64,000 nucleotides of DNA, from NCBI RefSeq assembly GCF_016097555.1, contig NC_054703.1:20223258-20287257 (forward strand). The letters are read 5' to 3'. Numbering within the stretch: position 1 is the stretch's first letter; each line of letters starts with the position of its first letter. The stretch is from Gigantopelta aegis. Lineage: Eukaryota; Mollusca; Gastropoda; Neomphalida; Peltospiridae. The notes below the pieces were generated by a model. That model was not told the origin of the DNA and did not search any database. It saw only the letters and a program-made list of their open reading frames with translations. Below, piece by piece: positions 1 to 64,000 of the stretch. The translations under genes and the position numbers were made by a program.

Positions 1-315
1 TTTCTACAACCCAGTTTTGAATTTCCCACCTCTCTCTATAGACAAATTTATTTCTATTTCTTAATAACCCAGTTTTTTTCTCCCACCTATCACTATAGAT
101 AAATTTATCTCTATTTCTCTACAACCCAGTTTTGAATTTCCCACCTCTCTCTATAGACAAATTTATTTCTATTTCTTAATAACCCAGTTTTTTTCTCCCA
201 CCTATCACTATAGATAAATTTATCTCTATTTTTCTACAACCCAGTTTTGAATTTCCCACCTCTCTCTATAGACAAAATTATCTTTATTTTTCTATAACAC
301 TGTTTTGTCTCCCAC
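1..315 (-). repeat. Minisatellite of the LEO1 exon 12 donor region (about 57-58 bases per unit)
   Basis: About five units alternate between two subtypes, CCCAGTTTTGAATTTCCCAC and CCCAGTTTTTTTCTCCCACC. On the gene strand each unit carries AG|GTGGGA followed by a CTGGGTT-like stretch, mirroring the authentic junction GAGAG|GTGGGAGACAAAAC of exon 12 (donor at 310-315). The array therefore repeats the 5' splice site. Confidence 0.8.
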
Positions 316-502
316 CTCTCCTGGCCCCGGCCTTGTACTTCTTCTTGAGTGCCGCGATGGAGATGGTGTTTTCATCATCCTCGTCCTCCTCGTCGTACCC
401 CTCCAGGTACGATGAACTCATCCCTCGTGCGTGCGCTCGCTCTTTCATCCGCCTCTGCTGGCTCTCACGACGGATAGAAGCTCGCAATCGCTCCTCTTCT
501 TT
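316..502 (-). CDS. LEO1: LEO1 exon 12 (last exon in window)
   Basis: Reads [20 protein letters not shown], then [20 protein letters not shown] and the acidic stretch to [13 protein letters not shown]. Matches vertebrate [18 protein letters not shown] and SASYLEPDRYDEEEE. Phase 0 in, phase 1 out. The donor GAGAG|GTGGGA is copied in the minisatellite that fills 1-315. The remaining C-terminal exon(s) are outside the window. Confidence 0.95.
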
Positions 503-3500
503 CTGATCAATTGATAAAGTAAGAACGATTGTTTAATGACATCTCAGGATATTGTAAATAATCACTATAAAAGTTAAAGTTATTTTCTTTGAAGGGACTG
601 TCCGGAGTTTTCTACCATTCTGAGATGTTTCTGACTAAGTGAAATTACACGTTGAATACTTTTAGAATATCTGTGTCTGTATATTCAATGTGTTTCTGGC
701 CATCTTAATGTTTGTGGTGGCTAAAACTTGGCTTTACTTCTGAAGATATATTATTTTTAGTATGTACAAAATTATTGGAAGGTAAAATCTGTTTCGGCTT
801 CTAGAAAGATTCTGGCGATTTGAAACATCTTGTACATACAAACACTGATATTGTAAACAAGAAATTGCATTTCATATCTAATTTATAGGTAGTAAGTAAT
901 TTCTGCACCCTTGGTAAGACATTAACAATGCGATTACAATTACCTGTATTTGTAAGACTTAAAGACAAAAAAAAACACCATTAAAAAGAAAGCTATTCAC
1001 TGACAGTATTACTGAAATCAATACAACACACAAATGTACATGAAAGGGTTGTTTTGTTTAACAACACCACTAGAGCACTTTGATTTATTAATCATCAGCT
1101 ACTAGATGTCAAACATTGGTAATTCTGACTCGTAGTCATCACAGGAAACCATGCTACATTTTCCATTAGGAGCAACAGATCTTTTATATGCATCATCCCA
1201 CAGACAGGATAGCATATACCATGGCCTAGATATACCAGTCGTGGAGTACTGGCTCAATGGGCCAACCAATGGAGATTGATCCAAGATAGACCACTCATCA
1301 AACGAATGCTTTATCACTGAGCTACATCCCATCCCTGACACCTTTAAAGTACATCGATTAATTAATAAAGAAAGAAAGAAATGTTTTATTTAATGACGCA
1401 CTCAACACATTTTATTTACGGTTATATGGCATCAGACATATGGTTAAGGACCACACAGATTTTGAGAGCAAACCCACTGTCGCCACTACATGGGCTACTC
1501 TTTCCGATTAGCAGCAAGGGATCTTTTATTTGCGCTTCCCACAGGCAGGATAGCACAAACCATGGCCTTTGTTGAACCAGTTATGGATCACTGGTCGGTG
1601 CAAGTGGTTTACACCTACCCATTGAGCCTTGTGGAGCACTCACTCAGGGTTTGGAGTCGGTATCTGGATTAAAAATCCCATGCCTCGACTGGGATCCGAA
1701 CCCAGTACCTACCAGCCTGTAGACCGATGGCCTAACCACTACACCACCGAGGCCGATCGATTAATTAATCTTCATCTACTGAATGTCGAACATTTGGTAA
1801 TGTTAACATGTAGTCTTAGAGAGGAAACCTGCTACATTGTTTCCATTAGTAGCAAGAGATCTTTCATATGTGCTACCCACAGACAGGATAGCACATACCA
1901 GTTTGTGATCCACTGGCTGGAATGAACAATAGCCTGGGATCAATCCTGGTTCTGACACATAGTTTTCGGAGAAAACCTGCTACATTTTGCCATTAGCAGC
2001 ATTATGCATGTAGCCTAGTGTTACAGCGCTCACTTGATATGTGGTCAGTTTGGGATCGATCCCCGTTAGTTGGCCCATTAGGCTATTTTTCGTTCCAGCT
2101 AGTGCACCGCGACTGGCATATTAAAGGTCGTGGTATGTGCTATCCTGTTGGTGGGACAATGCATATAAAAGATCTCTTGCTGCTAATCGAAAAGAGTAAC
2201 ACATGAAGTGGCGACAGCGGGTTACCTCTCTCAATATCTGGGTGCATTGTTAAATAAACCATTTCCTATCATTTACATGCACATTCCCACAGACAGGACA
2301 GCACATACCAATCATGGTCTAGAACTGCTTCTCAACTTGTAGCATCTACTAAAATGTCTAAAGCAGATCTTGCTTCTCATTCCACAAAATGAATTTCAAA
2401 CTTAGCCAGTACGAATACCTTTATCATCTCTGATCTGTGAGCATCGGGGTCGTGACCTGCTATAGGTAAGACCTTGACCTTCTGTGTCTTGGTTGACCTG
2501 TCTGCGAGTGACATCGTCATCTTACGATGAGTGAAAGATTCTGTGGAATGTGGTCTACAAAAGAAAACACAACAAATACACTTGCAGGATTTAAAGCTGC
2601 CAACTCTCCATTTCCGAGGTACGTGCCTTTTTGGTTTTCACATAAACATTAACTTTGAGCTACTGCCAATGACATGTTGGATTTGTCAGAAAATATGTAG
2701 CAAAATAAATTTTCAGTTTGTAAAACAAAGCATAACAAAATTAAGGATGTTTAAAGAATTGTACACTTATTTATTTATTTTTGATTTTGCTTTCTGATGA
2801 TTTAATAATAACATTTATTCTGCATTTATTCTATACATTGACAAAAGCCAAACATAAGCCTGACTCGACTTGAATAATACAGATCACATTTTTAAGTTCT
2901 ATATCATTAATTTGAATACAATATTTTTAAACCTAACAAAACTTGCATACCAAAACAAGAATAAATGATTTTTTGACTATTATTGTTGGATAAAAAATAA
3001 CATGTTATTGCTTTAAGATACCAGGCCTGGTGCTTATAAAACTTTTAGAGTCAAGACTCGAGACTAACAGAATCTGAGAAACTAATGTCATGACAACGCC
3101 ATACAAATTGTATGAATGTGACCTCATTAAAGATTGAGTCAGGACTCTTAAACGTTTTTATAAGTACGGACCCTGGTCAAGTAAGTTAAGGCAGTAACCA
3201 GTTATTCTCTATATATCTGCAGATTTTCACTTTTTAATTAATTTTTTGTGATTGGTGATTAATGATAGGCTACCAATTTTCTGCTGTCACGACATTCCAG
3301 TTGCTAGATGAGTAATCTTACAACTCGATTCTTGCCGTATAACCCATTAGTTGTTAATCTGAGCGCACCTGGAGTTAGGGAAATTACAATACAACCATCA
3401 AATTGGCTAACTTTTTGTTGGCAGTTGGTAGTCTAAGCCTAGCATAAGTCTTAAACTCTGCAATACCCGATACACGTTAGGCTATTTTAAAGTTAGTTTG

Positions 3501-6500
3501 CTTTGTTTAACAATACCACTAGAGCATACTGATTAATTCATCATCGGCTATTGGATGTCAAACATTTGGTAATTCAGACAGTCTTTGCAAGGAAACCCAC
3601 TATATATTTCCATTAGCACAAAAGGATCTTTTATATGCATTTTTCCACAGACAGGAAAGCACATACCACGGCCTTTGACCAGTTGTGATGCACTGGTTGG
3701 AATGGAAGGAAATGTTTTATTTAACAACACTCTCAATGCATTTAAATTACGGTTATATGGTGTCGGACATATGGTTAAGGACCACACAGATATAGAGAGG
3801 GGAAACCCGCTGTCACCACTTCATGAGCTACTCTTTTCGATTAGCAGCAAGGGATCTTTTATATGCACCATCCCACATACAGGATAACACATACCACGGC
3901 CTTTGATATACCAGTCATGGTGCACTGGCTGGAGCAAGAAATAGCCCAATGGGGCCCACTGACGGGAATCAATCCCAACCGACCGCGCATCAAGCGAACG
4001 CTTTACCACTGGGCTACGTCCCGCCCTTGGTTGGAATGAGATATACCGAGGTTGTTCGATCCTGTAGCACAAGCACATCAGGCGAGCACTAAACTGACTG
4101 AGCTAAACCCTGCCCCTACCCGATACATGATACGACTATTTGACAACGCACCTGAAGGAGAGTTTCGTCTTGAACACACACTGTCCCTGTAGACCCGTGC
4201 CCTGTCGCACAAACAGATGGTTGAAATCTCCGTGGATCGGCATAATGTAGACGTCAAACACTTCATCTCCAAGATGCAGTGACATGCTAATGAGAAAATA
4301 ATTCACATCATGGTTTTGTCATTTTTGTACATTTATGATATCAATGTGCAATTACAAAGTTAGTCTTGTTCTTCATTGGATATCTGGAATGCTGAAATAC
4401 ATGTGAAGTTTTGGAATAAAACTTTTGTATATAATGAGAGATATGGGGGACTCGGTTACCCCATCCATTGAGATGATGAGTCTATTTGAAATTACAGCTA
4501 AAAAAAAGAAGCTAAAAAGTTTGTTTTATTTAACGATACCACTAGAGCACATTGATTTATTAATCATCAGCTATTGGATGTCAAACATGGTAATTTTGAC
4601 TCGTAGTCATTAGAGGAAACCCGCTACATTTTTCCATTAGCAGCAAGGGATACTTTATATGCACTTCTCAAGCCTTTGACCAGTTGTGGTGCACTGGTTG
4701 GAATGAGAAAAAACCCAATCAGTTGATTGGATCCACCAAGGTGGTTTGATTCTGCTACACAAGCACTCGTCCGACTGAGCTAAATCCCGCCCTAAATACT
4801 AAATATCAATTAAAAAAATTAACGTTATTCTTCAATAAAATGCAGAAAGAGATGTCATTAGAATAAGAATTGCCTTTAATGAGTGACATAGATGCCAAAG
4901 ACTTACCATCCAATAAACTTATCATGGATAAAATTGACTGCTTTGTGACATACAACTCAACATTGCAAGTGCTACTAATAAGTTTTAGTCAGAAACATTA
5001 AAAAAAAAATTAAACCAGTTTTTTGAGGAAATCACTTTTGCTTGTTTTTTTTTTTTTTTTTTTATCCACTTCCCCTTTCCTTTCTCTCCTTTGAATTCCA
5101 TCTCATTTCTTTCCTCCTATCTTTCAACTTCTTTCACTGTCCACCTCTAAGTGACATCCCAGTCATTGTCTCTCCAACCGTGACAGGTGCTTGTATCTGT
5201 GCCACACATCTGTTCCCCTTCAGCTTTTAGCTGTAGGCTTAGTCTGACCACTTCAGGGAGTGTTCAGTAGTTACTTCTGGCACTGTTAAAAGGCACTTGT
5301 AACCACCTACTATGCATCCCTACTACCGGCGGTCGTTAATTAGTGCCGTGGGTCAGACCAGCTTTATTAGCGGCAGAGGACGAGGATGCCAGGTGGGTGC
5401 AGGGAAATACACAGAGACTGCACCCGTGGAGGAAGTTGAGACAGGTAGGCGATGGTGTGGACAGCTCAGAAGACAGAGTCAGAGGAAACTGACAGAAAGG
5501 GTCGAAACAGGCGTGCGAGAAATTGGATTAAAAAAATAAATATTATATATATATTAAGATAATGAGAATGATAGGCAGAGGGTGAAAGATGAATGAATGT
5601 ATGAGCCAGCTTTGAAGGGATCTGAACCACTGTCATCAGCTTGATTGTCCAGCAGACACTTTTGCTTCATAGATACGTTTTAAAACAACTCATAAATGGA
5701 TATTTAATGGCCACTCATGTAATATTCTTTATATAAACAACTCGAGAATAAATGGTATCTAACGGCCACTCGTGTAATATTCTTTATACAAACAACATGT
5801 AAGATAAATGGTATCTAACGGCCACTTGTGTAATATTCTTTATATAAACAACAACTCGTAAGATAAATGGTATTTAACGGCCACTCATGTAATATTCTTT
5901 ATATAAACAACTTGTAAGATAAATGGTATTTAATGGCCACTGGTGTAATATTCTTTATATAAACAACTTGTAAGATAAATGGTATCTAACGGCCACTCGT
6001 GTAATATTCTTTATATAAACAACTTGTAAAATAAATGTTATCTAACGGCCACTCGTGTAATATTCTTTATATAAACAACTTGTAACATAAATGGTATCTA
6101 ACGGCCACTCGTGTAATATTCTTTATATAAACAACTTGTAAGATAAATGGTATCTAACGGCCACTCGTGTAATATTCTTTATATAAACAACTTGTAAGAT
6201 AAATGGTATCTAACGGCCACTCGTGTAATATTCTTTATATAAACAACTTGTAAAATAAATGTTATCTAACGGCCACTCGTGTAATATTCTTTACATAAAC
6301 AACTCGTAAGATTAATGGTATCTAACTGCGACTCGTGACATTTTCTCTACATCAGTGTGTTACCTTCCATCGGACCATCTAACCATTCTGGCATTGCTCT
6401 CTCTCAGTGAGTTCCCGTCAACATCTTTGATTTCGTTTCCTTCTTCGTCTTTCTTATATCTCCAGCGAATTGTATTCTCCACCTACACAAAATACAACAA

Positions 6501-9500
6501 AGGGTTTAAGCTAACACTCGACAATTGTAAATCAAAGTTGAATTTGGCAAATATATTTCATTATTAATTTGCCAAAAGGTTAATTTGAAAATTGTGTCAT
6601 TAAATGTAGATCAACCGCCATTTTAGCTGGCTCACAGTGTATTTTGCCTGTGTATCTGCTTGCATAAGCTCATAACTGAGTTGACTCTCTTGGCAGATTT
6701 TGTTCCTGGCATAACAGTTGGAAAGAAAGAAATGTTTTATTTAACAACGCACTCAACACATTTTATTTACGGTTATATGGCATCAGACATATGGTTAAGG
6801 ACCACACAGATTTTGAGAGGAAACCTGCTGTCGCCACTACATGGGCTACTCTTTCCGATTAGCAGCAAGGGATCTTTTATTTGCGCTTCCCACAGGCAGG
6901 ATAGCACAAACCATAGCCTTTGTTGAACCAGTTATGGATCACTGGTCGGTGCAAGTGGTTTACACCTACCCATTGAGCCTTGCGGAGCACTCATTCAGGG
7001 TTTGGAGTCGGTATCTAGATTAAAAATCCCATGCCTCGACTGGGATCCGAACCCAGTACCTACCAGCCTCTAGACCAATGGCCTAACCATGACATCACTG
7101 AGGCCTGTAAACCCTATAGCTGCCTGCTCAGCCTTTGGAAAAATAGCATCTACATCTAGCCTTTTTACTTCATAAAAGTGACACCAAAAATCCATTATTT
7201 TATATTTGGCACATGGCTGGTCTTGTCGGATTTGTCTCGAGCTGAGTATATAAAGTTTGTTTTGTTTAACGACACAACTAGAACACACTGATGTGCAATG
7301 TGACTTGTTGGTTTTCATAAATGTTTATTTGTTTTTGATCGTTGTGTTGTTCCTTTAGTTGTTACAATGTAACAACATACCATAGCCTTTGATATACCAG
7401 TCATGGTGCACTGTCTGGAATGAGAAAAAGCCCAATGAGCCCACCAACTGTTAATTTGTCTCACTAATTGATGTAACCGATTGTAAAACATCAACCACAT
7501 TAGAGGCTGTACCGACACTAAGTGTTTTAGCTCATCGGTGCCCAATCAAAGAACATGGGATTTGGGCGACAATGGCCTGATTGGGTATTAATACAGGACA
7601 GTGTGTAATTGTTTTGAAAACCTTATATCTGATTTTAAATCGACCATATTTAGTGAGAGAGGGGGATGTCAAAATGAAATTATGTCTCAGTTTAGTATAT
7701 TTACTAAGTGTGGGGAAAAGCGCAAACGTGACACGACTGACAAGACGGAACAACAAAAAATTAAAACTAAATATAAAAAATATGACAAGACAAAGAGAGT
7801 TAGGAAATGTGTACCAACGTGGAAAAACTCATTTACCTGGCTAGAATATTCAGAAGATGAAGGTATAATGTTTTGTAGGATATGTAGAAAATTCCCATCT
7901 ATTTCGGCACAGCCAAACAAATTGAAAAGCCAAAATGCCATGATTCACGGTAGTAACCATTTTCATTTAGACACCATCATGGCACACAAAACGTCTTCAG
8001 TTCATAGGGAATTCGTTGTATTTGATCAAGAAGGGAGTAAAACTAGTAGTACAAAAGAAGGTGGTATACAGTTTGAAGATACATCGATAGGAATGCTCCT
8101 CTCGAAAATGGATAAGTCAAGATTAGACAAGATGACAAAGTCATTCAACAGAGCGTACACATTGGCAAAACATTAAAAACCACTGTCAGATATGCAATTC
8201 CATTGCCGCATCGCATTAAAACTAGACTTGGATATAGGACAAAATTATCAAAACAACGATACGGCACGACTTTTCATAACAAGTACATCGGCATTCCTCC
8301 GAGCAAAAGCTAAGAAAAGGGTTAGGTCAACAAATTTTATGTCACTGCTGGCCGATGGTAGCACTGATAGAAGTGTAAAAAGAACAAGAGACAGTCTTCA
8401 TTAGATTTGTGGGGCGTGACAGACGACATTTGTAGACATTGTCGAAACTGGAACATGCACACGCTTACGGTGTATTTTCTGGTTTGGGCAGCACTTTAAC
8501 CAAATCTGGACTTAGCATAGAAAGTGTTACAAAAGACAAACCAAATAGGGAAGAACCGGCTTTAGTAGGAGTAAACTTCGACGGAGCTAATGTCATGCAG
8601 GGACTTAAAACCGATGTTGTGGCCAAATTCAAAGCAGCAGCACCATACATCATCCCTATACACTGTGTTGCCCACAAACTGGAACTGGCCATCCTTGATG
8701 CGGTGAAGGATATACCCTATCTAGCCAAATTCAAAGCAGCAGCACCATACATCATCCCTATACACTGTGTTGCCCACAAACTGGAGCTGGCCATCCTTGA
8801 TGCGGTGAAGGATATACCCTATCTAGCCAAATTTAAAGCAGCAGCACCATACATCATCCCTATACACTGTGTTGCCCACAAACTGGAACTGGCCATCCTT
8901 GATGCGGTGAAGGATATACCCTATCTAGCCAAATTCAAAGCAGCAGCACCATACATCATCCCTATACACTGTGTTGCCCACAAACTGGAACTGGCCATCC
9001 TTGATGCGGTGAAGGATATACCCTATCTAGCCAAATTCAAAGTAGCAGCACCATACATCATCCCTATACACTGTGTTGCCCACAAACTGGAGCTGGCCAT
9101 CCTTGATGCGGTGAAGGATATACCCTATCTAGCCAAATTCAAAGCAGCAGCACCATACATCATCCCTATACACTGTGTTGCCCACAAACTGGAACTGGCC
9201 ATCCTTGATGCGGTGAAGGATATACCCTATCTAGCCAAATTTAAAGCAGCAGCACCATACATCATCCCTATACACTGTGTTGCCCACAAACTGGAGCTGG
9301 CCATCCTTGATGCGGTGAAGGATATACCCTATCTAGCCAAATTTAAAGCAGCAGCACCATACATCATCCCTATACACTGTGTTGCCCACAAACTGGAGCT
9401 GGCCATCCTTGATGCGGTGAAGGATATACCCTATCTAGCCAAATTCAAAGCAGCAGCACCATACATCATCCCTATACACTGTGTTGCCCACAAACTGGAA

Positions 9501-12500
9501 CTGGCCATCCTTGATGCGGTGAAGGATATACCCTATCTAGCCAAATTCAAAGCAGCAGCACCATACATCATCCCTATACACTGTGTTGCCCACAAACTGG
9601 AGCTGGCCATCCTTGATGCGGTGAAGGATATACCCTATTTAGCCAAATTCAAAGCAGCAGCACCATACATCATCCCTATACACTGTGTTGCCCACAAACT
9701 GGAGCTGGCCATCCTTGATGCGGTGAAGGATATACCCTATTTAGCCAAATTCAAAGCAGCAGCACCATACATCATCCCTATACACTGTGTTGCCCACAAA
9801 CTGGAGCTGGCCATCCTTGATGCGGTGAAGGATATACCCTATCTAGCCAAATTCAAAGCAGCAGCACCATACATCATCCCTATACACTGTGTTGCCCACA
9901 AACTGGAACTGGCCATCCTTGATGCGGTGAAGGATATACCCTATCTAGCCAAATTCAAAGTAGCAGCACCATACATCATCCCTATACACTGTGTTGCCCA
10001 CAAACTGGAACTGGCCATCCTTGATGCGGTGAAGGATATATCCTATCTAGCCAAATTCAAAGCAGCAGCACCATACATCATCCCTATACACTGTGTTGCC
10101 CACAAACTGGAACTGGCCATCCTTGATGCGGTGAAGGATATATCCTATCTAGCCAAATTCAAAGCAGCAGCACCATACATCATCCCTATACACTGTGTTG
10201 CCCACAAACTGGAACTGGCCATCCTTGATGCGGTGAAGGATATATCCTATCTAGCCAAATTTGAGGAAAAAATCAAACTGATTTTAAAATTCTACCGCCT
10301 AAACAACGCCGAGAACACGCTCAGACTGGCAAGATTTTGGAACAAGACTTGGCTCATTTCAGTGGTGTGAAACAGGTACGTCATATTTTATTTATTTATT
10401 TTATTTATTTATTTGTCATTTTCCATGGTAAACCTTGCATTGATAATATGTATAAAGAAATCCCTAAATAAGCTCCAGTTAACCTGTAAAATAGACGAAC
10501 AATTGATTATTTTGTATTTTAAATTTCCATTCAGTATTAATGTATCAAATTTAGTATAACAGCATCATCGGCTGTTCCATTAATTGAACGTGTGCAGAAT
10601 TTCCCCACCATTTCTTAGTTTTTTCTTGTTTTACCACAGGAGGAGTTTGTAATCAACTCTATGGTTAATCTTTATGGTTGCACGTTATACTTATAAGAAT
10701 TTAATAAAAACATTTGTTATTTCTGATACACAGCAATCACATTCATTCAACTGTATGATGATTAAATACATACTGGGGCATAGCCAGAGAGGAAAAACTG
10801 CCATTGACATATATACGTTATTTATGTTATTTTGTAAAATAAAACATGACTTGGTTTTGCATGATGCTATAAATAGCATTTGTAGCGACATTCACGGTGT
10901 AGGCAATAGGCCTACTATAGTCCGTCCCACAGGGAACGCCTTTTTTCATATAATGGAATTAACTACAAGTTATTTATTTCTGAGCCGACTGATTTGTAAA
11001 TTTCACACAAAAATATTATGGTTTTTTTTATATTTCCAAAACACTTGTACTTTTCTTCTTATGTCAAACTAAACTGAAATTATTTACAATTGTTTTTGGG
11101 TTTTTTCAATACAATGATGGAGACAATTATAGTATATAGAGATGATAAAACAATTTACAAACCATTTATTTTTATTTAATTAAAAATACATTTATTTACG
11201 TAATACATTTATTTTGTTAATATTTTATTTATTTATTTATTTATTTTGTTAATATTTTATTTATTTATTTATTTATTTTGTTAATATTTTATTTATTTAT
11301 TTATTTATTATCTTTATTCATTATTTGATAATTATAATTGTAGGTTCATTGGATGGCCAGCAAAGATTGAGCAATAAAGGCGGTGCGAAAAAACTACAAA
11401 GCACAATGTTCTCACGTTGAATCTGCTGCAGCCACCAGAACAGAAACTACCTCCAATAAAGCACAGAACTTCACCAAGGAGATAACAAGTTTCAAATTTG
11501 TAAAGTAAAAGTAGTTTATTTTATTTAACGACGCCACTAGAGCACATTGATTTTGTTATCTTATCATCGGCTATTGGACATCAAATATATGTCATTCTGA
11601 CACTGTCTTTAAGAGAAAACCCGCTGTCGCCACATAGGCTACTCTTTTATGACAGGCAGCAAGGGATCTTTTATTTGTGTTTCCCACAGGCAGAATAGCA
11701 CAAATCATGGCCTTTGTTGAACCAGTTATGGATCACTGGTCGGTGCAAGTGGTTTACACCTACCCATTGAGCCTTGCTGAGCACTCACTCAGGGTTTGGA
11801 GTCGATATCTGGATTAAAAATCCCATGCCTCGGCTGGGATCCGAACCTAGCACCTACCAGCCTGCAGACCGATGGCCTAACCACGACACCACCGAGGCCG
11901 GTAACTTTGTAAAGATGCTACTTATCATGCTTGATGTCCTGTCGATTCTGAAGTCATTGTCTGAGGTAAATTACTCCTAAATTTAATTACAAGCTAAAAA
12001 AATTGATAATTATGACTCATAGACATCAGTTTGTTTGTTTTGTTTAATGACACCACTAGAGCACATTGATTTATTAATCATCGGCTACTGGATGTCAAAC
12101 ATTTGGTAATTCTGACATTTAGTCTTAGAAAGGAAACCTGCTACCAGTTTTCAGCAAGGGATCTTTTATATGCACCAGCCCAGAGACAGGAAAGCACATA
12201 CCACGGCCTATGACCAGATATGCACTGGCTGGAATGAGAAAAATATAAAAATCAGTATTCTCCTGCAATACCTTAAGTTTCAATCTCGCTCGTCCTTCTT
12301 CATCCAACACCTCGTCTTCATCAATTTCGTCTTCATAAGTAGCCGTGTCAAATGGTCTGAAAACAACAAGAGGTTCAGTGAAAAACTGTAAGAGTAATTT
12401 TTTAAATCACTATATATATCAATTACTCCATCAAATCTCAGGAGACCACACTATTACTGTGCTACATCCAATGCAACATCTCATCTCAAAGTGGAATGAT

Positions 12501-15500
12501 AAAATCTTGAAAGTATGGGTTATTTTACCTGGTTTCTATAACGTGGCAGTTTGATAGGTTTGTCATAATATTAAAGAGACATTCCTGAGTTTGCTGCATT
12601 GTAAGATGTTTCCGACTAATAAAATATTTCTACGATTAACCTTACAAATTAAATATATTTTCTTGTTTAGAATATCAGTGTGTATATTCAATGTGTTTCT
12701 GGTTATCTTAATACTTCTAAGAAGCCCAAACTAGATTTTGTCTTCAAATATTTTCGTATGTACAAAAAAACTATATTTTAGGAAATAAAATGAAATTTAA
12801 CTTAGTACAAATATTAGAACGATCAGAAACATGTTTAATATACAGCCACTAATATTTTATGCAGAAAAATATATTTGATATGTAATTACAATCGTTAAAA
12901 AGTCTGTTAGTCGATAACATCTTAAAAATTGCAGCAAACTCAGGAATTTCCTTTAACAATTTCTTGTGATTCAACAACAGAAAGGTGTGTGATAAATTCT
13001 TAAGAGTATCACATTTAGTTTCACCTGTTTCTAGAAATTCTACATTGAGGAAATTTTGTTATTTTAAGGAATATTTTGTTTTCAAAATTTTTATTAGCAA
13101 TAATTGTTAACTGACTGAAATTTGATAAGCAAAAACTTTTCAACATTTCAGAACTGTGTAGCAATCTCTGAAATATGTACTGTGAATTGTGACATGACAC
13201 AGAACAAAACGTTCCCTGAATTTGATGCAATGAAGGAAATGTTTTATTTAACGACACACTCAACACATTTCATTTTCGGTTATATGGCATCGGACATATG
13301 GTTAAGGACCACACAGATAGTGAGGGAGAAAACCTGCTTTCCCCACTTCATGAACTACTCTTTTCGATTAGCAGCAAGGGATCTTTTATATACACCATCC
13401 CATAGACAGGATAACACATACCACGACCGTTGATGTACCAGTCGTAGTGCACTGGCTGGAGGTGGTGCACAGGCTGGAGCGAGAAATAGCCCAATGGGCC
13501 CACTGACGGGGATCACTCCCAAACCGACAGGGCTATATCCTGCCCTTGATGCAATGAAGACCTCATACAAGGTTTGTCATCATCAAAGACATTTATACAG
13601 TAAAACCCCACCTAACGACCACCCCGCTTTTAAGACCACCCAGCTATAAAGACTGGAATATTTCCGTATTATTTTATAGTAAAACTCCCCCGGTATTAAG
13701 ACCACCCCACTATTACAGATTATGACTAGTAAATTCAGACCCAATTGTATTTTTCAGTGCATCTGAACCATACAAATGCGACCACAGCATTTACTTGTTA
13801 AGTCACATAAGTGACAAACAATAAATAACGTGGCAAAACCTTGTCTAGTTGTACATGCTATGGTGTTAAAGTTAATTGCAGGTATATGTGCTGCTCAACT
13901 AGCAATTAAATAATCTTATATTTATTTAATTCGAAAGACAAAGGTATTAATTTCGAACTACAAAGCCGTAGTTAATTTCTGGAAGGTACGGCACACAGTC
14001 ATTGTACTGTATAATATGCACACAATAGTGTTGAAAAGTAACAGTTATACAGAGTAGCATTTTTTTAATGAAAGCAAATGCCAAACCATCCTAGTACTTT
14101 ATTTTTCATAGAAACTGACAACAAATGCAACGATTGTCAAGTTAGATATAAGTCACATGTTAAGACCGTGTACATCCTAAAATGTTGTAATTTTTCTAGA
14201 CAGTTGTTAATCTCTATTGTGTAATAATAAAGAAAAAGAACGGATTGAAGCTCACAAATAACTGAAGCAGGTTTGACACTTGATTATTCTGTCATTTCAA
14301 TGTAAATGTTAATACACCGTTATTACCAATTAGGTTTACCAGTTTACACATTACCGATGACAAACGAAAAGGAAGGGTGGGAGAGACGTAAAGTTCACAA
14401 TCAATATTTACCAAACAATCATCATTTTGAATGTTGGTAATTAGGTATTAGGACCACCCCACCTTTAAGATCAATTTTAGTAAGTACCACCAACGGTCGC
14501 AATAGCAGGGTTTAACTGGACTGCTATCTACATTTCTTGAAGCTCACTCCTCCCACCCCCACAATATGAGTCATAACACCCAAGTATTTTATATTTTATC
14601 TAGCTTTCCCATAGAGTTTTGCTGGTTTTGGCCGACATGCTGAAGAGATGATCCAAGGTCTGTTATGATGTAAGGAATTACTGCATTTCCTGTGCTGCCT
14701 CCTCTCTTCACCAACCCTAGAAATGTGAATGATAACACTCTAAAATTATTATACATTGTACCTGGTTTCCACACTGAGGAAATTTGGCAGCTTGACGTAG
14801 TGAAGGGACGTTCCAAGGTTCTTCATGATCCGAGGGATTTCCACTTCTACCTGGTTTTCTCAAGGTTCGTCCCTCCCCACCAGCACTATAAATGCAAGCG
14901 ATACCACCCTGATAATATTACATATTTTACCTGGTTTCCACACTGAGGAAATTTGGCAGCTTGACGTAGTGCAGGGATGTTCCAAGGTTCGTCATGATCC
15001 GAGGGATTTCCACTTCGATCCGAGTCTCCGGTGGCTCCTCCTCCTTCTCTTCCTCCTCCTCTGCCATCTAACAAAGGAAAGGAATAGTTGCTTAGCAACA
15101 CCTCAACACATTTTAAAACTATGATCTGGGGCGTAGCCAGAGAGGGAAAAAAAACCCGCTGAGGTAAACCCAGACCTGTAAAATAAATACCCTTGTCATG
15201 GGAAAAATAAAATAAATCTGTGGAAATTCCAGACGAGGCAAGCACCTCGTCTGCCTTATGCTGGCTATGCAACGATGATGTATCATAAATTTCTTTTCTT
15301 AGTCAGCTGCTTATTATATTTTAATGAAAATAGCATATCCTGGATTGGACAAAACTGGCCAATCACAGTGAAGCTGACGAAATCCAGTCACGGGAATGTA
15401 TTATGTGTGAATACTACTTGTGATCGTGAAATAATACTTTCGATCTAACTCTTGTGTGTGATGCGGCAGTCTCCGTCAGCCAAAAGGCGCATTGTGTTTT

Positions 15501-18500
15501 TTGTAGACGAAATGAAAATGAGCATTTATACATTTTCGCGTAGCTCTCACATTTCTGTATTTTTGAGCCAACATAAGAGACACTCTTATGAGCATGGCTA
15601 TAAACACAAGAATTCAGTTGTTCAGTGCACTGTGATTAACATAGGTTCAACTACAAACCAAGTTTGATTGAGCTAGGACTTACAGTTTGTGAGAAACTGA
15701 TCTAAACACAAAACTTGAACACAAAAGTTGACCCTGACCCTGACACTACCGTCGGAAAAGTAAGACTGTAAATCAGGAAATGTTAGTGAATTTAGTGAGG
15801 TCATACAATTTTCATAACGCTAAATTTAATATTTCATGACGCTAAATTTAATATTTCATGACGCTAAATTTAAAGACATATGAACGACTGTTACGAAAAC
15901 CTTTGAGCGATTGTTTTGTCTGTGATTATCTGAACTCGCAACAATAGAAGGAAGAAAGGAATTTATTTAATTACACACTCAACACATTTACAGTTATATG
16001 GCGTCAGATTTGAGGTTGAGGACCACACAGATACTGAGAGGAAACCCGCTGTCGTCACTTCATGCGCAATAATAGTTATATACTATTGATTAAACCAAAA
16101 AGATAGCAAACAACACTAGTTAGTTAGCATGCACATTAAGTACTGCCATTTTCTAATACATTTCAGTTGTCTGTATGCTGCTTACCGTCAAGATTCATCA
16201 AAAACATTATTTCAGCTGTTCCTACAAATTATAATTATTCTTGTTTTAGTTTTTGATATGATGACCGTACTAAAGTTATATGTCACTAATATGTCAGTTG
16301 TTTGGATTTCACTAAGTTTTAAGATTGCTAATATTTTATGATTTACAGTACCTAAATCTAGCCTTTTTACTTCGTAAAGGATAGAGAAAAATGAAAAAAA
16401 AAAAAAAAAAATCCTCATCTTTTTCACAGATGCAGTCACATGTATAACAATTAAATATTATGTCAAAATGGAGAGTAAAAAAAGTTTGTTTTGTTTAACA
16501 ACACCACTAGAGCACATATATTTATTAATCATCAGCTGTTGGATGTCAAACATATGGTCATTTTTGACACAGTCATTGAGAGGAAACCTGCTACATTTTT
16601 TTATTAGTAGCAGTCATGGTACACTGGCTGGAACGAGAAATAGTCCAATGGGCACACTGACGTGGATCGATCCTAGACCGACCACGCATCAGGCGTGCAC
16701 TTTACCACTGGTCTACGTCCCGCCCCAAATGGAGAGTAAGTTAAGTGTGTTGACTTACCGAGTGGCGATCCCCTTCACCTTCCTCCATCTTCGCTTCTCC
16801 TTCGTCCGAGCTGATATCATCAGCATCACCAAACAAGTCACCCATTGTCGCTGAAATGTATCAACCAGTGAACATGAAACACATATTGTAAAATCTTTTT
16901 ACAGGTTATTTGAATATGTTAATTAAAGGAATTCCAAACACACTGTCGCTGAAATGTATCAACCAGTGAACATGAAACACATATTGTAAAATCTTTTTAC
17001 AGTTTGTTTTAATATTTTAATTAAAGGAATTCCAAATGCATTGTCGCTAAAATATACCAACCAGTGAAAATGAAACCCATATTATAGAAACCTTTTACAG
17101 AATATTTTAATTAAAGGAATTCCAAACACAATGTCACTGAAATATATCAACTAGTGAACATGAAACCCATATTGTAGAATCTTTTTACAGGTTATTTTAA
17201 TATTTTAATTAAAGCAATTCCAAACACATTGTCGCTGAAATGTATCAACCAGTGAACAAGACTGTAAATTGCCATGGCAAGACTGTTAACTGCCATGGCA
17301 AGAGTGTCAACTGCCATCGCAAGACTGTCAACAGCCATCACAAGACTGTCAACAGCCATGGCAAGAGTGTCAACTGCAATGGCAAGACTGTCAACTGTCA
17401 CGGCAAGACTGTCAACTGCCACGACAAGACTGTCAACTGCCATGACAAGACTGTCAACTGCCATCGCAAGACTGTCAACTGTCAGGACAAAACTGTCAAC
17501 TGTCATGGCAAGATTGTCAACTGCCATAACAAGATTGTCAACTGCCATGGCAAGACTGTCAACTGCCATCGCAAGACTGTCAACTGCCATAACAAGACTG
17601 TCAACTGCCTTCGCAAGACTGTCAACTGCCATAACAAGACTGTCAACTGCCATCGCATGACTGTCAACTGCCATAACAAGATTGTCAACTGCCATGGCAA
17701 GATTGTCAACTGCCATCGCATGACTGTCAACTGCCATCACAAGACTGTCAACTGCCATAACAAGATTGTCAACTGCCATCGCAAGACTGTCAACTGCCAT
17801 CGCATGACTGTCAACTGCCATCACAAGACTGTCAACTGCCATCGCAAGACTGTCAACTGTCAGGACAAAACTGTCAACTGTCATGGCAAGATTGTCAACT
17901 GCCATAACAAGATTGTCAACTGCCATCGCATGACTGTCAACTGCCATCACAAGACTGTCAACTGCCATGGCAAGTCTGTCTGAATATCTAGGGCTGTCTT
18001 CAATGACCGTTCAAGGTCTTAGTAACTTAGTCTTACCCTCAACACTTTCCCCTTCAACATGTTGTTTCTGGTCATCATCGTCTTCACTGTCACTGAGGAA
18101 ATGTCTCTTCTTCTTCTTCTTCACTCCGTCAGACTCACTCCCACTGTCTCGCGCTATAACATGAAGAGAATTGCACTTTTAAATTTACAACAAAAAATTA
18201 AACAAATTTACCAGCTTAACTCTTTCACCACGACAGGCCGGTATACCGGCTAGCGATATCCAGTGCCTTTCAGCACGACAGGCCGGTTTAGCGGCTTGTA
18301 ACACCTGTTCATATTTGGCGCCGAGTGACGCGTCAATATTATAATTAAACGAAATCTCGCGCGACCATAGCTGCCATGTGACACAGTGTAATGGCTGTGC
18401 CCATGTGCTAGTGAATTTTGAATGAGTTTTTCCAAGTTTATACTGATATTCTGACTGTAATTAAACATGAACCGAGATGACGAAATTTCGTCTGTTGAAA

Positions 18501-21500
18501 ACAATGGTTGCGATTAAGATGACGGGTTTTCCGATGATGAAATGTGGGATAATATGGAATTTGGTGCATTTGATTTAATCGAGATTGGCGATCGTGAACG
18601 AAATGTCATTCAACATGGCAATTTAGAAGAAAATGATACCGATGACGAGTTACAAGATGACTTGCCACTGAACTGAACAAAACTATTTGAGGAATTTGAC
18701 AATTCATTCAGTGTTGTTCGATACCTGTGATTACCTTGGCTGCAAAAGCATTGTAAATATATTTTTAAAATTATAACTGTAATGTTAATTAATTAATTAT
18801 CCAACAAGAAAAACATTTGTACTGTTTTTTTTTTTAAATTACCAGTTCTACCTACTCAAAGAGGTGAGTAATATGCATATTTTACCTGTAATTACCAGAT
18901 TTATACCTGTTGAATATAACATTTTTAAAGTATTATTTTTTTATCTAGACAGCCATTCATTCACCTTTCTAGAAATGTATAGCCTATAACTAAAATTAAT
19001 GATAAAACAAGTAGTTTTATCCTTTAACAAACATGATCATAAATCTGCTATTTAAACTCAGTGTGCAGGGAAGGTCAAGGCTGTAAAACTTAGTGGTGAA
19101 AGAGTTAACATAAAAACGAGTGATTATTAAATTACATGCAATATATTTACAAGATGATTTCGGTGAGATAAATAACAAATTTAGCTGGTGGACTGTGAGA
19201 TAAATAACAAATTTAGCTGGTGGATTATGAGATAAATAACAAATTTAGCTGGTGGATTATGAGATAAATAACAAATTTAGCTGGTGGATTGTGAGATAAA
19301 TAACAAATTTACCAGCTGACCTGTGAGATATATCACAAAGGTACCAGCTGTATTGTGAGATATGTAACAAAAGTACCAGCTGGACCATGAGATATATAAC
19401 ATATTTACCACTGGACCGCAAGTTATATAACAGATTAACCAGCTGGACTAAGATATATAACATATTTACCAGCTGAACTGTGAGATATATAACATATTTA
19501 CCAGTTGAACTGTGAGATATATAACATATGTACCAGATGGACTGTAAGATATTAACATATTTACCAGCTGAACTGTGAGATATATAACATATTTACCAGC
19601 TGGACTGTGACTAGGAGATTGTGGAGTTGCTGCTCGTATCTCAGATCCACCCGCAACAGGACTTCCAGGAGCACTTCCTTTACTGCCTACTGGTGATCCC
19701 TCCCTATGTGCAGGAGAACCAGCTGTACTTCCTGCTCTTGATCCCTCCGAATGTGCAGGAGAACCAGCTACACTCCCTGCTCTTGATCCCTCCGAATGTG
19801 CTGGAGAACCAGCTTTGCTTCCTGCTGGTGATCCCTCCGAATGTGCTGGAGAACCAGCTTTGCTTCCTGTTGGTGATCCCTCCGAATGTGCTGGAGAACC
19901 AGCTTTGCTTCCTGCTGGTGATCCCTCCGAATGTGCTGGAGAACCAGCTTTGCTTCCTGTTGGTGATCCCTCCGAATGTGCTGGAGAACCAGCTGTGCTT
20001 CCTGCTGGTGATCCCTCCGAATGTGCGGGAGAACCAGCTACACTCCCTGCATGTGATCCCTCCGAATGCGCCGGAGAACCCGGTTGTGACCTGGCTTCAC
20101 TTCCTATGGGTGATCCCTCCATAGGTTCTGGAGAACCGGGGTGGGATCTGGCTTCACTATCTGCAGGAGAACCAGGCTGCGAGTGAGCCTCGCTTCCTGC
20201 AGGTGATCCTTCCACATTTGTAGGAGAACCAGCCCCAGATCCAGCATCACTTCTGGGAGATGCTATGAAAGGAAAGGAATGTTTGTTTAGCTAATTTTTT
20301 TAAACTATGGCTATTTGATATTTAACACATGGTTATTTTATGAGATGAAACAAATGTTGAACAACTCCTCAGCACATTTTTAATTACAGCTATTTGACAC
20401 CTAACAAGTGGCTATTTTGATGCTTGGTCAATTGACAATATCTACATACTGATCATTTATGTATATTATTGAATATGCAGTACATTTTCATTTAATTAAG
20501 AAGAAGCACTTGGTTTATAATCACAAGGTATGACAACAACGCCATTATGTCATGTTTGAGAGTAGTGTCAAACCACTGACCCAGATTAAAAGTTGTGAAT
20601 ATTGCTACTGTAAGGGTCTAAGAAATAAAAATGTGCATCAACCATTTATGGCTTATGCCCACCCTCCAATATGAATAACCCATGTTGTTCTGCATAGCCT
20701 GTTATGGTTATGTAAATGTCATGAAATATCCTGAATTGAATGTGTGTAAGAAAAATGGATTATGCAAAACTGGACATGCACGAAGGAAAAAGAAAGAAAG
20801 AAATGTTTTATTTAATGACGCACTCAACACATTTTATTTACGGTTATATTGCGTCAGACATATGGTTAAGGACCACACAGAGTTTGAGAGGAAACCTGCT
20901 GTCGCCACTACATGGGCTACTCTTTCCGATTAGCAGCAAGGGATCTTTTATTTGCACTTCCCACAGGCAGGATAGCACAAACCATGGCCTTTGTTGAACC
21001 AGTTATGGATCACTGGTCGGTGCAAGTGGTTTACACCTACCCATTGAGCCTTGCGGAGCACTCACACAGGGTTTGGAGTCGGTATCTGGATTAAAAATCC
21101 CATGCCTCGACTAGGATCCGAACCCAGTACTTACCAGCCTGTAGACCAATGGCCTAACCACGACACCACTGAGGCCGGTGCACGAAGGTGTTTTGTTTAA
21201 TGACACCACTAGAGCACATTGATTTACTGATCATCGGCATTTGGTAATTCTGTGATATAGTCTTAAAAGAAACACGATTTTAACATCTTGGAGTGGAAAC
21301 CCGTAAAAAAAAAAGTATTAGTAACAAGGGATCTTTTATATGCACCATCCCATAAACAGGATAGCACATACCATAGTCTTTGATATACCAGTCGTGGTGA
21401 ACTGGCAAGAACAAGAAATAGCCCAATGAGCCCACTGACAGGCATCGATCCTAGACTGACCGTGTATCAGGCGAGCACTAGACACCATGAATGCAAGACA

Positions 21501-24500
21501 GAAGGAAGGAAGAAATGTTTTATTAAGTTATGCACTCAATGCATTTTTATTTATGGATATATGGCATTGGGCAAATGGTTAACCTGACTACTGCAGACGA
21601 GATATCTCGCCCGACAACACACCAGTCAACATACTGTACACTGTATACAGTGCATTCCTCAACTTTGAGCTCAAAAAATGGTTTTCGTTAAGTATTTTCG
21701 TTTGTCAACAATGGTTTCACATCGCAGTCATTATTTTTAGTGATCGATAGCTGATTGTAACAGCTAATTTGATCATTTTACCAATAATGAAAATCACCAA
21801 ATATTGGGATATGAATCGCAGTTCATTTAAAAAAAATTTAAATGGTCCGAAAAACAAGTTATCGGAAATACTGGACAGCTGGCCACAAATGCCCGTAAGT
21901 AAACGCAACTTTTTATATTTTTTGCTTAATTTTAATCAACATTAACGGATCTAAAATATTATAAAAATGACAAAAATCCATGAAAATAATACCGATTCAA
22001 ATATGAACTTTATTTTATGTATTTATAACACATTCAAGTGAATATATGTGAGTAAAAATTATAAACATGTAGTTGTTGTACCCACTCAACATATTTTGTC
22101 AAAAATTAAACCCAGTAGTCTAAAGGTTAAAGACCACATAGATGAGAGAGGGAAGCCACTTCTGTCACTACATGGTGTACTCTTTGATTAACAGCAAGGG
22201 TTCTTTTATACGCACCATCCTATGGAAAAGATAGTACATACCATGGCCTTTGTTACACCAGCTGTGGAGAACTGGATGGAATTAGGCTTCTACAATGTTT
22301 ACAAAATACACTAGCCGTGGGATCAGTGATTTAAAATGTTTACTAGCCATGATTACAAATACACTAGCCGTGGGATCAGTGATTTAAAATGTTTACTAGC
22401 CATGATTATAAAATACACTAGCCGTGGGATCAGTGATTTAAAATGTTTACTAGCCATGATTACAAATACACTAGCCGTGGGATCAGTGATTTAAAATGTT
22501 TACTAGCCATGATTACAAATACACTAGCCGTGGGATCAGTGATTTTAAATGTTTACTAGCCATGTTTACAAAATACACTAGCCGTGGGATCAGTGATTTG
22601 AAATGTTTACTAGCAATGTTTATAAAATACACTAGCCGTGGGATCAGTGATTTAAAATGTTTACTACCTATGATTCAAAAATCACCAGCCCTACTTTACT
22701 TCAAGTTAATAAAATTTTGCTAAATAATAGTAAAAATTGGATATGGTACCTAAAGAGAGAGATATGACAAAAATGTTTCACAAGCCGTCGGGCATGGCAA
22801 TGGTAGTTATTTACTAGCCCAACACTGAATATCACTAGCCATGGCAGTGGGCTACGATAATCTAGAAGCCCTGGGAATGAAAAACAGCTCAAAAGGTGAA
22901 TGGAAGAGAAAGTGCTCAACTTAACACAGGGGAGATTACTCCACTAAAGATCACAACCTGACTTGTACGAACCCACTGCCATTGGACTGCCACCAGGTGT
23001 CGCCGGTGGGGCATCGGACACACTCGCTGCGGGACTGCCTGGAGCACTTCCTCCACTCGGTACCGGTGACCCGGGAGGAGATCGGGATTCGCTTCCTGCG
23101 GGTGATCCCTCTGAATGTTGTGGAGAACCAGGTTGGGAGTCTGCATCGCTGGCTGCATTAGATGCTGGTGACCCTGCAGTTTGCGTCATCATTGTTATTA
23201 TGTTCATTCAATTAGCACAGTTAATTTACAAATTTATTTCATATCTCTGACTGATCAATGGGTGTCCATAGATAGTTTTAGGAAGGAAGGAAGGAACAGT
23301 TTTATTTAATGATGCACTCAACCCATTTGATTTATGATTAAAGACCACACCGATATGAGTGAGGAAACCCGCTGTCGCCTCTTCATGGGCTACTCTTTTC
23401 GATTATTAGTAAGGGATCTTTATATGCACCATTCCATAGACAGGATAGCACATACCACTGCCTTTGATGCACCAGTCGTGTAGATACATGTAGTTTTAGT
23501 GTCTCAAAAGCCTTAAAAGTATTATTAAACAACAAAACAAAATGTACTGACATAAATTTACAGTCTAGAATTTTCTGGATTTTGCCTTACCACTAACACA
23601 TTTATCCTGGGAAATTAAAAAAAATGTTACAATCGGTAAAAATGATGCCCGTGTGAAATTTTCCAAGGAGGTCTGAATAAACTATTAATGAATGTGTGAA
23701 AGCAAGCTCTGAAATAAATATTGAACCAGCTAAAATGGCTGTAGATCTACAGACTGATTTTTTAATGAGCGTTTGCCGAACACGTCATTTTATAAACTCC
23801 ATGTGCTTTTTTAACAATATAAATAGGCTATCCCACAATTCTCACTTCGGCAAAGGTTAAACAGTCGGTACAATTCGGCCTGTTACATTCTCAAAAACTG
23901 AAAGTAGTCGACATTTTCCGAATGAGAAAAAAAAAAGGCAGAGTTACTTCCCTTATGTTATTTTGACAAAAGAGGATCGATTTTTTTTTATGCTTACAAA
24001 AATGTCATTTAACAGGAGAAATTGTCTCCCGCACAGGTGTAAGGAGATTTGATCAAATACCGGGAGACTCCCGCGGAATCCGGGAGGGTTGACAGGTCTG
24101 CCGTTCAGGTGAATTAATATTTAAATAAGTTTAATTTGCATTTGGTGATTTTACTGAGAGCTTAGACTGCTATTTTACATTTTACCATTCAAACATAACA
24201 ACCTACATGGTTTTCCAAACAAATGATATCAAATTTCAGGACAAAGAATGTGGAATATTTAACTTGAATCCTTTAAGTAAAAGTTGTACAAATAAAAATT
24301 ATTGTTCTGGTATAACATTTATTAATATACATGTCTGACTTGCTGAAAAGCAATTCAGAAACCATGGACTGATATACTGATGGAAAGAAATAAAGGATCA
24401 CACAGATAGCAACAAGAAATAATGACTGCATCAAAAATCTATTCATATTGTCAGAAGTTGACTGAGAACATATAGGCAGCACATTCAACACTACAGACAT

Positions 24501-27500
24501 TCAATCCCACATTATCACTTGGTATGAAATACAGACATTACTTACTAAAGTCCGAACCAAAATGTTAACTATGAAAAATTGCTCTCCTACCTTTATTTTT
24601 CGTTAGATTTTACCCACATTTTGTCCAGACAGAAATCTTGAAAAAACCATTACGACGACACAAATTCCACATACTAGATGATAAACATGTCATCTATATC
24701 GACTTCACTGAGATCACATAGGGCAAAAAGCATGTAATTTTGTGCCGGCTGCCATTTTGACTTTTTATGAAATATTCTCCAAGAGGGGTGAAAGGATATG
24801 ACTTAATCTAACAACGTCATAACATGTTATGATATAAAAGCAAAAGTGATGACATCATATTAATTTTATTATTATTATTTTTCTTTAATGATATCACTAG
24901 AGATCATTGATTTTATATTAATTATGTCACATACCTTGGAGGCTTTCACCCCTCTTAGACGTGTATTCCATAAACATAAAAAAAATGGTAGACGGCAGAA
25001 AACCGCATGTATCTCAGCGAAGTCGATACTGGTGACATCGTTACTGTCTCATATGTGGAATCTGTGTCACTGTAATGGTTTTTTCACAACTTGTGTCTGG
25101 ACAAAATATGGGGGAAATGTAACGGTAATTAAAGGTAGGAGAGTAATTTATTGTAGTCGTTAACAATTTGGTTCGGACTTTAAATTACTATGCTAGTAGT
25201 GAATTAAATTTGGTCTACAATTTGATATGTTCCCTTATTTCTTTCCATCAGTATATCAACTGTGTTAGACAGATATTTCATGGGTGACAAATTGAAGTCT
25301 GTAAAAGAAAATATTTGTTTCTCACCAGGTCCTGATCCAGTGACATCTCCGGGAGACCCTGGATGTGATCCAGACCCACTCCTTGGCGATCCAGGTGCAG
25401 ATCCATCCTGTGATCCGGCCCCACTCACCGGAGACCCTGGTTCAGACCCGGCCCCACTCATCGGTGACCCTGACCCACTTTTGGGAGAACCGGGCAGCGA
25501 TCCTGCCCCGCTCCTGGGTGATTCAGCTCCACTCATTGGTGATCCAGGTCGAGAGCCATCATTGCTCCTCGCAGATCCAGATCCACTCCCACTCCCCGGA
25601 GACCCCGGCTGAGATCCACCCCCACTGACTGGAGAGCCAGGCTGACTGTCGTTCTCCGAGCCAGAATTGTGACTTCCGCCATGATGGCTGGCATCCTCAT
25701 CTCCAGAATGCTGCTCGTCATCAGAGTTTTTATCTGTAAACATAAAATTACAGACATAGACAGGGCTTCTAGATTATGCTAGCCTCACTCCCATGGCTAG
25801 TGATATTCAATGTTGGCGTAGTAAATAACTAATATTGCCATGCCAGACAGGGCTTCTACATTATGCTAGCCTCACTCCCATGGCAAGGTTTCCGCCAGAA
25901 AAAAAAATTGGGTATATAGTTATGAGTTTGTTATCTCTGGTGCCGAAAACGCCTTATTAGTAGGGGTGTCTGGGGGCCCTCCCCCATAAAAAATGGATTT
26001 GTAGATGTCCGGAGAAGCGATTTGCCGGCATTTGGAGTTTGAAATTCGAGCCAGCTCATGGTGATATTTTCCATGTTTCGTAGGTGAATGAATGATGAAT
26101 GTAACAGTCAGCAGGAAACTTGTAAACTTGGCTTCATATTTTAAAATTAATTGTCCAATTATTCATGAAGTAGGCTGCATTCAGCGATAGCAAATGATGG
26201 AAACTTTCCCGAACTATTTCGACTATCATTAGGGTATCAGACATTTCTCCCCCCAGCCAGTTCGCCAGTGTTCGAGATTAACAGTATCCCGATATCCCGG
26301 GGATACCAGAATTGAATTTTGGATACCAGACTTCAAGAACCCAGTATCCCACCGGGATACCATATAATACTAAATTCTCAGGTGGGATACCAGATTTTGA
26401 AATGTTAGTATCCAACTGGGATACTGCCCAAAATTTTTAATCTCAAACACTGCAGTTCGCCCCAAGTCAATTCGCCCCCAGGTCTGTTCGCCTCCAGTCA
26501 GTTCGCCCCCACGTGCATAACCAGTTTGCCCCTACAAAGGTACCAGTTCGCCCCCAGTCAGTTTGGGTCATGTTCCTGGCCTGGAAAGTCATGCAAATTT
26601 TATATTGGTCATGGAACGGGCTGAGTGTAATAAAGTTCTGTTCTGATATATCCATACGTGTTTGTTCTGTGTTGAATATGAATGCCAGGCTAGGCAGGTC
26701 AGGTCAGGTCATAGGGTGTTACATGCACATTCAGAACAAGCTGTTTTAGCACACGCCTATCACGGGCACAGGCCATGCTAGGCTGGTTGTACGTGCTTTT
26801 ATAGCCATTATCACATGTTAACCTGTTAACTGTAATCAATCATAGTGTTTTTAGAAGATGATCATCTTTTTTGATGTTCATGGTTACTAATTAGTGGCCA
26901 AAAGAACCCCCGCAATAATCCCTCAGTTAGAATAATGCTCACCAGAAGAGGCCATATCGAATTGCTGTTCAAAGCCATCTTAGGTGTTAGCCGAATATGC
27001 AAAATCAGCATCAAGGTTATATAGCTGATTAACCATTGTTTTATTTCTTTCTTCTTAAAACAGATCATATTTGGCAGGAATGGATGTTTTAATAAATGTT
27101 GATGATGTGCAGGGCTCGCGCTGTCGGTAGCCAAATTAGCCACTGGCTAATTTTTACAAAAAATGGCTAATAAAATTTGCAAGTGGCTAAAATTTTGGCT
27201 TAGCCATTTTCTGTCTTCTGATGTGAACAAACGGTTACATAATCTATCCGACACCTCAAACATAATAATACTACCAAATATTCAATTAGCGTAATAGCGA
27301 CCTCGCGACCGGTAACGAGAAACGGTGCCATGCAGAATACAGCGTAGGCCTGATAACGTATGCTTATTTTAATAATCACGGTTATTAATTTTAAAGGCAT
27401 GCATCAACATGTATGACAGCAATGTCTGGAAGATCTGTAACTTGTTTATTTACTTTGTAAAATCTTTGAACCAAAGTAATAAAAACAGACCCACAATGCG

Positions 27501-28368
27501 TGTCAATTTGAATTACACATGCCAGTTCAGGGCCAAAAGACATGTAGGCCATCTCAAGGTCTGAGTTCAGCCAGACCGAGCGAAAACAAAACGTTCGTTA
27601 GACTGGTGTGTGCGCTTCACGTTAAACCAAATGGACACGACGAACACCAATCAAATAGTTCGCGAACGTTAGGAAGAACGTTCATTGGCTGAACTGAGGA
27701 CAGCTCTTGGCGCGAACATACGTCACGTTTCAGAGTCAGCTGATACCCGCGTGTCAAGAGACATCGTTGCGGACATTAAACAATACGATTATGCAAAAAT
27801 TAATCTTTATGTAAATTTGTAGAAAAACAATAGTTATTCACATCAATGAATACCTAACTGCAGTTTTTGTTTATTCCTTTATCTTTGTTAGTTTCGTACC
27901 CATGGTCGAGAGCACGCATGCAGATCATGATTGCCGGAAATTAACATGCAGTATTTAATTATACAAATTGCAGTTAAATGTACACTGAATAAAATTTTAC
28001 AGTAATCATATTTGTTAGATAATTTTAGATATAAATTTGTAAGACTGTGAGGTGACATTTAATAAGTTAGCTGGATTTTATAAAGACCGAAATTTTTTAT
28101 TTTATTAAAGAATTTGTTGTTGGGGGTTTTGTTTTTGTTTTTTTAATAAATGGAGTATACTGTGGTGAAGTTGGCATTCTTAGCTGAGGTATTTTGTAAG
28201 CAGAAATCACAACAAGCATTTAACACGACGCTGAAATCAACAGCGACAACATGGCACAGACATGGGGTGGGGAATTGATGGGTCACTTAAAAAAAAAAAA
28301 AAAACAAAAAAAATTTAAAAGAAGTTATTCAAACTAACATAAAGATTGCTATTTAAAGAAATAATGAG

Positions 28369-28444
<76 letters not shown>

Positions 28445-30517
28445 AAAAAAAAGCTCTCAAATTTTTCTTTTGGAAAAAAGGAAGAAAGAAAAAACACCAT
28501 CCATAAACATCCACCCACCCACCCATATTTCTGTACGTTTGTTAATTTAATGTCATAGGCCTTAGAAGTGGGGGTGGGTGTATGGGGTACTGGCTTCAGA
28601 CTCTGAAGATATTGCTTAACCCCATCCCAACCCCACCCCCGCTGAAAAAAATCGAAGTAATATATTAACTGTCCCTACCCCCATTAAGGTTTTGTTATTC
28701 CTATTTATTCCAGTTTGTACACAATTAGCTGAAAAAGATACATTTTCATATTCATATATAAATACTCTATACAGTACTGCGTAAAACAAATTTGGCTAAA
28801 GCATTTTCAATATGGCTAATGAAAATTCCATTTGGCTAATATTTTGGCTACAGGTATTTTTGATCCAGGGTGAGCCCTGGATGTGGTTTGTGAACTTGTG
28901 AAAAAAATTTGGTGTCTATGCTTATTCAGCACCCTACGTTTAATTACATCTGAAAAAAATATAACCCTGTATTACAATTCTCATGATTCATGATCATTCC
29001 AAATTGTGGAAGGACAACAACCACTCCCCTCTAAGAAAAGAAACACACACACACACGAACACACTTTAACATCCTCTAAAGAAACAGTACAATAATTGTT
29101 TAAAAGTAACAACTAATTGGGGGCGAACTGACAAATATTTGGGGGCGAACAGGCAAACAGTTGGGGGCGAATCGTCTTGGGGGCGAACTGGTACATGGGG
29201 CGAACAGGTCAAACTGAGGGCGAAATGGCTGGGGGGGGGGGGGGGGGGGGGGCGAAACGTCATGGATTGTATCATTATATGTAGAAAACTTTACAAAGTA
29301 TTGAAAACATATTTTGATTGACATAAGTTTTCGATACTTTGTTTGTAACTGCATGTATTGCGAGATTATGCAAGATATTACGTCACCATCAACCTGAACA
29401 TAAACAACGAAGTGTCTTTTTTCTCTCAATATTGAAAATGCTTCATATGTTTTAATTAAAATACCATAAATATTGTGCATGTTATCAGTTTTTCCTAATG
29501 CTATATTTTGGTACTGATGAAATGCTTCACATAGCGAAATCCAGGTATCACAAATCCCTGCAATGTTATCGTCTGCAACACTGACATGTGATCATTACAC
29601 TGAACAATAAAATTTATGGCAGGCAGGTTACCTCTTATGTCATTCACAGCAAAGTTCTTTTGAGTAATTTCTGGTGAGGCATGTTTAAATTTACATTTAC
29701 TACAAATCAAGGTGGTTTGGTGGAGTTAGTTGTTTTGAAAATATATAGTTCTGTACCTCTGTCAAAGTACTTAAGGTGGCAATCCGAATTTTGGTGTAGT
29801 CGATACTTAGAACAAATGGATTAGACATTAACCTATGACAAAAACATAATATAATTATGTTTTCAGTGAACACTGTTTATTGCTCTGAAAATTATTCAAT
29901 ATTTTTTACAAGTTACAAACATTTTATGCTTTTATTTTCAAAATTTTGATATTAATTTATGCACGACCATAACAAGGATAAAAATAGACAACCCATGAAA
30001 CTGTTGAAATAAAGTGGAAACACCTGTACGACTTGGCGGCTTTGGTTTTTTTTATAGGAAAAACCTGATGTTCATAAAAGATTATCACTGTTTTTCACAA
30101 TAAACCAATGTGACTTGAGAAAGGTAAAGTATTACTGTTTGTACGAAGTATTTATTTTTTTATTTATTTTTTTTGCTTATCGTATCGAAAACATATGATG
30201 CCAGGATATAACAAATAATACCATTTGGCATTTACATGCACACGTAGCACAGTACTCTATTTTATTGTTTAAAACCTAAATGTAATATTGGAGAAAGAAT
30301 AGAGGTCTGCCTGCTCCCACTCCCATATACAGGGGGAATTCTAATCCATTATATCAATATAAAGTGGGACATCACCCTAACCCTAAAGTTTAAAATCGGG
30401 AATGGTTGAGGCCCAACCATGGCAAACGCGTATTAGTATTACTATTTGTAATTTTTATTTTTACCGATTCTTACCACTGCCACTGTGACTGTCTCCACTG
30501 CCAAACAGGGAATCCAT
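316..30517 (-). CDS. LEO1: LEO1, RNA polymerase-associated PAF1 complex subunit (gene span, 12 coding exons, 3' end missing)
   Basis: LEO1 is a nuclear subunit of the PAF1 complex, which travels with RNA polymerase II and supports elongation and histone modification. Twelve exons were joined by eye. All junctions are GT-AG and every phase closes, giving 780 residues so far. Residues 1-514 form a low-complexity Ser/Pro/Gly/Asp region; about 515-718 form the conserved LEO1 core ([54 protein letters not shown]); about 719-780 carry the basic-then-acidic stretch [12 protein letters not shown]. The start at 30517 gives [10 protein letters not shown], close to the family start MxDLFGSD. Vertebrate LEO1 is about 666 residues; this one is longer because exons 2-4 are expanded with GSP-type repeats. 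The final acidic tail lies beyond base 1. Family assignment is very secure; exon boundaries come from the sequence only. Confidence 0.95.
590..960. mobile_element. TTAA-type MITE, diverged copy
   Basis: Shares GATGTTTCTGACTAA, GTATATTCAATGTGTTTCTG and TATGTACAAA with the better-preserved element at 12575-12952. The ends are eroded, so coordinates are approximate. Confidence 0.5.
1045..1338 (-). mobile_element. tRNA-derived SINE, head B / tail 2
   Basis: Reverse orientation, diverged. Tail CACTAGAGCAC at the left; head B (GGGATGTAGCTCAGTGATAAAG on the minus strand) at the right with a degenerate B box. Confidence 0.75.
1368..1757 (-). mobile_element. tRNA-derived SINE, head A / tail 1, full length
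   Basis: On the minus strand it begins GGCCTCGGTGGTGTAGTGGT, with B box GGTTCGGATCC, a shared body (AAAAGATCCCTTGCTGCTAA) and tail GTTAAATAAAACATTTC. This is the reference form for the A copies listed below. Confidence 0.88.
1758..1950 (-). mobile_element. SINE fragment, body / tail 2
   Basis: Contains TGTCGAACATTTGGTAATG, AGAGGAAACCTGCTACATTG and the body with AGACAGGATAGCACATACCA; the head is degraded. Confidence 0.6.
2004..2268 (+). mobile_element. tRNA-derived SINE, head B / tail 1, diverged
   Basis: Plus orientation. Head GTAGCCTAGTGTTACAGCGC with GGGATCGATCCCCGTTAG (B box), body AAAAGATCTCTTGCTGCTAA, tail GTTAAATAAACCATTTCC. Confidence 0.78.
2419..2554 (-). CDS. LEO1: LEO1 exon 11
   Basis: Reads [20 protein letters not shown], then [18 protein letters not shown] and HRSEMIK, matching vertebrate PHSTDSATHRKMTLSLADR. 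Phase 2 in, phase 0 out, donor GTATTC, acceptor TTTGTAG. Confidence 0.96.
3021..3176. mobile_element. Foldback MITE, copy 1
   Basis: Inverted termini CCAGGCCTGGTGCTTATAAA and TTTTATAAGTACGGACCCTG. A second copy with the same termini lies at 37492-37636. Confidence 0.7.
3497..4118 (-). mobile_element. SINE head C / tail 2, split by a nested SINE
   Basis: The left part (3497-3704) carries tail 2 and the body; the right part (4028-4118) carries head C (minus-strand GGGGCAGGGTTTAGCTCAGT). The two halves are separated by the B element at 3705-4027. Confidence 0.78.
3705..4027 (-). mobile_element. SINE head B / tail 1, nested, with target-site duplication
   Basis: Complete B element inserted in the C element. 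The 11-base duplication TGGTTGGAATG sits at 3694-3704 and 4028-4038. Confidence 0.88.
4152..4286 (-). CDS. LEO1: LEO1 exon 10
   Basis: Reads [20 protein letters not shown], then [18 protein letters not shown] and KTKLSF. This is the highly conserved core (vertebrate [30 protein letters not shown]). Phase 2 in and out; donor GTGCGT. Nested SINEs end about 30 bases from the donor. Confidence 0.96.
4516..4795 (-). mobile_element. SINE head C / tail 2
   Basis: Tail with CACTAGAGCACATTGATT at the left, head GGGCGGGATTTAGCTCAGTC on the minus strand at the right. Confidence 0.78.
5047..5560. other. Unassigned insert-like block between T-rich and A-rich ends
   Basis: A T17 run at 5047, then about 450 bases richer in GC than the surroundings, ending GGATTAAAAAAATAAATATT. 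No conserved domain is visible on either strand. The A-rich end would suit a retroposed sequence on the plus strand, but no target-site duplication is clear. Confidence 0.3.
5682..6350. repeat. 56-base minisatellite (about 12 units) adjoining LEO1 exon 9
   Basis: Unit ATAAATGGTATCTAACGGCC followed by ACTCGTGTAATATTCTTTAT and ATAAACAACTTGTAAG. Units are nearly identical, and the last decayed unit ends about 15 bases from the exon 9 donor at 6363. Confidence 0.92.
6364..6482 (-). CDS. LEO1: LEO1 exon 9
   Basis: Reads [20 protein letters not shown] then [19 protein letters not shown]. Compared with vertebrate LEO1 there is an insertion of about seven residues (DVDGNSL) before RESNAR. Phase 0 in, phase 2 out, donor GAAG|GTAACA. 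A 56-base tandem array begins within about 15 bases of this donor. Confidence 0.95.
6722..7106 (-). mobile_element. SINE head A / tail 1
   Basis: Full length with GAAAGAAAGAAATG at the tail end and GAGGCC at the head end; B box intact. Confidence 0.87.
7255..7480 (-). mobile_element. SINE remnants (tail 2 and part of head B)
   Basis: GTTTGTTTTGTTTAACGACA (7255) and CTTTGATATACCAGTCATGG (7387) are SINE segments in one orientation, separated by unrelated sequence with the body missing. Confidence 0.5.
8622..10253 (+). repeat. 102-base coding repeat, 16 copies, in the hAT transposase
   Basis: Each unit encodes [20 protein letters not shown] then [14 protein letters not shown]. Units are nearly identical (CTGGAA/CTGGAG, GCAGCA/GTAGCA, CCCTAT/TCCTAT). 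Length 1632 = 16 x 102 exactly, so the frame stays open. Confidence 0.97.
10376..11343 (+). other. Putative intron of the hAT pseudogene; AT-rich
   Basis: Begins GTACGT, ends ATTGTAG. AT-rich, with TTATTTATTTAT runs and three copies of a TTTTGTTAATATTTTATTTA unit at 11212-11310. No coding sequence seen. Confidence 0.55.
11515..11901 (-). mobile_element. SINE head A / tail 2 (mosaic)
   Basis: The A head with GAGGCCGG lies at the right, but the tail at the left is type 2 (GACGCCACTAGAGCACATTG). The body contains the variant TATGACAGGCAGCAAGGGAT, shared with copies at 38328 and 38823. Confidence 0.85.
12031..12245 (-). mobile_element. SINE fragment, tail 2 and body, head missing
   Basis: GTTTGTTTTGTTTAATGACA through GGAATGAGAAAAATA. 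Ends about 25 bases before the LEO1 exon 8 donor. Confidence 0.7.
12272..12356 (-). CDS. LEO1: LEO1 exon 8
   Basis: Reads [20 protein letters not shown] then GRARLKLK, matching vertebrate [20 protein letters not shown]. Acceptor TTTTCAG, donor GTATTG. A SINE fragment ends about 25 bases from the donor. Confidence 0.95.
12575..12952. mobile_element. TTAA-flanked MITE with about 50-base inverted repeats
   Basis: Left end AGAGACATTCCTGAGTTTGC; the right end on the reverse strand reads AGGAAATTCCTGAGTTTGC. TTAA occurs at 12571-12574 and 12953-12956. TTAA duplication suggests piggyBac-type mobilisation (inference). Confidence 0.82.
13236..13545 (-). mobile_element. SINE head B / tail 1 with 14-base target-site duplication
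   Basis: Flanked by TTGATGCAATGAAG at 13222-13235 and 13546-13559. A short internal duplication adds GCACTGGCTGGAG-like sequence twice. Confidence 0.9.
13598..14518. mobile_element. Non-autonomous DNA transposon with CAGTAAAACCC termini (Tigger/pogo-like)
   Basis: Left CAGTAAAACCCCACC, right (reverse) CAGTTAAACCCTGC, with subterminal ACCACCCC motifs at both ends. No coding sequence inside. The assignment rests on terminal similarity to Tigger-type elements; no clean TA duplication is seen. Confidence 0.55.
14589..14850 (-). pseudogene. Two decayed tandem partial copies of LEO1 exon 7 plus its donor
   Basis: Copy 2 (14761-14850) reproduces the last 85 or so bases of exon 7 and a donor CCAG|GTACAA. 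Copy 3 (about 14600-14685) still reads [16 protein letters not shown] against the parent [15 protein letters not shown], but its donor is AT instead of GT. The period is about 170 and 161 bases, including intron flank. Neither copy contains the 5' half of the exon. Confidence 0.88.
14931..15067 (-). CDS. LEO1: LEO1 exon 7 (start of conserved core)
   Basis: Reads [20 protein letters not shown], then [20 protein letters not shown] and LSVET, aligning with vertebrate [16 protein letters not shown] to LPNFLSVE. Phase 0 in, phase 2 out, donor CCAG|GTAAAA. Two decayed partial copies of its 3' half lie downstream in the gene sense at 14589-14850. Confidence 0.95.
15126..15272. mobile_element. Possible small foldback element
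   Basis: GGGCGTAGCCAGAGAGG at the left is loosely complementary to TGCTGGCTATGCAACG at the right, with an internal palindrome GACGAGGCAAGCACCTCGTC. Weak evidence; nothing else is seen in 15273-15940 apart from a 25-base unit (ATTTCATGACGCTAAATTTA) repeated at 15805-15878. Confidence 0.4.
15948..16070 (-). mobile_element. SINE fragment, tail 1
   Basis: Tail with CACTCAACACATTTACAG and GGAAACCCGCTGTCGTCACT; truncated before the body. Confidence 0.65.
16479..16726 (-). mobile_element. SINE head B / tail 2 with 13-base target-site duplication
   Basis: Flanked by AAATGGAGAGTAA at 16466-16478 and 16727-16739, that is, within 20 bases of the LEO1 exon 6 donor. An internal deletion removed part of the body. 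Confidence 0.9.
16759..16850 (-). CDS. LEO1: LEO1 exon 6 (second DLFG motif)
   Basis: Reads [20 protein letters not shown], matching the vertebrate GTMDLFGGADDISS. Enters in phase 1, exits in phase 0, donor GTAAGT. Its acceptor TTTCAG|CGACA is repeated four more times in the intron (see the array at 16840-17245). Confidence 0.94.
16840..17245 (-). repeat. 98-base array repeating the LEO1 exon 6 acceptor
   Basis: On the gene strand, ATACATTTCAG|CGACAATG recurs at 16850 (authentic), 16948, 17046, 17136 and 17234. Every copy keeps the AG and its pyrimidine/AT-rich approach. Spacings are 98, 98, 90 and 98. Confidence 0.9.
17255..17985. repeat. 21-base minisatellite, about 35 units
   Basis: Unit AAGACTGTCAACTGCCATCG C with variants at the last four bases (CATGGC, CATAAC, CATCAC). 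A multiple of three, so both strands show long frames (KTVNCHG on plus, MAVDSLV on minus). No start context, composition or homology supports a protein. Confidence 0.93.
18037..18153 (-). CDS. LEO1: LEO1 exon 5
   Basis: 39 codons, phase 1 at both ends: [10 protein letters not shown], a five-lysine run, then [15 protein letters not shown]. This matches the family segment with KRKN/ASDSEADSD just before the second DLFG motif. Donor GTAAGA, acceptor TTATAG. Confidence 0.9.
18220..19104 (+). mobile_element. piggyBac-type element, internally deleted, copy 1
   Basis: TTAA at 18216-18219 and 19105-19108; termini CTCTTTCACCAC and GTGGTGAAAGAG. Carries the 5' end of a transposase-like frame starting [14 protein letters not shown], stopped by TAA where copy 2 has TCA, and lacking the middle segment present in copy 2. 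Confidence 0.92.
19164..19612 (-). repeat. 32-base array repeating the LEO1 exon 4 donor (about 14 units)
   Basis: On the gene strand each unit reads AGTTCAGCTG|GTAAATATGT then TATATATCTCAC. The unit at 19597 is the authentic exon end. Units near the exon keep GT; the four most distal read CCACCAGCTAAATTTG and have lost it. Confidence 0.9.
19597..20262 (-). CDS. LEO1: LEO1 exon 4 (tandem GSPAHSE repeat)
   Basis: 222 codons, phase 1 at both ends. Most of the exon is a 45-base coding repeat, [15 protein letters not shown], with about eight near-identical copies. The acceptor is TTCATAG. The donor CAGCTG|GTAAAT is itself the first unit of a downstream intronic array. The plus-strand frame looks collagen-like ([10 protein letters not shown]) but is a shadow of this exon. 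Confidence 0.9.
20787..21178 (-). mobile_element. SINE head A / tail 1 with 10-base target-site duplication
   Basis: TGCACGAAGG at 20777-20786 and 21179-21188. Confidence 0.9.
21190..21484 (-). mobile_element. SINE head B / tail 2
   Basis: TGTTTTGTTTAATGACACCA through GATCCTAGACTGACCGTG to the head remnant. Directly follows the previous SINE. Confidence 0.75.
21500..22275 (-). mobile_element. SINE (tail 1 and body) split by a TTAA MITE
   Basis: Left part GAAATGTTTTATTAAGTTAT to GGTTAA; right part resumes GGTTAAAGACCACATAGATG, then the body. The intact family sequence is ATGGTTAAGGACCACACAGA, so the break is at TTAA. Confidence 0.8.
21583..22126. mobile_element. TTAA-flanked MITE, 544 bases, inserted in a SINE
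   Basis: TTAA at 21579-21582 and 22127-22130. Termini CCTGACTACTG and (reverse) CCTTTAGACTACTG. No coding sequence. Confidence 0.82.
22285..22880 (+). mobile_element. GGGCTTCTAGA-family MITE with 5' subterminal array
   Basis: Begins GGCTTCTACAATG, ends AATCTAGAAGCCCTG. Seven units of about 54 bases (CACTAGCCGTGGGATCAGTG) are tandemly repeated at 22298-22670. hAT-like by terminal sequence (inference). Confidence 0.75.
22958..23173 (-). CDS. LEO1: LEO1 exon 3 (GSP-rich)
   Basis: 72 codons, phase 1 at both ends; begins [18 protein letters not shown]. The acceptor is CTGCAG. The donor is the weak site CAG|GTTGTG, chosen because it keeps phase with exon 4; a GTACAA eleven bases earlier would break the phase. 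Confidence 0.82.
23281..23480 (-). mobile_element. SINE tail 1 and body, head truncated
   Basis: GGAAGGAAGGAAGGAACAG then TTTAATGATGCACTCAACCC, body to CACCAGTCGTG. 23481-24000 shows nothing recognisable. Confidence 0.75.
24020..24105. mobile_element. Single end of a hAT-like element (tentative)
   Basis: CGGGAGACTCCCGCGGAATC then CGGGAGGGTTGACAGGTCTG resembles the terminal region of hAT elements. The opposite end was not found; 24106-24540 has no recognisable content. Confidence 0.35.
24542..25190. mobile_element. Large foldback element with about 240-base inverted arms
   Basis: The left arm from AAGTCCGAACCAAAATGTTA is complementary over most of its length to the right arm ending TTGGTTCGGACTTTAAA. 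TTACTA is repeated at 24542-24547 and 25185-25190. The arms share TTTTGTCCAGACA, AAAAAACCATTAC and GTCGATA-type segments. Confidence 0.85.
25326..25733 (-). CDS. LEO1: LEO1 exon 2 (acidic and GSP-rich)
   Basis: 136 codons, phase 1 at both ends. Begins [20 protein letters not shown], which matches the start of animal LEO1, then passes into repeats of GSP, GSG and AGS. The acceptor is TTTACAG and the donor is GTGAGA. Confidence 0.92.
25762..25890 (-). mobile_element. GGGCTTCTAGA-family fragment, two units
   Basis: CAGGGCTTCTAGATTATGCT and CAGGGCTTCTACATTATGCT, each followed by AGCCTCACTCCCATGGC; reverse complement of the 3' end unit at 39670-40341. Confidence 0.75.
26266..26452. mobile_element. 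hAT-type MITE with 8-base target-site duplication
   Basis: Termini CAGTGTTCGAGATTAA and (reverse) CAGTGTTTGAGATTAA; internal GGATACC/GTATCCC motifs. CAGTTCGC is duplicated at 26258-26265 and 26453-26460. The insertion is inside the left TTCGCCCC array. Confidence 0.92.
27540..27710. mobile_element. Possible nested small MITE
   Basis: GTCTGAGTTCAGCCAGACC at the left and TTCATTGGCTGAACTGAGG at the right are roughly complementary, with ACGTTCG and CGAACGTT inside. Confidence 0.4.
28373..28439. repeat. (TA)n microsatellite
   Basis: Uninterrupted TA dinucleotides for about 67 bases; frames reading IYIYIY are artefacts. Confidence 0.98.
30475..30517 (-). CDS. LEO1: LEO1 exon 1
   Basis: Starts at the ATG ending at 30517 (reads [14 protein letters not shown]) and stops at a strong donor, GTAAGA. 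It exits in phase 1 and joins exon 2 as GAT (Asp). An in-frame methionine in an A-rich context and the family-typical DLFG-like start support this start codon. Confidence 0.9.
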
Positions 30518-30867
30518 ATTTTTTTTAAACTTAGGAAATATGTTTCCGTAGGAGTCGCATAGCCTACAATAGTAATTACCAAAAGACACCAATTTGTTAA
30601 TAATCACAAATATTACTAAATAAAGATACTGAAAACAAATACAGGCTCAAAAAGTGGTAACCGGAAATCAAGGTACGTCTTCTTGTTTTATCAATCCTTC
30701 TTTTAGTAGGAGCATCTACATACATTGGAAAGGAAAGTTAGAATAAGGCTATTTTGGAGTCTAACAAATTGCCATTGGTGACTTTGTTGAGAGAAAGAGA
30801 GGAAACCCGATGTCCAACTTAGGCTATTGCTACCGATAAAAGATAGATAGATAGAGGGACAGATATG

Positions 30868-31187
<320 letters not shown>

Positions 31188-31809
31188 AGAGACTGATATA
31201 TAGTGATCGATCCATCAGAGAAACACGGTAAATTGTTAAAACGTCCATTTGACTCGGCCTTGCACGATTTTATCGTTAGATTCAGTCAGATGTCTGAAGT
31301 CTCTTAGCCACGCCAAACTGACATTGTTGATCCCCCCCCCCCCCCCCAACAAAAAACAAATGCGTCGGGCATGGTAAGAGATGTTTGCACAGGCTTTTAT
31401 TAGCTGTCTTCTTTGACGTCGACGAAATAAGTGGCGTCCCCTGAATAAAGAGATCCCATAGAGTTAACAATATATAAAGTGAGAGAGGACACGGGCTTTA
31501 GTAAGGTGGCACAAGTCAGATTGTATCTTTATACACATTGAGTAGGACTGAACACATTCAGTTTCAATCTCAAATGCTCAGCTGTGCCCCCCCCCCCCCC
31601 CCACACACTCACAAACCCACCCTGGTTCCTATGGGATTGAAGCATCCATAACGATTGATATTTAGGTTACATATTGTACCATCGTATCAAAACTAACCAC
31701 TAACCACTAACCACTAACCCCGTATCCTGGACAAACAGCCCCGATAGCTGGGGGGGGGGGGGGTGCCCAGGACAGCGTGCTTGAACCTTAATTTTATATA
31801 TTTACTGAG

Positions 31810-32105
31810 TGAGTGCACAGTGCAGTGGACCTAACGGAGAAGCTGTGGGGACCGGCGACGTCGCTAAGGCTGACTGCGGACTTCGTCCACAATACCGGAC
31901 TACCCATCTAACATGGCCGGGATCGCAGAAGAAGAAGAGGAAGGTGTCGGATCTAATGGGGGCCCAGGGATCAGGCCCCCCCATCCCACTCTTAATTTTT
32001 GCGACAGTTATATTTTATTTTAATGTTTTCATTTTTGACGTTGGAGAATCGAGATATCCCTTCGGGAACGTTTGTGGACTTCGGCCACATGTCATTGGGG
32101 CCCTC
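31810..32105. other. Unassigned GC-richer block
   Basis: Contains GGACTTCGTCCAC and GTGGACTTCGGCCAC and a run GAAGAAGAAGAGGAAG. No domain, terminal repeat or tRNA-like box is visible. It could be a repeat or TXNL1 promoter sequence. Confidence 0.3.
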
Positions 32106-32277
32106 TAGATGAATTTTCTGAGTTTTATTGGTAAACGTTAACTTTGTCGGCAATAGGAATTGATTTGGCACATTGGAACCAAATGTGCACGGCTGAGAGA
32201 TGAGAGTTGTGTCCCTTGAAGTAATAAGCGTGTACTTCCGTTTAAATGGTGGTCAAAGTTTCGTGTGATCAACAATC

Positions 32278-32378
32278 ATGAATGGGAACGTTAAAGTATT
32301 AACAGAAGATTCGCAATTTCAACTAGAATTGATTAGCGCTGGCACAAAGCTTGTAGTAGCTGATTTTTCCGCTACATG
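32278..32378 (+). CDS. TXNL1: TXNL1 exon 1
   Basis: [20 protein letters not shown] then [13 protein letters not shown], exiting in phase 2 inside the Trp codon of WCGPC, donor TG|GTATGA. The start is the first ATG and aligns with the human start within one or two residues. Confidence 0.93.
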
Positions 32379-35300
32379 GTATGATCACTTAAACTCAACT
32401 TGTGAAGTTGTGCAGATTTCGATTTTATGTGACATTAATTTGAAACATGAATTTGCACTTTTATTTTTTAACCTCTTGACTGATTTGACAAAAAACACGT
32501 TGAAGGGGTACACGTTTTTAGCTTTTTCTCACATATTTTTACTTTAATATTTTATCAATAAATAAAATAATATTCATATGTGAAAGGGTAAGTATTATTT
32601 TGGTGGGTTTTTTTTCTCATATAATCATAATGATGATAATCATGTTTGATTTTATGTCAATACTTTTCTTAATGTACATGGCGAGTTGCTTCCCATTATG
32701 TAGTATATTTAAAATGGCGGGGGACTTTCGATGGTTGTCGTTGGAAGATTTATTTTGTTAATAATGATACAAGTAATTCAATCAGGATTTAGTTAGTATG
32801 GTAGATTATACATTTTTGGTTTGTATGTCCATTTGTTGCACTATTTCGGGTTGAGAAATGTTTGAAACATGGTGCTACAGGTTTTGAATACCAGCTACAT
32901 ATAGGCTATGTACCAAGGTTTGGACGTAGAAAAACCACACATTCTACGTCCCTTCGGACTACAATATTTCCTGATTTTTGATGATGATAAAATGCAGACT
33001 TTAGTTTTTGAAAATCCTAGGCAAGAGAAAAAGCAAACACCTCAAAACCTCACAGCAATTGAAAACTTAGAATTATTTATTTATGAAGTAATTGATAAAT
33101 ATAGTGACATGTAACATTGTAGTTCTAAAGGAACCAATAATCCAATTTGTGTGTTTGATATACCAGTCGTGTGGTACTGGTTGGGATGGGTCCACAGAGT
33201 AGGTTCAGTTCTACGACCCAAGCACCTCAGGGGAGCACTACCGACTGAACAAAAAACAACCTCATTAAACATAGTCCTACAATTCAGTTGATAAAGGTTT
33301 GGTTGGGGCAATCTAGAACAGCCTCCATTGTCAGGGCTAGCTCTTGATCAGCAGAAAATTTCGCCAAATTATCTGTTAAACTTCAGAAATTGAGAAAACC
33401 CCAGTTATTTTGTATCAAAATATCAATTATTACATAAAATTATTTCGCCAAAATAAAATTCGCCACATATTTTTGAAATTTGCAGTTGGCGAATTTGGCA
33501 AGTGCCAGAGCTAGCCCATTCATTTATTAAAGCAAGCACATAAATTACATTAATGTTTATTTTAAGAAATGTTTTATTTAATGACTCACTCAACACATTT
33601 TATTTACGGTTATATGGCATCAGACATATGGTTACGGACCACACAGATTTTGAGAGGAAACCTGCTGTCGCCACTACATGGGCTACTCTTTCCGATTAGC
33701 AGCAAGGGATCTTTTATTTGCGCTTCCCACAGGCAGAATAGCACAAACCATGGCCTTTGTTGAACCAGTTATAGATCACTGTTCGGTGCAAGTGGTTTAC
33801 ACCTACCCATTGAGCCTTGCGGAGCACTCATTCAGGGTTTGGAGTCAGTATCTGGATTAAAAATCCCATGCCTTGACTGGGATCCGAACCCAGTACCTAC
33901 CAGCCTGTAGACCGATGGCCTAGCCACTGAGGCCGGTATGAAAAACAAGTGCCCCAAAAGTTTTTCGTCTACCATGCCTTGCCTAATTTCTAGGGGAATC
34001 ACTAGATACCATCCAGTGTGTGATTTTGTGACATTTGCAGGATTAATAGACAATAACACCAGCAAATCTAAAAGCTCAATATGGTTATGTCCATTGTAAA
34101 CTGGATCGTTTTTCAACGGAACTAACTGTATATTTGGTATTTCTTGAAAAAAAATACCTGGCCACAATCTAACTGTAGACCCTTGAATCGTCAACTTTGC
34201 CTGTTCTAATGACGTCATTAGCTTTCTGGGTGTTATTGTCTATTTGATCCCGGAAAAAGAATGTAATTAACCAATCACAATGCAGAACACACTCGCCATC
34301 AGTTTACAATTAGTTTTAAAACATTTTGATTATTGACATTTGAGTAATTAGTTGAGTGGCAACTTTATTTTTCTATTAAATTATGCTTTTGAATAAAATA
34401 TTAATTAGTTTTGGTTTATTTTTAATTCAGGTGTGGACCATGTCAGCGGATAGGGCCGGTCTTCACTGAATACAGTGCAAGATACCCAAAAGCTGTTTTT
34501 CTGAAAATTGACGTCGACCAGTGTCCTGTAGGTGGATTTTCTTGTTAATTACAAACCCTTTTTGTTTTTTCAACTGTCCAGGGTTAGCTCTGGTTTGAGA
34601 GAGACAGAGAGAGAGAGTGTGAGTGAGTGAGAGAGAGTGTGAGTGAGTGAGAGATAGAGAGAGAGTGTGAGTGAGTATCTTTAACATGCTCCTGTACCAG
34701 TAAGGTTTTGGGCATGTCCATCCTGGGCCCGGCCTCTGGATAGCCAGTGGTTTAGTCTGGGACAGATATGGGGGGGGGGGGGGGGGGGGGGAGAGAGTGT
34801 GTGTGTGTGTGAGTATCTTTAACATGCTCCTGTACCAGTAAGGTTTTGGGCATGTCCATCCCGGGCCCGGCCTCTGGATAGCCAGTGGTTTGGTCTGGGA
34901 CAGATGTGTGTGGGAGAGAGAGTGAGTGAGTGAGTGAGTGAGTGAGAGTATCTTTAACATGCCCCTATACCACTAAGGTACTGGATAGCCAGTGGTTTGA
35001 TCTGGGACTCTGGTTTGAATGGACAGTTGTTTTGAAAGCCTTAGGTGATTCTTGATAAACACCATCCCTCCATGATAATGTGTTTTGATGCACCTCAAGA
35101 CATCAGAATGTTAGATACATTAGAAACAGCCACTTATTTACAATAAAACAAGGGTGTCATGGGTTGTGTATTTAATCAGACTAATCAAACTGTGTAATAT
35201 ATAAAACTGGTGTGTTCGTTTTTAACTAACAACACATGTATGTAGATTGTACAGAAGTGTTGTGCAGATGTAAGTTTATCTTAATTTGTAAAGTAAAGAA

Positions 35301-38300
35301 AGAAAGAAATGTTTTATTTAACAACACACTCAACACATTTTATTTACGGTTGTATGGCATCAGAGATATGGTTAAGGACCGCATAGATATTGAGAGAGGA
35401 AACCCGCTGTCGCCACTTCATGAGCTAATCTTTTCAATTAGCAACAAGGGATCTTATATATGCACCATCCCACAGACAGGGTAGTACATACCACGGCCTT
35501 TGAGATACCAGTCGTACTGCACTGGCTAGAATGAGAAATGGCCAAATGGGTTCACTGACAGGGATCGATCCCAGACTGACCGCACATTGAGTGAGCGCTT
35601 TACCACTGGGCTACGTCCCACCCCCTTAATTTGTAAAGTATAACAACCACTCACATTTTATAAATTTGTTAGAGGATAATTAACATGCATAAACACTCAA
35701 TTGTTTCCTCAAAAACAATAGTCTTTAGTTTCACAGAAAACTGCTAAACATAGTTTTTATTCATATTGTTTAATATTATTATTATTATTTAATATTATTA
35801 TTATTATACATGTAATAATGATCATTATTGAAATTATTCATATTGTTTAATATTATTATTATTGTTTAATATTATTATTATTATACATGTAATAATGATC
35901 ATTATTGAAATGTGTTTGAATTTTACAGCAAACGGCTCAAGAAAATGCTATTTCTGCGATGCCGACGTTTTTATTTTTGCGTAACAAGGTGAAGATTGAT
36001 TCTCTGAAGGGGGCGGATCCCAACGCACTGAATGAGAAGATAAAGAAATGGTACAGTGACGAAGATGGTGACGATGGAGACTCGCCAGTCAAGGGACATG
36101 TGAGGATTTCATTTCATTTTCTTGCTTATATCCAGTTAAGGTTCAAGCACGCTGTTCTGGCCATGCACCTCAGCTAAGAGGGCTGTCTGTCCAGGACAGT
36201 GGGTTAGTTGTTAGTGATTAGTGGAAAAGAAGAGGGTGTAGTGGTCTTACACCTACCCACTGAGTCATTAAAACTTGCCCAGTATCTACCAACCTCATGT
36301 GAGTAGAATTGTCTCCAATTAAGACTTGTTTTTGCCAATCTAGTTCAAATTAGCTCCACTGGTTAATTATTATTACCTGTGGATCTAACAGCACCCCGCT
36401 GGAGCTCATGTCCAGTTAACCTTTCATTCGACCAATCAAAACCTTACTTGCAAAATCATACCAGTGATTTGAAAAGAATTTGAAAACATTCGGGATTATG
36501 CCGAGGGTATACGAAATGATTCGGGTGAATTACGAAGTATGCCGGAAACTAATTTCAATATAAAATTTGTTTCAAGACGGGGGGGGGGGGGGGGGGGGGT
36601 GACCTTGATGGTATAGCCATAAAATCTGTTTATACTAGTATATAATCCAGATTTTATTACTGCACTTTTCTCCCGGTTTTTTAATGTTGAAATAGACCAA
36701 GTTCGCCTATTGCATAAATAGTCTCGCCCGATATTTTTAGAATTTGTATGTTCCCGAATAACGCTATAAAAGGCGATGTGTAATTGGTCGATATTTAAAT
36801 TGTTATTTATAGAAGAAATGTCACCTGGACATGGGAGTCCACGCAATGCTGTTAGATCTACTGGTAGACCAGTAGAGCTAATTTTAATAAGATTGTGTTT
36901 TTGCTTTATTTCGTTTCACAAATTGTTTTGCACATAATAAATAAATTTTTACAGCACTCTTCACCATCAGGTTCTCAACATAAAGCTACATTTTCTGTGT
37001 ACGTATTGTGTGAAGCCGCAGTTTAGTAATATTGTCCTTTGCAACAGACATGGTATGTTGTTTGAATACAGATGACAAGTTGTAACAACTGTCGCTGTAT
37101 GTTTGATTTAGCATTCATAAATCTTGAGGTAAATTGTGAGTTATTAAAACTGTAGTGGTGTTTGTATTTGGTGTTTGTGAATTTTTAATGGAAAAAAAAG
37201 TGCCTTGAAAATGGTGAAAATGCCCCAAAAGTGTTTGGTCTACCATGCCGTGCCTAATTTCTAGGGAAATCACTAACATAATTAAATGGTGTTATTATAT
37301 ACATTTATTGGGTCAGATTTCAGCTGTGTTTAATTGACTGTAATTTTCCTTTCAGATGGATCTAAATTCGTTTATTACGAAGACTGGCTGTGAATGTTTG
37401 AACGAGTCTGATGATCACTTGCTTGAACATGCCCTCACATCCAAGGAAGGCTACTTGGAAAGTGACGTAGATGAGCAGGTAGACTGTTACACCAGGCCCG
37501 TGCTTATAAAACTTTTAGAGTCCGGACTCAATCTCTAATGACATCACACACATACAATTTGTATGGCGTTATAATGACATTACTGTCTCAGACTCAAGTC
37601 TATAGAGTCTCGGAGTTTTATAAGCACCAGGCCTGGTGTCCTGGTAAAAGGGTATTTCACCACTGGTCAGTTCCCATCTATAGTCCGTCCCATCTATAGT
37701 CTGTCCCATCTATAGTCTGTCCCATCTTACAAATATGTTTTTTGTAAATAATTTTAGTTTGGTTTGACATAAGAAGAAAATAAATGTGTTTTAGGAATAA
37801 CAAAAAAATTTACTATTCTTTGTGTACAATTTAGAAAACAATTTGCTCAGAAATAAATAACTTGTAGTAAATTCGATAGTATAAAAAAAGGAATTCTCTG
37901 TGGAAAGGACTATAGACATTTCCCCCTGCCCCATCAGTGACAACACAAATTTATTGTTATTTTTTATGATCAAACATTATTTGTTTCTGTCGACTCACTG
38001 ATTTACAAACATAGGCCATGTAGATGGGTGTACGTGAGTTGTGTGTAGTATGAGAAGAAACATAATCAAATATATTATCATAAATAAACACAATGAGTAG
38101 TAAATCAAGGAAGGAAGGAAGTGTTTTATTTAACAACGCACTCAACACATTTTATTTACTGTTATATGGCATCAGACATATGGTTAAGGACCACATAGAT
38201 ATTGAAAGAGGAAACCCGCTATCACCACTTCATGAGCTACTCTTTTTTTTATTAGCAGCAAGGGATCTTTTATATGCACCATCTCACAGACAGGATAGTA

Positions 38301-41300
38301 CATACTACGGCCTTTATTACACCAGTTACCGGCCTCGGTGGCGTCGTGGCAGGCCATCGGTCTACAGGCTGGTAGGTACTGGGTTCGGATCCCAGTCGAG
38401 GCATGGGATTTTTAATCCAGATACCGACTCCAAACCCTGAGTGAGTGCTCCGCAAGGCTCAATGGGTAGGTGTAAACCACTTGCACCGACCAGTGATCCA
38501 TAACTGGTTCAACAAAGGCCATGGTTTGTGCTATTCTGCCTGTGGGAAGCGCAAATAAAAGATCCCTTGCTGCCTGTCGTAAAGAAGAGTAGCCTATGTG
38601 GCGACAGCGGGTTTCCTCTAAAAACAGTGTCAGAATGACCATATGTTTGACGTCCAATAGCCGATGATAAGATTAAAAATCAATGTGCTCTAGTGGCGTC
38701 GTTAAATAAAACAAACTTTACTTTACTTTTTTATTACACCAGTTGTGGAGCACTGGCTGGAACGAGAAATAGCCCAATGGGTCCACTGATGGGTAGTAAA
38801 TCAAACTGTTTGATGAATTAAAAAAGAAAGAAATGTTTTATTTAACCACGCACTCAACACATTTTTATTTATGGTTATATGGTGTCAGACATATGGTTAT
38901 GGACCACACAGATTTTGAGAGGAAACCCTCTGTCGCCACATAAGCTACTCTTTTATGACAGGCAGCAAGGGATCTTTTATTTGTGCTTCCCACAGGCAGG
39001 ATAGCACAAACCATGGCCTTTGTTGAACCAGTTATGGATCACTGGTCGGTGCAAGTGGTTTACACCTACCCATTGAGCCTTGCGGAGCACTCACTCAGGG
39101 TTTGGAGTCGGTATCTGGATTAAAAATCCCATGCCTCGACTGGGATCCGAACCCAGTACCTACCAGCCTGTAGACCGATGGCCTGCCACCGAGGCCGGTG
39201 TTTGGTGAATTAATACATACATGAACAATGTGTATATTTGCACTGTAGGGCTCTTGATAATAAACTAGTTTAGTATTAGACCACAAATAAATAAAATATG
39301 TGTGAAATAAATCTCAAACAATTTTTAATTATTTTATTTTGGGCTAAATGTGAACATAAATATTTTCTGGAGCATGTGTTATGCTCACTACTGTAGCTGA
39401 TTACGCGGGGCTTCTATAAATAAATAAAATAATTAATCTGCCAGCCATGGGATCAGTGATTAATTTTTTTTACTAGCCACGATTAAATATTCACTGGCCC
39501 TACTTTACTTAAAATAGTTAATACAATTTTACTAAACAGTAGTAATAATCAGATATGTCATTTAAAGAGGGAGATAGAGCTTAAAAACACTACGGTTGGG
39601 GTGCGGTCAGGATATTCATATTTACAAAATAGACTTAATTGCAACACTTGACAGTTTTGTTTTTCACTAGCTGTCAGGCATGGCAATAGTTATTTACTAG
39701 CCCAACATTGAATATCACTAGCCATGGGAGTGGGGCTACCATAATCTAGAAGCCCTGTCTGGCATGGCAATAGTTATTTACTAGCCCAACATTGAATATC
39801 ACTAGCCATGGGAGTGGGGCTACCATAATCTAGAAGCCCTGTCTGGCAAGGCAATAGTAGTTATTTACTAGCCCAACATGAATATCACTAGCCATGGGAG
39901 TGGGGCTACCATAATCTAGAAGCCCTGTCTGGCATGGCAATAGTTATTGAATATCACTAGTCATGGGACTGGGGCTACCATAATCTAGAAGCCCTGTCTG
40001 GCATGGCAATAGTTATTTACTAGCCCAACATTGAATATCACTAGCCATGGGAGTGGGGCTACCATAATCTAGAAGCCCTGTCTGGCATGGCAATAGTAGT
40101 TATTTACTAGCCCAACATTGAATATCACTAGCAATGGGACTTGGGCTACCATAATCTAGAAGCCCTGTCAGGCATGGCAATAGTAGTTATTTACTAGCCC
40201 AACACTGAATATCACTAGCCATGGGACTGGGGCTACCATAATCTAGAAGCCTGTCTGGCATGGCAATAGTTATGTACTAGCCCAACATTAAATATCACTA
40301 GCCATGGGAGTGGGGCTACCATAATCTAGAAGCCCTGGATTATGTCTGCATTTAAGTTTTACTTTACGTCTGTCACTGTTGTGTTTCCGCTTTTCACTTA
40401 ATTGACACTGATATGATATCACATGATCTTCTAGATGTTTTTACATTATGTAAATGTATCCTTTGCGAGCCCATGTCACCTTTCAGTCATTTAGATGCTG
40501 CACATAAAAGATCCCTAGTTGCTAATCAGAAAGAAAGAAAGAAATGTTTTATTTAACGACGCACTCAACACATTTTATTTACAGTTATATGGCGTAAGAC
40601 ATATGGTTACGGACCACACAGATTTTGAGAGGAAACCCGCTGTCGCCACTTCATGGACTACTCTTTCCGATTAGCAGCAAGGGATCTTTTATTTGCACTT
40701 TCCACAGGCAAGATAGCACAAACCATGGCCTTTGTTGAACCAGTTATGGATCACTGGTCAGTACAAGTGATTTACACCTACCCATTGAGCCTTGCGGAGC
40801 ACTCACTCAGGGTTTGGAGTCGGTATCTGGATTAAAATTCCCATGCCTTGACTGGGATCCGAACCCAGTATCTACCAGCCTGTAGACCGATGACCTAACC
40901 ACGATGCCACCAAGGCCGGTCTAATCAGAAAGAGTAGCCCATTGTGTGGTGGCAGCAGGTTTCTCCTATCATTATCTGTGTGGTTCTTAACCATATGTCC
41001 AACGTCATATTTAACCATATTTAAAATGTGTTGAGTTTGTCATTAAATAAAGCATTCCTTCCTTCCAGGGCTTCTAGAATTTTTAAAAAATCCACTAGCC
41101 ATGGGATCAGTGATTTGAAACATTTACTAGCCACGATTAAAAATTCACTAGCCCTACTTTACTTTAAGTTAATACAATTTTACTAAATAATAGTAATAAT
41201 CGGATCTGTCACCTATAGAGGAAGATAGAGCTTAAAAACACTAAGATTGGGGGGTTGGGGTGGGGTCAGGATATTCATATTTACAAAATAGATTTATCTG

Positions 41301-44300
41301 CAGCATTTGAAAACAAAAAACACAGCCTCAGTGGCATCATGGTTAGGCCATTGGTCTACAGGCTTCCGATCCTAGTCGAGGCATGGGATTTTTAATCCAG
41401 ATACCGACTCCAAACCCTGAGTGAGTGCTCCGCAAGGCTCAATAGGTAGGTGTAAACCACTTGCACCGACCAGTGATCCATAACTGGTTCAACAAAGGCC
41501 ATGGTTTGTGCTATCCTGCCTGTGGGAAGTGCAAATAAAAGATCCCTTGCTGCTAATTGGAAAGAGTAGCCCATGTAGTGGCGACAGCGGGTTTCCTCTC
41601 TGTAACCATATGTCTGATGCCATATAACTGTAAATAAAATGTGTTGAGTGCGTAGTTAAATAAAACATTTCTTTCTTTCTTTTTGACATGGCATAGCATG
41701 GCATGGCAATAGTAGTTATTTACTAGCCCAACACTGAATATCACTAGCCATGGGAGTGGGGCTACCATAATCTAGAAGCTCTGTCGGGTATGACAATAGT
41801 AGTTATTTACTAGCCCAACACTGAATATCACTAGCCATGGGAGTGGGGCTACCATAATCTAGAAGCCCTGCCTTCTTTCAATCAGTTATGTCTACTAAGC
41901 TTAAAACATGCCTTCTCCAGTTCCAGTTTTTATGTCTGTTGGTTAAATGATATATTATTTGTTTTAGCTTATCATGAGTATTGCCTTCAACCAGCCTGTA
42001 AAGATCCACTCGCTGAAGATCCATGGACCTGAAGGTATGTGTAGAATGTATTTTGAGTTGCAGAACACCAAATTAATTTCTTCCTAGTCAAAGATAATGT
42101 CATTCCACCAAATCTCTTAAAGGTATCCTAAACATATTGAAATATGTTGTATTAACAAGAGAAAGCTACTAGGGGTTTCACGATGCATCGATGTATCACG
42201 ATACTACTGCTGACAATATGATACATGATACCCTTGCTTGTGTAGCGATTCTTATTTTGACCATATATCAATTCCTGTATTAATTCCATATTCATTTACC
42301 AACACCAATTTGTACTGGTATGTACATATTGACAGGTTATTTTCGTGACACAAAAATAAGCAACAGTGGACCGAGAGTATGTGCATGTCTATGGAGTGGT
42401 ATTTCTACATTAAAACTTTCTATAGACATTACCTGTCCTCAAACAAGTGCACCTCCCCCCCATGCAAGTGGTCTGGTCCGAACATCCCAACAGCCAATGG
42501 GATGGCCTAAATTCTTCTACTGCATACTGCTCTCTAGTTCCGGTCACATGACTGTAACTTCCTTCTTTTTCTCTTCGCTAAAGTGTCTGGACGTCCTTTT
42601 GCTTGGCTCTGTTTGGAGTCAACTTTTTTATAAGACCTTTGGTTTTGTATTCGTGTTTGGGTGAAATGTTTTTCACCTTCGTTTTCATTAGCTTTCGTAT
42701 GTTCTTTTCGCGTATTTCGCTTGACTTTCCAAGCGTTTAATTACATGAAATGTTGTTTTAATGTTGTCGTGTCAGACGCCATTTGCAAAATGGTGTCTGT
42801 GTTGACTGGCTTTGTGTTTGGGTGAAATGTTTTTCACCTTAATTTTCGTTAGCTTTCGTATGTCTTTCGCGTATTTCGCTTGACTTGCCAAGTGTTAATT
42901 ACATGAAATGTTGTTATATCGCCGGTTGTCGTGTCGGACGCCATTTTGCAAAATGGCGTCTTTATTTACCGGCTTTGTATTTGTGTTATGGTTGGTTTTT
43001 CTTTCTTTTCACAGATTGAAAAATTACTATTATCATATCTGATAATGTTCAGGCGACTAGTTCGAGCGTGTTACGCTGCAAGAAGTTAGTGCCTGCGGCG
43101 ACCCACACGACTTATGTCCAGGTTGTCGTGTTCGTGTGGCCTCACTTCTAGATGCGACCTTTGTGCGGGCTTGTATGATGTCACGTTCGCGGCTTACCTG
43201 AAGGTGGTGTCAGCGAGGACCAAGAAGGTGGAATCTTCGAGGACCAAGAAGGTGGAATCTTCGCCTTCGATTGCTTCCGTGGCGGAAGTGTTACGTTCAA
43301 TTCTACCGACAATGCTGGAAGAAACAATGGCGTCAATGGCGACCTTACCCAAACCGGCGGGTTCGGGGTCAGGTCCGGTTCCAGTCCCCTCTTCAGGGGG
43401 TGCGGCTTCTTCAGCTCCACCGATACCTAAGATTTCGGATGACACGCCTGCGGTCTCTACGCAGCCCTCTAAGAAGCCGGCTCATTCAGATAGACGCTCC
43501 ACGGATTCCAAGGCTCACCGATCTTCGGCGGGGAAGTCCTCTTCGGCGCATCGGAGCCGGGACCGTAGCCGTTCCACATGACCTGTACGGCTCCCTACGG
43601 GTTCCACAGATCGTCAGCGCCAACCTTCAGTTGATGTGGCTTCCAAGGCCTCCGAGGGCTAGACGGGACCATCCACGGTCCGGTTAACCGGCGGCTTCCA
43701 TTACGGTACATCGATTGACCTGTGCTCGAGTTCTACGAGTCTTGGTGATGAAGCACCTGCGGCATCTGTCATTGAAGAGCCCGACTCTACGGACCATATG
43801 ACTATGAGGGATTGCTTGGCAGCCGTCTAGGACATGTTGCCGTCCTTGCCACATCCAACGACGATGTGGTCATCCGTTCCTTGGTATCCACACGGGACCG
43901 CCCACGGTCCGGTTCTCCGGTATCTCCATCGGGCCATGACCAGAGCGACTGGCTTGTTCACGGGTGCTACGTGACTTTCTGATGATGTATCGGTTCTTGC
44001 GGTGCTGGAAGATCTGGATGCGGCAGACCACCTGTCACTGAGGGATTGTCTGGCTGTCATATCTGGTATGCTACCGCCGCTGGCCCATCCACCTGTTTCA
44101 GCCAAAAAGGGTCCGGTTTCAGCCAAAAAGGGTCCGGTTTCAGCCAAAAAGGGTCCGGTTTCGATGATCGCCACGGAGGTTCCACCGGCAGATGTTGGCT
44201 GCCACAGGCCCCCATCGGTTTACACGGCTACCAGTAACCGGCCCGTGCGGATCGTTGTTCCAGCAAGCAGACGGAGCCCTGTAATGAACTGGGAGAGATT

Positions 44301-47300
44301 CGGCTCACCGTTCGGTACCGTCGTCCCGTGATCGATCGAAGTGGTGCAGCGTCCAGGGTTCCACCGGCTCCTGACGGGACCGTCCATGGTCTGTGTTTCC
44401 GATTGCAGCCAGTACATTGGATCGAAGTGCCTGTGCCAGGTTACTGACTGATTTTCCAGATGATGCGTCAACACCTTCCGTTATAGAAGATCTGGACGCA
44501 GTGACCCACATGGCTGTGACTGATTGTCTCCCGTCTTCAACCTATCCTTCAACGGTGTGGCGCCGGCTTTGGATGACGCTGTTTCCGGCGGGACCAGACG
44601 TCTTCCTAGAACTTACAGATTGGCACGTCGATGGCTTCAGTTCAGCGTACATGTACATGGCGACCATAACTCCTCATGTGCAGGATGCCAGAGGATATGC
44701 CTTGTTCCAGCCGTCGACTTTGATGTTGGTCTACCTTATATCTTCCGTGACGTCGATGTGCACTACGATTGCACACTATCGTCAACCGACTTGCCTGAAG
44801 CGATCCATTCTTGACTTTCAGCACAAGCCGGTAATCTTGGCAGACCTGTGGTCTACATACGGCTCTTTGCCGTGAAGGGGTTCGACGTTACAAGTGTTCT
44901 GGGTTGGTGACGAAGACAGTCTACTGGTCCGGTCACTTGTGTTGAGATCCCATGCACCGATGTTCGAGGAAGGTTCAGCGACATTCGGCAGATCGTTCTC
45001 TATATCCGGTGGCGATGCAAGACAGTCGCTACTTCCGCTGGTTCCGGAAGTTATCCAGTTGCCATCGCGTGGTACGGGGATCATTGCGGCTTATCAACTC
45101 ACTGACGTTCACTGTTGTTACCGCCAGAGTTCGTGACCGATGCTGTCTAGATGGTCTCTGCTGCTGTTTCGCACCGGGTGGTGTGACGACCGTAGATTTT
45201 AGCCGGTTGCTGTTTTGCGTTGCTTCACTTCCAGGTATATCGGGCATGTAGCGTAGCGAGTTGCTATGCTGTCTTGGCTCTTGCCTATATCACGGGGTCG
45301 CTGTTTCCGATGTCTTGATTCCTGAATCACTCTATTACTGTTTCATGAAGTATCATTGCAAGAGTAATTTTGATGTTGGCGCAACATTTGACGCTTAGAG
45401 GTCGCGGTATCCAGTTTGTTTCTGAATCCATGCATTCAGTACAATAACGCAGATTTGCTGATCCGGTTACCAGTCGCCTTGCAGTCCAGTCCCTGTTGGT
45501 GGCTGTGGTTTCCAGATGAAGCCGATCTACACATCAGTCTGTTGGAGATGTTGGCAGTTACGTCATCCTTCATTGGCGAGAGATGCCATCAGGCGCCTCT
45601 CTCATGGTAGCCACAGACAGTACCACCGCAGTGGCTTATATCAACCGTCGGGGCGGAACCCACTCCAGCAGTCTGCTGCAGTTGACTTATCGTCTCTACA
45701 AGCTGGTTGACGAGATTCCGTTGCAACTTCGGGCTCGCCATATTCCAGGGGTTTCCAATGTACTAGTCGACACACTGTCTCGGCCGTTGTCTCCACATCC
45801 GACGGAATGGATGCTCCATCCCGAAGTGTTTCGATGGGTGTGCGACAGACTTTGCACACCAAACATCGATCCTTTCGCCACATGATTCAACCATCAGCTG
45901 AGGGTTTACGTGTCTCCGGTGCTGGATCCCGAAGCTCTGGATCTCGACGCATTGGCCATCAGCTGGGAACAGATGGACGCATACGCTTTTCCTCCACCAA
46001 TCCTCCTTCCAAGGGTGCTTCAGAGGTTTCAGCTGTACCATTGTCGCCTGTTACTCATTGCTCCGATGTGGCCATCCAGGATGTGGTATCCAGATCTAAT
46101 ACGTCTTGCCGATCCACATCCTTTATCGCTGCCAGACTGGGATCATCTGTTGCTGCATCCCACGTCAAGACTATACCATCCACATCCGCAGTTGTTCCAA
46201 CTGCACCCGTGGACTGTATCTCCAAGAGTTTGAGGAAGAAAGGTTTTTCTGCACAGTCTATGGCGGCCATTTTGAAAGCGCACAGATCATCTACTACTGC
46301 GGCTTACAACGTCAGATGGCTTTGTCTTCACCGATGGTGTGTCCGGCAAAAAACTCAACCCTCAGACGATTCAAATACCTCGTCTTGCTGATTTTTTGCT
46401 GTATCTGCGGACCACTTTACGATTGAAGGGGTCTACCATCGCTGGGTACGTTTCGGTCATCGCTACTGTTCGCTGACGAGATTCCGTTGCAACTTCGGGC
46501 TCGCCATATTCCAGGGGTTTCCAATGTACTAGTCGACACACTGTCTCGGCCGTTGTCTCCATATCCGACGGAATGGATGCTCCATCCCGAAGTGTTTCGA
46601 TGGGTGTGCGACAGACTTTGCACACCAAACATCGATCCTTTCGCCACACGATTCAACCATCAGCTGAGGGTTTACGTGTCTCCGGTGCCGGATCCCGAAG
46701 CTCTGGATCTCGACGCATTGGCCATCAGCTGGGAACAGATGGACGCATACGCATTTCCTCCACCAATCCTCCTTCCAAGGGTGCTTCAGAGGTTTCAGCT
46801 GTACCATTGTCGCCTGTTACTCATTGCTCCGATGTGGCCATCCAGGATGTGGTATCCAGATCTAATACGTCTTGCCGATCCACATCCTTTATCGCTGCCA
46901 GACTGGGATCATCTGTTGCTGCATCCCACGTCAAGACTATACCATCCACATCCGCAGTGGACTGTATTCCAAGAGTTTGAGGAAGCGTGGACTGCCATCT
47001 GAAAGCCAAGATCATGTACTACTGCACTTACTGGCTTTGTCTTCACCGATGGTGTGTCCGGCAAAAAAACTCAACCCTCAGACAATTCAAATACCTCGGT
47101 GATTTTTTCCTGTATCTGCGGATCCGATGAAGGGGTCTACCATCGCTGGGTACGTTTCGGTTTGTTCGTTGTCACTACTGGATCGAAGTATCGGGTATTC
47201 CTGAGATCCGATGATCAAAGGGTTTCTTGGCCACACCGGTTTCGGCCACCAAGATGGGACCTGAATCTGGTGTTACGAGCGTTATCGACCGTACCTTATA

Positions 47301-50300
47301 AGCCGATCGAATCCTCTTCCCTGCAAGACTTGACGCGGAAGACAGTGATTTTACTCGGTTTCGCCACGGCTGCCCGTGTCTCAGAACTCCATGCTCTTGA
47401 TGTAGACTTGGTACGTTTTCACCGAGATCGGCGTGCAGTCAACTTGGGGTTACTCATGAACTTTGTTGCAAAGAATCAGTTACCAGACCAAGCGCCTCGT
47501 TCGTATGCTGTGCAGGCCCTCTCCTCTATCGTTGGTCCAGCGGACGTTGAGGACTTGGCGTTGTGCCCTGTTAGAGCCCTGCACCAGTACATCGAGAGGA
47601 CCAGATCTTTTCGACAACATCGCAAAAGACTTTTCCTCTCCTGTAACCAGAGTCGGTTGAGGGATCTTACCAAGAACACGGTGGCCACCTGGATCTGGTC
47701 TTCTATCCTGACCGCCTATCAGAAGGAGGGTTTACCTGCTCCGTCTGCTTCTAATTCGCATGACCTCCGTGCCTTGGCTGCCACGATGTCCCTGCACTGC
47801 AACACACCCATTCAGCACATTATCACTGGTTGGTTCTGGGCTACGGACTCCATCTTCGCCAACTATTATCTGAGGGATGTCTCCACAGAAGACGTTGAGG
47901 GGTTCCATCATCTGGGTCCGGTTGTTGCTGCACAGACTCTGTTGAATACAAGCCGTCCTCGTCGCCGTTGATGTCTGTCTGATTCTGGGCTGCATACCGA
48001 GATGTCCATCGAATCGACAGATGAGGATTGCTTAGACTTTTGTTCTTTTGCACAGTTCACGTACTGGTGCCGGAACTTTTGTCTCAATAACCTTTACCCT
48101 GCACTGCATGTGGTTATTGGTTGTCGTTATTGAACTAACAGATCTTTGGTGTACTAGACAGAAAACACTCGGGGGTCTTGTTTTGTTCAATGTTCTGACG
48201 GATGCACCTCATTAGGTTGTCGCTTGTTATTGAAAAACTATAACACTTCAATACGTGAGGGTTACCTAACACCTGCATCCCTGGTGGCTACGTCTTCCCA
48301 CCCTGTCAGAACCAGCATGAGATGTGGCTTCCGCCTCCTGGTCCATGTGTTCTATGAGCCGTACCTGCCACTGCTGACGGATGCCACCATTCTGGTTGTT
48401 GTTACTAACATCACCTGCATTGGTCTGTGACGGGCATCCCTAGGAGAAGAGCTTACCAAGGTTGGCCTTATTCTTCCACTAGTCAGCCTCTTTCCGGTTG
48501 GGGAGTTATCACAAGCATCTACGGATTTCGGCACCCACCACCATCTGTTGAATGCTGCACTTGTTTGAGGACAGGTAATGTCTATAGAAATGGAGAAAAC
48601 TTGGGAGTGTTTTCTCTTTTATAGATACATTACCTGTCCTCAAGATTTCATCCTGCCCGGGCCTCCCCGCTTCCTGTTCTCCGTGTGATGCGCTCAGGGA
48701 AAAAGAAGGAAGTTACAGTCATGTGACCGGAACTAGAGAGCAGTATGCAGTAGAAGAATTTAGGCCATCCCATTGGCTGTTGGGATGTTCGGACCAGACC
48801 ACTTGCGTGGGGGGGAGGTGCACTTGTTTGAGGACAGGTAATGTATCTATAAAAGAGAAAACACTCCAAGTTTTCTCCATATGTTTAATCAGTGACGTTT
48901 CACTTTTATCAGGTTTACTTCTTATTTTTAAATCCCTTCACCTAGGCTTCAATTTCTTGTTTTACTGTGAATCAGGTATCCTATCGTGATACATATCGTA
49001 TCGTGAGGTAGGTGTATCGCGACACCCATAAAAGCCCATTGCAGTCATCGGATGCATTTAACAACATTGTTATTTACTTTATCCTTTGTAGGCTCCAATA
49101 ACAAATCATTGCTGTTTTGATGATGATATTCATAGAGCTTGGTGCATGTACAAACATTTCCTTTCTGTTTCCACGCTAATGCTGATGCACAGCTTCTGTA
49201 CTCTTGACTTCAGTGGACTTGATTTGAGTTTGGAGTTTTTCTTCTCCGAGGAGAGTTTCCTTACTAGGATTCTGAGCCTCTCCAGCCAAGTTTTGATTTT
49301 GGAGTTTGATTCCCCAAGACAGATGTCTTTCTTGACTCTCGTCTTATGTCTGTCTGGTCCATATTAGTCTAGTCTCTACCTTTTGCCCAGTCCAACTTGG
49401 GTGACCCTACAAGGAGCTGATCCTCCAGCTGCCATAGCTCTCCGAGTCATTGACACATGCAAGCTACCTCACCACGTCAAGCAGTGGACCATGTGATAGA
49501 TTGCTGTTTTAATTCCTATAGTTGTTTCTAATGTTAAAATACAATGATGTGGCCAGTACTTTTTATTTTGTAAGCACCCTCAAAAACTCACACGTGGCAG
49601 ACAGACGTGATGGGTGTCATCTGCAAAAACGATTGCTTGTTTGTCTGGCACAAAGTAAAATAACTTCTTTTCATACAGTTTTAGTTAATAATAAGATTTT
49701 GTGCAGAATGAAGTACCATTTATGACATTCTTGGCATGTGCTAATCTCCTGGTAATCTGATTGTCCGTTCTTGACTTACTTCGATGCCTGCAGTGCTGTT
49801 GTTATGTTTAAGCCCTGGATTGGTAACAAAGTATATGAACTGTGCTGTTCTGTTTGTAGACAAGGGCCCGAAGACCGTGAAGCTGTTTATTAACCAACCG
49901 ACGACTCTCGACTTCGACGCTGCAAGCTCGAGGGATGGAGTACAGAACTTAGAGTAAGGACTGTTCCGAAATAATCACATGGGTGGGCTGGATCCACTGA
50001 AAAGTCGAATTCTGTACAAGAAAGGAAAAGATACTTGTTTAACAACACATTGTCTTATTTTAAACTATGCAGGTTTGGGGGTTGAAGATATGCTTACTTC
50101 AACATTTGAGAGGATGGAGGGATGGACGGACGGAGAGAGAGAACGAGGGAGGGAGAGAGAGAGAAAGATAATGAGAGAGACTCAGACATTGATTGAGAGA
50201 GAGATTTATATAATATGTAACCAGTGACAAAATGTATTTAAATATACTGCTTGTCTTCAATGATTTGTTTTTCTCCCTTTAACAAAGTCAAAAACCAACA

Positions 50301-53300
50301 TATCTATATAGGTATTACTGTGTTGGCACTGGCAACATTAAATTTAGAAAACTATGTAAGTCCTAGACAAATAAAACTTGGTGTATAGTTGCATCTATGT
50401 ATGTTTATTTGAATGTATAATTTACTTTTTAACAAAATACATTAATTAGCATTTATTTCCCTTTGTTTCTCACAAACTATTCAATCTAGTACCGAGGAGG
50501 TCATTCAAACTTGGTTTGTAATTGGATCTGTAGATCTTCATCTTAAATACATATTTCAAAAAATTAATTTGTTAAATTAAATTTTGTACCTTTTAAATTT
50601 GTGCTGTAATTTTTTATTTTAGCCCTTATATTAATTAATTATGTTTTAAAAACATTTTAAATATTGAGATGAATATCTGTGGATACAACTGAATTTAATT
50701 TTACACATACATGTATACTGTAGTTATCAAAGAAATCCCGGTGTTTGATGCTTACTGATTATGTTTTATTTTTAGACTGAAATTGGAAGACCTCAAAGAA
50801 GGATCTCTCATTCCTCTAAGATACGTCAAGTTCCAGAATGTACAGAATGTTACCGTAAGTGTAAAGAATATTACCGTAAGTGTACAGAATATTACTGTAA
50901 ATGTACAGAATATTACCGTAAGTGTGAAGAATATTACCGTACGTGTGAAGAATATTACCGTAAGTGAAGAATATTACTGTAAGTGTACAAAATATTACTA
51001 TGTGTACAGAATATTACCGCAAATATACAATGTATTACCATAAGTGTACAGAATATTACCATAAGTGTACAGAATACTGGCAGTATACAGAATATTACCA
51101 TAAGTGTACAGAATATTACTGGGAATATACAGAATATTACCATAAGTGTACAGAATATTACTGGGAGTGTACAGAATATTACTGCAAGTGTACAGAATAT
51201 TACCACAAGTGTGCAGAATATTACTTTAAGTGTACAGAATATTACCACAAGTGTGCAGAATATTACTTTAAGTGTAATGAATATTACTTTAAGTGTACAA
51301 AATATTACTGTGTACAGAATATTACAGCAAATATACAATGTATTACCATAAGTGTACAGAATATTACCATAAGTGTACAGACTATTACTAGGAGTATACA
51401 GAATATTATCATAAGTGTACAGAATATTACCATAAGTGTACGGAATATTACTGGGAGTGTACAGAATATTACTGGGAGTGTACAGAATATTACTGGGAGT
51501 GTACAGAATATTACTGGGAGTGTACAGAATATTACCGTAAGTGTAATGAATATTACTGTAAGTGTACAGAATATTACTGTAACTGCAGAATATTACTGTA
51601 ACTGTACAGAATATTACTGTAACTACAGAATATTACCATAAGTGTACAGAATATTACCATAAGTGTACTGTAAGTGTATACAATATTACTGCAAATGTAT
51701 TAAATGTACTTGTTGTTTTTCAGATATTTGTCAAAGATAATCAGGGAGGAACAGAGACGACACAAATAGACTTTCTTGGATTGATCGGTAGTCCAGTGGG
51801 ATCAACAAACATGTCTGACTTTAAAAGGGTAAGTCATTGTGTAAGGGAAAGATCAACAAACATGTCTGACTTTAACTCTTTCACCACGACAGGCCGGTAT
51901 ACCGGCTAGCGATATCCAGTGCCTCTCAGCATGACAGGCCGGTTTAGCGGCTTGTAACACCTGTTCATATTTGGCGCCGAGTGACGCGTCAATATTATAA
52001 TTAGACAAAATCTCGCGCGACCATAGCTGCCATGTGACACACTGTAATGGCTGCGCCCATCTTCTAGCCAATTTTTAATGAGTTTTTCCAAGTTTATACT
52101 GATATTCTGACTGTAATTAAACATGAACCGAGGTGACGAAATTTCGTCTGTTGAAAACAATGGTTGCGATTCAGATGACGGGTTTTCCCATGATGAAATG
52201 TGGGATAATATGGACTTTGGTGCATTTGATTTAATCGAGATTGGCGATCGTGAACGAAATGCCATTCAACATGGCAATTTAGAAGAAAATGATACCGATG
52301 ATGAGTTACAAGATGACTTGCCACTGTTTTACCACGCGCCTGAGTTTACCTGGACACATGAGCCATATTCGGTTACCTGCAGATCAACGTTTACTAAAAA
52401 TCCGGGGCCTGTAAAAGTGTTTGACGTCAACACAAATGCCATAGAGTACTTTTCGCTATTTTATTCCAATACAGTGTGTGCAAAAAATTGTGGAATTTAC
52501 TAACATGAATGCCAAAAAAAAGCGTGATACAGATCCTGCTAACAACAAAGGTGTGTGGTATGATGTTTCTGTTGATGAAATGAAAGCTTATTATGGCTTG
52601 TTAATTTTGCAAAAGCATTGTAAATATATTTTTAAAATTATAACTGGAATGTTAATTAATTAATTATCCAACAAGAAAAACATTTGTACTGTTGTTTTTT
52701 TAAATTACCAGTCCTACCTACTCAAATAGGTGAGTAATATGCATAGTTTACCTGTAATTACCAGATTTATACCTGTTGAATCAAACATTTTTAAAGTATT
52801 ATTTTTTTATCTAGACAGCCGTCCATTCACCTTTCTGGAAATGTATAGCCTATAACTAAAATTAATGATAAAACATTTAGTTTTATCCTTTAACAAACAT
52901 GATCATAAATCTGCTATTTAAACTCAGTGTGCAGGGAAGGTCAAGGCTGTAAAACTTAGTGGTGAAAGAGTTAAAAGGGTAAGTCATTGTGTACAGAAAA
53001 GATCAATAAACATGTCTGACTTTAAAAGGGTAAGTCATTGTGTAAGGCAAAGATCAACAAACATGTCTGACTTTAAAAGGGTAAGTCATTGTGTAAGGGA
53101 AAGATCAACAAACATGTCTGACTTTAAAAGGGTAAGTCATTGTGTAAGGAAAAGATCAACAAACATGTCTGACTTTAAAAGGGTAAGTTGTTGTGTTTGG
53201 AAAAGGTTGATATATTGAACAATAAAAATGCAAATATCAATGTAGTTTTCTTCAATTTACTTAAAATTATTCTTTTTAACTCACTTTGGTTTTTGCATTA

Positions 53301-55469
53301 TAAAATTATCAATATCTTGTGAATGTTTAAGGACCTTTAAATAGTACATTTACTAAAATAATTTTATCATACATTTTGTTGAAATATTCACGTTTATTTT
53401 TGTTGAGTATTTAATGATACCCCAGTACATAAAAATGTCATTTTTTAAAGGGTGAATATAACTCAGTGGTAGAGCACTCATTTGAGATTTAATGTTTTTT
53501 GTTGCCGTCCCAACGTGTGTCCTGTCTGTGGTAAAGATCCCTTGCTGTTTTTTGTGATACAAGTAATTTATGTGCTGGGGTGTCATTAAGCGTTCACAAA
53601 GGCGTAGCACCCATTACGCACAGTACACATGTACTTAATGCAAAAAAATCCGGGAATAGGTCCAGGCTGTCTGTAATTGTTCTTTAAAATATCCTCTTAA
53701 AATTGACTCGCAAAAAGATAGAAAAAAATGCCTCAGAAAATGCCCAGAATGCATCCTGGGTTTCATAATTTTCACCTGGGGAGTCCCCCTGCTCGGGCAC
53801 GCCTTCAGTGTGCATAATGCTAAAACATTTCTGGCAATGCCCCTGATTTATCCATTCATTTGGTAGCAGAACTGGCAATTAAAAAATGTTTTAAGTGGAA
53901 ACGATACTATAGCATGCAGCGTCACTTTATTCGGCAGCGGTAGACTTGTTAACTAGTATAACGACAGTGGCGTGAAGTCACTATGGATGGGTTTAGCACT
54001 AAAACATACTCAGAGATGTAACAAAATACCGTCCGTCTATATAGGCTATCGCCATGGTCTGCTTTTATTTTTCAAGACATGTTTTTCCTATATCATTTTT
54101 GTTTGTGTCAATGTAGGGGAAAAAGGAAAATAGTTTTGACAAAAAAAAGAGATGATTTTCTTTGAATTAAATAAAATTCTATTAAAAACAAGTGCATGAT
54201 TTAAGGAGACGCTGGTGTACTTCCATGTTAGTCCTAAAATGGACGGCAATCACGGGACTGTCATTTTGGCTTCATATTCAATAAAATATCACATATCTTA
54301 GTGTAATTTGTTTGACTAGTTCGTTATGTTTGACAGGCAGGTCATTTTATGACATTACTATCAGTACATACAGATATGTGGGAATAATGACACCCTCCCC
54401 CCCCCCCCCCCCATCCTTCACCTTGAAAGGAAAGTGCATATAAAATATCCCTTGCTGCATTAGAAAAAATGTAGCGGGTTTCTTCTGATGACTAAAAATA
54501 AGAATTACCATATGTTTGACATCCAATGGCCGATGATTAATTAATCAGTGTCCTCTAGTGGTATTGTTAAACAAAACAAACTTCCTCCGGATGTATGGGG
54601 TATTTCAAGCTCGGACTGTGAAAAAGTTTCATTGATAACAGAACATTTTTATTATCTCATATTGATTTACTCACCCAGCATTACTATCTGTGTAAACTTA
54701 TACAGGTGTAAAGACTTTTAGATCCTGTATACAAGTGTAAAGTAAATAGTCGGTAAATGTTTTAAAAAGTCACTTTTTCCCTTGGTTCCATTTAAAACTC
54801 CATTTTATTAGTAAAAATATGTACTTGTGTGTTCGCAGGATATCATTTCAAACAAGACAACTAATGTTCTGTTTGTTGCATTACAGAAATGTTGAAACTT
54901 AAATATGGTTAATGGATATAAAACATGATTAATTTGACTACACACATGGAAAACATTAAGCGTTATTGTGATTCATACATCTATTCACATTATGGCCCGT
55001 GGATAAACATTTTGTCTGGTGACCTATGATTTTTTATTTTGACATTTCAATAATAGAAGTATATCTTTATAATATGTGAAAATTTCAAAAAGTAGTAATG
55101 AATTTTAAATTTTTATTGAATAGTATCATTTCCCCTTAAAAAGGGCCCAAAAAATTTCTTGCTAAAAATGTATTCTGCATTTATGATCTTTTCCCTAGAG
55201 TTATAACTGTTGGTGTATTGGTGTAAGCAGTGATATGTTCTAATCTTAAAATATTCTGGCTGTAATGTAATCTAACTGCAGCCAAAATTCTGAGTTCCGA
55301 TTATTTTTTCAGTTAAAACTTTAGAGCTAAAGCTCATAACAACTGAAATTTATTTCACTCAGGACATAAACATTATATGAAATATAAGCTTGTTTAATAT
55401 CCTATTAGCCTTCTATTTTTTTCTTTCTTTTCTTTTTAGGTTGCTGGTAAAAAAGGAGAAAGTCACTGA
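32278..55469 (+). CDS. TXNL1: TXNL1, thioredoxin-like protein 1 (gene span, 9 exons, complete)
   Basis: TXNL1 (TRP32) is a cytosolic and nuclear thioredoxin that docks on the 26S proteasome through its C-terminal PITH (DUF1000) domain. Nine exons join in phase to an 867-base reading frame of 288 residues plus stop; human TXNL1 has 289. The thioredoxin domain (about 1-107) holds the redox motif WCGPC, split between exons 1 and 2 (TG|G TGT GGA CCA TGT), and the cis-proline segment AMPTFLF. The PITH domain (about 125-288) includes [32 protein letters not shown] and the terminal GKKGESH. All junctions are GT-AG. Introns are large: intron 5 holds a DIRS element, and the introns after exons 7 and 8 hold splice-site-derived arrays. 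The coding frame shows no damage. Confidence 0.96.
33155..33255 (-). mobile_element. SINE head fragment, type C-like
   Basis: TTTGATATACCAGTCGTG, TGGTTGGGATGG and AGCACTACCGACTGAAC match the head side of the SINEs; the tail is absent. Confidence 0.45.
33332..33518. mobile_element. MITE with GGGCTAGCTCT termini
   Basis: CAGGGCTAGCTCTTGATC at the left, CAGAGCTAGCCC at the right, with ATTTCGCCAAA and TTGGCGAATTTGGC inside as complementary subterminal blocks. Confidence 0.7.
33563..33938 (-). mobile_element. SINE head A / tail 1
   Basis: Full length; the head is slightly shortened (TAGCCACTGAGGCCGG lacks several bases of the usual head). Confidence 0.87.
34431..34527 (+). CDS. TXNL1: TXNL1 exon 2 (redox site)
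   Basis: Acceptor TAATTCAG, then the CGPC of the active site and [28 protein letters not shown]. Donor CCT|GTAGGT, exit phase 0. Confidence 0.94.
34590..35015. repeat. About 140-base tandem duplication with GAGT-rich spacers
   Basis: GAGTATCTTTAACATGCTCC, then GTTTTGGGCATGTCCATCC and AGCCAGTGGTTT, occurs at 34673 and 34811, with a shortened third copy at 34949. Units are separated by GAGTGAGTGAGA microsatellite or a 22-base G run. Confidence 0.85.
35296..35625 (-). mobile_element. SINE head B / tail 1 with 15-base target-site duplication
   Basis: TTAATTTGTAAAGTA at 35281-35295 and 35626-35640. Full length and among the best-preserved B copies. Confidence 0.95.
35755..35912. repeat. Tandem duplication just before TXNL1 exon 3
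   Basis: TATTCATATTGTTTAATATT followed by TTATACATGTAATAATGATC ATTATTGAAA occurs twice, about 75 bases apart, ending 16 bases before the acceptor. Confidence 0.8.
35929..36099 (+). CDS. TXNL1: TXNL1 exon 3
   Basis: [20 protein letters not shown] then [20 protein letters not shown]. Completes the thioredoxin fold, with its cis-proline in MPTF, and enters the acidic linker. Donor GTGAGG, phase 0. Confidence 0.95.
36100..37355. other. TXNL1 intron 3, no element recognised
   Basis: AT-rich unique-looking sequence with a 21-base G run at 36579-36599. No coding or RNA gene seen. Confidence 0.5.
37356..37478 (+). CDS. TXNL1: TXNL1 exon 4 (PITH domain start)
   Basis: [20 protein letters not shown] then [21 protein letters not shown], matching human [20 protein letters not shown]. 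Donor CAG|GTAGAC; a foldback MITE begins only 13 bases into the intron. Confidence 0.96.
37492..37636. mobile_element. Foldback MITE, copy 2, 13 bases from the TXNL1 exon 4 donor
   Basis: CCAGGCCCGTGCTTATAAAA at the left and TTTTATAAGCACCAGGCCTG at the right; same family as 3021-3176. Confidence 0.85.
38109..38792 (-). mobile_element. SINE head B / tail 1, split by a nested SINE, with 12-base target-site duplication
   Basis: GTAGTAAATCAA at 38097-38108 and 38793-38804. Interrupted by the A element at 38328-38729; only part of the head remains at the right. Confidence 0.92.
38328..38729 (+). mobile_element. SINE head A / tail 2 (mosaic), nested, with 15-base target-site duplication
   Basis: TTTATTACACCAGTT at 38313-38327 and 38730-38744. 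Head GGCCTCGGTGGCGTCGTGG, B box GGTTCGGATCC, tail 2 ending GTTAAATAAAACAAAC. Confidence 0.95.
38823..39198 (-). mobile_element. SINE head A / tail 1
   Basis: Tail CACTCAACACATTTTTATTT, body with the TATGACAGGCAGCAAGGGAT variant, head CCACCGAGGCCGG. Confidence 0.87.
39407..40341 (+). mobile_element. GGGCTTCTAGA-family MITE with amplified 3' end
   Basis: Starts GGGGCTTCTATAAA with CAGCCATGGGATCAGTGATT. From about 39670 a unit of about 85 bases (GGCATGGCAATAGTTATTTA ... CTACCATAATCTAGAAGCCC TG) is repeated eight times, each unit ending with a copy of the element terminus. Confidence 0.85.
40480..41063 (+). mobile_element. SINE body and tail 1 (plus), split by a nested SINE
   Basis: GCACATAAAAGATCCCTAGT at the left; the right part resumes AGAGTAGCCCATTGTGTGG and ends CATTAAATAAAGCATTCCTT. 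Confidence 0.8.
40534..40920 (-). mobile_element. SINE head A / tail 1, nested, with 12-base target-site duplication
   Basis: CTAATCAGAAAG at 40522-40533 and 40921-40932. Confidence 0.93.
41066..41870 (+). mobile_element. GGGCTTCTAGA-family MITE containing a SINE
   Basis: CAGGGCTTCTAGA at the left and TCTAGAAGCCCTG at the right; internal CACTAGCCATGGGATCAGTG. The 3' unit is present twice. A SINE is nested at 41322-41682. Confidence 0.88.
41322..41682 (+). mobile_element. SINE head A / tail 1, nested
   Basis: Head CCTCAGTGGCATCATGGTTA (part of the head deleted near the B box), tail GTTAAATAAAACATTTCTTT. Confidence 0.87.
41968..42034 (+). CDS. TXNL1: TXNL1 exon 5
   Basis: [22 protein letters not shown], matching human LLITVAFNQPVKLYSMKFQG. 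Exit phase 1, donor GTATGT. Confidence 0.95.
43114..43581 (+). CDS. DIRS gag-like ORF 1 fragment
   Basis: 155 residues beginning [20 protein letters not shown] with clustered cysteines (a possible zinc-binding N terminus) and a Ser/Lys/Arg-rich C terminus ([13 protein letters not shown]). Downstream, 43760-44500 has three decayed copies of a segment reading like [17 protein letters not shown], so the frame was longer. Confidence 0.5.
   Translation: MSRLSCSCGLTSRCDLCAGLYDVTFAAYLKVVSARTKKVESSRTKKVESSPSIASVAEVLRSILPTMLEETMASMATLPKPAGSGSGPVPVPSSGGAASSAPPIPKISDDTPAVSTQPSKKPAHSDRRSTDSKAHRSSAGKSSSAHRSRDRSRST
45500..46440 (+). pseudogene. DIRS RNase H-like region, copy 1
   Basis: [17 protein letters not shown] (frame shifted at about 45580), then [38 protein letters not shown] and TPNIDPFAT, the usual order in DIRS and Ty3-like RNase H. 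A stop interrupts at 45885 and a further frame change follows. Confidence 0.75.
45709..47170 (+). repeat. 765-base tandem duplication inside the DIRS element
   Basis: GACGAGATTCCGTTGCAACT at 45709 recurs at 46474 and similarity runs to about 47170. The second copy lacks short segments (for example near 46960-47030). It starts inside the RNase H region and ends just before the recombinase. Confidence 0.92.
47054..47971 (+). CDS. DIRS tyrosine recombinase
   Basis: An open frame of 305 residues to a stop at 47971; the true start is probably upstream or fused to the RNase H frame. Motifs: first catalytic Arg in [13 protein letters not shown], the HxxR box in [10 protein letters not shown], and the candidate nucleophile Tyr in ANYYLRDVS. 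This enzyme would integrate the circular cDNA without duplicating the target. Confidence 0.88.
   Translation: MSGKKTQPSDNSNTSVIFSCICGSDEGVYHRWVRFGLFVVTTGSKYRVFLRSDDQRVSWPHRFRPPRWDLNLVLRALSTVPYKPIESSSLQDLTRKTVILLGFATAARVSELHALDVDLVRFHRDRRAVNLGLLMNFVAKNQLPDQAPRSYAVQALSSIVGPADVEDLALCPVRALHQYIERTRSFRQHRKRLFLSCNQSRLRDLTKNTVATWIWSSILTAYQKEGLPAPSASNSHDLRALAATMSLHCNTPIQHIITGWFWATDSIFANYYLRDVSTEDVEGFHHLGPVVAAQTLLNTSRPRRR
49860..49953 (+). CDS. TXNL1: TXNL1 exon 6
   Basis: [20 protein letters not shown] then [11 protein letters not shown], matching human GPKYVKIFINLPRSMDFEEA. Acceptor TTTGTAG, donor GTAAGG, exit phase 2. Confidence 0.95.
50776..50854 (+). CDS. TXNL1: TXNL1 exon 7
   Basis: [26 protein letters not shown], matching human [19 protein letters not shown]. 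The donor ACC|GTAAGT is the first unit of a 21-base array of about 39 units (50834-51690). Confidence 0.95.
50834..51690 (+). repeat. 21-base array repeating the TXNL1 exon 7 donor (about 39 units)
   Basis: Unit GTAAGTGTACAGAATATTAC C; the exon end reads TACAGAATGTTACC|GTAAGT. The unit is seven codons, so the exon 7 frame stays open for about nine units. GTAAGT persists in units nearest the exon and near 51536-51560, while interior units read CATAAGT, GGGAGT, GCAAGT or TTAAGT. Confidence 0.93.
51724..51828 (+). CDS. TXNL1: TXNL1 exon 8
   Basis: [35 protein letters not shown], matching human IFVQSNQGEEETTRISYFTF and TNMNDFKR. Donor AGG|GTAAGT; the exon end plus donor is repeated in a 51-base unit downstream. 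Confidence 0.95.
51876..52970 (+). mobile_element. piggyBac-type element, internally deleted, copy 2
   Basis: TTAA at 51872-51875 and 52971-52974; termini CTCTTTCACCAC/GTGGTGAAAGAG as in copy 1. The insertion interrupts the second unit of the 51-base array inside CTTTAAAAGG. Ends and flanks are close to copy 1, so both are recent relatives. Confidence 0.95.
52123..52663 (+). pseudogene. piggyBac transposase N-terminal remnant
   Basis: [20 protein letters not shown] to [18 protein letters not shown], then after a frameshift near 52490, [14 protein letters not shown] and [19 protein letters not shown]. This matches the beginning of the DDE_Tnp_1_7 region; the catalytic aspartates are deleted, so it cannot be a functional transposase. 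Confidence 0.85.
53455..53625 (+). mobile_element. SINE of a fourth type (head D), diverged
   Basis: TATAACTCAGTGGTAGAGCA resembles a tRNA A-box region; CTGTCTGTGG and AAGATCCCTTGCTG match the shared SINE body; ends GGTGTCATTAAG. Confidence 0.55.
53640..54395. other. TXNL1 intron 8, no element recognised
   Basis: AT-rich sequence without a readable gene, RNA or terminal-repeat element. Confidence 0.45.
54433..54586 (+). mobile_element. SINE body and tail 2 fragment
   Basis: AAAGTGCATATAAAATATCC then TTGACATCCAATGGCCGATG and CTCTAGTGGTATTGTTAAAC. The head is missing; a 16-base C run precedes it. Confidence 0.75.
54590..55439. other. TXNL1 intron 8, remaining part
   Basis: AT-rich; no feature recognised other than the polypyrimidine tract before the exon 9 acceptor (55413-55437). 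Confidence 0.45.
55440..55469 (+). CDS. TXNL1: TXNL1 exon 9 (terminal)
   Basis: Acceptor CTTTTTAG, then VAGKKGESH and TGA. Human TXNL1 ends VVGKKGESH. The 3' UTR follows; its end cannot be fixed from the sequence. Confidence 0.93.
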   Translation, partial: VAGKKGESH

Positions 55470-55747
55470 GAGATATTCAGCTGTTTGTTATTGTAACACG
55501 GCCACTGCTTACTCTGTTTGTGTCACTGTAACAGGCCGGAGACAAAATGCCAGTTCTCGTCTTTTACAAGGAACTATGTGGATTTGGGAAATGGAAACCT
55601 TAGTGCTTATACCTCAGCAGGGAACATTTTGTTCAATATCGCGTTGCGATACGCTACGCAAGTTTCAGAGATTGCTACACAATTTTAAAACATTAAACAG
55701 TAGTTGCTGATAAATTTTAAGTTGACTAGAAAGCTAAAGTTAAAATT

Positions 55748-55972
55748 TAATTTGTCTAATGACACCACTGAAGCACATTGATTAATTAATCATCAACTAC
55801 TGGATGTCAAACATTTGGTAATTTTGACATGTAGTCTTAGAGAGGAAACCCGCTACTTTTTTCCATTAGTAGCAAGAGATATTTTATATGCACCATCCCA
55901 CAGACAGGATAGCACATACCATGGCCTTTGATATACCAATCGTGGTACAATGGCTGGAATGAGAAATAGGCA
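55748..55972 (-). mobile_element. SINE tail 2 and body, head truncated, in or near the TXNL1 3' UTR
   Basis: GACACCACTGAAGCACATTG through CCTTTGATATACCAATCGTG. It lies 280 bases after the TXNL1 stop codon, so it may be transcribed. Confidence 0.75.
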
Positions 55973-57150
55973 ATTGACTAGAAATATTGCTAATGAAGAT
56001 TTTGAAAACAAAATTTTCCCTGCTCAGGGTTCAAATTTAATGGTGGCACCGACAGCAATTGTCAAAGGTTAGGGTTTTCACCACTGGCTGCTTTTTGCCA
56101 CAGGATAACAATTATTGCCATTATTTGAAGGGATAATAGTTTTTTTTTGATTTTGTGTTTATTTGTTTCGAAAGTTAATGGTGTTAAATTGCTGGAAACA
56201 AGCTCAAAATAGCTTTAGCTGAGCATTTTACCTGTGGCAAAAACCTTTCAAAATTTCCATAAGTAGCAAATTTGTAAATTCCAGCCCAGTACCAGGTTCC
56301 AGCAAATCCTTTGAGTGTGTTTTGTTAGTAATTCCAGCTTGGCTTGACGGGGAAGGGGTAAAAAAATATCCAAGATATTTTTGTATATGTACCTTATAGA
56401 TAGCCCATTACAGTTTTTAACATGTCCATATATTTTGGATGCAAACGTAATGCATTTTGTAACTCTTCTTCTCCACAGTCCATTGTAATTGTTGGACGGC
56501 CTCTAATTGTATGTAATATAATACAGTTTAGGAAATACCCATTTATTTGCCTATGCATATTCTGTTTAATACTTTTCCCAAAGAGGTGTTAAAATGTTTG
56601 TGTGGATTGGGGTGGGGTAGTAGCAACAATCAATGATTGTTATTTTTTAAATTGATGATAAGTGTTTATACCCCTATATGATCTTTATGATACCCATGGT
56701 GATCATTCAGGTTACGGTAATGCATTTTATTTTGCCTTGACAAAGTCAAAAAGGTGAGATATAGGTATTAATTTTCCACTGGTGGCAGATGTGGTATTAA
56801 CTTTTGTGTTTAACTAGTGTCAAGTTTTCATGTTAAACTTCATTTCTCACAAACTGTAAATCCTAGACCAGAAAAACTTGATTTGTTGTTACATTAATAT
56901 TCAATTAATGTGTATTTCAATGCTTGTTATAATAAACTAAAATTGTAAAATTACTATTTTTTAATTCTAGAACTGGACAAATCATGACTGTTACATAATA
57001 ATTAATTCATTCTTTATTTAACAAATTAATTGATGTTACGTGAGACATTTAATTCTGACAAGTTCTTGTTGCTTTAGGGTTGGAGTGTGACTACTCTATA
57101 AGTACAGTGTTTGTAATGTCACAGTATTACATTCAGATATGGTATATGGC
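55973..57150. other. Intergenic or 3' UTR sequence, nothing recognised
   Basis: AT-rich; no reading frame with homology and no terminal repeats that I can pair. Confidence 0.4.
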
Positions 57151-57151
57151 T

Positions 57152-57270
57152 GGGGCCTAATTCACTAAACTCTCGTAACTTTGCGATCTAGCAGCGCAAT
57201 GCTAAAAGACTTACAAAGAGGATGCATTGTTATCTAGCAGAGCCTAAGAGACCTTTGTGAATTAGGCCCC
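57152..57270. mobile_element. Small MITE with GGGGCCTAATTCAC termini
   Basis: GGGGCCTAATTCACTAAAC at the left and TTGTGAATTAGGCCCC at the right; 119 bases in all. Confidence 0.85.
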
Positions 57271-58154
57271 TGGTTACAAATGTGTCATTTTTATTTTTTG
57301 TATTACAAGTTCCTTCTATTTTCTTTTTCCCCCACTTTTAAAATACCTTTCCAGAAAATATACATTTAAAAAATTGTTTAACAGTAGTTGGAAGTGTTCT
57401 TACAAGATTTGTATGTCAACGAGATGTCTCGTCTGTTAAATAAGTGAAAGTGTGTTGAGCTGTATTTAGGCACCTCCCTACAAGTAGTTTAGCCCTAGCT
57501 CATCCGTCTTTGGCAATCATGCATATTGGTCTAGCTTCTACCCTTGGACCAATCCAGCATGGATAACTGTACCAAGAGCCAAAGCTTCTGCTCGTATGAC
57601 TCTCTGGGTCATTTAAAGGAATGAACAATGATATAGTACAAGATATAATATGTTTGAAAAGATTTTAACTTCATATAAGCAATTTATTTGGTTATTTCTA
57701 CTTTCCCGAAGTTTGGGCTTTGAGAGTTTAGTTTCACATAATTAAAACGTCATAAACCAGTAAGTAATTTATATGGTTATTTCTATTTGTCCTAATTTTA
57801 GACTTGACAAGTTTGGTGAAAACACCTTTCAATTTAGTTTAGCTTGGCGTTACAAGTGCTGTTTATACACATGCGGTGAACATTTGAACAGGTTGTGTTT
57901 AACCCATTTACTTCTAAGCTTACTATTCATTCTTCTAATATCTGGTTCATAGTGCTTCACAGTTTTGAAAGGGTTAATATTTCTGTAATGGTTTATCTGT
58001 AATTATTTCAGTCGGTGAATAAAACAATTGTTAATTAATTTCTGTTGTTTTTTGTTTTTTAAATTAACATTCAATGAATTGATTGAAGGATTTGAACCTT
58101 AGTACATCTTAAAGTTGGCTTATTTAGTGTGATGTACGTTATTTCCACACTTAA

Positions 58155-58545
58155 CAAAGTTTATCTTGTTTAACGACACCACTAGAGCACAGTGATTAAT
58201 TTAGTCATCAACTATTGGATGTCAAACATTTGGTAATTATGAGACAGTAGAGCCGTAGCTAGCTTCTTTTTTTGGGGGGGGGGGGGGCAACTGAGTAGTT
58301 AATAGTCTAAAACTCATTAAACGGTTTAAGAAAATAAAAAATATTTCATTTTTTTTTTTTTTTTTTTTTACCCTCCCCCCCCCCCCCCCCCCCACTAGCT
58401 ACGCCCCACATAATCATCAGAGGGAACCCGCTACATTTTTCCATTAGCAACAAGGGATTGTTTATATGCACTTTACCACAGACAGGAAAGCACCTACCAT
58501 GGCCTTTGACCAGTTGTGATGCACTGGTAGGAATGAGAAACAAAT
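58155..58545 (-). mobile_element. SINE tail 2 and body, split by a G/C hairpin element
   Basis: Tail GTTTAACGACACCACTAGAG at 58168, broken at about 58246; the body resumes at 58408 (ATAATCATCAGAGGGAACCC) and runs to TGATGCACTGGTAGGAATG. Confidence 0.75.
58247..58407. mobile_element. MITE with CGTAGCTAG inverted ends and G/C runs
   Basis: GAGCCGTAGCTAGC near the left end and CTAGCTACGCCCC at the right, with a 14-base G run inside the left end and a 19-base C run inside the right, able to form a long hairpin. Confidence 0.75.
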
Positions 58546-59950
58546 CAATCTTGAATCTACACTTAATAGGAATCTTTTGTATACACTTTCTGATAAACAG
58601 GACAATCGTTGATGTACCACTTGTGAACCAATGGCTGGGATGGGGAAAAAACACTAGCCCACCTATTCATCTGCATTAAGGTCAGCAGTGACATTGAATA
58701 ATAGAAAATATTTGAGTACCAGTTGTAAACATTGGCTGGGATGGGGCAAAACACTGCATTAAAATAGCATATGCGCTAATTAGGTTAGTGTCTTGAATTT
58801 TCATTAACAAAATTCAGTTGAGATAAATGACTGAAAGCATTGTGAAATAATATAAAGACCATGATTTGTATTGTCATTTTAGCATATCCCGAGTTGACAA
58901 ATTGCAGTTTGTTCTAAACAATATTTATTTTTATTTATATATATTAACAGATCATGGATTGGTCAACAGGCATAGCCTATATAAACACCTTTCCCTACAT
59001 TGTACAATTGAAGTAATAACTGATAAAAATAGAAGATGTGCATTTAGTCGAAATAAATATTTGTATATAAATTGGAACCAAAGAAAAGAAGAATAAAGGA
59101 GAAGGTGGACTGTTTTATCAGTCACAACGTTTGCTTTCAACAATGAAATGTTGGATTGCTTTGAAGATTCTCATTTTGACTAAAAATACACCCAAGTTTA
59201 TTTAAATACTGTACACTTGTTATCTTATTTAGATATATGTAACATGTGTCACAGTTTGTATGGAAAGAATGTCTAATTTTTGCTTCCCAACAAACGTGCA
59301 TTCTAGCTCTGAAGTGCATCACTTTATTTTTTTCCAATTTGATACGTTTTCACTGCATACAGCTTTGTGTTATCACACACTCTTCCTCATAATAACTACC
59401 ACTGTGACAACGTAGTGGATTACATCTTCCGATGTCTTTCTCTGACAAATTAATGACAACTGAAAATGGTATCATCAGTACTATACAGGATTGTGTCAGT
59501 CCATTGGACCCTCATCTCAATTTAGTATTATTACCTCCACATTATGATATTACTTCAAGGGTAGAGGTAAGATTATATTTGACTTCAAGAATTTAAAACA
59601 TTCAGCTGAGTAAACATAGATGTGCTATACTTAAAGTGGAAAATAGTATGATAGAGATGAGATGGTAGAAAAGGCATCTAATGCATATATGTTTAGATGA
59701 TATTTTACACTGGCGTAGGGAGGGAGGGGGCAAGAGGATATGTCTCCCCCACTAGCAGCAGCGACGTTTTTCTTAATATACTCTGTCAAAAAAGAAACGC
59801 ATAGGCGAAATATTCGTGGAATTATCTCTTTAATACAAAGTGGCATAATTTCGTTATTTTAATATGATCGTATCACAGTAAAATTTGACATGAGTATGTG
59901 ACAATGTTCTTGCTATGGAATGACGGCAGTGGAGGCGTTTTCGTCACCAA

Positions 59951-60083
59951 ACAGCCTTTGGGGTACCAGTCGTGGTGCACTGGCTGGAGCGAGAAATAGC
60001 GCAATGGGCCCACTGACGGGGGTCGATCCCAAACTGACCGCGCATCAAGCGAACATTGTACCACTGGGCTACGCCTCGCCCCC
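59951..60083 (-). mobile_element. SINE head B fragment inside the Tc1 element
   Basis: GCCTTTGGGGTACCAGTCGT to ACTGGGCTACGCCTCGCCCC; body and tail are missing. Confidence 0.8.
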
Positions 60084-60084
60084 T

Positions 60085-60960
60085 AGACTGAATGAGTCTC
60101 TGAATCCGGGCACGTGGAATCCTAGCCCATTCTTCCTGCAGTGCATGGGACAGTTGCGGAAGCGTCTGAGGCTCCGGGTTACGCTGGCGTACTCGTCTGT
60201 CCAGTTCGTCCCATAGATGTTTAATGGGGTTGAGATCTGGCGATCTTGATGGCCATGGCAGCACATTAATGTTCTCATTCTGTAGGAAATATCCATTGTA
60301 CACGTGCCGTATGCGGCCTGGCATTGTCCTGCTGAAAGAGTTCTCTCTGTCGATCCAAAATGGGAAGCATGTGACGGCGAAGAATTTCATTCCGGTAGCG
60401 TACAGCTGTCAGGTTGCCTTGTACGAACACAAGTTCACTTCTGCTGGTGTATGAGATGGCTTCCCACATCATGACACTCCCTCCACCGAATCTGTCAACT
60501 TGGGTGACGCAGTTGTTGGCAAAACGTTCATTGGAGCGTCTGTAAACACGTCGTCGTCCATCACGTCGCTGTAGAAGGAGACGTGACTCGTCACTGAACC
60601 ATACTCGCTGCCAGTTTCCCAAGTTCCACCCCTGTACATTCGTGCACCAGCGAACATGTAAATGTCGATGTTGAATTCGCAGGACGGGGCCAACATACGG
60701 TCTCCTAGCCCATAAACCAGCTTCTCAAAGTCGGTTCCGAATGGTTTGTGCAGACACTCTTCTCAAACCAGGTATACGTTCAGCAGTGTTCGTTGCTGTG
60801 GCAGTTCGATGACACAAGTGCAGAACCCGGATGTAGCGATCTTGTGCTGCAGTTGTTATGCAAGGTCTTCCACTTCTGGGCCGGTCTTTAGCTGATTGAA
60901 ACTGCTGGTACCTGTCCCAGAGATGTGAAATGGTGTTCTGATGGACGTTCATGTGGCGTG
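60085..60960 (-). pseudogene. Tc1 transposase pseudogene
   Basis: From the N terminus (right): helix-turn-helix region HQNTISHLWDRYQQF, DRPRSGRPCITTAAQDRYI, then VWFSDESRL (first Asp) and LFQQDNARPHTA (second Asp), then a frameshift near 60310 and WPSRSPDLNPIKHLWDELD. In Tc1 enzymes the last motif is PDLNPIE, whose Glu is the third catalytic residue; here the codon is AAA (Lys). Several frameshifts separate the pieces. Confidence 0.92.
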
Positions 60961-61889
60961 CGACTACTGACTGCGATTCACCTAACTGGAGGCGGCTTAT
61001 TGCAATGTTTCGATTCGGCAGGCTTAGTCTTGGTATCTTGTAACTCGTCTACGTCGAAATGGAAATGAGGCATCATTGCGAGCATTGCACCTTTAAATAC
61101 CCATCACTACCCCAATCTTTTCCCCGAGTTTCACATGCATTTGACAAAATCTGACCATTTCACGCCGATTTCTGCAGTTGTCGCACAACGTGCCACAACG
61201 TGTATTAAATTTGTTTTAGGGTGCATTTGGTCATGCTGTCCCATTCCAGGAACATTAACAAACATGGTCATTCAGCAACATTGTACCAAAAAAACTATAT
61301 TTTGTAAAATCAAACACTTTTCTTTTTTCCCAATCACCTATGCGTTTCTTTTTTGACAGAGTATATATTATTATATACACATATACACACATACACACAC
61401 GTATGTGTCACACGTGTGTATACCCCCTCTCCCCCCCCCCCCGTTGTAGATATACTATATGACCTTGAAACTGAATAAAATTAAATGTAATTTGTAATGC
61501 TAGCTATTGTTAGTCTTATTATTTAAAATACCATACACAACCAGTCACCACCACAATTCCTCAAAATACGGTAAAGCCGTGTAAATATATATACAAAATA
61601 TATGCAAAATACAACATTTCTGGGGCTATGACTTTGACCTTGCGATATGACCTTGAAAATATTGGGGGGGGGGGATGACACCAAAGTTTTTCAGAATGCT
61701 ACTGCTATATAAGCTTTAAAATGATATATGTGTTGCCAACTTTCTTCATTAATTCCCACGGAATTACAACTGGCCCTGGACTATATAGCCTAGGTCACCT
61801 TTTTATATACCTTGAGGTTAGCAGTGAAAATTAATAATACTTATAATTATCATCCTCTGCAGATCACCTCTGGTATCATACATCTTTGG

Positions 61890-62085
61890 GGACGGGGCAT
61901 AGCTCTGTGGTAAAGCGCTCGCCTAATGCACGGTTGGTCTAGGATCGATCCCCGTCTGTGGGCCCATTGGACTATTTCTCGTTCCAGGCAGTGCAGCACA
62001 ACTGGTATATCAAAGGTCATGGTATGTGCTATCCTGTCTGTTGGATAGTGCATATAAAAGATCCCATGATGTAATTGATTACTAG
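61890..62085 (+). mobile_element. SINE head B and body, 3' truncated
   Basis: GACGGGGCATAGCTCTGTGG then AGGATCGATCCCCGTCTG (B box) and AAAAGATCCCATGATG; tail absent. 390 bases upstream of the TARDBP start codon. Confidence 0.82.
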
Positions 62086-62478
62086 TATTCAAATTGAAAC
62101 TGACGTCAGGTATACAGTTATCGATTGGATTTTACAATAATATATATTTGTAACATGATATAATAGTAGTAAGTGAAATTATTTTGATGTAACGTTTTGT
62201 GGATGTATGATTAAATTAAATTTAAAAAAACCTAAAATTCGGTGGGTGGCATAATGCAATGTTAAAACCTTCCCTTTAAAATGTTAGTTCATTGTCCGAA
62301 AACGCTCATAACCGTTTTTCGCAATTATCGCCCTTGACGGACTCATAGGGGGCGCGCTAAATTGTAATACCACAAGGACGCCATTTTATTTTATTTCAGT
62401 AAAGTGAATTTGTTACTTTGCCATTTTTGATTAAATACATATAACCGAAGCATCTTCTCGTTAGAAAATATAGAAAAA

Positions 62479-62719
62479 ATGAGTCAGTATTTGCAGGTAG
62501 CAGAAGACGAAAGTGAAGAGCCAATAGAAATTCCGAGTGAAGATGATGGAACACTGTTACTGTCCACTTTGGCTGCTCAGTTTCCAGGAGCATGCGGGCT
62601 CAAATATCGAAACCCGGACACCGGCACTTTCCGGGGTGTTCGTTTAGCTGACGGCAAACTTCACCCACCAGAAACTGGGATGTGGGATTCCCATGTTTAC
62701 ATTGCTGTGTTTCCTAAAG
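62479..62719 (+). CDS. TARDBP: TARDBP exon 1
   Basis: 80 codons plus one base; the N-terminal domain ends HVYIAVFPK. The ATG follows an A-rich leader. Confidence 0.94.
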
Positions 62720-63802
62720 GTTACTATATTTGGGGTTTTGTAATTTTTTGCCCCTCTCACCCGTTCATCTATCTATTTAACACAGACTCTTTGTTAATCA
62801 TTAAACTATCCACTCATGGTTGAATGGTTCAAAACATGAAAATAACCCACCATTAAATAGAGAAATTCTAGAATGGTGTTTTTTTAGTGATCATGAAAAT
62901 CCATAATCGATTGTGTGGGAAAATATTAATTGAAATAGTTCCTCCAGTTAAATAATGATTATAATAAAATTGATATTATATATATATATATATATATGCT
63001 TGGGTTTGGGTTTCTTTTCATGTGTACCTAAAGCCAAGGGGGAAAAAAATGATTAAAGATAAAATCAGGGCTCACACTGGAACAAATTTTAGTTAAGCCA
63101 ATTTTTCCTTGAAAATCGTTAAAATGTGGTTAATTTTTAAGGAATATTTAAATTTTATTAGCCAAAGTCTGAAAATGTCGGCCATTTTGTGTAAAAATTA
63201 GCAGTTGGCTAATATTAAATATGGCAATGTCCAGGGTGAGCCCTATTTGTAGGGTGAACACAGCAGTAGATATTATCTGATATATGGTCCTTGTAATTCA
63301 AATCTATCTAAAGTCCATATTATTCTGATGGATTGTGTAAGGAAAGTTGATAAGTTGGTGCCATCCAACTGTAAACAATAGATGATGATATTCCGACTTC
63401 CAACTCTTATTATTATTATTTTTATTAATCATTTGGTGGATTTTAGAATTTACTAGTGAGTCATTGACTTAATTGTGAATTCATTTGCCCGACTTAATGT
63501 TTTTCAATTACCTGTTCAGTGGGTTAACTTATGTTAATCTCTGCTGTTTTTTGCTCTTGGTTTTATTTTATTTAAACTAAAGTCGAATTTTATTAGCATT
63601 TGTGAAGTAACATTTTTTTATTTTTACAGAAAACAAAAGGAAGGGCGATGATGGACAAGAAAATCCTGTGGCTAAGACGAAACGTGTCGAAGGTGGACAG
63701 AAAAGCAGTACAGACTTGATTGTTTTGGGATTGCCATGGAAATGTACAGAAGATGACATGAGGAAATACTTTTCGCAGTTTGGCGAACTTCTGTTGGTGC
63801 AG
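62479..63802 (+). CDS. TARDBP: TARDBP (TDP-43), first two coding exons, truncated by the window edge
   Basis: TDP-43 is a nuclear RNA- and DNA-binding protein that regulates splicing. Exon 1 (62479-62719) begins [20 protein letters not shown] and contains [20 protein letters not shown]: the N-terminal oligomerisation domain, nearly residue-for-residue with human [20 protein letters not shown]. Exon 2 (63630-63802) carries a bipartite nuclear localisation signal at residues 83-99 (KRKGDD ... KTKR) and the start of RRM1 with RNP2 (LIVLGL) followed by PWK. The junction is phase 1 (CCTAAAG|GTTACT and TTTACAG|AA), at the same place as the human gene. Exon 1's donor, GTTACT, is weak. The rest of RRM1, RRM2 and the glycine-rich tail lie beyond base 64000. 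Confidence 0.95.
62720..63629 (+). other. TARDBP intron 1
   Basis: AT-rich, with a short TA run near 62978, one MITE (63066-63245) and no other recognised feature. Confidence 0.6.
63066..63245. mobile_element. CAGGGCTCAC-type MITE in TARDBP intron 1
   Basis: CAGGGCTCACACTGGAAC at the left and CCAGGGTGAGCCCTA at the right, with GGTTAATTTTTAAGG and AGTTGGCTAAT inside; related to the ends of 27110-28879. Confidence 0.82.
63630..63802 (+). CDS. TARDBP: TARDBP exon 2
   Basis: [20 protein letters not shown] then [20 protein letters not shown], ending FGELLLVQ. Donor CAG|GTAAAT; a MITE starts 8 bases after the donor cut. Confidence 0.95.
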
Positions 63803-63810
63803 GTAAATAG

Positions 63811-63966
63811 CAGAGCTTTTACTGGAACAAATTTTGTTATTTTCTTGCAAATTTATCAAATTTGGTTAATTTAACAAAAATGTTATTAGCAACAGACTAA
63901 ATGTTTTAACCACTTTGCATGAAAATTATCAATTGGGTAATTTGTCAATGGATAGGGTGAGCTCTG
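63811..63966. mobile_element. Degenerate CAGAGCT MITE, 8 bases after the TARDBP exon 2 donor
   Basis: CAGAGCTTTTACTGGAACAA at the left and GATAGGGTGAGCTCTG at the right; same family as 63066-63245 by its internal ACTGGAACAAATTTTG. Confidence 0.75.
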
Positions 63967-64000
63967 AATAAGATTGATTTAATAATTGTCAGGCTCCTAC

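Follow-up and report, generated by a model that had tools for sequence, protein, structure and literature searches.

Minisatellite-like tandem duplications across exon-intron boundaries have been described in amphioxus, where they were named "mirages" (PMC3087553, PMC3902484). They are present in Adh3 and in the globin genes BflGb6 and BflGb9, and one of the two reports adds PGBD5 and cites troponin C (PMC3902484). According to the accessible parts of these papers, the units are 10-160 bases long, donors as well as acceptors are affected, and many, but not all, copies keep the splice signals. The mirages were reported gene by gene, and their origin was termed unclear (PMC3087553, PMC3902484). 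Therefore, the sequence-only reading of the 64-kb stretch of mollusc DNA analyzed here (the window), which knew of no described class of repeat for its arrays, has to be corrected in this respect.

The arrays share several features with the amphioxus mirages. The unit spans the exon-intron boundary, at 6 of the 39 splice junctions in the window and, as judged by eye, at exon 13 of LEO1 outside the window and at 7 of 109 junctions of a dynein sample. The units are of minisatellite size and differ by locus, here between about 20 and 173 bases (21, 32, 51, 58, 98, 133, and 169 bases in the window and at LEO1 exon 13). Both kinds of boundary are affected, namely five donors and one acceptor in the window, one further donor at LEO1 exon 13, and four donors and three acceptors in the dynein genes. 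Many but not all copies keep AG or GT, here 32 of 65. In contrast to amphioxus, the organism is a mollusc and thus belongs to another phylum, and the frequency was counted at 148 junctions and compared to intron interiors. For amphioxus, the features of mirages also include undisturbed regular splicing, length polymorphism between haplotypes, and somatic instability, whereas the present analysis is based on the sequence of a single assembly. Neither mirages in molluscs nor a genome-wide count of mirages was among the literature matches listed, which cover the literature in part.

Several other systems are related in one aspect or another. The minisatellite of the human interferon-induced gene 6-16, presumably IFI6, reportedly contains multiple splice donor sites; it would be a tandem array that offers several donors, as the arrays described here do at the level of sequence, but at a single locus and with a reported use of several donors. 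Human variable internal tandem repeats in segmental duplications include minisatellites at exon-intron boundaries, from which, according to the report, new introns can form (PMC2812944). In the accessible part of that report they concern recent paralogs and growth within exons or introns, and a clustering at the junctions of ordinary genes was not seen. Intron gain by tandem duplication, as far as the available text of two sources covers it, involves a duplication that crosses an intron-exon boundary (PMC4974935, PMC3443670); in contrast, the length of the TXNL1 protein discussed below is unchanged, its alignment is gap-free, and the copies are confined to the old intron. The polyubiquitin gene UBC contains a tandem array of dual-specific splice sites, in which, according to the part of the report at hand, each unit is a coding monomer bounded by AGGT (PMC10809524), whereas the units described here are mostly or partly intronic, and the junctions at LEO1 donor 4, LEO1 acceptor 6, and TXNL1 donor 7 are devoid of AGGT. 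No boundary-spanning case was found in the available part of a report on an earthworm metallothionein gene with intronic minisatellites (PMC12783039).

Duplicated junctions in LEO1 and TXNL1

The window is derived from an assembly of 1.149 Gb and comprises 21 exons with 39 splice junctions of the two genes LEO1 and TXNL1, which were modeled from splice signals and reading frame. LEO1 is encoded on the minus strand (316-30517), with exons 12 (316-502) to 1 (30475-30517) within the window. Exons 1-12 form a stop-free reading frame of 780 amino acids, a shortened form of the model matched the Pfam family Leo1 (8.6e-53), and exons 13 and 14 were located beyond the left end of the window. Exon 3 has a weak donor, the exact position of which is uncertain. 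TXNL1 is encoded on the plus strand (32278-55469) and has nine exons with a stop-free reading frame of 288 amino acids. It matches the TXNL1 of solved structures, which we take to be the human protein (5.5e-99), without gaps over exons 7-9, and its nearest named proteins are molluscan (Haliotis, Patella, and Lottia, 67-69% identity), with 68% identity to the annelid Capitella. When ten long open reading frames located in the 200 kb surrounding the window were searched with Pfam, a methyltransferase, an RRM, and transposon domains were found in four of the ten. No Pfam family above the cut-off was obtained for a transposon fragment, a 34-residue segment that occurs repeatedly, or a stretch rich in GC, and a PDB search with a 29-residue piece of LEO1 gave no match.

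Six junctions of the two genes had been proposed to be duplicated in tandem, and all six duplications were indeed seen with TRF, local alignment, and the gene models. On the minus strand, the donor of LEO1 exon 12 is part of an array at 3-320 (boundary 315/316, unit 58/115 bases, about 5-7 exon bases). The donor of exon 7 is present in two copies within 14731-15016 (14900-15016 and 14731-14847), which have a spacing of 169 bases and a local alignment score of 179; the 117 aligned bases consist of 86 exon and 31 intron bases, and this case is absent from the TRF list. A faint trace of a third copy was observed near 14641-14669. The array at the acceptor of exon 6 extends over 16843-17258 (boundary 16850/16851, unit 98 bases, 8 exon bases), and that at the donor of exon 4 over 19163-19610 (boundary 19596/19597, unit 32 bases, about 14 copies, 14 exon bases).

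In TXNL1, on the plus strand, an array of about 40 copies of a 21-base unit includes the donor of exon 7 (50839-51668, boundary 50854/50855, 16 exon bases). At the donor of exon 8, the founder and an interrupted second copy of a 51-base unit are located at 51800-51875 (boundary 51828/51829, 29 exon bases), and TRF found the other 4.6 copies at 52971-53205. The second copy is split by a transposon on the same strand (51876-52970), which has TTAA target copies and inverted ends; the perfect inverted repeat of 17 bases includes the TTAA, with 12 bases of the element proper. Over two alignment segments (452 and 368 bases), the transposon is 96% identical to a copy at 18220-19104. Because the insertion sits in the TTAA of the second copy, at least two copies of the 51-base array are older than the transposon.

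The units of the six arrays differ (58/115, 169, 98, 32, 21, and 51 bases), and no sequence common to them was noticed when the listings were inspected. This argues for six separate events, in agreement with the previous proposal of independent origins. The founder units include exon bases, as had been stated, but "few" was too narrow a description, because the number varies from about 7 to 86. In all six arrays of the window the junction of the gene model is located in the copy at the exon-side edge, and the extra copies extend in the direction of the intron.

A seventh case was found outside the window at LEO1 exon 13, where a 133-base unit reaches from the sixth exon base through the donor and is present in three near-identical copies, as judged by eye; at the donor, a copy 133 bases away reached a score of 48 out of 48. 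At the acceptors of LEO1 exons 13 and 14 an intron-side copy was looked for, and none was seen. Further arrays lie close to junctions. On the minus strand, a 56-base array (5692-6337) starts 26 bases into the intron after the donor of LEO1 exon 9, the junction itself being single, and a 21-base array found by TRF (17257-17980) ends 56 bases from the donor of LEO1 exon 5. On the plus strand, a 77-base duplication, also found by TRF (35757-35911), ends 17 bases before the acceptor of TXNL1 exon 3.

Tandem arrays are generally error-prone in draft assemblies, and it might be argued that the arrays are assembly artefacts. This is hardly credible, because the copies are mutually diverged in most arrays, one array contains a transposon with its target duplication, and the pattern was seen again on several contigs.

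The splice signal GT or AG is kept in 32 of the 65 extra copies of five window arrays, when partial copies and LEO1 donor 7 are left out. Retention differs between the arrays, from 4/4 at LEO1 donor 12, 3/3 at LEO1 acceptor 6, and 5/5 at TXNL1 donor 8 to 9/13 at LEO1 donor 4 and 11/40 at TXNL1 donor 7. In the 40-copy TXNL1 array, variability is highest at four positions, namely the final base of the exon and the three bases with which the donor begins. A CpG located there may account for part of this variability, and the copies are not independent of one another. One of the driving forces proposed for the arrays was selection for additional splice sites or decoys. Such selection would agree with the retention of the signal in every counted extra copy of LEO1 donor 12, LEO1 acceptor 6, and TXNL1 donor 8, and with the reading frame at TXNL1 donor 7, where the use of the first three further copy boundaries would add 7, 14, and 21 residues in frame. 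However, retention is uninformative in little-diverged arrays, in which most bases are kept anyway, and the incomplete retention at LEO1 donor 4 and TXNL1 donor 7 together with the high variability of the TXNL1 donor bases leaves the proposal unsupported, so that we regard it as very improbable. The copy variation speaks against decoys being retained by selection and would fit a weak selection to remove them. Relative to the solved-structure protein, TXNL1 has no insertion at either of its two duplicated junctions, and that protein itself has none at the site where the inner copies of donor 7 would extend the chain. The conserved protein length implies that the exon-side copy would be the working splice site.

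A second sample of junctions from dynein loci

The second sample consisted of 13 loci from the same genome with genes encoding AAA_6, presumably a dynein heavy-chain domain; 110 exon matches to AAA_6 were found genome-wide with the Pfam profile, and mostly compact loci were taken first. Every locus was picked before its own repeats were inspected, and three loci joined the sample once the first ten had been analyzed. Introns were placed from the continuity of the profile match together with phase and splice signals. From 60 introns, five unresolvable ones were dropped, and an apparent intron of locus L040 was rejected, because its far side turned out to be a duplicated exon copy; the true donor was substituted, and 109 junctions remained. 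The gap in the AAA_6 profile was 0 at 48 of the 55 entries of the intron list; these 48 include the donor of L040 that was added by hand. Together with the window, the sample comprised 15 genes of one genome and 148 junctions, for which intron-interior windows served as controls.

In the first ten loci, 3 of 82 junctions had a score of at least 24, compared to 0.98% of the background positions. All ten dynein junctions with scores of at least 15 were inspected by eye, and clear mirages were found at seven of the 109 junctions. The four donors are those of L030 (64 bases, three copies), L033 (about 20 bases, with a score of just 19), L039 (many copies, the opposite side having scored 16), and L040 (173 bases, four copies), and the three acceptors those of L038 (about 74-81 bases), L040 (about 130 bases), and L041 (62 bases, three copies). 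By TRF the units have 56-173 bases, in addition to the unit of about 20 bases of L033. A second junction of L038, which is merely a (GT)n microsatellite, and a marginal second junction of L041 were not counted among the seven mirages; both are still among the 16 junctions flagged in the edge counts below.

Array edges around exon ends and in intron interiors

Minisatellites might be so abundant that some of them must straddle junctions, without exon ends being special. In the window, whether six junction arrays exceed chance depends on the null chosen, and the window statistics are post hoc. The window has 27 TRF arrays in 55 kb, which occupy 14.7% of the gene span, and when whole arrays were placed randomly, 3.8 junction overlaps were expected, so that at least six have a probability of 0.16. 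When the founding unit was placed randomly, 0.8 junctions were expected, and TRF alone finds four (P 0.0067); with the inclusion of cases found by other means, the P values are 0.0007 for at least five and 0.00015 for at least six. A TRF rerun gave 4 cases versus 0.99 expected (P 0.018), and looser settings gave 5 versus 1.96 (P 0.049), the fifth case being LEO1 donor 2, which is not one of the six. A one-sided copy with a local alignment score of at least 20 was present at 5 of 39 window junctions versus 2.7% of 3332 background positions; in this test, the score of LEO1 donor 12 was just 17. The founder-unit test with TRF in the dynein sample is also in agreement with chance overlap, as 3 arrays were found versus 2.76 expected (P 0.52); with looser settings the numbers were 10 versus 5.73 (P 0.067).

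The comparison with matched intron-interior windows speaks against chance. Between positions -10 and +80, 16 of 109 dynein junctions had array edges, compared to 33 of 492 windows in intron interiors (Fisher P 0.008). For the window, the numbers were 13 of 39 junctions and 49 of 836 interior windows (P 6e-7), a tally in which the 21-base TXNL1 array is entered at both ends of its intron. When the labels were shuffled within each locus, 6.45 flagged junctions were expected for the dyneins and 2.78 for the window, and in neither case did any of 4000 shuffles reach the observed number. With a threshold of 30, the values were 12/109 versus 23/492 (P 0.0005) for the dyneins and 10/39 versus 33/836 for the window. 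A dilution of intron interiors by transposons was considered as a cause and rejected, because windows with dispersed repeats carry more array edges, not fewer. Dispersed was defined by a second match inside the approximately 340 kb analyzed, which applied to 252 of 664 windows. Interior controls without dispersed repeats are poorer in edges (dynein 15/316, window 18/508), which makes the excess stronger. Against dispersed-repeat windows alone, the result was significant for the window (13/39 versus 31/328, P 0.0002) and not significant for the dyneins (16/109 versus 18/176, P 0.17).

The dynein excess weakens under stricter filters, as would be expected if chance overlap contributed to it. Without the (GT)n microsatellite and one double-counted 20-base array, 14 of the 16 flagged dynein junctions remain (4/4000 shuffles), and a stricter low-complexity filter leaves 11/109 versus 24/492 (10/4000 shuffles, Fisher P 0.036). 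The last three dynein loci contain half of the flagged junctions: they had 8/27 versus 27/210 (82/4000), and the first ten loci 8/82 versus 6/282 (3/4000). Under the strict filter, the respective numbers were 7/27 versus 20/210 (53/4000) and 4/82 versus 4/282 (195/4000). The excess of array edges is thus real in most forms of the test and modest in the dyneins. The sequence-only reading had proposed to search for an enrichment of array edges within 30 bases of splice sites; the dynein sample was positive with the zone from -10 to +80, and less so under the stricter filter. A genome-wide count of a donor-pair pattern gave a higher value for the control than for the test pattern and was therefore uninformative.

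The dependence on distance shows how closely the duplications are tied to the junctions. With a score of at least 24, a one-sided copy was found in the window and the dyneins at 4.7% of the junctions at position -20, at 6.8% at -10 and 0 (10/147), at 6.5-8.6% from +10 to +60, at 6.2% at +80, and at 3.5% at +100 and +130. Farther out, the share was 0-2% at +160 to +600, 3/35 at +800, and 1/25 at +1000. The junction itself differed from the pooled rate from +80 on with a P value of 0.007, or 0.0025 when both orientations were averaged. In the narrow zone from -10 to +10, the window had 6/39 versus 22/836 (P 0.001), and the dynein result was weak with 7/109 versus 17/492 (P 0.13); compared to non-dispersed controls (7/316) its P value was 0.04, and compared to dispersed ones (10/176) it was 0.49. 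Therefore, to call the arrays "seeded on junctions" was too sharp, because one-sided duplication is about equally frequent from -10 to +80 and lower from +100 on, although the narrow test holds in the window. The excess comprises a broad zone around exon ends, and its pinning to the junction itself is not established. The falling off of one-sided duplication with distance and the excess over matched windows, which persists in the shuffles under the strict filter, make chance overlap a rather doubtful explanation.

Origin and significance of the arrays

An excess near exons could also result from survival, if arrays were born evenly along introns and persisted longer near exons, where insertions and deletions would strike the exon. 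This is plausible in view of purifying selection on exons. However, divergence is no greater in the arrays near junctions than in those of intron interiors, with a median match of 86.5% versus 86.0% (20 versus 22 arrays, P 0.73) and, with looser settings, of 75% versus 73% (33 versus 47 arrays, P 1.0), both comparisons being of low power. The equal copy identity, in small numbers of arrays, gives no support for a greater age of the arrays near junctions, and we consider survival bias unlikely. Copy numbers near junctions were slightly higher under the looser settings alone (3.0 versus 2.6, P 0.05).

We think it probable, though by no means certain, that the arrays are mirage-type minisatellites that arise at a higher rate close to exon ends than deep within introns and that have their exon-side edge held by purifying selection. 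According to this proposal, a short tandem duplication would arise on a stretch that spans an exon-intron boundary or lies within about 100 bases of it, possibly by break repair with fill-in or by template switching. Selection on the exon would preserve the copy at the exon edge, which would continue to act as the splice site in use, and additional copies would pile up on the intron side via unequal exchange or slippage. These intron-side copies would be removed together with the intron at splicing and would mostly drift. We infer the neutrality of the copies, the mechanism of expansion, and the origin of the excess in births rather than in survival. The young L030 array has a five-base match between its left flank and the end of the unit, and LEO1 exon 13 a match of two bases; both were seen by eye and are just a hint.

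A more far-reaching version of the birth model, which we put forward tentatively and hold to be possible rather than likely, is that, in this lineage, the boundaries between exons and introns act as mutational hot zones of tandem duplication, and that a factor tied to the boundary triggers DNA breaks or switches of the template at distances of up to about 100 bases. Candidates for such a factor are transcription, RNA-DNA hybrids, and a step in chromatin or base composition; the sequence-only reading had named R-loops or bound splicing factors as a possible cause of instability at junctions. If this were true, several percent of the junctions would bear arrays that reshape introns and feed new splice sites.

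Taken as a class of repeat, the arrays are not new. Mirages have now been found in another phylum, and their frequency at junctions as well as the excess of array edges have been counted. With mirages at 7 of 109 dynein junctions and a measurable edge excess, an oddity becomes a countable process, and an attraction of junctions for tandem duplication has been made testable. This has a bearing on the lengthening of introns, the origin of cryptic splice sites, and the formation of new introns.

Transposons and other repeats

A DNA transposon with TTAA flanks and 12-base inverted ends is present in two copies in the window (51876-52970 and 18220-19104), and the copies are 96% identical over aligned segments of 452 + 368 bases. 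Judged from the TTAA target, the element is presumably piggyBac-like; a Pfam search with one of its fragments yielded no match. TRF identified a tandem array of 16 copies of a 102-base unit in a LEO1 intron (8622-10261). Read by eye, the unit is an open 34-residue repeat, for which Pfam returned zero families above the cut-off, and the surroundings of the array look like a transposase relic. A GC-rich stretch in a TXNL1 intron (44001-48000, 52% GC) contains broken coding-like frames and is probably a retroelement; a 900-base piece of it had no match in Pfam. Three further arrays, with 53- and 84-87-base units (22295-22679, 39671-40337, and 41703-41870), have CTAGCC and ATGGG-like motifs in common, as recognized by eye, and apparently represent a single dispersed satellite-like family.

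Arrays at exons 13 and 4 of LEO1

Exon 13 of LEO1, left of the window on the same contig, carries a tandem array (about 20220970-20221390) of three nearly identical copies of a 133-base unit, which extends from exon base six through the donor. The intron end of this unit falls at a point where, by eye, a short dispersed element seems to begin. Within exon 4, nine copies of a 45-base in-frame repeat (window 19678-20080) immediately adjoin the donor array of that exon.

Base variation in the TXNL1 exon 7 donor array

In the 21-base array (window 50839-51668) variation is highest at the donor bases, with little across the remaining unit. This pattern may come from decoy donors being eroded, or from decay of a CpG.
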